A stretch of DNA of 44,791 nt. It comes from a virus. Numbering within the stretch: the first letter of the stretch is position 1; each line of letters opens with the position of its first letter. Shown in pieces: positions 1 to 44,791 of the stretch. The stretch is taken from the IMG/VR virus record IMGVR_UViG_3300037352_000062, positions 1-44,791 of that record. One strand, written 5' to 3'. The notes beneath the pieces are model-generated. The model searched no databases. It saw only the letters and a program-made list of their open reading frames with translations, and had not been told where the DNA came from. The position numbers were made by a program, and so were the translations under genes.

Positions 1-438
1 TTGATCAGAGCCAAGGCGGCGCGGTTGCAAGCGAATGCCGGGTTAGATCTGGTAGTCGTTGATTACCTGGGGTTGATGGCGGGTGAGCGCAAGGGAATGG
101 AAAACCGCGAGCAGGTGGTTGCAGGAATCAGCCGTGCGATGAAGGGACTGGCGAAGCGTCTCGACGTGCCTGTGATTCTGCTATTGCAATTGAACCGCGA
201 ACCTTATAAGCGAGCAGACAGGCAGCCCATTCGCTCCGATCTTCGCGAGTCGGGCGCCATTGAGCAGGATGCCGACATGGTCCTCTTTCTGCATCGCTAG
301 GAATGCTACAACCGCGAAGACCCATCGCTGGCAGGCAAGGGCGAACTGATCATTGCCAAGGCGCGCAACGGGCCGCTAGGCACCGTGCACCTGAACTACG
401 ACGCTCGTAGCTGCAGGTTTTCGAGTGAGAGGGAGTAA
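1..438 (+). pseudogene. dnaB: C-terminal part of replicative DNA helicase DnaB, interrupted by an amber codon
   Basis: The reading frame enters from the left edge and shows the C-terminal RecA-like core of a DnaB-family helicase, the ring ATPase that unwinds DNA at the fork. Visible motifs are the Walker B stretch LDLVVVDYLGLM, the loop with LLLQLNRE, and SDLRESGAIEQDADMVLFLHR. A TAG at 298-300 falls exactly where the family continues. The same frame then resumes with ECYNREDPSLAGKGELIIAK and GPLGTVHLNYD, the usual DnaB end, and stops at TAA 436-438. Other genes here end with TAG (for example at 1341 and 5702), so amber recoding is unlikely. A nonsense mutation or a sequencing error is the simpler reading. 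The N-terminal half lies outside the window. It could be the phage's own helicase or a host remnant. Confidence 0.85.
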
Positions 439-651
439 AGGTAGCGCTGGTTATGAGGTTGAAGGGTTTTTCCGGAACGAGCAACCATTCCGCAGGGCAG
501 GCTATCGTAAAAGTGTGAGGCGTAATTAGAACCAACTACCTGCGTCAAGCCGTAGTCCTTGTAAACGGTATAAAATGCAGTTAACGCATTGCCGATCGCA
601 GGAATTCAGATATTTTATGGAGGACCCTTAACTTGCGTAGGAGCCAATCGT

Positions 652-1341
652 ATGAAGGGCCATCGTCAAGCGTTCGCATTTGCGACCGCAGTTTTAGCAT
701 TACCACTTCTTGTCTATTCCCAGAATGCAACCGATCAAAGTATGCAGGGTTCTCAGGCGCCCATTGCCGGCCATCATGAAGCCACACTGATGAAACCTGC
801 GCGTGCCGTCCTGGTTCACAGTCTGGATGCCGACAAAGATCAGTCCGGTTGTGCAGTTAGCGCTCGGCTCCAACAGAAGGTAACTCTTACCAACGGGACC
901 GAATTGGCCAAAGGCACGATGCTGCTTGGGAAGGTGACCACGGACGACATGCAGCAGCGAGGCATATCGAAGCTGGCGCTTCGCTTCGACCAGGCACACC
1001 TCAAGAACGGAACAATTGTGCCTATTAGAGCTACGATCGTGGGCCTCTTTAGTCCCCAGGAGGGCGGCACAGAAATAAACTCTGCAGACTACAACAGCGG
1101 CGAGGTTCCTAATGATTGGACCGCCAAAACGCTGCAATTGGATCAGTTGAACGTCGTCCCTGGCGTAGATCTACACAGCAAAATCTCGAGCAGGAACTCA
1201 GGCGTCTTTGTCTCCACCAAGAAAAGCGACGTCAAGCTCAGCGAGGGCAGTGAGATTCAGTTCGCCATCGCCCCCGGGACGAGTTCGGCGAATTCTGCAA
1301 TGTCGAATAAAGGACAAAGCGGCATGCCGGCTGGCGAGTAG
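652..1341 (+). CDS. Secreted protein of unknown function
   Basis: A 229-residue protein. An in-frame ATG at 589 would add 21 residues. I chose ATG 652 because AGGAG sits 8 bases upstream and a clear Sec signal peptide (MKGHRQAF, then a hydrophobic run ending LLVYS before QNATDQ) begins there. The mature part has a predicted beta-rich segment around SGCAVSARLQQKVTLTNGT and KGTMLLGKVT, and a low-complexity C-terminus. A TATAAAAT sequence at 569-576 may be a -10 element, but I see no good -35. A hairpin follows the stop codon. I do not recognise a catalytic motif. It resembles conserved exported proteins I recall from Acidobacteriota, which is a weak family-level impression. It may be a lysogeny-expressed cargo gene or host DNA at a prophage border. 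Confidence 0.75.
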   Translation: MKGHRQAFAFATAVLALPLLVYSQNATDQSMQGSQAPIAGHHEATLMKPARAVLVHSLDADKDQSGCAVSARLQQKVTLTNGTELAKGTMLLGKVTTDDMQQRGISKLALRFDQAHLKNGTIVPIRATIVGLFSPQEGGTEINSADYNSGEVPNDWTAKTLQLDQLNVVPGVDLHSKISSRNSGVFVSTKKSDVKLSEGSEIQFAIAPGTSSANSAMSNKGQSGMPAGE

Positions 1342-1352
1342 CAGAATCGGTC

Positions 1353-1380
1353 CTGGCTAGCCCATGGCTAGCCGGATTTC
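1353..1380 (+). terminator. Hairpin after the secreted-protein gene, terminator-like
   Basis: Two copies of the self-complementary octamer GGCTAGCC (1355-1362 and 1366-1373) are separated by CAT and extended by flanking C and G. They can fold into a stem of about 10 bp followed by ATTTCT. It lies 11 bases after the stop of the upstream gene. The T tract is short, so intrinsic termination is plausible but not certain. Confidence 0.5.
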
Positions 1381-1449
1381 TACCAACGACTCCAAGCAAT
1401 CGAGGGCGGAGCTTGATGTCAAACAGCGGAAAGTGCAACCGATCCGCGG

Positions 1450-1493
1450 GTGCCCATCCTTGCCGGTGTTTTTCCGGCAAGGGTGGGATACCA
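1450..1493 (+). repeat. Palindromic repeat, family member 1
   Basis: Arms 1453-1466 (CCCATCCTTGCCGG) and 1474-1487 (CCGGCAAGGGTGGG) pair over 14 bp with a single G-T wobble around the loop TGTTTTT. The outer parts, GGTGCCCAT and GGGTGGGATACCAC, recur in other gaps of this window, while the inner stem differs in each copy. Confidence 0.8.
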
Positions 1494-1515
1494 CGAATCG
1501 CCATACACACCGTTG

Positions 1516-1656
1516 CGTATCCCACCCCTGAGCCCGACCAACGGGTTCAAGGACCCCGGATTTCCTACTGCACGGCCCCAGCCAGCCGGGGACCGCATGC
1601 AGTTCGTTGACTTCACCAGGCCGTACAGGAAATCCGGGGGGATGGCGCACCCGTCG
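1516..1656 (-). repeat. Large palindromic repeat of the same family, inverted
   Basis: Read on the minus strand it opens with ACGGGTGCGCCATCC and closes with GGGTGGGATACGC, the family's outer consensus. Between them are perfect 13-bp arms (1554-1566 and 1627-1639, CCCCGGATTTCCT and its complement) and a further paired GGCCGTGC/GTACGGCC segment, with a terminal loop of about 41 bases. Together with member 1 it accounts for most of the gene-free stretch 1342-1759; I see no gene there. Confidence 0.65.
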
Positions 1657-1759
1657 TTTTGTCGCGCCAACTACCGTGCGCAACAACACACTGCAGCCAT
1701 TCGCTCAACCCCGGTGAGAACTGCCGGCTAGACATCCGGCCATCTTGATGGCGAGAGTG

Positions 1760-3349
1760 TTAGAGTCGCCGCATGCCTCCCCGCCGCCCCAACCCCATCC
1801 TTCCCGTGGTGCGGATCGGCGCCTCTTCACGGTCCAGTTCCTCTGCCTTCTGCTGCCACCGGATCGCAGCCGAGCCTAGATCCAGTCCGCGCACTGCGTG
1901 CTGCAGCATTAACTCCCGCGGCTGCGTCGCCTGCTGAATAAACGTATACAACGCATAGCGCGTCTCATCGGCAACGTCATCCAGCGGATCGCCGGCAATC
2001 TTGCGAATGTCTCCGGGCCTAGTATCGTCATGCATGCGCGTGCGCAGGGCTTCGAAGCTCCGCGGGCACACATCGGTGATCTCGAACTCGCCCGTGCGCA
2101 GCATCCGGTAAAGCAACTGCCACCCGCCCAGCCGATCGTTCGACGCCCGCTCGCAGACGATCTCCCACGGCTCCAGCACCTCATTGATCTGGTCGGCAAT
2201 GGTATGGCCGTCGCCGATCTCCTTGAAGTTGGCAGGGTCAAGATAAGCGGCCACGATGCGCCGCCTCTGCCCGTTTTCATTGGGCTTGATAAAGGAATCC
2301 ACCACCATCTTCGCCAGCTCATACGCGGGCACGTGGGGCACCACCAGCTCGCCGATCTTGCGGATGCGCCCTTCTGGAAACTCCGGGCCTTCGTCCTGGT
2401 CCAACAGGCGCGAATCGACGCCGTGTATCTCTACCTTCTGCCGCACCTCCGCCGGGCCGCGGACGTAGAGCCCCACCGAGGAAGAGGACTTGCCGTAGCC
2501 GTAGTCGATGGAGAGGAAGTGGTTGTGCCACCACTCCACGCCGGCCTCGGCCAAAGGGCGCACGATGCCTGCATGCACAAAAGGGAAGTAGGCGCCCTCC
2601 AGCGTGCACCAGCAGCCCTGCTCCATCGCTGCCGCTGCGCCGCCTGACATCATGTGCAGGCGCTTGGTGTAGTGGACGTCCAACAGATTGTGATCGGAGA
2701 GTTTGCCCGGAATAAAGGCAACGGAGAAGGGAATTGCGGCTCCATCGGAAGGCCAGCAGCGGTCACGGTAGAGTTGGCCCGGCTGCGCCGAGTTATGCCG
2801 GTTGTGCACCGGGCAGTGGCCGCGGAGAAATAATGTCTGGTGCCAGGAGGCGCCCACATTGCCGGGATTTGAAGTGAGCCTCATGCGCAGCCGCAAACTC
2901 GCATCGGTCGAGCTCAAGCGGCCCAGGATGTTGCGTACCTGCTTTTCTGTGTGCAGCGTCGATTCGTCAAAGCCAATGAAGGAATAGCGCGGCCCCAGGT
3001 ACTTCCACACGTCGTCGTCCGTCTTCATGTAAGCGAAGCGGATCGTCGCCCCCGAAGGGAAGCTCCACGTCCATTTGGGAGAGCCCACGAAAATGCCGCC
3101 CAGGGGCGGGTAGAGCCGGCGGGTCTTGTCGATAATGTCCGTCATCTCCACGAAGGAGGAGCGGAAGACAATGGCGCGCAGGTTGGGGCTCTCGTACTCC
3201 TGCACCGCGTCCATCAACATGGTTTCGGTTTTGAGCGACCCGGCAGAGCCGCCGAAGAGCAGGATGTCCGCTTCCGAATCGAGCGCTGCCTGTTGCGCGG
3301 CCGTGGCCGGCATCCAGCGATAGTCCGTCTCTGTATCGGATCCAGTCAT
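1760..3349 (-). CDS. terL: Terminase large subunit (DNA packaging ATPase/nuclease)
   Basis: A 529-residue packaging motor. The ATPase domain shows a P-loop at residues 34-41 (GSAGSLKT), Walker B at 124-129 (FIGFDE) and the coupling motif TSNPGN at 159-164. The nuclease domain shows the acidic residues expected of an RNase H-like fold: D282 in SIDYG, D371 in YLDP and D461 in DVADETRYAL. The P-loop has Leu where the usual Gly precedes Lys, a deviation worth noting. The rest of the ATPase core is intact, so I expect activity. The gene is the last of the leftward virion operon, as in T7-like phages. It converts concatemeric DNA into packaged genomes by translocating it through the portal encoded at 18.5-21 kb. 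Confidence 0.95.
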   Translation of the reverse strand: MTGSDTETDYRWMPATAAQQAALDSEADILLFGGSAGSLKTETMLMDAVQEYESPNLRAIVFRSSFVEMTDIIDKTRRLYPPLGGIFVGSPKWTWSFPSGATIRFAYMKTDDDVWKYLGPRYSFIGFDESTLHTEKQVRNILGRLSSTDASLRLRMRLTSNPGNVGASWHQTLFLRGHCPVHNRHNSAQPGQLYRDRCWPSDGAAIPFSVAFIPGKLSDHNLLDVHYTKRLHMMSGGAAAAMEQGCWCTLEGAYFPFVHAGIVRPLAEAGVEWWHNHFLSIDYGYGKSSSSVGLYVRGPAEVRQKVEIHGVDSRLLDQDEGPEFPEGRIRKIGELVVPHVPAYELAKMVVDSFIKPNENGQRRRIVAAYLDPANFKEIGDGHTIADQINEVLEPWEIVCERASNDRLGGWQLLYRMLRTGEFEITDVCPRSFEALRTRMHDDTRPGDIRKIAGDPLDDVADETRYALYTFIQQATQPRELMLQHAVRGLDLGSAAIRWQQKAEELDREEAPIRTTGRMGLGRRGGMRRL

Positions 3350-3383
3350 GACGCAACGGGTCCATCGATGGCAGCAAAGCCAG

Positions 3384-3410
3384 ATGGGTGCCCCACGTTC
3401 GCGTGTGCGG
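3384..3410 (+). repeat. Half-copy of the intergenic palindromic repeat
   Basis: GGGTGCCCCACGTTCGCG matches the left arm of the copies at 13.69 and 18.36 kb. I do not find a convincing right arm nearby, so this looks decayed. It lies in the 232-base gap between the terminase and the gene at 3582, which otherwise holds nothing I can identify. Confidence 0.5.
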
Positions 3411-3581
3411 CTTTCTGAGAAGAAACAATTCCTCGATTAAGCCGCGGTTGGTGTTGGGCACGGCAGGAAACACCACGAAAAGGCGGGAATCGCTTCCACC
3501 TAGACCGCTCTCCTACAACCCCGATCGTTACGTGGAGTGGCAGGCGCCGGTGAGCGCCGCGGGGAGAGCAATGGAAAAAAA

Positions 3582-3971
3582 TCATTGTCGTCCCACGTCA
3601 GGTCTGTCGCTCCGAGCATCCTGGTTGCGCACGCCGTCGGGACCAGCTTCTTCGATGGTCTTTTCCATCAGGAGCCGTCCCATCCATGCCGATTGGTAAA
3701 TCTCCGGCGTAGGCATTCGTTTCATGCTGTTTTTATGCTTCTCGGCCGCCGCCAGGGCCAGCTCTTCACGAAGCGAATCGGGTGCCTTGAGCTGTCCGGA
3801 GATGCTTCCTTTGGTGACCTGCGGCTCCAGGTTGGCCAGTTCCCAATACCTGCCTAGAATCTGGTCGCGGCCGATCTCCATCCAAGGCACCAGACGGGCC
3901 TTGCCACCTTCCTCCTCGGTTCTCTCCCAAAGAGGGGCTTGAGTTCCCGGTGGCATGGGTTGCTTGTTCAT
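3582..3971 (-). CDS. Hypothetical phage protein upstream of the terminase
   Basis: A 129-residue protein starting MNKQPMPPGTQ. An in-frame extension to 4121 exists, but AGGAG lies 8 bases before the ATG at 3971 and the extension has a poor, cysteine-rich composition. The centre is charged and helical (WMEIGRDQILGRYWELANLE, then a helix around DSLREELALAAAEKHKNSMK). Its place directly before terL is where a small terminase often sits, and a short helical protein would fit. I see no recognisable DNA-binding motif, so that role is only a positional guess. The C-terminus is basic and acidic mixed and probably disordered. Confidence 0.7.
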   Translation of the reverse strand: MNKQPMPPGTQAPLWERTEEEGGKARLVPWMEIGRDQILGRYWELANLEPQVTKGSISGQLKAPDSLREELALAAAEKHKNSMKRMPTPEIYQSAWMGRLLMEKTIEEAGPDGVRNQDARSDRPDVGRQ

Positions 3972-4078
3972 CTTGACAACTCCTGATCTGGTATTTTTCC
4001 TGGGGAAACGCATCTCGGAAGGTACGGCGATGTCGCAGCATCTCGCTTTGGCACGCCATTTGTGTAATATTTGCTTCC

Positions 4079-4201
4079 ATGGGAAGCAAAGATAAAGGCA
4101 AGCGCGAAACCAAGAAGGCACCCAAGCCTAAGCCCAAAGTAGAGCCCGGACGCAAACGCGGGGAAGACAGCCGCCTCGGTGGCCCGCCGCCAAAGGTATG
4201 A
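4079..4201 (+). CDS. Small lysine-rich protein
   Basis: A 40-residue plus-strand frame beginning MGSKDKGKRETKKAPKPKPK and ending GGPPPKV. It is highly basic, Lys/Pro-rich and probably disordered. It recalls a class of tiny bacterial proteins opening with SKDKG and lysine tracts, whose function is unknown to me. There is no clear ribosome-binding site. It lies in the 257-base gap between two minus-strand genes, so it would be expressed independently of the virion operon. Codon choice is ordinary for the window. It may be real or a chance frame. Confidence 0.4.
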   Translation: MGSKDKGKRETKKAPKPKPKVEPGRKRGEDSRLGGPPPKV

Positions 4202-4228
4202 TCGCAAAGGGCTGATCGCAGAGCTATT

Positions 4229-5242
4229 TTATTGCAGCGGCTCGCCTTCAGCGCGACGCTGGGGCCGCGCCCGATCCGGACGGCGCAGATCTTTCCGCCG
4301 CACGGTAACGTTACGTCCGTCTTCCGTGCGCACACGCGCGATTCGCATGTTCGGATCCACATAGACGACTCTCGCCGGAGTGCCGTCGGTCAACCTAACC
4401 CTGGAGCCCTTCACCACTCGATCCGCCCACGTATTTTCGAGCCCGGAAGAGCCCGCACTGCTAACTCCATTTCTGGAGTTGAATCGCTCCATGGCAGCGT
4501 CATTGATTGCCCGTGCGGCCGCCCTCACCTGGCCGGCGCTCTTGCCCGCGAGTTCCGCGTTGCGCGCCTCTTTGTAGTCGTGGTGTTCCTGCCGGTTTGC
4601 CTCGAAGACTTCTCGCGGGACGATCTGTAGCTCCTCTGATGCCCCATTGGGCATCTGCACCTGGAGGGAGTAGCTGCGATAGCGATATTCCGGATCGCCG
4701 AAGGCGAAGTTGTCCTGCTGCCGCAACACGGGAAAATGCTGCTTTACTGCGGCCAGCACCGCATCCTTCGCCCGGGGCGAGTCGACCGCGACCTGTGCCG
4801 CACCATAGTCGCTTACCGTTTCTGCAGGCTGCCCCTGCCCGGAAATCTTCTCCGCCAGGCGCGCGGGCTTCTTGGCATCACGGGTCGCCGCCAGCGTCGC
4901 GCCTGGGATATCCCTGAGCACCTCTTCCAGCCTGGACTTGTACGCCGGCATCGCATCGGTCGCCAGCGCCTGGTTGATCGCAGGGTTATCCGTCGGCTGC
5001 ACGATCTTGCGGCCGGAGCCGGGTTCGATGGAGCCCGCCACTTGCGGACGCACGATGAGTTGTTGCATCTGCGGCAACAAGCGTCGCTCGCGCGCTGTTC
5101 TACGTGCCGCTGCCTCCGCTCGCGCGCTGACCACGTGCGTGGCAGTGGGTTCAAACCCCAGCTCGGCAAGGGAGCGGGCGTCGCTTCGCGCCGGGGAACC
5201 AACGGGCTCAAAGCCAAGCCTATGGAGTGGATGTGCGGCCAT
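4229..5242 (-). CDS. RelA/SpoT-like nucleotidyltransferase-domain protein
   Basis: A 337-residue protein. Residues ~98-230 match the order of RelA/SpoT synthetase motifs: a basic helix (KSRLEEVLRDIPG; RDAKKPARLAEKI), then VSDYGAAQVAVD with D145 where the family places its first metal-binding Asp. After that comes YRYRSYSLQVQMPNG (the G/Y-R-S-hydrophobic strand), then EELQIVP with E204 where the second metal-binding Glu lies. The family makes alarmone nucleotides or modifies other substrates by pyrophosphate transfer. A short basic beta-domain (VKGSRVRLTDG to RRKDLR) follows at ~277-320. The N-terminus carries a duplicated LGFEP motif. The frame is open up to a TTG at 5311 with no good ribosome site at either start; ATG 5242 is my choice. 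Activity is inferred, since the G-loop region is divergent. Confidence 0.6.
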   Translation of the reverse strand: MAAHPLHRLGFEPVGSPARSDARSLAELGFEPTATHVVSARAEAAARRTARERRLLPQMQQLIVRPQVAGSIEPGSGRKIVQPTDNPAINQALATDAMPAYKSRLEEVLRDIPGATLAATRDAKKPARLAEKISGQGQPAETVSDYGAAQVAVDSPRAKDAVLAAVKQHFPVLRQQDNFAFGDPEYRYRSYSLQVQMPNGASEELQIVPREVFEANRQEHHDYKEARNAELAGKSAGQVRAAARAINDAAMERFNSRNGVSSAGSSGLENTWADRVVKGSRVRLTDGTPARVVYVDPNMRIARVRTEDGRNVTVRRKDLRRPDRARPQRRAEGEPLQ

Positions 5243-5366
5243 GGTTGCTTTCACAAATGGATGCCTACGAGTGAAGTACCTGGTTGGATTACCGGCGTAA
5301 TTGGGTAGCAACCTCTCGCTTTACGCCGGGTTAGCACCGTATGAAAGGTGGTTGTACGGAGGAACG

Positions 5367-5702
5367 ATGAAGACGAAATGGATAGCGAGTGTGATCTTGG
5401 CTTCGGCACTTACGGCTCCGGCCTTTGCAGGCGTTGGTATATATATCGGCGTTGCGCCACCACCGATTCGCTATGAGGCCCCGCCTCCTATACCGGGTCC
5501 GGGCTACGTTTGGGTGGATGGATATTGGAACCCTGTGGGGGGAAGATATGTGTGGGTCCCGGGCGTTTGGCGGAGACCGCCTTACGCGGGAGCGTACTGG
5601 AACCACCCTCACTATGATCATTACCCGCAGGGATGGGCGCTCCACGAAGGTCACTGGGACCATGAAGACCACGGCGACCATCACGATTGGGGACAGCGGT
5701 AG
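5367..5702 (+). CDS. Secreted WXXGXW-type (YVWV..GYW repeat) protein
   Basis: A 111-residue exported protein. ATG 5367 is preceded by GGAGG at 5 bases and opens a Sec signal peptide (MKTKWIASVILASALTAPAFA). Pro-rich sequence (VAPPPIRYEAPPPIPGPG) leads into two aromatic repeats, YVWVDGYW and YVWVPGVW, typical of small bacterial WXXGXW/YXWGXW-repeat proteins. The C-terminus is very rich in His, Asp and Trp (HEGHWDHEDHGDHHDW), which suggests metal binding. It sits on the opposite strand inside the virion operon and has its own terminator, the layout of a moron gene expressed from the prophage. Function is unknown; a periplasmic or surface role in the host is likely. Confidence 0.85.
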   Translation: MKTKWIASVILASALTAPAFAGVGIYIGVAPPPIRYEAPPPIPGPGYVWVDGYWNPVGGRYVWVPGVWRRPPYAGAYWNHPHYDHYPQGWALHEGHWDHEDHGDHHDWGQR

Positions 5703-5728
5703 TTAGCAGCCACGTGTTTTCTCAACGG

Positions 5729-5758
5729 AGGCTCGACCCTTAGCGTCGGGCCTTTGTA
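5729..5758 (+). terminator. Rho-independent terminator of the WXXGXW-type gene
   Basis: Arms AGGCTCGAC (5729-5737) and GTCGGGCCT (5745-5753) pair over 9 bp with one wobble, around a 7-base loop, and run into TTTGTATT. It lies 27 bases after the stop of the plus-strand gene, which supports a self-contained transcription unit. Confidence 0.65.
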
Positions 5759-5779
5759 TTGCTGGCCGGCCTTATCTGC

Positions 5780-6211
5780 TTATCCTTCGTCCAACACTTC
5801 GAGATTTTTATCTATCTGCTGAGCCAGCCGAAGGTTAGCCTTGGGTAGATAACCCGCTTGGCCGTGCGAGGAAACCTTCACGTACTGGGGATCGCCGCTG
5901 CGGTCGGGCGTTGCTATGGGTGCCGAGTTCACGAAGTATCCTGCGAGGCCGCTGCGCATCGGCATACTCTGCTCGGGTCTTGCCGGCTTCACCTCATCGT
6001 AAGCAGGGGCCCGCGACGGGATCGCCTGTGAGGGGGGCTTTGCCAGGCTGCCTGTCAGCGGAGTGGATTCTCCCGGACCGCTCGCGGGAGCATGATTGGG
6101 CGGCGGCAGCACCAGGCTCTGCGCCTCCGCCGGCGACAGGATCTTTTTGAGCAGCCTGCTTGTTTCGTCTTCACCGGAAACAAAAGTGCTGTAATCCTGA
6201 TCGTCTGCCAT
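5780..6211 (-). CDS. Hypothetical phage protein
   Basis: A 143-residue protein, MADDQDYSTFVSGEDETSR to NLEVLDEG. An acidic N-terminus and a short helix with KKILSPAEAQSLV are followed by a long Pro/Ser-rich linker (residues ~35-85). A more ordered C-terminus follows (QYVKVSSHGQAGYLPKANLRLAQQIDKNLEVL). It is separated by two bases from the gene upstream at 6214-6780, so the two are cotranscribed. I do not recognise a family. The position after the tail genes and before terL fits a minor virion or ejected protein, but nothing in the sequence proves it. Confidence 0.7.
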   Translation of the reverse strand: MADDQDYSTFVSGEDETSRLLKKILSPAEAQSLVLPPPNHAPASGPGESTPLTGSLAKPPSQAIPSRAPAYDEVKPARPEQSMPMRSGLAGYFVNSAPIATPDRSGDPQYVKVSSHGQAGYLPKANLRLAQQIDKNLEVLDEG

Positions 6212-6213
6212 TG

Positions 6214-6780
6214 TTATAGTTTTCCTGCAGCCTTGCCCAGGTTGCCGGCAACGCTGTTGCCAACCTCATCCCAGAAGCTGGGCGTCTGTGCCGCGTGGGT
6301 CTCGTCGCTCAGATCGCTATCAGCCGCGTTCGAAGACGCGCCGTACAGTGCCTGATTCGCCTGGATCGGTACCGCGGACGCGCCAAGCCCTGTCTGGTTA
6401 TAACCAGCCTCATCCGAGATGCGCTGCTGCTGCGCGTTTGCCTGAGAGCTTGCCAGGTTGCGCGTGTTCTGTTGAGCGTTTGACGCTGCTGTGGCCGCAT
6501 CGGCGGCGCTGTTTTGCCCTGTCCGAAGGGCCTGCGATTGCAGCGCACCCTGGAGCGAGTTCGAACCCGCATCGGAGACATTGGCCAGGCCACTGTTGAT
6601 GGTCTGGTCGTACTCGCCTCCCTTGGTATAGGGATTGCCAGAGACGAAATTTGCCAGTTGGTTGTTGTAGTTGCCGATGGCATCTTCCGTCGAGCCGAAG
6701 GCCGACTGCGCGTTGCCAAAGTTGGTTGCGTTCTCGTTCGACCCCGTGTTGAATGCTTGCGTGGATTGGCCTCTGCTCAT
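6214..6780 (-). CDS. Ala/Asn/Gln-rich virion-associated protein, possibly internal
   Basis: A 188-residue protein with a good ribosome site (AGGAG 7 bases before ATG 6780). Composition is dominated by Ala, Asn, Gln, Ser and Gly, with heptad-like polar helices (residues ~60-130) and an amphipathic C-terminal helix (FWDEVGNSVAGNLGKAAGKL). Low-complexity helical proteins with an amphipathic end, encoded after the tail genes of short-tailed phages, are often internal or ejection proteins that enter the cell with DNA. That role is inference from composition and place only. Confidence 0.65.
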   Translation of the reverse strand: MSRGQSTQAFNTGSNENATNFGNAQSAFGSTEDAIGNYNNQLANFVSGNPYTKGGEYDQTINSGLANVSDAGSNSLQGALQSQALRTGQNSAADAATAASNAQQNTRNLASSQANAQQQRISDEAGYNQTGLGASAVPIQANQALYGASSNAADSDLSDETHAAQTPSFWDEVGNSVAGNLGKAAGKL

Positions 6781-6886
6781 CCCGATCTCCTGTGGAGGTT
6801 GGTGGTGCTGGTACGTTTCATGCGCCTTTCCTTATTGAAAGGCGCACACGCGGATCTGTCCAGGTGCTGCGTGGCAGGAGATCGGG
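6781..6886. repeat. Nested inverted repeats between two virion genes
   Basis: A 12-bp perfect inverted repeat (CCCGATCTCCTG at 6781-6792, CAGGAGATCGGG at 6875-6886) brackets the gap and overlaps the ribosome site of the gene starting at 6780. Inside it is a perfect 10-bp hairpin, TGCGCCTTTC at 6821-6830 and GAAAGGCGCA at 6837-6846, with loop CTTATT. No T tract follows on the minus strand, so a processing site or attenuator is as likely as a terminator. Confidence 0.55.
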
Positions 6887-6887
6887 A

Positions 6888-7304
6888 TCATGCTCTCCCC
6901 CTCAGGTCTTTGGCGAAATGGGCTAACTCGCGGTCGACACAGTCGAATCCCGCGCGCCGCAATGGCTTCTGGATCATCTTCTTGAGTTGCCGGGGTACAA
7001 AACACTCCAGCCAGCGAAAACCCTGGAGCTTCAAAACATAACTAAGCCCTTCTATCTCCCGGCGGCAGAACGCGGTCGCCTTGGGGTCGCATCCAACAAA
7101 ACGCAGCTCCGCGATCGTTTCCACGTAGATACAGTTCCTGATCGTTCCGCTCTCTTCCACGCCGACCAAGGCGATGGCAATCGCGGGACCGAACAGGTCA
7201 GGCAATTCGTAATTGGTTCCCTGTGCGGCCTGATGCTCCAGGTGCAATCGCTGAATCGCCGGCCAGTCTTCCCGGGTCGCTTGACGCAGCGTGATGCGCC
7301 TCAT
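6888..7304 (-). CDS. GNAT-like N-acetyltransferase fold protein
   Basis: A 138-residue protein. The opening MRRITLRQATREDWPAIQRLHLEHQ is the beta-strand/helix start typical of GNAT acetyltransferases. A strand with FVGCDPKATAFCRREIEGL and a C-terminal part with GFRWLECFVPRQLKKMIQKPLRRAGF follow, the latter resembling the family's late strand and helix. I cannot see a clean acetyl-CoA pyrophosphate loop (Q/R-x-x-G-x-G/A), so it may be a non-catalytic relative. The start overlaps the previous stop by 4 bases (ATGA), a sign of coupled translation. GNAT-like genes are known among the virion genes of some podoviruses; the substrate here is unknown. Confidence 0.6.
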   Translation of the reverse strand: MRRITLRQATREDWPAIQRLHLEHQAAQGTNYELPDLFGPAIAIALVGVEESGTIRNCIYVETIAELRFVGCDPKATAFCRREIEGLSYVLKLQGFRWLECFVPRQLKKMIQKPLRRAGFDCVDRELAHFAKDLRGRA

Positions 7305-7561
7305 CTCACCCTTAGCCCATGTTTGCCGGCATAGGTAAGCATCTGCCGCTGCGACGTATTCAGCGCCTCATTCACGCCGGCGATAGCGGCCGCCGGGTCC
7401 AGCGTCTCCAGGTTGTCTTTGGGATGGACCGCTCCGCACGCCGGGCACGAATCATGGCCAATGGCAAGCTGTATCAGGTGCCGGTGGCCCCGCTCGTCGC
7501 GCAGCTCGATCACATGAAAGCCGCTCGCCATGTCTACATACTGCTCGTGCAGGCTATACAT
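7301..7561 (-). CDS. Small phage protein with a CxxC motif
   Basis: An 86-residue protein starting MYSLHEQYVDMASGFHVIEL. ATG 7561 lies inside the end of the upstream gene (stop 7554), with GGGAGG 10 bases before it. The centre has DERGHRHLIQLAIGHDSCPACGAVHP, a half zinc-site or redox pair. The C-terminus (QRQMLTYAGKHGLRVR) is basic and helical. Overlaps on both sides show it belongs to the virion operon. A longer in-frame start at 7603 is open but has no ribosome site. Function unknown. Confidence 0.7.
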   Translation of the reverse strand: MYSLHEQYVDMASGFHVIELRDERGHRHLIQLAIGHDSCPACGAVHPKDNLETLDPAAAIAGVNEALNTSQRQMLTYAGKHGLRVR

Positions 7562-8645
7562 CCGCGTAGAGCCTCCCTCCGTTGTTGCCCGTTGCTCCGC
7601 CACCGCCGGCGGCGCCGCCGCTCACTCCACCTGAAGCGGTCACCGTAGGCGTGCTGGAGTAGCCGCTGCCCGCGCTGCCTGGCGTGACCTGTGTAACTGC
7701 GCCGGCCGACACCACCGCGGTCGCTGTCGCGCCACTGCCGGAGCTATCCGTAATTGTCAGCGCAGGCGCCGCCGTGAGCCCGTTACCGGGGTTGATGATC
7801 TGGTAGGCGACGATCGCGCCGCCGCTCACTACGGCATGAATCACGGGCAGCACCAGACCGCTCCCGTTAGCGATGACCGATATCTTCCCCACTGGCACCC
7901 AGGCATCAGGAAATGTCTGCGCCAGTTGCGGCTTGAGCTGATACTTTTGCCCGTCCCACACCACGAACCCATTCGTCGCGTAAGCGACATTCATGATGGA
8001 CCCCGCGGCAATCACCTTGGAACTACTGCCCAGAATCGAGGTCCATAAAGTACCGACCCCACCCGACCCGTAGATGCGCACCGTTGCCGTACTGCCATTG
8101 GCGACCGAGTCCACGGTCGCATAGTTCGACTGGTTGAGAGAGAGATTGCTTGCCGTTGCCGCCGAGCTCACCAGGCCGGAGCTGACCGCGCCAGGCTGAG
8201 CGATATAGCTGGTCCAGTTTTGCTGGTTATAACTTGACCGCAGCCGCCAGTAGAGGGTCACGCCCGGGTTAGGGAAGACATAACTCGTATTCGTGCTGAC
8301 CGGGTAAGTCGTCACACCGGAGACAAAGTTGGCCACCGGTGAGCTGGATATCTCCTGGTAGATAGGCGCGTTGGTCGCATTGCGCGGCGCGGCGGCTCCT
8401 GAAGCGTTCTGCGGTGTCGTGATGGAGACGGTAAAGCTTCCGTTCGCTCCGCTCACTGCAAGCTGCGAAGGCGCCGGTGGTGAGGTAAATGCGGCCGGCG
8501 TCGCGTCGATCTTCTCGATCGGCGCTGTGCCCGTCTGCGCGTAAAGGGACTGCAGCGCCAGATGAATGCCGGTCAGGGTCTCCCGCAGATCGCTGTTTCC
8601 CCGGGCCGCGGAGTTGATCTGCGCCAGGTTAACCTTAAGTGCCAT
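7554..8645 (-). CDS. Tail or virion surface protein with glycine-rich GY repeats
   Basis: A 363-residue protein; ATG 8645 has AGGAG at 6 bases and overlaps the previous gene's stop. The N-terminus is helical (MALKVNLAQINSAARGNSDL). An Ig/fibronectin-like beta region follows (APSQLAVSGANGSFTVSITT to LYWRLRSSYNQQNWTSY). Next is a head-like region with SGGVGTLWTSILGSS and FVVWDGQKYQLKPQLAQTF. The C-terminal ~85 residues contain two copies of a motif of the type G-x-G-L/Y-x-x-x-P-x-x-T plus SGATATAVVSAGAVTQV, repeats known in phage neck and tail proteins. It ends in a Gly-rich tail. It is probably displayed on the tail next to the nozzle-like protein. Confidence 0.7.
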   Translation of the reverse strand: MALKVNLAQINSAARGNSDLRETLTGIHLALQSLYAQTGTAPIEKIDATPAAFTSPPAPSQLAVSGANGSFTVSITTPQNASGAAAPRNATNAPIYQEISSSPVANFVSGVTTYPVSTNTSYVFPNPGVTLYWRLRSSYNQQNWTSYIAQPGAVSSGLVSSAATASNLSLNQSNYATVDSVANGSTATVRIYGSGGVGTLWTSILGSSSKVIAAGSIMNVAYATNGFVVWDGQKYQLKPQLAQTFPDAWVPVGKISVIANGSGLVLPVIHAVVSGGAIVAYQIINPGNGLTAAPALTITDSSGSGATATAVVSAGAVTQVTPGSAGSGYSSTPTVTASGGVSGGAAGGGGATGNNGGRLYADV

Positions 8646-11616
8646 CGCCGCTCCTGCCCGTGTACAACGGACGCGTGAAGAGGCTGCAATACTTGAGCGC
8701 AAACCAGGCGTTCGCGACCGCTCCATTGGTGAAGCGCATGCGGAAGCGCTCATTTTGTCCCCGGGCGCCACCGTCGTAGCCTTTCCAGTTTTCCGGCGTC
8801 AGCGGAAAGGGCGCCAGCTTAATCTCGTTACTGCCCGTGGCGTTGCTTCCTTCGTCCGTCTGCTGAGAGTCTGCATAGCTTCTCGCCACCATAACGGATA
8901 CGGTCATCGAACCCTGGCCCAGCGCATTGATGCTGACGCCGCCCAGCATCGACACATCCATTAAGTCCTGCGTGCTGGTGGTCTCGTATTGGCAGGTAAT
9001 CCCGCTCCCGTTGTCGTTGTAAACGCCGGTCGCAATCATCTGCACTGTCCCATCGGGAGAAGAGGAGCCAATCAGCACCTGAGACTGCCGTAGGGCCCCG
9101 AATGGCGAGGCATTCCCCGGCAGCTGGCGCTCACAGCGCACGGCCACCGATCCGGCCACGTCATCCAGACTCCACTTGCGCGCCGCGCCCATAGCGACCT
9201 CTCGGCCCGCATACTGGCTGAAGTGGATGGGTCCCGACAGGCCTTCCATGTAGTTCATGGTCAGTGTCTGGTTGGGCACCGTCGCGTTCCCCACCGGGAT
9301 GCCGATCCGGATCTCCTTGTTCTCTTCATCTACACAGCACCAGATCACATGCTGGTAATCCCAGTTGATGTTCTGCCACAGGGTAGGGATCTCCTTGGTC
9401 ATCAGCTTGGGCTGCGCTTCACTGGGCGTGTAGGCGTACGCACCGCTGCGATGCACGAAGAACAGGAACTCGTTGGTGACGCAAACAGCCCGCGGCCCAC
9501 ATGGCCCTACGCCCTCCCACCGCTGCTGCACTGACCAGGTGGACGGATCGGTTGCTGTCGGCGAGATGGTGAAGCCAGAGCGCTCTTTCAAGGAGAAGAG
9601 CGTTCCCTGAAATTCGCGGGCGCAGATGCATCGCTGTCCATTGCCGTTCGCTACCTGGATTGGGCTGGTATCGCCGTAGTAGGACTCCGAGTCGGCGGCC
9701 AGCGAGATGTAGTGGCCCGATCCATATCCGTCCACACCGCTTAGCACCACGCGATCGTTCGATGGCGAATAGTACACATCGACCGCCGCCGGGGGGACCA
9801 CGCAGCGCAGCCTGTCCGTCATGTCGGTCGAGGTCTCCGCTTCCAGAAACTCGTCGGTGAAGTTGAAGAATGCGGTCGTAGTCGTGTTGTCGCCGATCAC
9901 CGTCGCCGCCATCGCGATGCCGGCGCTCACCGTCGCCGCGGGAATGTAGAAGAACGGGCCCACATTCGTGCCGTCCGCAACCGTGAATCCGATCGTGCGG
10001 TTGATTATGTTGCCTGATCCAATCGGAATGTTGGCCATGTACAGTTCGTAGCCCGGTACATCCACGCTGACGGAGGTAAAGGCCGGAACCGTGCCGCTCA
10101 GGTTTCCGTTGCGATTGGTGAAGGCGATGCTGGCATAGCGAAGGCCCGGGCTCGCGTCTGCTGCGATATTGCCCGCCGCCCCTGAGGTGTTGGACACTGG
10201 AGGAGCCGGCCCGCTCGCGGAGGCAATAATCGTGGCGGTTGTAAGCGGCTGAAATGATCCCACGAACGCGTAGGTGTTGGTAGCAGGCGCGGCGGCTCCG
10301 GTGGCAACGTCGGCCTCATAAAGATTCACTCCCGTAATCTGGCATAGCGTGGAGGGAATGGGAACCTGTACTGCGTCGTCGAGGATGGTGTTGATCAGCG
10401 TTCCGGCAACCGAGGGCAGCGTCTCCCCCGATGCATTGGTGAAGGTGGCAATCACGTAGACATCCCGCCCAGCAGGAAAGCTGCCCGAGCTCGACGCGCG
10501 TTCGACGGTAGGTGTCGATGGGGGCTGCAATCCGCCCGGAGTGACCCGAGCGGTATTCGAGGATGGCGGCGCAATCCCGCTTGCCGTTGTCGTCACCGTG
10601 ACCGTGGTGCCAAGCGCAAAATTCCCTACCTTGGCAAAGCTCGCCGAAGAGGGAGCTGCGGCGCCCGTGGCGACGTCCGCCTCGTATACGTTGACGGATA
10701 CCGGCTGATACGCCGCGGCCAGCCCACGAATCCACCCCGCCAGGCTGGACAAGGCTGGTACCGTGAACTCCGCGGCATCATTCAAATTGGTGTTGACCAG
10801 GATGCCCGGAGCCGAAGCAATCGACTCTCCCTGTGCGTTGACGTAGGTCATCTCCAGGTAGACATCGCGGCCCGCGGCGAAAGCTCCGCCGCTTGCAACC
10901 CTGCCGGGCTGCGGCGAGTTGGGCGCCGGCAGCCTGTTCACCAGCACCGGCGTCAGCTCTTCCCAGCTTACGCCGCCATCCGTAACCGTCGCGTTTTCCG
11001 AAAGCGGCCACACTGGCTCCGTGGTGGACGTCGTCCCCGCCACGATGCATCGGTAGAGGTGTCCATTGCCACCCGCCGCAGTTGGTTGGACGTACTCGCC
11101 CACGACATACGCCGTGGACTTCAGCCAGGATGCACCGAGAGGTTTCTGCCCATACGGGTCAAGCTCCTCCGTGCTCAGCCCATAAACGTTGATCGGAGCC
11201 GAGGGTGTCTTCAGGTCTGAATACGCGATCAGGGCCCGGTTATAGGCCTCGGTCACGATCGCGTGCGCGTTCGCCGGCTGGCTCACCAGCGGCCCCTGCA
11301 CCCGCACCAGTTTTCCGCTGCCTGCCGGCCTTTCGACCAGCAGATAGCCGTCAGTATCGAAGACCATTGGTACCTGGAAGAGCGTCTCGCCAGGATTCTC
11401 CGGGGTATAAATCAAAGAAGCCAGGCCGGTAATAGGGACCTGGTTTGGTCCCTGCATGACCGTCTGCAGGCCGTAGCGTGTGGCCACGGTCGTGAGTTGA
11501 AATCTGCAGTTCCTGCAGACCGCCGCAACGCCCATAGGCAGCACGGTCGGATCGTCATTGTCTACGAGCCCACCAAAGCGAGTGAACTCGTGCGGGATGA
11601 AGCCGTCAAAGTTCAT
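8635..11616 (-). CDS. Large tail protein, nozzle-like (beta-propeller candidate)
   Basis: A 993-residue structural protein. The N-terminus (MNFDGFIPHEFTRFGGLVDN, then DDPTVLPMGVAAVCRNCRF and TRYGLQTV) matches the opening of many phage tail proteins that lay out genome-exit parts. Residues ~243-355 and ~376-478 are two tandem beta-sandwich repeats, both carrying AGRDVY and the identical peptide YEADVATGAAAP. Residues ~530-900 have recurring strands with bulky motifs (YYSPSNDRVVLSGVDGYGSG, FQGTLFSLKERSG, NEFLFFVHRSGAYAY, HVIWCCVDEENKEIRIGIP) as in a beta-propeller, the fold of podoviral nozzle proteins. The gene follows the adaptor-like gene in transcription order, which fits a nozzle. There is no signal peptide. 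Confidence 0.75.
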   Translation of the reverse strand: MNFDGFIPHEFTRFGGLVDNDDPTVLPMGVAAVCRNCRFQLTTVATRYGLQTVMQGPNQVPITGLASLIYTPENPGETLFQVPMVFDTDGYLLVERPAGSGKLVRVQGPLVSQPANAHAIVTEAYNRALIAYSDLKTPSAPINVYGLSTEELDPYGQKPLGASWLKSTAYVVGEYVQPTAAGGNGHLYRCIVAGTTSTTEPVWPLSENATVTDGGVSWEELTPVLVNRLPAPNSPQPGRVASGGAFAAGRDVYLEMTYVNAQGESIASAPGILVNTNLNDAAEFTVPALSSLAGWIRGLAAAYQPVSVNVYEADVATGAAAPSSASFAKVGNFALGTTVTVTTTASGIAPPSSNTARVTPGGLQPPSTPTVERASSSGSFPAGRDVYVIATFTNASGETLPSVAGTLINTILDDAVQVPIPSTLCQITGVNLYEADVATGAAAPATNTYAFVGSFQPLTTATIIASASGPAPPVSNTSGAAGNIAADASPGLRYASIAFTNRNGNLSGTVPAFTSVSVDVPGYELYMANIPIGSGNIINRTIGFTVADGTNVGPFFYIPAATVSAGIAMAATVIGDNTTTTAFFNFTDEFLEAETSTDMTDRLRCVVPPAAVDVYYSPSNDRVVLSGVDGYGSGHYISLAADSESYYGDTSPIQVANGNGQRCICAREFQGTLFSLKERSGFTISPTATDPSTWSVQQRWEGVGPCGPRAVCVTNEFLFFVHRSGAYAYTPSEAQPKLMTKEIPTLWQNINWDYQHVIWCCVDEENKEIRIGIPVGNATVPNQTLTMNYMEGLSGPIHFSQYAGREVAMGAARKWSLDDVAGSVAVRCERQLPGNASPFGALRQSQVLIGSSSPDGTVQMIATGVYNDNGSGITCQYETTSTQDLMDVSMLGGVSINALGQGSMTVSVMVARSYADSQQTDEGSNATGSNEIKLAPFPLTPENWKGYDGGARGQNERFRMRFTNGAVANAWFALKYCSLFTRPLYTGRSGDGT

Positions 11617-11623
11617 TTAGCTT

Positions 11624-11989
11624 TTAGACGCGCCGCTTCTGCATGGTAAGAATCACATTGCCGCTCGTCACCGCTGTGTTGTAAGCACCGGAGACGATCG
11701 CCCCCCCGGGGGCATACACGTTAATAAGAAACGCATTCACCGTCGACCCGGAAACTTTCGGCTGCACATAATAACCGCCGATGTCTTCCAGGTAAACCGC
11801 CGGGCCCAAAGATAGCGGAAGCTCGAAGACGCCCTCTACATCGAGGCCATTCGCGTTAGTCAGCGTCGTTAAGTTGAGGGGATCGCCACCGGTGGTGAAG
11901 CTCCCGCTGAAAGTAAGCTGGATGAAGACGGTAAAGTTACGATCCCCCGCCCCAGCTGTGTAATCGATGATTGCTCCTGAAACTGCCAT
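11624..11989 (-). CDS. Small beta-rich virion protein
   Basis: A 121-residue protein with AAGGAG 5 bases before ATG 11989. It is almost wholly beta-strand in character (FTVFIQLTFSGSFTTGGDPLNL, VYLEDIGGYYVQPK, NVILTMQKRRV) and has no Cys. The size and style resemble phage decoration or head-completion proteins and the similar protein at 24597-24962. It lies between the adaptor-like gene and the nozzle-like gene. The exact role cannot be read from sequence. Confidence 0.65.
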   Translation of the reverse strand: MAVSGAIIDYTAGAGDRNFTVFIQLTFSGSFTTGGDPLNLTTLTNANGLDVEGVFELPLSLGPAVYLEDIGGYYVQPKVSGSTVNAFLINVYAPGGAIVSGAYNTAVTSGNVILTMQKRRV

Positions 11990-12017
11990 GATTTCTCCTT
12001 ATTAAGAGTTGAGATAA

Positions 12018-12698
12018 CTATTGCCCGTAAGATCCGCGCCGCCGGGTCTGTCTCCCAGCCCGGCGCACCTGGCCCTGTTCGGCGCGGACGAGTTGCTCCA
12101 TGATTTCGTCCATGCCCTCCAGTGCTTTTTGTTCATACTGTCTCGTCCACGCATCGTTGCCGCGTACTGTGGCAATCAGCGCTGCCGTGCCATAGGCGAC
12201 GACGTAGCCGATGCGCGGATGCGAGATCAACACGCTCTCATCGCTGGTCAGCGGTTGCGGCCCAAATTCGCCCCGGACGCGAAGGTCTACGGCGATGGAG
12301 GAATTCGTAAGCCAGATGACCTCGCTGCGGAACTCCCATCCGGCGATGCCCTCGCGCGGCTGCAGGTCGGGAAGGACTTCGTAATTTGTCACCAGCCGGT
12401 AATAGGAAGGGTCATCGCCCGCCGGCTTCCAATCGATGCGCAGCGGCTGGTCGGTGAGTGCGGCCAGGGGGCCGGCGCCCGTTTGATAGGGTCCCAGGTT
12501 TGGGGTACCCGGAGGAATACCAGGCACCTCAACCACGGCGATGTCCCACGAGGATTGCGTCGATGCAAGTTGTGAGTTGGCATCGTCATAGACCTCGCTA
12601 ATCAAGGGCACGACGAAGTCATCGGTCAGATACGATCCCTGGGGATCATCCAGCAGATTCCGTACCCGCGCCTTTACCTGGCCCAGCGTCCAGCTCAC
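12018..12698 (-). CDS. Head-to-tail adaptor-like protein
   Basis: A 226-residue protein starting at a GTG that overlaps the upstream stop (GTGA). The N-terminal helices (LGQVKARVRNLLDDPQGSYL, DDFVVPLISEVYDDANSQLA) are typical of phage adaptor or gatekeeper proteins that attach below the portal. A beta-rich centre (DQPLRIDWKPAG, EFRSEVIWLTNSSIAVDLRV) and a long C-terminal helix (NDAWTRQYEQKALEGMDEIM) follow, ending in a basic tail QVRRAGRQTRRRGSYG. Gene order capsid, accessory genes, this gene, nozzle parallels T7 genes 10, 11 and 12. The assignment is by fold pattern and synteny. Confidence 0.65.
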   Translation of the reverse strand: MSWTLGQVKARVRNLLDDPQGSYLTDDFVVPLISEVYDDANSQLASTQSSWDIAVVEVPGIPPGTPNLGPYQTGAGPLAALTDQPLRIDWKPAGDDPSYYRLVTNYEVLPDLQPREGIAGWEFRSEVIWLTNSSIAVDLRVRGEFGPQPLTSDESVLISHPRIGYVVAYGTAALIATVRGNDAWTRQYEQKALEGMDEIMEQLVRAEQGQVRRAGRQTRRRGSYGQ

Positions 12699-13651
12699 GG
12701 GGCGCCTGCCTTGCCCTTTGCCTTATCGCGGTCCGCCTTGATCTGGTTCACTGTCTTCCACTCCTCCGCGGTCAGGCGATCCATCTCCACCGCGCCGTAA
12801 GCGATACGCGTGTTCTTGTAGGCCTGAATCACATTGAAGATGTGACCGCAGTTCACGCAAAGAATTGCCCCGGCCTTGGGCGTCGTTGCGCAGCTTGGGC
12901 AAGGCTCCGGCTGCTTTTCGGTGAGCGTGTTGGCCTGCATGACCCAGCGCGGCAATTCGGGAATCAGCCCTTCTTCTAGCGCCAGGCGTGCCATATCGCG
13001 ATGGGTGTCGTTCACGTTCATGCGCTGCGAGTCGTTCTCGTACCAGGCATTGGCCGACTGCAGCCGGTTCAGAATGGACGAATTACGCTTCTTCCGGATG
13101 GCCGCCAGCGTCTCGTGGAAGTCGCGCTCGCGAACCTCTACGTAAAACTCTCCCCGCTCGTTGTAGGCAACCTCGGGAACGCGGATCATCGCGCCTTTCT
13201 TGAAGCTGGCCGGGTCGTGATCGCCGACATAGCAGAGCACTCCACCGAAGCCGCCGTCCTGCTGCACGTATTCGCGAATATATTCGGCCGCCAGCACCAG
13301 CGGAATCGCCGGCACCGGTTCCATCTGCATCATGTTCTGCGCATCGCAGCCCAGGTCTTTATGGCCCCAACGCGTCTCCCGGATCAGGTGGATGGTGTAA
13401 GGCTTGCCCGGAGGGCACGGGGCAATCTCCTCCGGAAAAAAGACACCGCCATTGATTTTTAATGAAAAGGGGTTCAGGTTGAGGATGGTGACGGGCTTGT
13501 CGGCTTCCGCCTGTTTGAGCAGCCGCTGAATCTCGGCATACCGTTTGACGGTCCAGCGCTGGCCGGGGTCGCGGAACTTGCCGGGATCCTTGCCCAGCAG
13601 TGCCTCCGCATTCGCTCGCTGCATTTCCGGAGTAATAACAACTGTTGCCAT
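12695..13651 (-). CDS. Phage protein with C-terminal zinc ribbon
   Basis: A 318-residue protein with AAGGAG 8 bases before ATG 13651. The first 240 residues are mixed alpha/beta (VTILNLNPFSLKINGGVFFP, YTIHLIRETRWGHKDLG, FYVEVRERDFHETLAAIRKK). A zinc ribbon follows at 251-268 (CPSC, then CVNCGH), and a helical tail ends in Lys residues (KADRDKAKGKAG). Its place inside the head/tail operon and 4-base overlap with the adaptor-like gene suggest a virion or assembly role. It is one of three proteins in this operon with metal-ribbon cysteines. I do not recognise the family. Confidence 0.7.
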   Translation of the reverse strand: MATVVITPEMQRANAEALLGKDPGKFRDPGQRWTVKRYAEIQRLLKQAEADKPVTILNLNPFSLKINGGVFFPEEIAPCPPGKPYTIHLIRETRWGHKDLGCDAQNMMQMEPVPAIPLVLAAEYIREYVQQDGGFGGVLCYVGDHDPASFKKGAMIRVPEVAYNERGEFYVEVRERDFHETLAAIRKKRNSSILNRLQSANAWYENDSQRMNVNDTHRDMARLALEEGLIPELPRWVMQANTLTEKQPEPCPSCATTPKAGAILCVNCGHIFNVIQAYKNTRIAYGAVEMDRLTAEEWKTVNQIKADRDKAKGKAGAP

Positions 13652-13690
13652 CGATCAAGCTCCTTGAGTGCTAAGTTTCGGGACAGGTTA

Positions 13691-13722
13691 AGACGGGTGC
13701 CCACGTTCGCGACGCGTACCAA
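13691..13722 (+). repeat. Half-copy of the intergenic palindromic repeat
   Basis: GACGGGTGCCCACGTTCGC repeats the left arm seen at 3384 and 18361 with one base missing. The right arm is not evident; GCTCACGTGTGCGC a little further on may be its remnant. It occupies the short gap between the genes at 12695-13651 and 13737-14444. Confidence 0.5.
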
Positions 13723-13736
13723 TGCTCACGTGTGCG

Positions 13737-14444
13737 CTAGAGAATCCCAATATGCTCGTTAGCATTCCCCGTGCGGCAGGCCAGGTCCTGCCTCCAACGG
13801 CTGGCGGCGAGGCTACTGCTGTGCAAAGGCGAGATATGATCGCGCATCATGGCGTCATACTCGATCTTCCGTTTCGCCTCCGCCTTTTCTTCTTCATACT
13901 GGAACCGCAATAAGTACTCTTGGGCCCTGGACTCCGCGCTTCCACGGCGGTTGTTAATGCCCGCGCTATACTGCGCAATCAAATCCCGCAGCGTGTCGGT
14001 CGTAGGCGCCTTGGGCCAGGGTCCAAAGATCATCTCGTAGTCGCCACATTCGGGATACGGTCCCAGCATCGGAGTAAACCCGTCGACCGCCTTGTACGAA
14101 TACCACTCCGCCTGCGTGCCATAACTTGAGGCAGGGAACCACTTCTCCAGCACCCACCCTGGGGCGTGGGGATATTTTTTTACCTCGCGCATCTCGGTGA
14201 CCACGCGGATCGGACGGTTGTCATGGCGCGAGAAGGTACAGCCCGGCGCCTCTGGATTGGCCTCAAAGTTCAGTCCGCCCTTCTCCGCCGTGGAGAGCCC
14301 TGGAGCCCAATCCCGGTAAACGCCCGACTCCTTTACCAGCCGGTCGCTACCGACGAGCAGTCTCCATCGCGGCTTACCGAAAGGGTTCTTTCCACCGTAG
14401 CTGGTAAGAAATTTTTGCGTTTCTCTGGGCACGATATGGCTCAT
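13737..14444 (-). CDS. Hypothetical phage protein
   Basis: A 235-residue protein starting MSHIVPRETQKFLTSYGGKN; its ATG overlaps the glycosyltransferase stop by 4 bases. The central part is rich in Trp, Tyr, Pro and Gly (WVLEKWFPASSYGTQAEWYS, MLGPYPECGDYEMIFGPWP). It is followed by a charged helix (FQYEEEKAEAKRKIEYDAMM) and a C-terminal segment of less ordered sequence. Coupled translation with the glycosyltransferase suggests a joint job or at least co-regulation. No family recognised. Confidence 0.7.
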   Translation of the reverse strand: MSHIVPRETQKFLTSYGGKNPFGKPRWRLLVGSDRLVKESGVYRDWAPGLSTAEKGGLNFEANPEAPGCTFSRHDNRPIRVVTEMREVKKYPHAPGWVLEKWFPASSYGTQAEWYSYKAVDGFTPMLGPYPECGDYEMIFGPWPKAPTTDTLRDLIAQYSAGINNRRGSAESRAQEYLLRFQYEEEKAEAKRKIEYDAMMRDHISPLHSSSLAASRWRQDLACRTGNANEHIGIL

Positions 14445-15217
14445 GATGGGCCGCCATTGTGTGTGAAGGGTGCCGTCTTCCTGCCGTACCAGTTTGCTGA
14501 CATTGTGGCGTCCGTGCTCTCCAGGTGGTATCCCACAACCTCAGGGATCAACCCGCGCTTCGCCCGCGGCCACGTCTTGGCAAACACCATGTCGCCGCGT
14601 CCCGCGTCAGTATGTGCAACCGGGTATGCGCAAACGCCGGAGACCGTCGGGCACCACATCTGAAAGAACCCGATGGGAATATATCCCCCGCCGTCCTTGC
14701 TGGTGACGCGCGTGCCCAGGGGAAAGGCGTTCAAATGAACGTAAGCGTCGCATTCATGCTGCAGGGAAGGCATCTCCAGAAAACTGTCCCATTGTGCATA
14801 GCCCTTCACACTGAAGCGGTCGATGCCATAGATCATGCTTGGGTCGAGGTTAGCATTCTGCAGCAGCAAGCGCGTCTGTGGGGGCAGCCAGATATCCGCG
14901 TCAAGATGCACCACCCATGCATCCCGGTCGAGCCGGCTTAGGCCCTCATTGATGCCGGCCCCCTTGCAGAACCGGTTCCAGCGCGAATTCAGCGCATCGG
15001 TCTTCACGCACTCGACGTGGTGAAACTCGCAGATGCGCTGCGTATCGCGATCTTCCGCGGAAGTGACCACGACGATGCGGTCGAACAAATGTTTGTTGGC
15101 CGGCAGCGTACAGCGCAGGAAGTCGGAATAGCGGTCACAGACCAACACCGCTTCAACCTTGAAGTCAGGGTCGGGCAAGTTCACCGTGCCTCCGGGGCAA
15201 GGGCCGTCATAAGACAT
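14441..15217 (-). CDS. Glycosyltransferase (GT-A type), phage encoded
   Basis: A 258-residue protein. ATG 15217 (MSYDGPCPGG) has GGAG 9 bases upstream; a GTG at 15256 is an alternative without a ribosome site. After a short N-terminus come the strands VEAVLVCDRYSDFLRCTLPA and FDRIVVVTSAEDRDTQ, as in nucleotide-sugar-binding folds. Then comes LDADIW at 105-110, a D-x-D metal motif (D106, D108). A His near the C-terminus (VGYHLEST) may complete the site. It is cytoplasmic, as it has no signal or membrane segment. The gene is the first after the capsid gene and its terminator hairpin, so it may decorate virion proteins or modify host surface sugars. The substrate is unknown. Confidence 0.75.
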   Translation of the reverse strand: MSYDGPCPGGTVNLPDPDFKVEAVLVCDRYSDFLRCTLPANKHLFDRIVVVTSAEDRDTQRICEFHHVECVKTDALNSRWNRFCKGAGINEGLSRLDRDAWVVHLDADIWLPPQTRLLLQNANLDPSMIYGIDRFSVKGYAQWDSFLEMPSLQHECDAYVHLNAFPLGTRVTSKDGGGYIPIGFFQMWCPTVSGVCAYPVAHTDAGRGDMVFAKTWPRAKRGLIPEVVGYHLESTDATMSANWYGRKTAPFTHNGGPS

Positions 15218-15270
15218 CGCTGAGCTCTCCATAGAAATTTGACTGTTCTGTCCCACCGAAGGAACGACGA

Positions 15271-15324
15271 GTGCCCCATCCTAGATCCCAACGTTCTTTG
15301 TTGGGAGCTAGGGTGGGATTCCAC
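15271..15324 (+). repeat. Palindromic repeat, family member with 18-nt arms
   Basis: Arms 15275-15292 and 15300-15317 pair at 16-17 of 18 positions (one mismatch, one wobble) around the loop GTTCTTT. Outer consensus GTGCCCCATCC and GGGTGGGATTCCAC is intact. The inner stem, CTAGATCCCAAC with its complement, is unlike that of any other copy. Confidence 0.85.
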
Positions 15325-15352
15325 AAAACTCAACCTCTGGGTTTTCAAACCA

Positions 15353-15386
15353 GAAACAAAGGGCTGAGATAGTTATCTCAGCCCTT
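15353..15386 (-). terminator. Strong hairpin after the major capsid gene
   Basis: Perfect 12-bp arms AAGGGCTGAGAT (15359-15370) and ATCTCAGCCCTT (15375-15386) with loop AGTT. Read on the minus strand it starts 24 bases after the capsid stop and runs into TTTGTTTC. A partial terminator here would keep capsid transcripts more abundant than those of downstream genes. Confidence 0.75.
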
Positions 15387-15409
15387 CCCTAAGTGCAGCT
15401 ACTTACTGG

Positions 15410-16693
15410 TTAGTTGTAGACAGGCACCTTCAGGCCGGTAACGGAGCTGATCGCCTGGGGGTTATCAACCGCGTATTGCCGAGCGTCCACGTAGTAGCAT
15501 CCTTCGTTCGCCGTCGGGTTACCCGACGCCGGATCATAGATCTGAAACACCCACTGACCGCTGCGGTTCTTGAACCAGAACGGTGCCTTGCCCCACACGA
15601 CCTTGAGCCATGAACCGAACTCCATGAAGTCGATCCGTGTCTGGTCGGCGTGGATGTTCCGCATCACCTCGCGTCCCGCGATAGTGAACTGGCCTACATT
15701 TGCGGTGAGTCCGTCAAAGCCGGGCATCTTGCCGTTGGTCATCAAGATTTCCTGCTTGGCGAAGCCCATCTCCTCGTAGGCCTGGATTTGGGAGGGATGC
15801 GCGTGCCATACCTGCGACTTGAGCGCATCCGTGCCCAGCGACTGCTCCACGCGGCTGAGCGCCGCGCGCAGCATGGGAAGCGACAGCGGAGCGCCGCCGG
15901 CAGCCACACCGTTCGCCACCACATAATTCTGTGTCCGGTTGATGCCGAGATACGTTCCCGTGGTCGACGTGTTGTGGAAGTACGGAATCCCGTATAGAAA
16001 CACCGGGGTCGTCGCCGCCACGCCCGCGACCATGATGAAGTCGCCAGACGTGGTGCCCGCAGGAACCGCGTCCACGGTAATGGACTGGGCCGAGCCGAGC
16101 TTGTTGTTAACGTTGGTGATGTAGCAGGTGCCGCGCAGGGTGTAGGTGTTAGACATCACCTGTACCTGCTGACCCTGCGACACCAGGCGCGCGCCCCAAG
16201 GCTGTGAAGTGAGAATAATCGGGTTGGCGCCACCACCGGTGTATGTGGGATCCACCTGGCCGATTTTGCCATCACCCGCCTGCTGCAGGAACTGGTCCCG
16301 GTTCTTCGCCATCTGCACAGCCACATCCGCCAGCGTCTTGGTGACCGGGTTTTCTGAGACCACCTTCGGACCGCCCTCGCCGATGATGTCGACCAGCCGC
16401 GAATACTCAACCGGGATGACGGTCGCCAGCGGAGTCAGTGTGCCCTGATCCCACTGGGAGAAGTTGCCGGCGGGCAGAATGCCGCCGTCCAGGTTGAACA
16501 GGGCGACGTTGCCAGGAAACGCGGTCTGGAAGCGCAGGCGAAAGCTGCGCAGCGAGACCGGTGTGATGGAGCCGCGCTCTGAGATGCGGGAGTCGAGCTT
16601 GGCTTCCTTTTCGATGAGCAGCTTGATCACTTCGTTCAAAGCCTCAAGCTGCAGCTGCTGTGTCGTTGATGCCGTGCCGATTATGTTGGACAT
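15410..16693 (-). CDS. Major capsid protein
   Basis: A 427-residue protein, AAGGA 9 bases before its ATG. The helical N-terminus (QQLQLEALNEVIKLLIEKEA) is followed by TPVSLRSFRLRFQTAFPGNV and by a P-domain-like long helix region (NPVTKTLADVAVQMAKNRDQFLQQ). A beta-rich insertion comes next (TLRGTCYITNVNNKL, SITVDAVPAGTTSGDFIMV), then VWHAHPSQIQAYEEMG and a C-terminal strand pair with FWFKNRSGQWVFQIYDP. The order of elements and the place after the scaffold gene identify the HK97-fold shell protein. It forms the icosahedral head. There is no protease gene nearby, so head maturation by cleavage is not suggested. Confidence 0.85.
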   Translation of the reverse strand: MSNIIGTASTTQQLQLEALNEVIKLLIEKEAKLDSRISERGSITPVSLRSFRLRFQTAFPGNVALFNLDGGILPAGNFSQWDQGTLTPLATVIPVEYSRLVDIIGEGGPKVVSENPVTKTLADVAVQMAKNRDQFLQQAGDGKIGQVDPTYTGGGANPIILTSQPWGARLVSQGQQVQVMSNTYTLRGTCYITNVNNKLGSAQSITVDAVPAGTTSGDFIMVAGVAATTPVFLYGIPYFHNTSTTGTYLGINRTQNYVVANGVAAGGAPLSLPMLRAALSRVEQSLGTDALKSQVWHAHPSQIQAYEEMGFAKQEILMTNGKMPGFDGLTANVGQFTIAGREVMRNIHADQTRIDFMEFGSWLKVVWGKAPFWFKNRSGQWVFQIYDPASGNPTANEGCYYVDARQYAVDNPQAISSVTGLKVPVYN

Positions 16694-16744
16694 GAAAGCG
16701 ATTCCTTATCTGCGGCGTAAGCGCCGCGCCAATCCTTTAATCCC

Positions 16745-18313
16745 TCACCGAGATGTCATCAGCTGCAGAACGCGAGGAAGGATTGCTTCCCTCGCCACTT
16801 TGTCGAAGGGCTTACCCGGATTGGCTCGTTGCCACTCGGTCTGCGCGTGGTCAAAGGCTGCGCTTGAGGTCATCGTTGCGCCCCCACCGCTGGCCGGTCC
16901 GGTCGATCCCTTGGGCTCGGTCTTCTTCGTGCTGTCGATCTGGGCGTCTACCTTGGCGCGTTTGGCTGCTGAGGCATTGGCGATCTGCACCCCTGCCTCG
17001 CGCAGCTCTTCTCGCGCTACGTCGGGAAGATACTGCTGCACGGCCCGGTCAACGGCCGCGAGTCTACGTTGGCGTGACGCATCGCCGATGGGGAGTCGCT
17101 GGAGTGAGTGCATCTGGCCCTCCAGCGCCGGATTGGCCTGAATCTTGCGAATCAGCTTGGCGCCGATGGCTTTGGGGAGAATGTTCTTCAAGTAGGGACT
17201 GACGACGCCGCCCTGCTTTTCCACGTTGGCAATGATCCTGCTGATGCCGTCGTGGATTCGCGTTTGGGCCTCAGTCTGCAATCCGCTTTCGAATGACCTT
17301 CTCTCCTCCACCTTCTCGCCGTGCTGGCGCTCATTCAATGCGCGTTCTCTCCGGTCCAGCTCATCTGCCTTGCGTCGCAGCGCCTCTGGCTGGGCCTCTA
17401 TCGCGGGGGAAGTGGCCGCGGATTCTTCCCTGAGGACCTCCAGTGCGTCTTTCACCCGTTGGTCACGGGTGCGTTCCTCCTCAGAGCGATACTGGTTCGC
17501 CTTGAGGCGTGCGGTTACATCCTGTGCGCGGTGTTCGAGATCGAGTTCCACCACGTTGTCGACAAATCCAAAAAAGTCTTCGCCGATGACCGGCTTGCCA
17601 TTCTGCATGATCACGTTGCCGTCAGCGTCGCGCTCGTAAGAAAGTTCCGCGATCTTGCTGAGCGAGGCCATCGTGCCTTCGCGGGTGATCGACCCAAGGA
17701 AGGTCTCGCGCACGTCCATCCAGGTGGACGAATAGTCCTGGGCCGCCTTCGCTGAATCGAGGTCGGGAAAGATTTCGCGGTAGGGTTTCAGCTCCGCTGC
17801 CTCGCGTGCCGTCTTGTAAAGCTGACCTTTCAGCCTCGCGTCCGCCTCGAGCAACTTGCCAAACTCAGGATTGTCGGTGACCATCTGGCTCAGAACCTCA
17901 GGCGTTACGATGGCCTCCAACTCGAGCTGAAAATCCTCTTCTTCCGTGACGGCCGGTGCATCTTTCGTCACGCCGTCCGTATCCGTGACGGCTACAGGCG
18001 CCGGAGCTTCGTCCGTGACCAACTCGGGTGCAGAGTCCACGACGGCAATCAGTTCATCACTCACACCAGGCTGTTCTTCAACCGCGGGAATCGCAGCCAG
18101 CTTTTCTTTGAGCAGCGCCGCCGCATAGTCTTCGCGAATGGGAAACTTGCCTGGATCGACCTTAGAGGTTGGAACCGATCCCCCATAGGAAGGAGTGGAA
18201 GGTGTAGACGCGGGAGCCGCTGCAGGTGCAGGCGCGGCCGCAGCTTGCCCCGTGCTTGCCGGGGAAATAGGTGCCGCCGCCGGAGCGGGAGCCGCGATGG
18301 TAGCTTCAGTCAT
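16745..18313 (-). CDS. Scaffold (capsid assembly) protein
   Basis: A 522-residue, acidic, mostly helical protein between portal and major capsid. Residues ~1-45 are an Ala/Pro-rich low-complexity stretch, followed by an acidic region (VTDEAPAPVAVTDTDG, TEEEDFQLELEAIV) and long charged helices (residues ~270-350, RRKADELDRRERALNERQHG). The C-terminus (FDHAQTEWQRANPGKPFDKV to LPRVLQLMTSR) resembles the capsid-binding end of scaffolds. It guides shell assembly and is expected to leave the procapsid. It is larger than T7-type scaffolds (~300 residues) owing to the low-complexity and acidic front. Confidence 0.75.
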   Translation of the reverse strand: MTEATIAAPAPAAAPISPASTGQAAAAPAPAAAPASTPSTPSYGGSVPTSKVDPGKFPIREDYAAALLKEKLAAIPAVEEQPGVSDELIAVVDSAPELVTDEAPAPVAVTDTDGVTKDAPAVTEEEDFQLELEAIVTPEVLSQMVTDNPEFGKLLEADARLKGQLYKTAREAAELKPYREIFPDLDSAKAAQDYSSTWMDVRETFLGSITREGTMASLSKIAELSYERDADGNVIMQNGKPVIGEDFFGFVDNVVELDLEHRAQDVTARLKANQYRSEEERTRDQRVKDALEVLREESAATSPAIEAQPEALRRKADELDRRERALNERQHGEKVEERRSFESGLQTEAQTRIHDGISRIIANVEKQGGVVSPYLKNILPKAIGAKLIRKIQANPALEGQMHSLQRLPIGDASRQRRLAAVDRAVQQYLPDVAREELREAGVQIANASAAKRAKVDAQIDSTKKTEPKGSTGPASGGGATMTSSAAFDHAQTEWQRANPGKPFDKVAREAILPRVLQLMTSR

Positions 18314-18360
18314 AGTAGGATCTGCTTTCTAATCCGGCTGCAGCCAAAGAGCTGGAGCAA

Positions 18361-18395
18361 GACGGGTGCCCCACGTTCGCACCGGGGTACGTGGG
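18361..18395 (+). repeat. Palindromic repeat, short-armed family member
   Basis: GACGGGTGCCCCACGTTCGC is followed by the right arm ACGTGGG. CCCACGT (18370-18376) pairs with ACGTGGG (18389-18395) over 7 bp. It lies in the 140-base gap between scaffold and portal genes. Its left arm is shared with the half-copies at 3384 and 13691. Confidence 0.65.
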
Positions 18396-18453
18396 AAAAA
18401 TCAGGATGGTTTCCGTTGCTTTATGCGAGAGGGCGTAACCGCTGTTCTACCCA

Positions 18454-20976
18454 CTAACCCTGCAGCTCATCCGCCAACTTAATCAGCGCGTTCGCCGCCT
18501 GCACCTGGCCCTGAATATTCCCCGAAGTAGCCTCAGGCGGAAGATGCATCAGCCCACCCACAGTGTTAACCACATCATCGATCTCATGCACAGGGATCTC
18601 CAGCGGCTGAGCCGGCTTCAACAAACCCGCCTGCGCCACCACAGCCTTCTGTTGTGCCTGCTCCGCCATCAGCTGTGTCTCGAAAGCGACCGCCGCCGTG
18701 AAATACGCCAGTAGGTTCTGCCAACCCGCGGGGTTATCGTCAGGAATATCTGAATTCTCCTGGCAGTACTGCCGGACAACCTGCTTCAGCACTGTGAAGT
18801 CGTCGATAGCCTTATCCGGAAGAATTGTTGGCCTTACCTGTCCGGTCGGTCGTCCCGTCCGTGGGTCGACCACGGGCACCGCCTCGGCCTCCAACAGCCG
18901 CTCAATGATCTGCAATACCTTGGAACGCATCGCCGCGCCCGGAACCACCATATTCGGAACCCCCAGCGCCGTGGCCGCCTGCTCCTGGTTCGTTGGATCA
19001 TCGAAGATCGCCTGTGCCAGAGGATTGCTTGCCGCGGCCTGCATCAAATCCATCCATCGCTGCCGGAGTTCCGCCGCGGTGACTGGAAGCCCCTGGTCGG
19101 TATCCGCATACGCATGTACGCTGCCTTGCAGGTCGTCGAGCCGGATGTAATCATTGCGGAACTCTGAGCCCCGCTCCAGAATGACCTGCCGCATATCGGC
19201 GGTGAGATTGTCTTTGGCGCAATTCACCGCCAGCTCATCGGCCTTCGCGTGCTCCTCCTTCAGGTTTTCCCAATAGATGTTCAGCTTGCCCAGCGCAGAA
19301 TTCAATTGCTGTTGCTGCCCGCCGAAGGTCTCGACCGATGGGTCGCCCGCGCCGCCATACACTTGCGGAGGAATGCCGGCGAACATCTGTGCGTTGTAGG
19401 CCAGCTTATCCAGGTAGCTGAAAGCCTCTTCATGCATCTGGAACTGGAACTGGTAGAGCGCATCGGCCATGCGCACCGCACCAGGAGCCCCCGTCCGCTT
19501 CAGCTTCACCAGGTTCAGGACCCCGGGCAGCATCGGCTTGCCCTGCAGCGACTTGGTGTCGATCAGATCCGCATTGGCCAGCGTCACTCCCGAGGAGCAG
19601 CGGTCCATGAACTCATGCAGGATGTTGGCCATATCGTTGTAGCGCTTTTGAAAGGGCACAACAATATCGCCGATCGAGGGTGGAAACAGGCCGAATCCCT
19701 CGTGTGTGCCCGCCCACGTCCACTCCTTGGTCAGCGATGCTTCGCGTGCCGAAAGAAAAGTGGCGCCGGTATTCACTAACAGCAGGCCATTGGGATACGT
19801 CGCCCGCATCCGCTCGCCGAACTCCCGGTCATCCTCCAGATCGAAGGCCCAGGGCTGAATCCAGGTTCGCGACAGTGTTGGCCGCTGATCCTGCAAGATG
19901 CTCGAGGACGCCCCCGCCTGCGAATACACCTGCTGCCTGGCAATGCGGTCGATGCTTCCGTTGGCCGAGAGCTCACTGGTCGCGCTCGCCGCGATTTGGT
20001 CGTACATATCGGGATACGCCGCCCGTAGTGCTCCCACGTGAACCTCGACCTCGAGGTTGAGAATCGGCGTCTGCCGCAGGTTGTTCGCCCCCGGGTCGCA
20101 GTCCACCTCGAGCGGGCTGTAGAGGTTTTGCGCCACCATGCCGTTGGGTACTTCCTCCTCGCCCACTTTCTGAATCACTGGCCCATACTCAGCCGGAAAG
20201 AACGAGTCGTCTCCCAGCGGCCGCAGGCATTGCTGGCATTGGTGCCCACCCACAGGCATCGCATCTGCCGGCGAAGTCGCGCCGCAATGGAAGCAGTGGT
20301 AGCGATCGGGCGCTAACTGTGTCTCCGTCTCATTGAAGACCGGCTCTCGCGAAGTGCCTGCACGCTCCGCGTCCACCACGTAGCGGGTATGACGAAAGAC
20401 CGCTCCGGTCGTGTAGAGATACAGTAACTGTTGCTTGAGCAGCGACTGTTCCCGGTTCTGCTGCTCGATGATGTCGATCAGCGTCTGTGCCGCCTTGGCA
20501 GTCGTCACATCTGAGAGCTGCTCAGCATCCTCCGGCATCCATTTGGATTTTGGCACCTGCGGAGCCAGCGCCGCCACAAAACCGGTCGCCAGCATCTGGT
20601 AAAAGTTGTTGCAATACTGATACAGGTCCTTATCGTCTGAGTCCTGTGAGTGTTCGCCCTGGTTCATCCAGTCGACCGCATTGAAAAACTCCGACTCACC
20701 CGGACCGAAGGAGATGAATTGGTTGCCCTTGAAGAACTCCAGGTTTTCCAGGCACCGTTGCATCAGCACCATGCGGTCCTGCGACCACTGGTCTTTATAA
20801 CTACGCACCAATGCGATCAACCGCTGTTGGTCTTCTTCGCTGAGCTGCGCGCTATTCTGCGGCTCATCAGCCGTGCCCTGCATGGGGTCTGACGGCGTAT
20901 GCTCCATCCCTCGCTGGGTTTGGGGTACTTGCGTCTGCGAACTCTGGCTCATTGCAACACCGGGGTAAGTGGCCAT
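18454..20976 (-). CDS. Portal protein with an inserted zinc ribbon
   Basis: An 840-residue portal, the dodecameric ring through which DNA enters and leaves the head. The N-terminal helices (RLIALVRSYKDQWSQDRMVL, CLENLEFFKGNQFISFG) and the segment YQYCNNFYQMLATGFVAALAPQ are typical of podoviral portals. So are the stem/clip-like region with EEAFSYLDKLAYNAQMFAG and GDPSVETFGGQQQQLNSALG, and the C-terminal helical part. Residues 228-250 hold two CxxC pairs (CFHC and CQQC), a zinc ribbon not usual in portals. ATG 20976 follows the previous stop directly. A Met at residue 9 is an alternative start. The protein would dock the terminase and the adaptor-like protein. Confidence 0.85.
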   Translation of the reverse strand: MATYPGVAMSQSSQTQVPQTQRGMEHTPSDPMQGTADEPQNSAQLSEEDQQRLIALVRSYKDQWSQDRMVLMQRCLENLEFFKGNQFISFGPGESEFFNAVDWMNQGEHSQDSDDKDLYQYCNNFYQMLATGFVAALAPQVPKSKWMPEDAEQLSDVTTAKAAQTLIDIIEQQNREQSLLKQQLLYLYTTGAVFRHTRYVVDAERAGTSREPVFNETETQLAPDRYHCFHCGATSPADAMPVGGHQCQQCLRPLGDDSFFPAEYGPVIQKVGEEEVPNGMVAQNLYSPLEVDCDPGANNLRQTPILNLEVEVHVGALRAAYPDMYDQIAASATSELSANGSIDRIARQQVYSQAGASSSILQDQRPTLSRTWIQPWAFDLEDDREFGERMRATYPNGLLLVNTGATFLSAREASLTKEWTWAGTHEGFGLFPPSIGDIVVPFQKRYNDMANILHEFMDRCSSGVTLANADLIDTKSLQGKPMLPGVLNLVKLKRTGAPGAVRMADALYQFQFQMHEEAFSYLDKLAYNAQMFAGIPPQVYGGAGDPSVETFGGQQQQLNSALGKLNIYWENLKEEHAKADELAVNCAKDNLTADMRQVILERGSEFRNDYIRLDDLQGSVHAYADTDQGLPVTAAELRQRWMDLMQAAASNPLAQAIFDDPTNQEQAATALGVPNMVVPGAAMRSKVLQIIERLLEAEAVPVVDPRTGRPTGQVRPTILPDKAIDDFTVLKQVVRQYCQENSDIPDDNPAGWQNLLAYFTAAVAFETQLMAEQAQQKAVVAQAGLLKPAQPLEIPVHEIDDVVNTVGGLMHLPPEATSGNIQGQVQAANALIKLADELQG

Positions 20977-21390
20977 TTACGCCTGTTTCTTTCCTAACGC
21001 TTCCGCTTCGTCGAGCGCCGCGGTCATGGTGTCAAGCTTGGAAGCCTGGACTTCGGCCTTCGGTATCCACTTGACGCTGGGCCCAGCCTGCGCCCGGTTG
21101 TAGTCCCGATAAGCCTTCCGCGTGAGCGCATCGGCCAGTTTCGACGGACGGCGGCGAAGGTTCATCAACTTCTCCATCTCGTCCGCTTCCGAATCAATTG
21201 GCTCTGCCTCTTCCGCCGTCTTCTCCGAGGAATCGGGCCAGGAAGGCGAGCTGAAGAGAGGTCCACCCAGCCCAAGCGTTGCCAGGCGATCGAGCAGGAG
21301 CCTCCGCTCATGGGTCAACTCGTCCACTTGCGTGGTCACCAGGACCATCATCTCCTGGTGCGAAGAGCGGGATATCCAAGGCAGCCTCAT
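20977..21390 (-). CDS. Hypothetical coiled-coil protein upstream of the portal
   Basis: A 137-residue protein beginning MRLPWISRSSHQEMMVLVTT. Residues ~10-45 form a probable coiled coil (VDELTHERRLLLDRLATLG). An acidic linker follows (SSEKTAEEAEPIDSEADEME), then basic helices (LRRRPSKLADALTRKAYRDY) and a C-terminal helix (LDTMTAALDEAEALGKK). It abuts the portal gene (stop at 20977, portal ATG at 20976). The first position of a virion block sometimes holds a small terminase or assembly factor, and the helical make-up would allow either. I see no clear helix-turn-helix. Confidence 0.65.
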   Translation of the reverse strand: MRLPWISRSSHQEMMVLVTTQVDELTHERRLLLDRLATLGLGGPLFSSPSWPDSSEKTAEEAEPIDSEADEMEKLMNLRRRPSKLADALTRKAYRDYNRAQAGPSVKWIPKAEVQASKLDTMTAALDEAEALGKKQA

Positions 21391-21424
21391 CGTCGGTTCA
21401 CCCTATCCCCTCCGCAGACCAAGA

Positions 21425-21465
21425 GGTGCCCCATCCTTCGCGCTTCTTGCGAAGGGTGGGATACG
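21425..21465 (+). repeat. Palindromic repeat, family member
   Basis: CCCATCCTTCGC (21430-21441) and GCGAAGGGTGGG (21449-21460) pair over 12 bp with one wobble around the loop GCTTCTT. The outer consensus GGTGCCCCATCC / GGGTGGGATACGC is complete. It lies in the 104-base gap between a fibre-domain gene and the coiled-coil gene. Confidence 0.85.
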
Positions 21466-21494
21466 CGGCGCTATCTTGACACTTTTTTCCGCAA

Positions 21495-21968
21495 CTACTG
21501 CGTGCAGATGTATTCCCATGAGTAAGTTGTCGATGCGGCCAAAGCGGGCGTGGTGGAATTGATGTTGAACCCGGTGAGCGTGATGGCGCTCAGCGGCAGA
21601 AAGACCGGCCCAGCCCCTAACTGTGCAGCGTTGGTGGTGACCGGATAAAGAATGCAATGCGGGACGGTGCCGGTGTAAGGCACATTGAACGTGATGGTCG
21701 CGACGACTCCGAAGGCCGTCGGTGACGTCCCGGTGCCGATGGTGATGGTCCCAGACAGATCGGTTGAACCGGCGACAATGGTTACCGCGCCTGGTGCGGT
21801 GCCGGCTCCCACGCCGGCCGCAATGGTTGGGATGGCGGCAGCACGAACCCCAACATGGACCGAGGAGGTTCCGGGCGCACCATTGCTCCCTGTCTGCTGC
21901 GCCACGGCGATGCCGGCCACCGCAGAGAGCAAAACCGCGTATTGACAGCAGTGCCTTACTGCGTGCAT
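21495..21968 (-). CDS. Secreted stand-alone copy of a fibre C-terminal domain
   Basis: A 157-residue protein with a Sec signal peptide (CCQYAVLLSAVAGIAVA before QQTGSN). Its body is homologous to the last ~105 residues of the neighbouring fibre at 21956-24580. Both have AGVGAGTAP/AGAGAGTGP, DLSG, TGTSPTA/TGSSPTA, LSAITLTGFNINS against LTSSESAFTVNS, and end ALAAST-x-Y-x-W-x-Y-x-CTQ. The ATG lies inside the fibre gene's last codons, with GGGGG 5 bases upstream, so the two are translationally linked. This looks like a tandem domain duplication that gained its own export signal. It may co-assemble with or cap the larger fibre; that is inference. Confidence 0.75.
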   Translation of the reverse strand: MHAVRHCCQYAVLLSAVAGIAVAQQTGSNGAPGTSSVHVGVRAAAIPTIAAGVGAGTAPGAVTIVAGSTDLSGTITIGTGTSPTAFGVVATITFNVPYTGTVPHCILYPVTTNAAQLGAGPVFLPLSAITLTGFNINSTTPALAASTTYSWEYICTQ

Positions 21969-24580
21969 GTGTACCCCCAGGTGTAAAGCGTCGATGCGGC
22001 AAGAGCAGTGGTGTTTGAGTTGACAGTGAAGGCCGACTCAGATGAAGTCAGCGGAATGTAAACGTTGGCAGCGCCGCTAAGCGCGGAGGCGGCTGCGTTT
22101 GCAGCCGCGAGCAAGCACTTGGGCAGCGTTGCGTACGCGGTGCCAAAGGTGAGCGTTGCTACGATTGCGATTGCCGTCGGCGAAGATCCGGTGGTGACGC
22201 TGAGATAGCCAGACAGGTCATTAGAGTTCGCGTTGAGCGAAATTGTAGGACCGGTACCGGCGCCGGCCCCGGCCGCTGCCGTCGGTGCCGAGCTGGCTAG
22301 GCCACTGAAGTGCTGGCCGCTGATGATGGTGCCAGTAAAGATGTTGCCCAGCATCGAAGCGGCTGCAGTCACATCGAGCGTGATAGGAAACCCGCAGCCT
22401 CCGGTGTGCGCAAAGGCAAAAGACTCGGTGCTCAATGTGGGATAGAGATCGAGCCACGCAACGCTCTCGGTTTGCTGCGAACTTGTCCAGCACTTGCTCT
22501 GCCACCAGAAGGTGGATCCGTTGACATAAGACCCCGCGGTCGCGCCGGCGGTAGGCAGCAGGTACACGTCGGGCGGCAGGAAGGACATAATCATCCCCCC
22601 ATTCCGAAAGATCCAGGAGTGGGTTGGATCGGCGTAGGTGTACGTCGTGCCTTGGTTCGCGCTGGTCGGCCCAGTGGGGGCTACGATGCCCGAACTCTTG
22701 ATGTTGACCAGGATGTGATCGCCCGTGGTCGTGTCATCGTAGACCGCGCTGGAAAAAACGCTGCCGTTGGTGTCGTTCAGCGAAATGCCGGCGACGTTTA
22801 CAAATCCGACCGCGGTGGGTGAAAGAAAGACTGCCTCGGTCCCGGCGCCCACCTGGTTGGAGCCACTCGCCGTCCAGCCCGTGCCCGTGAGCCGGTTGGT
22901 ATTGGTGTCATAAAAGGCGTAGGTGCCGATGTTCGAGCAGGCGATATTGTCGAGGTTGACTTGGTTGCCTTCTGTCTGCACGCAACCAGCCGAGTTTCCA
23001 TTACCAATGTCATTAAAGGTCAGGTTGCTTGCCTGCACATCGTCGTTTTGCAGCTCCGCCATCTGCAGGCCCCACGAGATGAAGCCGCCCGGGCTGGTGC
23101 CTACGTTGATGTAGAGTGCCTGTGCGGCGGCGGAGTTGAGCGGGTTGCTGCCGTAACCAGACCCGTAGATGGATCCGTTCGAGATGCTCACCCGGTCTGG
23201 CCATTGTGCGGTGGTCGTGGTGGGATCCTGACCGACAAAGACTGCTTCCTTGGCGCTGCCCACCGCAGAGAAACCCGTCACGGTGACGTTATTGCAGGAG
23301 TTGACGAGTACCGCCTCAAGATCATTAGCACTGGTGATGTTGGTCGCCGTGATGTCCTGGCAGGGAACCGCGTGCGCCGTATACTCCGAGTCGTACCATG
23401 AGGTTTCCAGGCACGCATCCTCGTTGTTTGCGCAGGCCAGGCCGTCCACGCGCAGATCCTGGTCGTTAATCAGGAAGGTGCCGTTGGCGAAGAAGTTCGA
23501 CACTTGCAGGTTGTGGATCGAGGTACGCACCGAGCTCGCCAACCTGAGGCCGCTCAGGTCGCCGTTGTTCAGCGTCACCCCGTCGAGGGTACAGGTGTTG
23601 CACGTCTCGATGTCCACTGCGTAGCCGCTGGATCGTTCTGTGGCTGTCGGTCCAAAGGCAATAGAAAGATTCTGCAGGCCAAAGCCGGTCGCGCCCGTTG
23701 ACGCGATGCAGTCCGGACCTCCGGTGGTCTGGCAGGCAAGGGAAGACGATGGCCCATCGCCCCAAATGACTACGTTGTTGCCCCCGGAGATAACCGGGCC
23801 GTCGCTGTTGTCGAGCAGGTAATTGCCGGCCGGGATGTAGACCGCTTTGCCTTGGATGTTGGCCGCCGCGACGGCATTCTGCAAACCCGCCGTGTCGGCC
23901 GCCATGGACGAGCCGTTGCCCAGCGCACCAAAGTCTTTGATTGATAGAGAGTCTTGCCACTTCGCGGTGCTGCTGCGCGTCACCGCGCCGGTTCCTCCCT
24001 GGTTGTAACTAAGGCTGCCGGCCGTCGGATTGTTCACCGTATACTGTGACCCGGTCCAGGTGTAATAGGTGTATGGTGTGGTGGTCACATCCACCAGTCC
24101 CAGCGATGCGATGCCATGCACGGACGCAATGACATTGGCCGCATTGCCTGGCAGCACTTCCCGGTACCACTCCGAGTTGAGGATGATCGAGTTGATGCCG
24201 GTACTCGTCTGGTTGGCGGTAATCGCCTCTTGCAGCCCCCCTGTCCCGGAGGTGAGGTAGTAAGGCGGCTCGTGGACATTCGCCGTCGCCATGTTGACCG
24301 AGCAGACGTTGATGTACACCGAACTCGGCGTGGCAATTTCGGTGAGGCTCGGGTTGCCGTCAACAATCTTGATCGGCACCCCGGTCGCGAAGGCGGAGAA
24401 GCTCTTCCCACCGCCGGTAACCCGGCAAGTCGCAGGCAGGAAGACAAACCCTCCGATCGCCGTGCCAGGTACCTCGAATTCGCCGTACTGCGCGGCGATT
24501 ATCTGGCCTTCAATGTTCTGCGCCTGGACGTGGGGGAAACAGGGAACGAGGGCGAGAACCACCAACAGTGCTTTCTTCAT
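21956..24580 (-). CDS. Secreted beta-helix fibre/depolymerase, paralog 1
   Basis: An 874-residue protein. Residues 1-20 are a Sec signal (MKKALLVVLALVPCFPHVQA, cut before QN). Residues ~21-190 form the module shared with the proteins at 26291 and 33349 (QNIEGQIIAAQYGEFEVPG, IKIVDGNPSLTEIATPS, GTGGLQEAI, SLGLVDVTTTPYTYYTW). A pectate-lyase-type right-handed beta-helix starts at SIKDFGALGNGSSMAADTAG and AVYIPAGNYLLDN and runs to ~600. Many cysteines occur in close pairs (CNTC, CANNEDAC), compatible with disulfides outside the cytoplasm. The C-terminal ~105 residues are the CTQ-ending domain. It probably binds or cuts cell-surface polysaccharide. Export of such a protein from the host is unexpected for a phage fibre. 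Confidence 0.75.
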   Translation of the reverse strand: MKKALLVVLALVPCFPHVQAQNIEGQIIAAQYGEFEVPGTAIGGFVFLPATCRVTGGGKSFSAFATGVPIKIVDGNPSLTEIATPSSVYINVCSVNMATANVHEPPYYLTSGTGGLQEAITANQTSTGINSIILNSEWYREVLPGNAANVIASVHGIASLGLVDVTTTPYTYYTWTGSQYTVNNPTAGSLSYNQGGTGAVTRSSTAKWQDSLSIKDFGALGNGSSMAADTAGLQNAVAAANIQGKAVYIPAGNYLLDNSDGPVISGGNNVVIWGDGPSSSLACQTTGGPDCIASTGATGFGLQNLSIAFGPTATERSSGYAVDIETCNTCTLDGVTLNNGDLSGLRLASSVRTSIHNLQVSNFFANGTFLINDQDLRVDGLACANNEDACLETSWYDSEYTAHAVPCQDITATNITSANDLEAVLVNSCNNVTVTGFSAVGSAKEAVFVGQDPTTTTAQWPDRVSISNGSIYGSGYGSNPLNSAAAQALYINVGTSPGGFISWGLQMAELQNDDVQASNLTFNDIGNGNSAGCVQTEGNQVNLDNIACSNIGTYAFYDTNTNRLTGTGWTASGSNQVGAGTEAVFLSPTAVGFVNVAGISLNDTNGSVFSSAVYDDTTTGDHILVNIKSSGIVAPTGPTSANQGTTYTYADPTHSWIFRNGGMIMSFLPPDVYLLPTAGATAGSYVNGSTFWWQSKCWTSSQQTESVAWLDLYPTLSTESFAFAHTGGCGFPITLDVTAAASMLGNIFTGTIISGQHFSGLASSAPTAAAGAGAGTGPTISLNANSNDLSGYLSVTTGSSPTAIAIVATLTFGTAYATLPKCLLAAANAAASALSGAANVYIPLTSSESAFTVNSNTTALAASTLYTWGYTCTQ

Positions 24581-24596
24581 AAAGTGAGTGATTGCC

Positions 24597-24962
24597 TTAG
24601 TCGAATTCCGTCACCCGGACGATCGTTGTGTTCGTGCTTGCCGACCTTAGGTTGATAAGCAGTGTCGCAGCGATGGTATACCCTCCCGAATTATCCGGCG
24701 GCGTACCGATCACTATCCCATATCCTCCGCCTTGAGGGACTGGTGTGCCGAGCAAAATCGGCTCGGACTGTGGCTCGATCGTGTATGTAGTGGTGAATGG
24801 TGTGGCTGAGCCATCGTTGAACTGGTACGCGATGCCCTGGCCAGTTCCGCCATTCGCGCTGCCGTCTTCGATGATCTCGACCCGCCGGGTCACTTGGGTT
24901 GCAGAGACGGCGACAAACGCGCCGGCACTGCCGTTCAGCGTAATCAATCGTGTGTGGGCCAT
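24597..24962 (-). CDS. Small beta-rich structural protein
   Basis: A 121-residue protein, AAAGG six bases before ATG 24962. Alternating beta-strand pattern (HTRLITLNGSAGAFVAVSAT, RRVEIIEDGSANGGTGQGIA, TYTIEPQSEPILLG, TIAATLLINLRSASTNTTIV) with Gly/Thr-rich loops and no Cys. Size and style resemble decoration or head-fibre proteins, and the protein at 11624-11989. It has no signal peptide, unlike the fibre just downstream. Role inferred from style only. Confidence 0.65.
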   Translation of the reverse strand: MAHTRLITLNGSAGAFVAVSATQVTRRVEIIEDGSANGGTGQGIAYQFNDGSATPFTTTYTIEPQSEPILLGTPVPQGGGYGIVIGTPPDNSGGYTIAATLLINLRSASTNTTIVRVTEFD

Positions 24963-24964
24963 GG

Positions 24965-25147
24965 TTAGCCTTTCTCTTTCCGCATCTTCATCAGTGTTTC
25001 GGCCAGCCTCGCGCGCTTGCCTGTCTTGCCCCCAGCGTCCTCGCGCTCGCTGGCGAATTCTGCCGTACTCTCGCCGGCGCGTTGGGCCAGCGCCTTGAAG
25101 GTTCCGGGCTTCTTGATCGCTCTTTCGATCCAGTGTTTGCTGCTCAT
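24965..25147 (-). CDS. Small basic phage protein (KHWIERAIKKPG type)
   Basis: A 60-residue basic protein. The opening SSKHWIERAIKKPGTFKALA and the ending GGKTGKRARLAETLMKM match a short protein class that I recall as frequent in phage structural regions, function unknown. It is helical and lysine-rich, and could bind DNA or a virion protein. Its ATG overlaps the lipoprotein gene stop (25144-25147) by 4 bases. Confidence 0.7.
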   Translation of the reverse strand: MSSKHWIERAIKKPGTFKALAQRAGESTAEFASEREDAGGKTGKRARLAETLMKMRKEKG

Positions 25148-25482
25148 ATGAGGGACTCCTTCTTTAGCATCTCGTCGAGTGCGACCAGCGCATCCCAGTC
25201 GTCATGTAGCTTGGTCACATCCTCGAGGAATGAGCTTTTTTTGTCGTCCTGTTGCGCCATCGCGATATCGGCCTTAACCGTGGCAATCTCCACCTGTTCG
25301 TACCTCGAGATAGCGTCGGCGTCCCACATTGGCAGCTTGTCTGCCACCGCCACCACGAAATCTCTGGCGTCTGAGATCTCAGCATCGGGGAGGACGCGCA
25401 CGGCGACGGGCCGATGCGCTGAGCATCCCGAGATAAGCAGCAGCATCACGCCGTGGATCAGGCACGAGAGCCAGAGGGCCAT
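25144..25482 (-). CDS. Small lipoprotein, possible lysis accessory
   Basis: A 112-residue protein with a lipoprotein signal: hydrophobic run LIHGVMLLL and the lipobox ISGC, so Cys20 should be lipidated. The mature part is acidic and helical (SFLEDVTKLHDDWDALVALD). GGGG lies 7 bases before the ATG at 25482. Outer-membrane-anchored small lipoproteins in phage lysis regions can serve as outer spanins. A holin-like gene is close by (26044), but the mature part is not proline-rich as classical Rz1 is. So the spanin idea is weak; a superinfection-exclusion lipoprotein is another option. Confidence 0.65.
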   Translation of the reverse strand: MALWLSCLIHGVMLLLISGCSAHRPVAVRVLPDAEISDARDFVVAVADKLPMWDADAISRYEQVEIATVKADIAMAQQDDKKSSFLEDVTKLHDDWDALVALDEMLKKESLI

Positions 25483-25512
25483 TGGGTTACCCCGTTAAGG
25501 ATTTGGAACCAC

Positions 25513-25860
25513 TTACTTGGCTTTGCCGAACGCCGCCTCGACCTGGGCGACAACCTCGGGGAACTCGGTAATCAGCTTCTTCACTTCGGCCACTACGGAA
25601 GCATCGAAGGCGACGTTGACGCCGTTGGCGCCCGCCGCCGTCTCGGTAGCTTGCACGGCCGCGACCAGCTCGCCCAGCGCACCGAAAGCAATCTGCTCCA
25701 CCGCCGCAGCCTGTGGACTCACCAGCGAAGTCAGCGACTCAATAACCTGTTCTTCGTTCTGTAGACCGCCGAGGACCGTGACCACCTTCTTCGAAACAGT
25801 GACTACATCTTTAAGTAGGGACGCGAATGCGTGCCCGGCCGACTGCCAGGTAAATGCCAT
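25513..25860 (-). CDS. Hypothetical phage protein next to the holin-like gene
   Basis: A 115-residue protein from ATG 25860 (AAGGAG 8 bases upstream): MAFTWQSAGHAFASLLKDVV. A longer frame to 25977 is open, but it lacks a ribosome site and runs through a palindromic repeat. The sequence is Ala/Val-rich and helical (VVTVSKKVVTVLGGLQ, ALGELVAAVQATETAAGANG, VVAEVKKLITEFPEVVAQVE) without a real membrane span. I recall similar small proteins beside lysis genes in phage-like regions, with no known function. Confidence 0.7.
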   Translation of the reverse strand: MAFTWQSAGHAFASLLKDVVTVSKKVVTVLGGLQNEEQVIESLTSLVSPQAAAVEQIAFGALGELVAAVQATETAAGANGVNVAFDASVVAEVKKLITEFPEVVAQVEAAFGKAK

Positions 25861-25927
25861 GGGAACTCTCCTTATGTGTGTTGTGTTACACGGTTTGCAA
25901 AAGTCAGAGGTTGGAGAAAGCACTGTA

Positions 25928-25973
25928 CGGGTGCCCCATACCGCGCACGTCTTTTGTGCAAGATATGGGAATT
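25928..25973 (+). repeat. Palindromic repeat, interrupted-stem family member
   Basis: Outer arms CCCATA (25935-25940) and TATGGG (25964-25969), an unpaired 4-nt internal loop on each side, then GCAC (25945-25948) with GTGC (25956-25959) around the loop GTCTTTT. Flanks are GGGTGCCCCAT and ATTCCA. Same design as the other copies, but the outer GGGTGG is changed to ATATGGG together with its partner. Confidence 0.7.
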
Positions 25974-26043
25974 CCATACCTTCCCCAGACTATGCGGGAA
26001 GATTTAGATTAGTTTTCGGAGCTTTCGTACGGAAGCACCACCG

Positions 26044-26271
26044 TTATTGACCTTTAACCATGGTGGTGGTCAACGTCGGCACCGGGCTACTTTTCAGATA
26101 AGCAAATACTGCCAGCAATGCCGGCACAGTAGCCAGCTTGACCATATTGACAAACCCCGCCCTGTCGAACGTAAATACGCTAGGCAGCGCGATTGCGCCG
26201 CTAGCCGCCGAGGCAAAGGCCGAAATAGCAGCCGCTGCCAAGCCGTGAATCCATACCTTGAGATTGTTCAT
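26044..26271 (-). CDS. Holin-like small membrane protein
   Basis: A 75-residue protein; ATG 26271 has GGAGG five bases upstream, and an in-frame extension to 26322 is unlikely. Two hydrophobic segments, VWIHGLAAAAISAFASAASGAIA (positions ~6-28) and VKLATVPALLAVFAYL (~45-60), are followed by a polar end SSPVPTLTTTMVKGQ. Size, two spans and closeness to an endolysin gene suggest a holin, which permeabilises the inner membrane and releases the endolysin. The unrelated membrane protein at 30211 could instead play this part. Confidence 0.65.
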   Translation of the reverse strand: MNNLKVWIHGLAAAAISAFASAASGAIALPSVFTFDRAGFVNMVKLATVPALLAVFAYLKSSPVPTLTTTMVKGQ

Positions 26272-26290
26272 GGTACCCTCCTCTTCTCTT

Positions 26291-29200
26291 TTAGTACGGC
26301 GTACAAGCGAAGCTGATGACATCGCCAGAGGCCGTGGTTCCAGAAAGCGTTGCTGTAGTCTGGCTGCTAGCGGTTTGCTTAATCGTATCCGCAGTTGTAG
26401 TCAAATCGTTGGCCGTGCAGGCATAGCCATGAGGAGCAGTGACTCCGGTCGTAAGCACTACCGTGCATGTGCCCGAGGTGCCCGAATCGTAGGAACCTGC
26501 CGTCGCTCCACCCACCAGGGTGCTGTTGTTGCATCCGCTGGCCGTAAAGGTCGTTCCCCCGGCAAACATGTTGGCCGTGTTCAGCGCAGGCGAGTTGCTG
26601 AGCGTGGGCGCATTCGTTGATAACGCCGGCTTGAAAGCCGCACAAGTCATTGTCATAGGACTGGCAGAGCTACTTGTAATAGCAGGAGTTATGGCCCCCA
26701 CTGCAGATTGAACTTTGTACTGCGCGAGAGAATTAGCGCCTCCTGCTGCTGCGCCTGCCGTAAATCCTGCGCCTGCCGTAAAGTCGTCTGCTCCCGTCTC
26801 GTTTTGGGCGGCACAAAATAGGTAATCATTGGCAGAGGTTGTGGTGATCGCGGTGGAACATGGGCTTGAAGTTACAGCGATGGTATCAGCATAGCAAGGG
26901 GCTCCGTCAACAGGGTAAGACGAGGCAATGCCTGTGGCCGTATCCCCTAGTATCACCAATCCACTACTGCTACTCGAACTGGTAACCGTTGTCGTGGTTA
27001 TGGACGATGCAAGAGGGCCGAAGTAAAAGAGCTGGGTCTGACCTACGATATCCGGGGGGTTATAAGAAGCTGCGACTGCTGTATAGACATTGCTCGCTGA
27101 ATCAGTTACCGAGAGAGTCGCGCCACCGGTGTAGTTATAGACACCAATGGCAACAAACTCTCCGATGGCTGGGGCGGTGCTCCAGGTGCAAGTGGAAGTA
27201 GTTCCGCTTGTTGTGAAATGGGCGCAGGTCTTTGTCGTTGGAGTCGAGATTGCTCCGCTCCCATGCGACACCAACACTTCGTCGGTAGCCGCGGCATTGC
27301 CTGGCAAGCGAGCTGCCACGCCTGAAGCTCCAGCATATGCAAGGTCACCTAAAGTGGTTGAATCTCCTAGAGTCGTCGTAGCAGTTGGTGTGTTGTAGTG
27401 GGCAAAGTAGCCATTGCTGTCAGAATTGACTGATTGGCCGGTGTAAGCATTTACGACGGCCGGGTTGGGATATGTCCATGGTCCGGACCCGTAGGTAAAC
27501 CAGATATCGTCCACGACTGCCATGGTGTTGTAAGCACTGGTGATCGAGACAGCAGGAAATCCGGCATGTCCGTACTGGGGAAGGGTAATGTGAGAAATGC
27601 TCGCCCTGGTGCATCCGTTGATCAAATAGATTGCTGCTGGATTACTGCTCTCCCCTGTTTCCGTGTAGACGTGGTCTAAGGCGAAGCTTGAGACGGTCGA
27701 GTTTCGCGTGTCGTTGCAGAAAACTGCAGAGTTCCCGGCCCCCGGATGAACGATGGTTCCGTTGCTAAAAGTGAAGTCTCGCGTAAAGTTGCCGCTGTCG
27801 GTCTGAATTAAGAGCGGCGTGCCATAAAAGCCAGCATTAATTGAGCTATGGGTCCACGTCGTTTGGCAACAGGCTCCGTAGATCTCTGCTGGATAAGCAT
27901 CGAGATTATCGAAAACATTCACTGCATCGAGAACCGAGGCGTCTGCAATCTGCCCAGTCAGCAGGAAGCCGACTCCCGTAGAAGTCGCATGACCGCCGCC
28001 ACCATCGTTTGTGATTTGAAAGCCGTGGTCGTAAACGTAAGGGTAGTTCAGACTGGTGCCGCTCACGATCTCGTATATGACGCTCGGATTCGATGAGCTA
28101 TTCGTTGTGAACTGCATTTGGGGGCCATTCGAGGCGCAGTTACTCGTAACTGTCGTTCCTGCGTACTGCTCGACAACTGGAGTGGTGTTAGTCATCGATC
28201 CGGTCCAGTACACACCACACGGAAGGATCAAGCCGACCTTATCGTTGTTGTTGTCGCCAATCACAATAGTGGCGGCAATTGTTTGATTTCCTGACTCTCC
28301 ACTGCTGTCACAAAGTAGTGACGTATTTCCATTGGTGCCGTTCAGGGCATCGCTAAGGCAAGCGTTGACGCGGACATCGACCGTTGCTCCGGTGTAAAGC
28401 TCGGAGTGGGATATGCCGTTGATCGCCTTTACTGCCAGAGGGCCGCTGAGCGTTTGGAGTGTTGTTAGTGCTGGATCGAGGTAATCCGTGCCCGCCGTCG
28501 CCGCCACCACCCCATTTGCGCTGCCACTGCCCTTGAGCACCAAGTTGGTGGCTGGAGTGCTGGCGCCTCCGGATGCGATGCACCCACCCGCTTGCGGAGA
28601 AAACGCATAGCCTGCTGTACCGCAACCCGTGAGCCCGCCCCAGTAGCTTGGCGTGAGATAGTCCGTATTTGGCGTAGCGACGGATGCACTGCCGGCTGTT
28701 CCACTGCCCTTAAGCAGATCGCTGGTTGCAGGGATCGACGAGGCGGTAAGGGCATTATTGAGCACAAAGAGATCGGTGGCGATCTTTGCTGTGTTGTCTC
28801 CTGAACCCTGCGTGGTCGCTGTGCTGCCGTTGGGGATTGCCGAGGCTCCGGCAAGCGCTGTGGCTGTGGCAACGTTCCCGCTGGGGATCACATAGTCGGT
28901 TCCCGGAGTCGCTGCTGCGACTGAGTTCGCTACTCCTGCACCTTTCAATACGTTCGATGTGGCTGGAGTGCTGGCGCCTCCACCGGTAGCGTTTTGCACG
29001 TACTGCGAGCCATTCCAGGCATAAGAGGTGTACGGCGTGGTGGTGACGTCCACCAGGCCAAGATTGGTATTGCCGTGTACCGAAGCGATAACCGCGGACG
29101 GGCTCGATGGGGCAACCAGCGTGTACCATTCCGCATTCAGGATGATGGTATTCGGCCCGCCGCCGCGGTCGATCCCGTTGGTAAGTGCCTCCTGCAGACC

Positions 29201-29560
29201 GCCGGTTCCCGAAGTAAGATAGAACGACTCATGGCTATATATCGTCGGCAGACTGACAGCGCAAGAGTCGATAAACACTGCGACTGGAGTTGCGATCTCG
29301 GTCAGGCTCGGATCACTATCGACGATCTTGATGGGGGCTCCCATAGCGAATGCATTAAAGTTCCGGCCGCCTCCGCTCACGTGACAGGTCGCCGGCGGAA
29401 ACTTGAAACCATCACCCATCGCAGGTACCTGGAATTCGCCAAACTGCGCGGCGACGATTTGACCTTCAACATTCTGCGCCTGGACGCGGTCGCAGAATGG
29501 CAACGTCGAGAGGGCCAAAAGAAGAAGCGCCCACAAACGGCAACGTCTTACTCTGCGCAT
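26291..29560 (-). CDS. Secreted modular fibre, paralog 2
   Basis: A 1089-residue protein. ATG 29560 opens a signal peptide (LWALLLLALSTLPFC to VQA before QN); upstream in-frame sequence covers a repeat and is not used. The shared N-terminal module follows (QNVEGQIVAAQFGEFQVPA, IKIVDSDPSLTEIATP, GTGGLQEAL, NLGLVDVTTTPYTSYAW). Three spaced repeats of the type VLKG-G/S-G...ATPGTDY-P come next, a fibre-shaft pattern. A beta-helix-like middle (ACLSDALNGTNGNTSLLCD onward) and a long Ser/Thr-rich region follow. The C-terminal domain ends with ASGCNNSTLVGGATAGSYDS and SGTTASGDVISFACTPY. It differs completely from paralog 1 after the N-module. Likely a surface-binding fibre or enzyme, exported. Confidence 0.75.
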   Translation of the reverse strand: MRRVRRCRLWALLLLALSTLPFCDRVQAQNVEGQIVAAQFGEFQVPAMGDGFKFPPATCHVSGGGRNFNAFAMGAPIKIVDSDPSLTEIATPVAVFIDSCAVSLPTIYSHESFYLTSGTGGLQEALTNGIDRGGGPNTIILNAEWYTLVAPSSPSAVIASVHGNTNLGLVDVTTTPYTSYAWNGSQYVQNATGGGASTPATSNVLKGAGVANSVAAATPGTDYVIPSGNVATATALAGASAIPNGSTATTQGSGDNTAKIATDLFVLNNALTASSIPATSDLLKGSGTAGSASVATPNTDYLTPSYWGGLTGCGTAGYAFSPQAGGCIASGGASTPATNLVLKGSGSANGVVAATAGTDYLDPALTTLQTLSGPLAVKAINGISHSELYTGATVDVRVNACLSDALNGTNGNTSLLCDSSGESGNQTIAATIVIGDNNNDKVGLILPCGVYWTGSMTNTTPVVEQYAGTTVTSNCASNGPQMQFTTNSSSNPSVIYEIVSGTSLNYPYVYDHGFQITNDGGGGHATSTGVGFLLTGQIADASVLDAVNVFDNLDAYPAEIYGACCQTTWTHSSINAGFYGTPLLIQTDSGNFTRDFTFSNGTIVHPGAGNSAVFCNDTRNSTVSSFALDHVYTETGESSNPAAIYLINGCTRASISHITLPQYGHAGFPAVSITSAYNTMAVVDDIWFTYGSGPWTYPNPAVVNAYTGQSVNSDSNGYFAHYNTPTATTTLGDSTTLGDLAYAGASGVAARLPGNAAATDEVLVSHGSGAISTPTTKTCAHFTTSGTTSTCTWSTAPAIGEFVAIGVYNYTGGATLSVTDSASNVYTAVAASYNPPDIVGQTQLFYFGPLASSITTTTVTSSSSSSGLVILGDTATGIASSYPVDGAPCYADTIAVTSSPCSTAITTTSANDYLFCAAQNETGADDFTAGAGFTAGAAAGGANSLAQYKVQSAVGAITPAITSSSASPMTMTCAAFKPALSTNAPTLSNSPALNTANMFAGGTTFTASGCNNSTLVGGATAGSYDSGTSGTCTVVLTTGVTAPHGYACTANDLTTTADTIKQTASSQTTATLSGTTASGDVISFACTPY

Positions 29561-29604
29561 GTGTACACCGATGCTCCAGAAATCCTGACATGGAAAAGTA
29601 GAGC

Positions 29605-29653
29605 CGGGTGCTTCATATCTACCCGCGTTCTTTCCCGGGAGATGTGGGTGGGA
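29605..29653 (+). repeat. Palindromic repeat, diverged family member
   Basis: CATATCT (29614-29620) pairs with AGATGTG (29640-29646), then CCCG (29622-29625) with CGGG (29636-29639) after a one-base bulge, around a loop containing CGTTCTTT. Outer flanks are GGGTGCTTCAT and GGGTGGGACC. It lies just upstream of the fibre start at 29560, in the 146-base gap after the endolysin gene. Confidence 0.7.
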
Positions 29654-29706
29654 CCTATGTAGCTTAACCGCTAATCTGCGTGACGCAGACCAGTCGTTGC
29701 TGGCGC

Positions 29707-30210
29707 TCACGCCGCTGCTCTCCGTAGCCAGCCCGCCCGATACACGGCCAGGTTTGGATTCTTTGCCGTCAATGCGTCGTAATAGTTCTCCGCTTCTCCC
29801 CGTAGATCCTCCAGCACTTTCTGCGGATCCGCCAGATCAAGCGCGTGCAGGGTCAGCGGCCCGATCCGGCCATCACCCACTACGGTCACTGCGTCCTGCA
29901 ACATCTTCGCTGCGTTCACCACTCCGACATTCACCCCCAGTGACAGCAGCTTGTTGGCGATTTCCTGATTTGCGATCTCGACGATACATAGCGGCTGGCA
30001 ATAGCTGATATCGTAAATCCCCCTGGCAATCTGCAGCGCCGCCGCTTGGCCCATCGAGCTGAAATAGAGGCAGTTGGTCAGCTCCGGATGCCAGTGCTCG
30101 TCGATTCCGAACCTGGTCCGCTTGCCGTCCGGTGCCGTCGTAATTACGCCCGAGAGCGTCGCGTCTTCCCAGCTCAGCACGTAATCGATTGCCGCATTCA
30201 CGTTTGCCAT
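29707..30210 (-). CDS. Endolysin, GH108-type N-acetylmuramidase
   Basis: A 167-residue lysozyme-like enzyme; GGAG lies 8 bases before ATG 30210. The N-terminus ANVNAAIDYVLSWEDATLSG carries the catalytic-type Glu15 in WED, followed by KRTRFGIDEHWHPEL, the FGI motif of GH108. The C-terminal half (ANKLLSLGVNVGVVNAAKML, DGRIGPLTLHALDLADPQ, YRAGWLRRA) matches the peptidoglycan-binding domain joined to this family. It cleaves host cell wall at the end of infection. There is no signal peptide, so it needs a holin. Length is typical of the family. Confidence 0.85.
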   Translation of the reverse strand: MANVNAAIDYVLSWEDATLSGVITTAPDGKRTRFGIDEHWHPELTNCLYFSSMGQAAALQIARGIYDISYCQPLCIVEIANQEIANKLLSLGVNVGVVNAAKMLQDAVTVVGDGRIGPLTLHALDLADPQKVLEDLRGEAENYYDALTAKNPNLAVYRAGWLRRAAA

Positions 30211-30582
30211 CTAATGCACTCCAAGCAGATGGGCCAGAACGGCAATCATTGCGCCGCCTGCTCCGCCCCCCAGTAGCGCCAGTGAGGTCGCGACAAGCTT
30301 TGCCTTGCCATTGGCCTCGCTATTGCCGATTTCCAGCTTGTCGATGCGCGCCTCGCTCTTGTCCATGCGCACCTCATGGCGGATCAGCGTCGCCTCCACG
30401 ATGGGTAAGCGTCCATGTTGCCCATCCAGCCCGAGCTCCCGGCGAAGCATCTTCAGTTCGTTGCCGTTTTCGCGACCCTGTTCCAGGCTCTCGTCCACCT
30501 TGCCCTTCACCTCCGCCAATTGCTCAAGGATTTGAGCATCGATCGTCCGCGTTGTCGCCAGCTTGTCTTTTGCAGTCGCCAT
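30211..30582 (-). CDS. Coiled-coil protein with C-terminal membrane anchor, lysis accessory
   Basis: A 123-residue protein. Its ATG overlaps the stop of the gene before it (TAATG), and its own stop (30211) directly precedes the endolysin ATG, so all three are cotranslated. Residues ~10-95 are charged heptads (QILEQLAEVKGKVDESLEQG, IRHEVRMDKSEARIDKLEIG). Residues ~97-120 are one membrane span (LVATSLALLGGGAGGAMIAVL). This layout recalls phage hemolysin/XhlA-like or holin-associated proteins and also tail-anchored spanin parts. A role in lysis follows from the endolysin link; the precise class is uncertain. Confidence 0.7.
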   Translation of the reverse strand: MATAKDKLATTRTIDAQILEQLAEVKGKVDESLEQGRENGNELKMLRRELGLDGQHGRLPIVEATLIRHEVRMDKSEARIDKLEIGNSEANGKAKLVATSLALLGGGAGGAMIAVLAHLLGVH

Positions 30583-32735
30583 TAGAACGTCACCGTCCCC
30601 GAGAATTGCACTGGACCGATAATCGTGATCGAGTAGACCCCAGAAGGCACGCCCACGACCGTGAGGCCGAGGTTAGGGCTGGTAAAGCTGCCGGCGTGGG
30701 CCGTCAGGTTGGTGGTGCCGGCGGCAACGCCCGTAACCAGTCCGGTGGTCGCGTTCACCGTCGCGTAGCCGGTCACTGAGCTGGCATAGGAAGAAGCCAC
30801 GTTGCCATGACTATCTGTCGAGGTGCAATTGGTCGTCGAGCTGTCGGAATAAATGCAGGTGGCGACGAGCTGGTTTGTGCTGCCCACAAACAGGCCTGTA
30901 ACTCCGCCGGTGGTGGCGAGATGCAACCCCGTGAGAGTTACAGCGGGACCCGAGAGGGTCAGCCCAAAGGCCGGCGTGACGGTACTGCCGATGGTCGCCT
31001 GGATGGTGGGCGCTCCGCCCGCCACCGCTCTCACCAGGCCGGGGTTTGCCGAGCCCACCGCGCCGACGGTCGCCAAGGCTGTGTTCGAGCTCGACCACAC
31101 GGTCACCGCGTCCCCGTAAATGTCGGCCACCGTGCAATTCAGATCGGGGCCGCTCGAGTAGTGGCAGAAGGCCGAGAATTGCAGCGTTCCGCCGACCGTC
31201 ATGGTGTTTACGCTGCCGGGCGTAGTGAGGTAGGCGCTCACCAGCGTGGGAGTAGCTGTCGTCACCGTGAGGGGCACGCTGGCCGTAAGGTTACTGATCG
31301 TGTATGCCGCGGTTGCCACGGCGGAAGGGTCGTAGAACGCGGTGAAGGTTCCGGCGTCGAAAGTGCCGCTTACCTGGGACGTGGCCCCGTGGGTATCCTC
31401 TTGGTGTTGGTCGGTTGCGTTGGCCCCAAAGCCGGCCTCGAGCGTGTCCGTGGTGATGGTGCATCCGGTGGTCGGCGGCGAGGCTGTCTGCCCACTTCCG
31501 GAAGGCCGCCCCGCGCACATGCCGGAGGCCTGCATGTTGAAGGAAACGCCGTCAATGATCCAATGCCCGTAGTGCTCGCAGTAGTACGAGGTTCCTCCCG
31601 AGCTGCAAATTTTGCCCTCCGCCGGGTTTCTCCAGTCGAGCTTTCGGATGTGATGCCAGGTGTTGCCGTTGAGCAGAGGCGTTATCCCCGCGGCGATCCA
31701 GGACGTGTTGGAGGTTCCTCCCACATCCCAAACGGGCGAGTTGGTCACGCAACCCGTAACCTGGTTGCCCCACTGCCAGTTGATATTCTCGCTGGGATCA
31801 AAAATCTGCGAGTCGTTCTCGCAGGTAAAATTCGCTCCGTTGCTGGTAGGGTAAAGTACCCAGAAATCGGCCAACACATAGGTGGGCACGGCGGCGCTGC
31901 TGGAAAATCCGCCCGAGCGCGGCCACAGCACATTGGTCTGCGACGTCGTCGCCGGCGTCTGCGAGAAGGTCATGCAGTTCGCGGCCGCGCCCGGATGGCC
32001 GGCGGGACACCCAACCAGTCCGGTGGGACTCCCTTGCGGATTATTCGCCGAGGCCGGAACACCCGAGCCTCCAGGGTTGTCGGAGGTACAAAACGATGTG
32101 CCCGGACTCTGGCAGTCGGGCTTTTTCCAATTGCTTGCCGGGCCGGTCCCGGTGCTCTGCGCGATGGTGCTGGTCTCGTAGAGAGAGGATCCCGTCCCCG
32201 CCGTGGAGCTGTAGACAAAGCCCGCGATCGCCTTGAGCGTGGCGCTCGAAGAGACCAGAATTGGCCCCGCGTAGAGCGTGGAAGTGTAATCCGGCGTCGA
32301 GCCGTCCGTCGTGTAATAGATGTTCGCTCCCGCCGTAGTCGTGGATAGCGTGACTGACCTCGTTCCCGAGTAGGAGCCTGCGGCGGGCGAGAACGTCGGA
32401 GGGGCAGCCACGTTCGAGCTGGCCGCCGTGTAAGTAGCGCAGATGGTCGGACTCTGCGAAAAGCCAGAAGCAGTCGCGTTCGCGCACAAGATATCCACCG
32501 CTGCCGGGTCAACATAAATGGAGCCTGAATAAGCTGTGGCCGGGGTGCATGTGCCGCTCCCCGTAAAGCACCAGAGAATGGATGCTCCCGTCGTCGAATC
32601 CGTGATCGTCGTGCTCGTTGGCATGGTGTATGTGCCGGTCGGCAGCGTGAAGACAGGAGTGGCAGTTACCTGTCCGTAAGTCACTGCCGTGAACCAAAAG
32701 AGCGACAGAAGAATGATCCTGTTCACATTCCTCAT
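30582..32735 (-). CDS. Secreted multidomain protein with chitobiase-type and Ig-like domains
   Basis: A 717-residue protein starting MRNVNRIILLSLFWFTAVTYG (signal peptide); ATG 32735 overlaps the previous stop as ATGA. Residues ~25-100 and ~112-172 are two beta-sandwich repeats of the chitobiase C-terminal type (second copy: GSYSGTRSVTLSTTTAGANI, YYTTDGSTPDY). A ~300-residue centre rich in Trp, Cys and Gly follows (INWQWGNQVTGC, WHHIRKLDWRNPAEG, HWIIDGVSFNMQ), possibly a lectin-like jelly roll. Two Ig-like repeats of bacterial Big type (VWSSSNTALATVGA; LFVGSTNQLVATCIYSDSS) close the protein. The Ig repeats are homologous to the next gene. Likely a carbohydrate-binding surface protein. Confidence 0.7.
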   Translation of the reverse strand: MRNVNRIILLSLFWFTAVTYGQVTATPVFTLPTGTYTMPTSTTITDSTTGASILWCFTGSGTCTPATAYSGSIYVDPAAVDILCANATASGFSQSPTICATYTAASSNVAAPPTFSPAAGSYSGTRSVTLSTTTAGANIYYTTDGSTPDYTSTLYAGPILVSSSATLKAIAGFVYSSTAGTGSSLYETSTIAQSTGTGPASNWKKPDCQSPGTSFCTSDNPGGSGVPASANNPQGSPTGLVGCPAGHPGAAANCMTFSQTPATTSQTNVLWPRSGGFSSSAAVPTYVLADFWVLYPTSNGANFTCENDSQIFDPSENINWQWGNQVTGCVTNSPVWDVGGTSNTSWIAAGITPLLNGNTWHHIRKLDWRNPAEGKICSSGGTSYYCEHYGHWIIDGVSFNMQASGMCAGRPSGSGQTASPPTTGCTITTDTLEAGFGANATDQHQEDTHGATSQVSGTFDAGTFTAFYDPSAVATAAYTISNLTASVPLTVTTATPTLVSAYLTTPGSVNTMTVGGTLQFSAFCHYSSGPDLNCTVADIYGDAVTVWSSSNTALATVGAVGSANPGLVRAVAGGAPTIQATIGSTVTPAFGLTLSGPAVTLTGLHLATTGGVTGLFVGSTNQLVATCIYSDSSTTNCTSTDSHGNVASSYASSVTGYATVNATTGLVTGVAAGTTNLTAHAGSFTSPNLGLTVVGVPSGVYSITIIGPVQFSGTVTF

Positions 32736-33352
32736 GGGATCGTCGCCCTGAATGTCGTCGACCCTGCGCCCACGCCGGTGACCAGGCCGCTCGAGCTCAC
32801 CGTAGCGACCGTCGGCGCCGAGCTGGTAAAGGAACTCGCCGCGCTTCCATGAATATCGGTCGTGGTGCAATTGGTGGTCGAACCATCCGAGTACGTGCAG
32901 GTCGCGATGAGCTGGTTGGTCGTCCCGGCGGATATCGAGGTGACACCCCCGGTGGTCGCCAAGGTAAGTGAACTGAGCCCCAGGGTGTTCGGCCCGCTAA
33001 CCGTGACCACGAACGGCGGGGTACCTGCTACTCCTCCGGTAATCGTCGCATTGATGGTGGCGGTTCCGATGCTGACCCCGCTGACCAAACCGGAACTGCT
33101 GACCGTGGCCACTGTGGTGTTCGAGCTTGTCCACGCCGTGACCGCATTGCCATGGATATCCGTGGTTGAGCAGTTGGTGGTCGAGCCATCCGAGTATTTG
33201 CAATAGGCATAGACCTGGAGTGCGCCGCCGGTGTTCATGGCATTCACCGGCCCCGGGTTGCTCACGTAGGCGCTCGTCAGGGTGACGGCGTATGCCGGCA
33301 GCGCGAATATGAGGAGCACTCCTGCGAGAATCGCGGCTTTGAGCTTTCTCAT
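32732..33352 (-). CDS. Secreted protein of two Ig-like (Big2-type) repeats
   Basis: A 206-residue protein; signal peptide MRKLKAAILAGVLLIFALPA. Start ATG 33352 overlaps the fibre stop as ATGA. The mature part is two Ig-like repeats, each with the pattern Y-C-K/T-Y-SDGSTTNC-x-TTDIHG followed by SS-x-x-x-VATVSSSGLV and a closing strand. The repeats are close in DNA as well as protein and also match the C-terminal end of the next gene, so this is recent duplication. Such repeats bind sugars or act as spacers on surface proteins. The free-standing, exported form beside two big fibres suggests an accessory subunit. Confidence 0.75.
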   Translation of the reverse strand: MRKLKAAILAGVLLIFALPAYAVTLTSAYVSNPGPVNAMNTGGALQVYAYCKYSDGSTTNCSTTDIHGNAVTAWTSSNTTVATVSSSGLVSGVSIGTATINATITGGVAGTPPFVVTVSGPNTLGLSSLTLATTGGVTSISAGTTNQLIATCTYSDGSTTNCTTTDIHGSAASSFTSSAPTVATVSSSGLVTGVGAGSTTFRATIP

Positions 33353-36300
33353 GGGACCGTCACCGCCGTCCATGCCCCCGCTGCGCAGACGTAAAGCGAG
33401 GTGCTCGCCGTCCCATCCGTCCGCAACCAGAGCGAGCCGTTGCCGATCGGCGTCGTGCCGCAAGTTGTGCCCGGCGCGCCCGTCCCCGTGCCGATATTGG
33501 TGGTGCCCAACTGAATCGTGGGCACGCCTGTGCCTTGCACCGTGATCTTGGGGTTCGATCCGTTCGCGCCCGGCGGGCTGCCGCCTGAACTGTTGCCGTT
33601 GAAGTCGGTGAACCCGCCTGGGTTCCCAACAGTAGAGTTCATCAGCCCTTGGTTTGGGCCGCCCGCGGTGCGGTAGACCTGGAAGCTGTAGACTCCAGCC
33701 GACCAGGGACAACTCACGCCGATAAAGGGATTCGGTCCGCCGAAGACAGTGGGAACGCCAGTGATGGTGGTAGTGGTCCCGTTAATCAGGTTGCCGTCAT
33801 AGTCGGTCCCGGCGCACACGTAACTGTAGGTGTTCGAGCCCGCACCGGTGGCGAAGTTGACGACTGAGGGCGCGCCGATGGTCGGCGTCTGCACCACGTT
33901 CAGCGTGCCCGCATGGCCCGCACCGAGGCCGAGCGGAGAGGTAACCTCGTTGGGGCCATTGTCCTGCACCACCAGCTGCGTGTTGGTGATGGGCAGGTTG
34001 TCATTGCTGCCGATCGCGACCGGTGCCCAGAAGACGTTGGTGCCCGACGTGTTGACTTGTGTGATGTGGCCGCCGCTGTCGAACCACAGCTCATTCGACC
34101 CGCCGTTTACATCCATGACCGACGTGCCGTCGTGGGTCGAAGGGAAGCCGTTATTGACGCTAAAGACGGTGGGGGTCGATGCCCCGGCGGCGATGACGTT
34201 AACCGGCGCCTGCTGGATGCTTCCCAGCACCAGATCGACGGAGACCACTGCGGCGCCCGAACTGTGCGTGGTCGCGGTGGTGGTGTATTCTCCGCGCGTA
34301 ATCCCGGTGAGTACGTTGCCCGAGATGCCTGTGTAGCACTCATACTCGGCATCGACGAAGAAGCAGCCCTGGGTGGAAAGCCCACTGGTCGTGACCAGGG
34401 TGGCGGTGGTATCGCTGGCGCCCTGGTTGGCGTTGAGCCCCGTGCCAAAGCCCTTGGTGGGGCAGGTGAAGCCGTTATTGATCCCGGTTACCGGCGACTG
34501 CTGGCATCCGGTCGCCGTGCCGCCGGTCGTCCCGCTGGGCAGATTGATCGTGGTCGCGTTGATGGTCTGCGCGTTCAAGCTCTCGGCCACGGGTGCGAAA
34601 TCGAGGTATCCGACCTCGACTGTATCCGCCGTGGTTGCGCCATTGAATTGCACCCCCAGGTAGCAGCCCGATCCAGTTGCCGCGGTGAAGTCGATGGCGG
34701 TGCTGAAGACGCCGGCGAGCGTCGTCGGCCACGCATTCGTCACGGGCACGGAATACGTCTCGGTCACCCCGCCGCAATTGGAATAAACCACGAAGCGCTC
34801 GGTGTTGGTGGCCGCGGTCACGTCCTTGATTGACATGTAAAGCGTGTACTTGCCGGGCACCAGGCGCTGGCCCGGGCCGATGGGGATAGAGCTGTTATTG
34901 AAGCGGTAGCTGTTGCAATACGTCGTGCCCAGGTTGGTCCCCACATTGCAGGCGGTATAGCTGTGGGTGATCGGCGAGGTGTCGTCGAAGGTCCAGCCCG
35001 CGCTCATCGGCTGGGAGTCAAAGCTGGTGCTGGCGTCGAACTCCTCTGGGGTGATGAAGCCGCCGCCCGAGCTGACATACGGCACCGTCAGGTTGCCGGT
35101 GTTGAAGGTCTCATTGGTCTGCGCCGGGATGGGCTCCCGGCTGTTGCCCACCTGGAGCTGGCCATAAGGCCCGCCGGGGTTGCCGAAGGCTTGCACCGTG
35201 GTGCCCGAGAATTTGCTGTTGTAGTTCCAGTTGATCAGCGAGCTCGAGCCGTAGCGATTGCTCTTGGGTTCGGTGCCCAGCGTCGAAGAGAGGTCGGAGG
35301 TATTCCCCTGGCCCCAGTTGATGAGCGGCAGGTTGGCGCTGTTGTTGAAGTTCCCGCCAATCCAGTGCTGTCCAGCTCCGCCGACGTAGACTTCGCCTCC
35401 GCCGCCCATGTGCATGTCGTGGACCACGGACAAGTCGATATCCCACTCCCAATTGGGCATCGAGCCGGCGTGCGCGCCCGTCTCTGGCTCGCAGTAGAGA
35501 TTGGTCGCGTCGACCAGCGAGGCCTGCTCAGTCTGGGTGCCCGTCTGATCGTTGCGCGGCGCGGTGAAGTAGTAGCAGGTATTGGCGCCCAGCGCCGTGC
35601 CTGAAGCCGATCCTTCGCTCGAGTACACGTTGAAGTCTTTGAACGTGTTCTGGTTCCCGGCCACGAAGTTCCAGGGATTTGCTGCCCGGATGGCCACGTT
35701 CTCCCAGCTCCCGCCGTCTGCCGTGGGCTGCGCCGTCGACCAGTTGCCGTTCTCGATCGACGGCACGCCCTCGGTGACGCCATAGAACAACTGGCTCAAG
35801 TTGAGATGTTGGAATCTTGCCGCGTACGGATATTGCACAAAGTAAAACCCGGCGGTATGGTTCACCGCATTGCCTCCGGTCAGCGGCGGGTTGATGTCGA
35901 TCGGCCAGGACTGAATCGTCATGGATTCGATCACCGCGCCAGTGGTCCACGATCCGGTGGCCCCGGTGCCCGCGTTGATCCCGGTGGCGACGGGGAAGGC
36001 GAAGGCCGTATTGCCCACGTTCCACGCCGGGTAGTAGCCGGCCGTCCCGGAAGGGGTGGTATCGCCCGCGTTGAGTGTCGGCGTCACCGGCCAGGGATAC
36101 GCCGGCTTGAAGGGGTTCAAGGGGACTACGGTGGCGCCCGAAGTGTGCGCGGCGCGTGTGGTGCCGTTCTGCGCGCAGCCGGTGATGGTCAGCAAGTTGC
36201 TCGAGAGGCTGCCGGTGGCATTGGTCTTGCCAAAGTACGTGAACTGCTCCCCGTCGATCTGGATCAGCCCGAAGGGAGCAACATTCGACTCGTAGTAAGG

Positions 36301-38076
36301 AACCGGCAAAATGGAATTGGTCAGGCTGATCGAGGCTGGGCAGCCGGATCCGCTGATATTGGCGTTGATGGTCTGGGGGCTGCTGCCGGCGAACCACTCC
36401 GCCTGGCTGTTCGTCGATCCCGAGGGCAGCGCCGAGGAGAGCGTCCGCGGGCTTGCTCCGCCAGAGCAGCTTCCGGCTGTCGATGAGACGGTGGCCGTAA
36501 AGACGTTCGCAAGGTACGGAAACACGACCTCCTGGCCTACCGATGGCGCGCTCTCTGTTGCCGGCACGCACATGACGGCCGATGCCGCAGTGATCGCGGC
36601 CGCGCCGTTAAATCCACCCACAAACCAGCCGGGTGCGACGGGATTGTTGGCGATGCCGCTGTTGGTCGCAATCGGCCGGTACATCGCCGCTTTCGATGTT
36701 GTGCCCGAGTCGTTGATGATCTGCCAGGCCTGCGTAGCGTCGATGCGGTCATCGAGATTGATCGTGAAGTCGTGGAGGTGGGCTCCGCCCTGACTAACGC
36801 CTTGCGTGAGGCTTGGGTCTGGAGCGGCGAAGACATCTTCACCGGGAAAGTTGGTGACGAAAGAAGAGGAACCGAGGCCCTGGATCGACTGTCCCAGCAG
36901 CGTCTGCGTATGGGTCAGGCAATTGCCCTGAGGAAAGACCAACTCGCCATTATTTCCCGCCTCTTCCGTCATCCCTTGGGCGATCGCTGCGGTATCGTCG
37001 TGGCCCAGGTCCATCTGGTGCGCTGTGCTTTGCGTGAACGGAGCCGGCGTGGTCACGATAGCGTGCTGGCTGTCGGTAATCGACTGGATTGTCGTCTCAA
37101 AGGCGGTCGGCGTGCCCGAGACCACTCCAACGGCGGCCAGCGTGCGGCCTATGTCGGCAGAACTGAACAGCGCACTGTAGCCAGCCAGGATAGTCACCAC
37201 GGCTGAGCCGGACGTTAAGGTGCCGTAGACGCTTCTTAGGTCGCATGTAGCCCCAAACTCCGTGGCGCTGCGGGCCGTCGCCGGGACATCGCTCCGGTTA
37301 TCGACCACGCGCACGTTGCCTGTGTTTGTGAATGGCGTGCGCCCGGCACCGGGCTGGATGGTTACACTGCCGTTGTTTGTCTGGGCGGCGTTGACCGCAG
37401 CTTGGGGATTGTAGACCACCGGTCCAGTGGCAACGAAGTCGAAGAGATCCTGCCACGCATTGCTGGGCCCATTCGAGAATATGTCGTTGACGAGCGTAGT
37501 CCCGCCGCTGGTCGCCGAGCTTACGGCGACATACTGTGCTCCATTCCAGCGGTACCAGATCGTCGGCACCTGGGTTACATCCACCAGTCCCAGTGCAACG
37601 CTGCCTTTCGCCGCGGCGATGACCGCTGCGGCATTGGTTGCACCGCCCACGAGCTGATAGAACGTGCTGTCCAGGATGATGGTGTTGGTTTGTGGCGTCG
37701 TCAGGTTTTGGTTGATTGCTTCCTGTAGCCCGCCGGTCGCCGATGTGAAATAGAACGGAAGCTGGTGCGCGTTGACAGGAGCGATGCTGATCGCGCAGGT
37801 AACGTTGGTGTCGACCACCGCGCTGGGTGTCACCGTTTCGGTTGCAGATGGGTTGCTGTCCACGATCTGGACCGGTGTTCCGGTGGCGAAGGCGAAGAAG
37901 AAGCTGGCGCCGCCCTCCACCCGGCATGAATTTGGCGCAAACGAATAGGTATTCGGCGCATACCCGGGAACCTTCCACGTGCCATACTGCGACGCGATGA
38001 TTTGGCCTTCGATGTTCTGTGCCTGGACGTTGGCGGCACACAACAGAATGGCGAGCAACGCCAAAAGATTCTTCAT
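33349..38076 (-). CDS. Giant secreted fibre/depolymerase, paralog 3
   Basis: A 1575-residue protein, the largest here. Signal peptide MKNLLALLAILLCAANVQA, then the shared module (QNIEGQIIASQYGTWKVPG, VQIVDSNPSATETVTPS, GGLQEAI, ALGLVDVTQVPTIWYRW). A beta-helix follows from ~260 (ATEFGATCDL, DLGHDDTAAIAQGMTEEAGN, GELVFPQGNCL). Large unassigned beta-rich regions come next, including SYTACNVGTNLGTTYCNSYR and a carbohydrate-binding-like sandwich around 1130-1250. The C-terminus has a fibre-tip-like end (IGNGSLWLRTDGTASTSLYV). It is rich in Cys for a phage protein. No strong ribosome site precedes ATG 38076, only four bases after the previous stop, so translation may be coupled. Probably a polysaccharide-directed fibre. 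Confidence 0.75.
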   Translation of the reverse strand: MKNLLALLAILLCAANVQAQNIEGQIIASQYGTWKVPGYAPNTYSFAPNSCRVEGGASFFFAFATGTPVQIVDSNPSATETVTPSAVVDTNVTCAISIAPVNAHQLPFYFTSATGGLQEAINQNLTTPQTNTIILDSTFYQLVGGATNAAAVIAAAKGSVALGLVDVTQVPTIWYRWNGAQYVAVSSATSGGTTLVNDIFSNGPSNAWQDLFDFVATGPVVYNPQAAVNAAQTNNGSVTIQPGAGRTPFTNTGNVRVVDNRSDVPATARSATEFGATCDLRSVYGTLTSGSAVVTILAGYSALFSSADIGRTLAAVGVVSGTPTAFETTIQSITDSQHAIVTTPAPFTQSTAHQMDLGHDDTAAIAQGMTEEAGNNGELVFPQGNCLTHTQTLLGQSIQGLGSSSFVTNFPGEDVFAAPDPSLTQGVSQGGAHLHDFTINLDDRIDATQAWQIINDSGTTSKAAMYRPIATNSGIANNPVAPGWFVGGFNGAAAITAASAVMCVPATESAPSVGQEVVFPYLANVFTATVSSTAGSCSGGASPRTLSSALPSGSTNSQAEWFAGSSPQTINANISGSGCPASISLTNSILPVPYYESNVAPFGLIQIDGEQFTYFGKTNATGSLSSNLLTITGCAQNGTTRAAHTSGATVVPLNPFKPAYPWPVTPTLNAGDTTPSGTAGYYPAWNVGNTAFAFPVATGINAGTGATGSWTTGAVIESMTIQSWPIDINPPLTGGNAVNHTAGFYFVQYPYAARFQHLNLSQLFYGVTEGVPSIENGNWSTAQPTADGGSWENVAIRAANPWNFVAGNQNTFKDFNVYSSEGSASGTALGANTCYYFTAPRNDQTGTQTEQASLVDATNLYCEPETGAHAGSMPNWEWDIDLSVVHDMHMGGGGEVYVGGAGQHWIGGNFNNSANLPLINWGQGNTSDLSSTLGTEPKSNRYGSSSLINWNYNSKFSGTTVQAFGNPGGPYGQLQVGNSREPIPAQTNETFNTGNLTVPYVSSGGGFITPEEFDASTSFDSQPMSAGWTFDDTSPITHSYTACNVGTNLGTTYCNSYRFNNSSIPIGPGQRLVPGKYTLYMSIKDVTAATNTERFVVYSNCGGVTETYSVPVTNAWPTTLAGVFSTAIDFTAATGSGCYLGVQFNGATTADTVEVGYLDFAPVAESLNAQTINATTINLPSGTTGGTATGCQQSPVTGINNGFTCPTKGFGTGLNANQGASDTTATLVTTSGLSTQGCFFVDAEYECYTGISGNVLTGITRGEYTTTATTHSSGAAVVSVDLVLGSIQQAPVNVIAAGASTPTVFSVNNGFPSTHDGTSVMDVNGGSNELWFDSGGHITQVNTSGTNVFWAPVAIGSNDNLPITNTQLVVQDNGPNEVTSPLGLGAGHAGTLNVVQTPTIGAPSVVNFATGAGSNTYSYVCAGTDYDGNLINGTTTTITGVPTVFGGPNPFIGVSCPWSAGVYSFQVYRTAGGPNQGLMNSTVGNPGGFTDFNGNSSGGSPPGANGSNPKITVQGTGVPTIQLGTTNIGTGTGAPGTTCGTTPIGNGSLWLRTDGTASTSLYVCAAGAWTAVTVP

Positions 38077-38079
38077 GGT

Positions 38080-39573
38080 TTAGGGATGGACCCCGATGCA
38101 ATTGATCTGGTTGACGGTGGTTGCCCCGGCGCCCGAGGAGTCGGCATTCTGCAGCGTGATCTGGAAGGTGGTCGCCGTCTGGTTAGACACGAAGAGGCCC
38201 AGCAGCACCGCATTTGTGCCCTGGCCAGGTCCCGAGGTGCAGGTCAGCGCGTAATTGCCGTCCGCGAACGCGGTTGGCCAGCTAACCGTGAAGGAGCAGC
38301 TGGCGAACGCCGAAGCCGCTGTGGTGCAGATCCCTGAATTGATAATGAGGGGCTGGATGTTTGGGACTGTCGGACCCGAAGTCGCTGCGGTCACCCGGCC
38401 ATAGGCGTCCACCGTCACGCTGGAATTGGTGTAAGAACCTGGCGTGACGGCGGTGGTGGCGAGGTCAACGTCAGTGCGGGTGGAGGGGACGTCGTTCGCG
38501 AGCGAGAAGCGGGCGCTAAAGTTGAGCTGGGGCTGTTGGGCGAAGAGAGTGCCGTTGCCCTGGACCACCTGGTAGAAGATCGCCGGCAGCGTCCCGCAAC
38601 TGCCGGGTCCGAAGTACGTGCCATTGGACACCAGGCACTGCCCAGTCGAGCCGGCGCCGCCGTTGAAGAGATACCCACCGCTGCTGTTGATGTACCCATT
38701 CTCGACATCAACGGGCCACTCCGGCGTGGTCGTGCCAACGCCGAGCGCCCCTATGTTCAGCAGGTTGTAGCCGGTCATGTTCAGCAAACCCGAGATGCTT
38801 TGCGGGCCATGATTCAGCGGCTGTGCAAGGATTGGCTGCGGGTAGATGGTCGTGCCATTCCACAGCGGAGCACCGTTCGAGATATTGACTGTGCCGCTCA
38901 GACCTCCATTGAGCTGCCAGGCCTGCGGCCAGCCTGGATACGCATTCCCGCTCGACGAAATCAGCGAGACGTTGTAACCGGAGTAGGGAATGATCGTATC
39001 GTTGAACGCGATGGAGCAGACTGTCGCATTGACCGCCGGGATCGGGATGAGCGTGGTGACCGGCGTTTCGTTCTGAACGAATGTTCCGCTGCTGCCAGTC
39101 GAGTTTCCTTGCGCCGTCTCCGCGCCGCTCACCGTGCCGGCAAAGACGGTCATGCCCACGGCATTCGGCGGGAACGTCGCCGGAGGCGAAAAGATCAGCG
39201 AGCCCGTGTTGGTGAGCTGAACCTGCAGCTCTGGAGAGGCCAGCGTTAGATTGTTCGCGCTGTCGTAGAACGTGAACACGACGTAGTAGATACCCGCCGC
39301 CATTGTGCCCGAGCCATAGGTAATCGCCACTGAAGGCAGCGTCAGCGGGTTGGGCAGACCCACGACGGAGCCATCCGCCGAGGTGTAGCACGATGCCGTA
39401 GCGGGCACCACGCTGCCTGTGCCTACGATCAGTCCGGCCTGCTGCAGCGCAAAGTTCAGCGTGCCATTCTTCACCGGCAAGCCGCTGGGTCCCTGCAAAG
39501 TCCCGGTGACAGTCCCCCCATACGCTGTAGTCGTGGCGATGATTAGGAGCAGCAAGGCTTTTATCTTCAACAT
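38080..39573 (-). CDS. Secreted fibre-type protein
   Basis: A 497-residue protein with signal peptide MLKIKALLLLIIATTTAYG. The N-terminal domain (GTVTGTLQGPSGLPVKNGTL, then LPNPLTLPSVAITYGSGTM) is a beta-domain that I recall at the start of several phage tail proteins. Middle repeats with short polar motifs (ISGLLNMTGYNLLNIGALGV, TTPEWPVDVENGYIN) are like fibre-shaft sequence. The C-terminus (CSFTVSWPTAFADGNYALTC, GATTVNQINCIGVHP) is a compact Cys-bearing domain. It is the first member of the secreted array in transcription order and ends three bases before the paralog 3 start. It lacks the shared QNIEGQ module. Confidence 0.7.
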   Translation of the reverse strand: MLKIKALLLLIIATTTAYGGTVTGTLQGPSGLPVKNGTLNFALQQAGLIVGTGSVVPATASCYTSADGSVVGLPNPLTLPSVAITYGSGTMAAGIYYVVFTFYDSANNLTLASPELQVQLTNTGSLIFSPPATFPPNAVGMTVFAGTVSGAETAQGNSTGSSGTFVQNETPVTTLIPIPAVNATVCSIAFNDTIIPYSGYNVSLISSSGNAYPGWPQAWQLNGGLSGTVNISNGAPLWNGTTIYPQPILAQPLNHGPQSISGLLNMTGYNLLNIGALGVGTTTPEWPVDVENGYINSSGGYLFNGGAGSTGQCLVSNGTYFGPGSCGTLPAIFYQVVQGNGTLFAQQPQLNFSARFSLANDVPSTRTDVDLATTAVTPGSYTNSSVTVDAYGRVTAATSGPTVPNIQPLIINSGICTTAASAFASCSFTVSWPTAFADGNYALTCTSGPGQGTNAVLLGLFVSNQTATTFQITLQNADSSGAGATTVNQINCIGVHP

Positions 39574-39579
39574 GTCAAC

Positions 39580-39885
39580 CTAGAATCCGCCCCCGCCTCG
39601 CACCAGCTGCATCCCGCAAGTGAGCACTTCGCCGTATCGGTTACGGCGATAGGTCTTGATCCACGAGCGCGCATTCAGGAACGTGGCGACCTTCTTATGT
39701 TTGCCCAGCCACACCAGTTCGCCGGCCTTCACCAATGCATCGGCCTTGTTCTTGGAGTAATGGTGATGGCGCCTGCTCGAGCACTTGTGTGCAATGCCGC
39801 CGTAGGTGAGGGATCTGGCGTCATCCTCATTGAGAATGCAGACCTTTGGGCACGGGCGCCGGCTGTCGATGGTTGCGGAGGCCAT
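39580..39885 (-). CDS. Hypothetical basic phage protein
   Basis: A 101-residue basic protein; GGAG lies 7 bases before ATG 39885. It contains CPKVCILNEDDARSL, a His/Arg/Lys-rich block (HKCSSRRHHHYSKNKADALV), and a strand-rich end (ELVWLGKHKKVATFLNARSW, KTYRRNRYGEVLTCGMQLV). Four Cys residues and the basic surface could support zinc and nucleic-acid binding. It is the first gene after the sigma-factor gene and its 222-base gap, so it may open the late transcript. No family recognised. Confidence 0.65.
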   Translation of the reverse strand: MASATIDSRRPCPKVCILNEDDARSLTYGGIAHKCSSRRHHHYSKNKADALVKAGELVWLGKHKKVATFLNARSWIKTYRRNRYGEVLTCGMQLVRGGGGF

Positions 39886-40107
39886 ACCTTCACTCCATTT
39901 GTGTGTGTTGAAAGTGAACGTTGAGGGAATGAAAAGGCGGAATCAACCGAAGTCGCACGAGCGAAAGCCTGAGCGGCCTCGTCGCTTAGTCCCAAGGTCA
40001 CACGCGCTGGGAGCGCAATAAGAAGGAAGCGTACGAGAGCTTATCTTCTCATCCGGGCGATCGGTTAGAGTGTCACCAGTTATAGATTCGAAATGGACCA
40101 GAAAAGT

Positions 40108-40668
40108 TCATCTCTTCTTATGTATTTTTCGCACCCGCCGCTTGGCATGATGTATCTGGCTCTTTACTGAAGCGGGGGTCATACCCAGCATCTCCGCAAT
40201 CTCCTGGGCAGGCACGTCTTCGAGGTAAGCCATCTCAAGGATCCGGCGCTGAACAGGCTTCAGAACCTGCAGCAGTCGGCCCAAGTCCAATCGTACCGGC
40301 ACTCCTTCGAGGTTCTTGTCTTCGCCTGTGAAGATGCATTGATCCAGAACATCGTCTCCAGCCAGCTGTGCATCGATCTGCATCAGGTGCGACTCGCCGT
40401 TGCTCGCCTGGCGGGCCTTGCGCAGGGTCACGAGGCACTGGTTCATCGCGATGCGTGTGATCCAGGTACGGAAGTTAGACTTTCCTTCAAACGAGCGCAG
40501 CCGTGTGAACGCTAGCAAGAACGTATCCTGGCACATATCCTCCAAATCGCTCTTTCGAAGAACGGCGCGTCCTACTGCCTTTACATAGCTAAGATGCTGG
40601 TGATAGAGCTCTGTGAACGCATCTTCGTCTCCCAAACGCGCCGCCGCAATCAGCATAGCCTCATCCAT
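40108..40668 (-). CDS. ECF-type RNA polymerase sigma factor
   Basis: A 186-residue sigma-70 family protein. ATG 40668 has AGGA six bases upstream; ATG 40692 and TTG 40695 are alternatives. Region 2 spans ~14-84 (DAFTELYHQHLSYVKAVGRA; DLEDMCQDTFLLAFTRLRSF; FRTWITRIAMNQCLVTLRKA). Region 4 spans ~130-182 (LKPVQRRILEMAYLEDVPAQ, EIAEMLGMTPASVKSQIHHA, KRRVRKIHKKR). Region 3 is missing, as in ECF factors. No anti-sigma gene is adjacent. Placed between early and late genes and read in the same direction, it could redirect the host polymerase to late promoters. It might also be captured host DNA. Confidence 0.85.
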   Translation of the reverse strand: MDEAMLIAAARLGDEDAFTELYHQHLSYVKAVGRAVLRKSDLEDMCQDTFLLAFTRLRSFEGKSNFRTWITRIAMNQCLVTLRKARQASNGESHLMQIDAQLAGDDVLDQCIFTGEDKNLEGVPVRLDLGRLLQVLKPVQRRILEMAYLEDVPAQEIAEMLGMTPASVKSQIHHAKRRVRKIHKKR

Positions 40669-40738
40669 TCTTGGTCCTGGAAGAGTTCTCATCAAGTGTG
40701 GCGCCCCTGAAGTTCCTTGAATAAAAAACTGTCATCCA

Positions 40739-40763
40739 GACCGCAGTGGAGAGATCTGCGGTT
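40739..40763. repeat. Hairpin repeat upstream of the sigma-factor gene
   Basis: ACCGCAG (40740-40746) and CTGCGGT (40756-40762) pair around TGGAGAGAT, preceded by CTGTCATCCAG. This layout resembles intergenic repeats I recall from Acidobacteriota chromosomes. It lies in the 100-base gap between the sigma gene and the gene at 40798. It could also fold in the sigma-gene leader. Confidence 0.5.
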
Positions 40764-40797
40764 GCGTCAATATCCACACGAGCGCGCCTGGACTAAA

Positions 40798-41016
40798 TCA
40801 ATCCTCATCCTCGCCATACAGCTCCCGCCGCAGATGTTCCGCGGCGGCAACGCGGACGAACTCAATCATTCCCAGCGTATCGGCCGCAATCTGGCCACAG
40901 CTGTCGTAGCTGATCTCGCCCTCACCAGTCCGGGTGACGATCAGTATTTGGGTGACATCGTCCATACCTTCCATCTTGGAAATAAGGAACTCACTCGGGC
41001 TCGGCTCATCGCTCAT
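40798..41016 (-). CDS. Small acidic phage protein
   Basis: A 72-residue acidic protein with GGGAG five bases before ATG 41016: MSDEPSPSEFLISKMEGMDD. It has a strand-turn-strand part (VTQILIVTRTGEGEISYDSC) and a helix (FVRVAAAEHLRRELYGEDED). It sits between the replication genes and the sigma gene, is read with them and belongs to a run of short accessory genes. Function unknown. Confidence 0.65.
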   Translation of the reverse strand: MSDEPSPSEFLISKMEGMDDVTQILIVTRTGEGEISYDSCGQIAADTLGMIEFVRVAAAEHLRRELYGEDED

Positions 41017-41041
41017 GCGCTCTCCCTGTCATCGAATGTCG

Positions 41042-41308
41042 TCAAAGGGCTTTGGCGACCGAAGTAGCTCTTGCGCCCAGGATAGTCAGCGCATCCACAT
41101 ACGCCTCGTAGTACGGTCTGGGGACTGGCTGCACGCCCTCCAAGGCTGCCATCACAACCACATATTCGTAGGCGTGGCGCAGAATCACCAGGCCACGCAC
41201 CGCCCGCCTCGCGCGTGGGCTGAACAACAGTGCCGGCACCTCGCGTAGACCAATAGAAAACACTCTGCCCTGCAGAGCGAATCCCCTCACCACATCGCTT
41301 GCCTTCAT
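41042..41308 (-). CDS. Hypothetical early phage protein
   Basis: An 88-residue basic protein with a very strong ribosome site (GAGGAGAGAGGA before ATG 41308). The sequence has a short strand (LQGRVFSIGLREVPALLF), a basic helix (SPRARRAVRGLVILRHAYEY) and a mildly hydrophobic middle (VVVMAALEGVQPVP). It is not a membrane protein. High predicted translation suggests it is needed in quantity early. No family recognised. Confidence 0.65.
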   Translation of the reverse strand: MKASDVVRGFALQGRVFSIGLREVPALLFSPRARRAVRGLVILRHAYEYVVVMAALEGVQPVPRPYYEAYVDALTILGARATSVAKAL

Positions 41309-41329
41309 TCCTCTCTCCTCTATTGCGAC

Positions 41330-41659
41330 CTATGCTCTCCGGGCGCGTAGTGCCTTTCGTTCAAAACGTTGCCAATCCCACTTAGCTTTGAATCTGTCCA
41401 GCGCATCCCGTAGCCATGCCGGGTTCACTCCCTCGGCCAGCGCGACCGCCCAGTCATAGTGCTCTTGCCGCTCAGGCGTCTTGGGGTAAAGGAACTGTTC
41501 CGCGTCCTTGTGTGCCTGCTCATCGATGCTGCGGTAGTCTCCGATCGCCGCCAAGACGAGCGCGACGCCTAAGTTGCGTTGCTTTGGTGTTGACACAGGG
41601 TCGCTTGATGACTGATAGATCGTCCCCGTGAAGTAGATCTGCTCTTGCACAGTCCGCAT
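41330..41659 (-). CDS. Hypothetical early phage protein
   Basis: A 109-residue protein from ATG 41659 (GAGG six bases upstream): MRTVQEQIYFTGTIYQSSSD. A longer open frame to 41863 covers poor sequence and lies over the previous gene. A helix-rich body (NLGVALVLAAIGDYRSIDEQ, AWLRDALDRFKAKWDWQRFE) ends in a basic tail RKALRARRA. It is part of the replication-side operon; role unknown. Confidence 0.65.
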   Translation of the reverse strand: MRTVQEQIYFTGTIYQSSSDPVSTPKQRNLGVALVLAAIGDYRSIDEQAHKDAEQFLYPKTPERQEHYDWAVALAEGVNPAWLRDALDRFKAKWDWQRFERKALRARRA

Positions 41660-41750
41660 TTTGTTCCTCACTACGTCCTCCGTAACCGGGGATGATGGAA
41701 GCAGGGCCTCTTGTCCGAAGCAAGTGGCGAATCCGTGGAGGCAACATCCG

Positions 41751-42416
41751 TCATGGCTCTCCGCCCGCCTGTGTTTGCTGAGTTTTCCGAACGACCAGCC
41801 GGTAACAGCGGATCCATTGGCCCTCGATGCGTTCTGCCGTCCTCGAGCCCGCGTCTCCAGCAAAGTCGCCCCACCCCTTGACGAAAGGATGTTGACTTAC
41901 GTAGCTGAACCCCTGTTTCGCCGATCCGCTACCAAGCAACTTGAGGGTATGTTCTATCTCCGCGGGTATGTCCGGCGCCGCAACCACCGCCTCGGTCTCC
42001 AGCAGCACCCTTCGTCCCGTCTCGTCCTCTCCGAACTTCACTCCGCCGCCCCGGACGCGGCCCTCGACCCCATGTCTTTCCAGGTATCGGAAGACCCATT
42101 GCAGCCCGGCCCCGCCCCTGGTCTCCTCCGACCATCCGGCAAGTTCCCGTATCTGCCCCGGGCTCGGCCAGTAAGTGCAAGTCCTTTCCGCCAGCGCATA
42201 AGCTTGCGCCAACGCCTTCGGATCGATCTCCGTCAGGTTGCGTACATGGGCCGCGGCTACGGCGCGGTTGTCTTCCTTCTCCATTGCCTCGCGCAGTTGC
42301 CTTACTGCTCGAGCAATCGCATGCCGCAGATCGGAGAGATTCCTCACCTCGGCGAAGATCTGCTCATATGCTCCTCGCTCTTCAGCGTTGTCGTCTGTGT
42401 TGCTCACCGTTGTCAC
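41751..42416 (-). CDS. Helicase-loader-like replication protein (candidate)
   Basis: A 221-residue protein that starts at a GTG overlapping the upstream stop (GTGA), with GGGAGG 10 bases before. Helical N-terminus (YEQIFAEVRNLSDLRHAIAR; LREAMEKEDNRAVAAAHVRN). A segment DPKALAQAYALAERTCTYWP, then SPGQIRELAGW, has the helix-P-x-x-x-I-R pattern seen in phage helicase-loader/replisome organiser domains that judge a strip of DNA. The rest (GLQWVFRYLERHGVEGRVRG and HPFVKGWGDFAGDAG) is unassigned. It probably helps the DnaB-type helicase load at the phage origin. Call by pattern and gene order. Confidence 0.6.
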   Translation of the reverse strand: MTTVSNTDDNAEERGAYEQIFAEVRNLSDLRHAIARAVRQLREAMEKEDNRAVAAAHVRNLTEIDPKALAQAYALAERTCTYWPSPGQIRELAGWSEETRGGAGLQWVFRYLERHGVEGRVRGGGVKFGEDETGRRVLLETEAVVAAPDIPAEIEHTLKLLGSGSAKQGFSYVSQHPFVKGWGDFAGDAGSRTAERIEGQWIRCYRLVVRKTQQTQAGGEP

Positions 42417-43558
42417 GATGCGCCTACCTCCCACTCTCGCTCCCGACCGAATCCCTGTGCCTCTCCAGCTGCAAGAGATCCGCTTGCAGCCGCAGTTGCC
42501 GGACCGTAGGGAAACGGTCCAGCTGTTCCGGTTTGCCCATCTGCAGCGTCCCCCGTCTCCAACCTGTAATTGCCATTTCCAGGTATCGCCAGGGCACACC
42601 GGCCAAGTCCTGAGCCATCAGCAGAAGGCATTCCGGCGTCAACGAAAGCTGTCTGCTCAAGGCCAGTTTGCCCAGCTCGATCAGCGTGCTCTCGAGACAT
42701 TGCGAGCGCTCGATCGACTGCGCTGACGACACTGTTACGATTGATCTCCGCTCTGCTTGCATTGCCATCCCCTGCCGATGCGGGCTTGTTGTAGATCGTG
42801 ATCTCTTCTTGGAAGCGTGTTAGGTTCCCAATCCACAGGTAAACGCGATCGCCATGGGCGACCGCCGACTTTGCCCGGTTGCGTAACATATGCCGGAACT
42901 GTGTATCGCTTAGATTCGGGCTGGCAGCAAGAAAGTCACCTAGCGCCTTGGCATCACGTCCCTGCCAGGGCATCTCAGGGGATGCATGATTCTTGTAGCT
43001 CCAGTACTCTGCCAGAATTGCGCGAAAGGGCGTATGCCGCGGATCGGTAATTCGCTTCTCACGAACTCCACTGGAAGAAGGGAATGCTCTTAACAGCTCT
43101 GGTTCTGGATCTGGTTTGGCATCGTCAGGCATAGCAGGAGCAGTGCCTGATGCATTGCTTGCGCGAATGCTGCACGCATCACCAGCTGCGTCGCTGGCCG
43201 TGGGCAGCAGTCCTGGCTTGCCCCACCTGCCATATGCAGCTAACTTTGCTTTATTGGAATTGGATGTTTGCTTTGCTGCGATGCGGTTTCTTTCCCGCTC
43301 CACACGCCCATGGTGCCAAAGCCCGTCGCGGATCTCGAAGAACTCGCCGAGCACTGCCCGGGCGGTACTCCAGGCACTTATGCTAAGTCCTGTAATCTGC
43401 GCCAGCACCACGTTGTCGTCGGGCAGTATCCCACGACGCCAGAGGTGAAAGAGAAGTAACAGATAGGCGCCATGCTGTTCCGTACTCAGGTGCATGGTGT
43501 CGGCTAGGTAGTCGCCGATGTACACCGGCATCCAGATATCGGTCTTGCCTGCGCTCAA
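42413..43558 (-). CDS. DUF1376-type phage replication protein
   Basis: A 381-residue frame starting at TTG 43558 (a stop lies just upstream in frame). The N-terminus has the DUF1376 signature: WMPVYIGDYLADTMHLSTEQ, then HGAYLLLLFHLWRRGILPDD, IWSTARAVLGEFFEI-type helices and a basic stretch with NRIAAKQTSNSNKAK. Residues ~170-250 (HTPFRAILAEYWSYKNHASP, YLWIGNLTRFQEEITIYNKP) are also natural. DUF1376 proteins are phage replication-initiator relatives with a winged-helix fold. From about residue 264 the frame is Gly/Ala-rich with A/T-ending codons, unlike real coding sequence. It runs over the nested gene and may be an unused or fused tail. No ribosome site precedes the TTG. Confidence 0.7.
   Translation of the reverse strand: MSAGKTDIWMPVYIGDYLADTMHLSTEQHGAYLLLLFHLWRRGILPDDNVVLAQITGLSISAWSTARAVLGEFFEIRDGLWHHGRVERERNRIAAKQTSNSNKAKLAAYGRWGKPGLLPTASDAAGDACSIRASNASGTAPAMPDDAKPDPEPELLRAFPSSSGVREKRITDPRHTPFRAILAEYWSYKNHASPEMPWQGRDAKALGDFLAASPNLSDTQFRHMLRNRAKSAVAHGDRVYLWIGNLTRFQEEITIYNKPASAGDGNASRAEINRNSVVSAVDRALAMSREHADRAGQTGLEQTAFVDAGMPSADGSGLGRCALAIPGNGNYRLETGDAADGQTGTAGPFPYGPATAAASGSLAAGEAQGFGREREWEVGAS
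42424..42762 (-). CDS. Nested second-frame gene: loader-type domain inside the DUF1376 gene
   Basis: A 112-residue frame lying wholly inside the 3' end of the gene at 42413-43558, shifted +1. ATG 42762 has AGGGG six bases upstream; ATG 42768 is an alternative. Third codon positions are strongly G/C here (for example ATC GAG CTG GGC AAA CTG GCC TTG), while the host frame over the same bases is A/T-poor only by chance. The peptide looks natural: LALSRQLSLTPECLLLMAQD, LAGVPWRYLEMAITGW, then RFPTVRQLRLQADLLQLE. That is the helix-helix-FPT-x-x-x-LR pattern of loader domains. It may be a separate protein, or the product of a frameshift from the DUF1376 protein. Confidence 0.55.
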   Translation of the reverse strand: MQAERRSIVTVSSAQSIERSQCLESTLIELGKLALSRQLSLTPECLLLMAQDLAGVPWRYLEMAITGWRRGTLQMGKPEQLDRFPTVRQLRLQADLLQLERHRDSVGSESGR

Positions 43559-43596
43559 AGTCTAAGAATTGTCGTGCTATGCTCGTACCGCCTCAT
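43555..43596 (-). CDS. Short upstream reading frame coupled to the DUF1376 gene
   Basis: ATG 43596 preceded by AAAGGA opens a 13-codon frame (MRRYEHSTTILRL). Its TGA (43557-43555) overlaps the TTG start of the next gene as TTGA. Since the TTG lacks a ribosome site of its own, re-initiation from this leader would explain its use. However, TTGGCA and TATGAG at 43620-43615 and 43597-43592 on the same strand could be a promoter whose -10 covers this ATG; both readings cannot be right. Confidence 0.35.
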   Translation of the reverse strand: MRRYEHSTTILRL

Positions 43597-43720
43597 AGAT
43601 TCCTTTCCCCTGGTTGCCAAACTCAGCCTATCGAGCGGCTCGGACAAAGCAAAGATGGCACGCACCGCTCGCCGCATGCAATAGCACTGCCCAAGAATCC
43701 TGAGGAGGAAGGGGTATTTA

Positions 43721-43796
43721 ACTCAAAGTTACTATCGATCCTGTGCAGGTTACCGAAGCCGAAAATCATATGTAACACTCGTAGTTACTCGTAGTT
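43721..43796. promoter_or_regulatory. Operator-like direct repeats in the divergent early spacer
   Basis: ACTCGTAGTT occurs twice in tandem at 43777-43786 and 43787-43796, and once as ACTCAAAGTT at 43721-43730. On the minus strand the tandem copies lie just upstream of TATGAT (43770-43765), a good -10, with no matching -35, as expected of an activated or repressed promoter. The 338-base spacer 43559-43896 separates the leftward replication genes from the rightward operon. I see no regulator gene or other gene in it. Confidence 0.45.
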
Positions 43797-43896
43797 TACC
43801 TACCCTGCTTCCTCACCATTCTGTTCGCCCTCTCTTGACGATCTGTGCTGCAGGCTGGAAGGTCATAAGTAGCAGTTCCCCCGCTGCATCTGTCCT

Positions 43897-44232
43897 ATGG
43901 TCGATAACCATGCAGCTCCTGATCATGAGAGTGCCCCCGGCTCTTCTGCTGCTGGTGAGCGTCTTCTTACGGTGGACAAGATCATCCTGGAACTTTCGTT
44001 CTTCACCACCGAGCAGCGCTCTCTCGCTTGGTCGCCCGAGCCGCCCTTTGCAAGCACCGGCCCCCACGACTGCCGCATGGGTGGGAACTGTGGCCTCGAC
44101 TTCAATCGCGAGACGCGCCACGCCCGATGGCTTCAGTCCCGTCACCGTTGGAACCGGGAGCAGAAGAAGCTGCAGGCTTCTCTTCATTTGACCCCATGCC
44201 CTTTGGGCTGCACCAGCAAGGAGACGCAATGA
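43897..44232 (+). CDS. Hypothetical early phage protein with cysteine clusters
   Basis: A 111-residue protein. Codon third positions are G/C-rich throughout, which supports coding in this frame rather than in the long opposite frame. A helix (RLLTVDKIILELSFFTTEQR) is followed by PHDCRMGGNCGLDFN, a basic helix (RHARWLQSRHRWNREQKKLQ) and LTPCPLGCTSKET, so four Cys in two pairs. Its stop overlaps the next ATG by 4 bases (ATGA). No ribosome site is visible before ATG 43897, so it may be leaderless or start elsewhere. A small zinc-binding regulator is a possibility, not a finding. Confidence 0.6.
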   Translation: MVDNHAAPDHESAPGSSAAGERLLTVDKIILELSFFTTEQRSLAWSPEPPFASTGPHDCRMGGNCGLDFNRETRHARWLQSRHRWNREQKKLQASLHLTPCPLGCTSKETQ

Positions 44233-44384
44233 AAGGGAAAGCAATACTCGTGCGCTACGGCTCTGTCGGGGGACCTGCCTGTCGATGCGCTGCCTGTGAG
44301 TCCCTTCGCAGGATGCGGCTGGCCCAGGCGCTGCGTAACAAGTTTGGCCGCGGCCTCGCGCCGGCCGGATGGAGGAGTAATTGA
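44229..44384 (+). CDS. Small basic CxCxxC protein
   Basis: A 51-residue basic protein: MKGKAILVRYGSVGGPACRC, then AACESLRRMRLAQALRNKFG. Cys residues in CRCAAC could bind a metal. It overlaps both neighbours by 4 bases, a strong sign of real, coupled translation. Function unknown. Confidence 0.6.
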   Translation: MKGKAILVRYGSVGGPACRCAACESLRRMRLAQALRNKFGRGLAPAGWRSN

Positions 44385-44791
44385 ACATTGAGCAGCAGCG
44401 CCGCCGGCACTTCATTGAGGGCCTTCAGGCAGTCGCGAAATTCTACGAGGAGAATCCGGACGCCTACTACGACGGAATGCACCTCACGTTGAATATGTAC
44501 GTCTGGGGTGGCGCGGCGCGCAAGACGCTCGCCGAGACGGCCCGGGCATTTGGCCAATGCGACAAGATCTACGATGACAAAAACGTTACCGTGTCCAGGC
44601 ACTTCAGTGAGAAGGTAACGGTGTCCGTATTTGCTCCCCGCGCCAAGGTTTGCCGGCGCGTCGTCTTAGGCGAGCGCAGGTTACCGGCCCGTATAGTGCC
44701 GGCGACCGAAGAAGTGCGCATTCCCGCAGCCCTCGTTCAGATAGTGGAGTGGCGATGCGACCCTCTGCTCCCTGGCGATACCGGCTCCTGA
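44381..44791 (+). CDS. Conserved-type phage protein of unknown function
   Basis: A 136-residue protein starting at TTG 44381, which overlaps the previous stop (TTGA) and has GGAGGAG five bases upstream. The sequence (VAKFYEENPDAYYDGMHLTL, NMYVWGGAARKTLAETARAF, GQCDKIYDDKNVTVSRHFSE) then has a beta-rich end with CRRVVLGERRLPARIVPA and VEWRCDPLL. This pattern (FYE-x-NPDA, D/G-MHLT, a late C-x-R-V and the final VEW-x-C) is one I recall in phage early regions without assigned function. The stop is the last base of the window. It ends the plus-strand operon as far as visible. Confidence 0.75.
   Translation: MNIEQQRRRHFIEGLQAVAKFYEENPDAYYDGMHLTLNMYVWGGAARKTLAETARAFGQCDKIYDDKNVTVSRHFSEKVTVSVFAPRAKVCRRVVLGERRLPARIVPATEEVRIPAALVQIVEWRCDPLLPGDTGS

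Follow-up and report, generated by a model that had tools for sequence, protein, structure and literature searches.

REP-like palindromes of soil Acidobacteriota in the gaps of a phage genome, probably copied there by a host transposase

Short hairpins scattered through the gaps of a phage genome are best explained as acidobacterial REP-like palindromes that a host RAYT transposase (TnpAREP, HUH/Y1) mobilises in trans and that the phage acquired in its host. We hold this explanation with considerable confidence. It makes the hairpins palindromes of soil Acidobacteriota that were probably copied into the phage gaps by a host transposase. Family identity, copy number, the flanking of RAYT genes, filled and empty sites and strand bias are shown directly; movement by the RAYT, targeting of the lagging-strand template and transfer from host to phage are inferred from them. 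The high copy number in Acidobacteriaceae and the viral stretches with the motif identify the hairpins as a host repeat family that is also found in phages, and not as a phage RNA element.

Hairpin copies in the window and in related phages

The stretch of DNA analysed here (the window) is a virus record of 44,791 bases. Its left block lies nearly all on the minus strand and encodes a terminase (1760-3349), head decoration and structural proteins, a tail-spike-like protein and an endolysin; the right part has genes for a sigma factor and a primosomal-type protein. The same phage (>99.9% identical to the window) is present in several separate IMG metagenome records (L117, L118, L122, L133). The hairpin motif reads GTGCCC(C)A-stem-loop-stem-TGGGA(T). 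A strict two-arm pattern, GTGCCCCAT-N10-36-GGGTGGGAT, matches the window twice (15271 and 21426) and was found 0 times in 100 shuffles. Allowing one mismatch or none, the head GGGTGCCCCAY is found nine times, against an expectation of 2.7 and a shuffle maximum of 8.

A preliminary description had reported nine copies, all in gaps of the structural block. The copies are real and so is their location, in a block that runs leftward, but their condition varies: three form strong hairpins, another three are weak or have decayed, two survive as relics and one is split by an insert. Strong ssDNA hairpins are limited to the plus-strand copies at 1450..1490 (z -7.4), 15269..15320 (z -6.5, with an internal mismatch) and 21424..21463 (z -4.6). 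Three further plus-strand copies have ssDNA z values of -1.1, -1.0 and -1.2, and many shuffles fold equally well. The first, at 18364..18396, belongs to the ACGTTCGC/ACGTGGGA class, is recognised by its head match and has a short stem. The second, at 25929..25971, is a decayed REP of the ATATCTCGC class with mismatches in mid-stem, and the third, at 29606..29654, is a decayed REP with the outer arm GTGCTTCAT. These weak folds are due to a short stem or to decay. The two copies described as halves, at 3384 and 13691, are both incomplete. One (3386..3460, plus strand) has an exact head, GGGTGCCCCACGTTCGC, with no ACGTGGGA tail after it; the other (13695..13722, plus strand) is a deletion relic of the ACGTTCGC class, and a complete GGGTGCCCCACGTTCGCGACGCGTACGTGGGAT stands at the same site in the related phage L121.

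The inverted copy reported at 1516 is a full element. It spans 1519..1652 on the minus strand, with its head GGGTGCGCCAT at 1652-1642 and its tail ATCCCACCC at 1519-1527, and is split by a MITE-like insert of 82 bp (1556..1637, unstranded) with the inverted ends CCGGATTTCCT...AGGAAATCCGG. It forms an inverted, BIME/REPIN-like pair with the copy at 1450. Relatives of the insert, 104-105 bp long and with CCGGATTTCCT ends, lie inside REPs of the phages L125 and L198, and the dinucleotide TA is doubled at the two readable insertion points of this longer form. The element as a whole (82-105 bp, ends CCGGATTTCCT/AGGAAATCCGG) recurs inside or beside phage REPs at 4410, 4631, 9635 and 11864 of L125 and at 9427 and 12704 of L198. 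A search for its relatives in the host loci examined found none.

Each gap was compared with its counterpart in related phages, whose flanks are similar (mostly 80-98% identical). The gap at 15271 is filled in the window, L121 and L125, empty in L199 and L200, and occupied by a different hairpin in L198. At 18364 the hairpin is present in L121, L125 and L198 and missing from L199. In the gap at 21425 the window has a TTCGC stem; L121, L195 and L198 have an ATCTCGC (ATATCTCGC) stem in its place, and L125 has nothing. The copy at 25929 has an intact ATATCTCGC...GCGAGATG counterpart in L187 and is absent from L188. The one at 29605 is present only in the window and its near-identical copies, the whole stretch being missing from L187 and L188.

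Copies that are gained, lost, decayed and nested in this way follow the pattern of mobile DNA and not that of a conserved regulatory RNA. The pattern also speaks against the earlier suggestion of RNA processing or packaging sites. Within the gap at 15271, both members of one stem pair differ between L125 (T-A) and the window (G-C) and a neighbouring pair is broken, so that within-phage selection on the fold is at best weak. Neither a transposition event nor a target duplication of the hairpins was identified. The swap of a whole stem at one site is not directly explained by our preferred explanation; a favoured site may have received separate insertions, or REPs may have recombined by way of the arms that they share.

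A repeat family of Acidobacteriaceae

When one genome per species was searched, the motif matches listed fell almost only in Acidobacteriaceae and their relatives. The genome G001 carries 129 strict and 142 relaxed copies, and 12 other genomes carry 20-122 relaxed copies each. The strict form is present in 55 of 150 Acidobacteriaceae genomes, and a reversed-pattern control gave 0 matches in all genomes scanned. Among IMG/VR records the motif was found in 19 stretches, which include several near-identical copies of the window phage and some chance matches. Host copies lie mostly between genes: 96 of 178 are outside ORFs of at least 100 aa, compared with about 16% of the DNA, an enrichment that is approximate because host genes were called simply as longest ORFs. 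Inverted pairs recur in G001 as +/- doublets about 90-100 bp apart, start to start. The proposal, made in the preliminary description, that the palindromes are mobile and have long resided in the host is thus supported by the copy number in Acidobacteriaceae, by the flanking of transposase genes described below and by the filled and empty phage sites.

The hairpins are imperfect and 30-50 nt long. Each has GTGC as its foot and CCCA/TGGG as its base, and the stem usually contains a conserved T.G wobble. The foot, which is unpaired, reads GGGTGC in most copies and lacks the canonical form GT[AG]G, which makes the family a variant of the REP type; other REP classes (2.6 and 3) likewise have no GT[AG]G (PMC6006769). 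Of 140 distinct host stem cores, 127 have T.G as their first inner pair. Through this conserved wobble the two strands are unequal, and a transposase that binds ssDNA could use the difference to tell them apart. Covariation was tested by column shuffles on the same 140 cores. At stem position 6, where the pairs are GC (49), CG (48), TA (31) and AT (6), 138 of the 140 cores are paired compared with 60 after shuffling. The cores had been pre-selected for at least 7 paired positions; the absolute percentage paired is inflated by this choice, but the diversity of pair types is not. Covariation is strong across copies, although it does not serve as evidence of RNA, since recognition of a DNA hairpin by a transposase produces an equal signal.

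Flanking of RAYT genes and orientation to replication

A search with PF01797 recovered Y1 genes in ten acidobacterial genomes; these genes split into a RAYT-like clade and others. GTGCCCC heads lie within about 250 bp of 12 of the 13 RAYT-clade genes and of 2 of the 15 other Y1 genes (counted from the tabulated results). Among 30 further loci of the clade, 19 are flanked by hairpins and 11 have no such hairpin at the criterion used, whereas 22.7 kb of control Y1 loci contained a single one. The flanking hairpins are mostly 50-150 bp from the gene and often face inward from both sides. Five of the flanked RAYTs were tested and score 100-117 bits against NCBIfam REP_Tyr_transpos (NF047646, cut-off 80). 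These RAYTs score under the IS200 cut-off, and one matches the structure of the E. coli TnpAREP, 4ER8. The HUH motif (H61xH63) and the catalytic Y118...N122 are invariant in eight clade members. In L174 (701-1266), seven tandem REPs about 87 bp apart, with the covarying outer arm CCCCGTCC/GGGCGGGA, lie directly behind the RAYT gene.

There is usually one stem class per RAYT gene, the same at both ends (CCGAGCC, TAGCC, GTCTCG and ACGTTCGC are examples), and each stem class is cognate to its own RAYT gene. At least three stem classes are present in the window: ATCC...GGGTGGGA, ACGTTCGC...ACGTGGGA and ATATCTCGC...GAGATGTGGGA. The ACGTTCGC class, which adjoins the RAYT gene in L307, is that of the window copies at 3386, 13695 and 18364. 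The fully different inner stems of the window, initially interpreted as compensatory drift within one family, are therefore largely different REP classes.

These associations suggest that RAYT is the mover of the REPs. No recognisable RAYT was found in the window or in its phage relatives; a phage-encoded mobiliser was rejected on this ground, and spread within the phage by the phage itself, as once suggested, is unlikely. The RAYT clade is present in 120 of the 150 genomes, and a comparison of copy number with RAYT presence is therefore uninformative. Some genomes combine many copies with no RAYT (G060 has 59 relaxed copies and no clade RAYT at E<=1e-20), which indicates that some copies are orphans or were moved in the past.

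All singletons of the window are on the plus strand, opposite to the genes, an orientation on which the preliminary description was silent. In the virus record G013 the copies are in gene sense, in contrast to the antisense copies of the window, and the window's own GC skew is too weak for judging fork direction. Single host copies follow replication and not transcription. Gene-strand bias is absent in two sets of host copies (67/129 and 45/83). In contrast, 99 of 117 host singletons are on the C-rich strand (p 1e-14). With one vote per genome the count is 48 of 55, and it is 38 of 38 genomes when |skew| > 0.08. A second, independent set, made up of 20-kb flanks from four genomes, has 79 of 83 singletons on the C-rich strand (p 4e-19), and its inverted pairs are strand-neutral (3/6). 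Contig C6 of G001 has nine parS sites, parA and parB next to the point, at about 80 kb, where its GC skew changes sign, and the orientation of the copies flips at this ori/parS region, from 25/26 '+' on one side to 15/16 '-' on the other (counted from the listing). The first 135,000 bases of this contig (1-135000, L136-L142) hold 42 single REPs in 125 kb, packed very densely up to about 75 kb from the origin/parS cluster; in the rest of G001 the copies are sparser and often form inverted pairs.

Of all arguments for an action of the hairpins at the DNA level, the strand bias is the strongest. Phage RNA elements, such as processing or stability hairpins in 5' UTRs with a fold under selection, would account for hairpins in gaps upstream of gene starts, for the shared orientation of the window singletons and for the covarying stems. 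The host copies have no gene-strand bias and a strong replication-strand bias, the copies come and go, decay and are interrupted among related phages, and no curated Rfam covariance model matched, all of which leaves this explanation little probability. The RNA-element reading was dropped on the strand statistics. Packaging sites, also considered earlier, fare no better, as the copies are not phage-specific. That the hairpins are rho-independent terminators of the phage operon, to which GC-rich intergenic hairpins might point, is hardly credible: no T tract follows them, as had already been noted, and about half of the host singletons are opposite to the nearest gene.

A motif of replication or segregation polarity, comparable to KOPS and other architecture-imparting sequences, would have its orientation kept by selection and not set by insertion. 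Such a motif would explain why orientation tracks GC skew in the 79 of 83 singletons and why the G001 copies cluster around ori/parS and change orientation at this point. It is nevertheless improbable, if less so than an RNA element. Inverted pairs are common and strand-neutral, the stems vary between and within genomes, the classes track RAYT genes and not a conserved motif, and the strict form is missing from 95 of the 150 family genomes.

An orientation that follows the direction of replication points to insertion at the replication fork. The bias fits published links of Y1 transposases to this structure: those of IS200/IS605 are tied to the lagging-strand template, and the fork has been proposed as the source of ssDNA for TnpAREP (PMC6006769). 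In the mechanism that we favour, the phage would collect REPs as a bystander in the acidobacterial cell, as a prophage or during replication, and its REPs would thus come from its host. RAYT would join a single-stranded intermediate to the exposed ssDNA of one template strand, presumably the lagging-strand template, which would give one orientation per fork, and inverted doublets, once inserted, would appear as pairs. The phage gaps would tolerate insertions, and the REPs there could then decay, be deleted or receive a second element. We lean slightly towards the stronger proposal that RAYT-driven insertion is tightly coupled to the fork. Single REPs would then be a record of the direction of replication in host chromosomes, would gather close to the origin in some genomes and, in phages, would indicate which way the fork ran through the integrated form.

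Relationship to known REP systems

There is no settled account of how REPs spread, and their transposition has little direct evidence behind it. The related phages described here supply natural filled, empty and stem-swapped REP sites, and dozens of RAYT genes are each paired with their own hairpin class. The singleton strand bias of about 95% makes the predicted link between RAYT and the fork directly testable. The results also carry a caution: hairpins that covary and lie in phage gaps can be DNA repeats of the host and not RNAs. In the open-licence PMC papers searched we found no report of a replication-strand bias of REPs or of REPs in acidobacterial phages. In 400 kb of E. coli K-12 (L309-L316), the GTAG strand is the leading-strand sequence in nine of ten single REPs (p 0.02); these ten copies, too few to conclude from, hint that the bias may be general to REPs.

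The Y1 HUH transposase is shared with the IS200/IS605 family, in which IS608-type insertion and excision take place on the lagging-strand template (PMC6006769). The present system differs in that no autonomous element is seen to move and in the RAYT scores under the IS200 cut-off. A sharply defined RAYT-like group, TIRYT, was described in 2013 from the Acidobacteria T. saanensis, K. versatilis, A. capsulatum and G. mallensis (PMC3733652). It is flanked by long terminal inverted repeats; of those in K. versatilis, only the ones belonging to ORF1552 make up a repeat family. Compared by description, TIRYT and the present clade are both acidobacterial, RAYT-like and repeat-flanked; long terminal inverted repeats are the TIRYT form.

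REPs, BIMEs and REPINs with RAYT (TnpAREP) are known from E. coli and Pseudomonas fluorescens (PMC3116915, PMC8266576, PMC6006769). Like these, the acidobacterial elements are short imperfect palindromes of high copy number that form inverted pairs tens of bp apart, and each class flanks its own Y1 transposase gene. They differ in the GTGC foot, which replaces GT[AG]G, in the replication-strand bias of the singletons, in their occurrence in phages and in their phylum, the Acidobacteriota.
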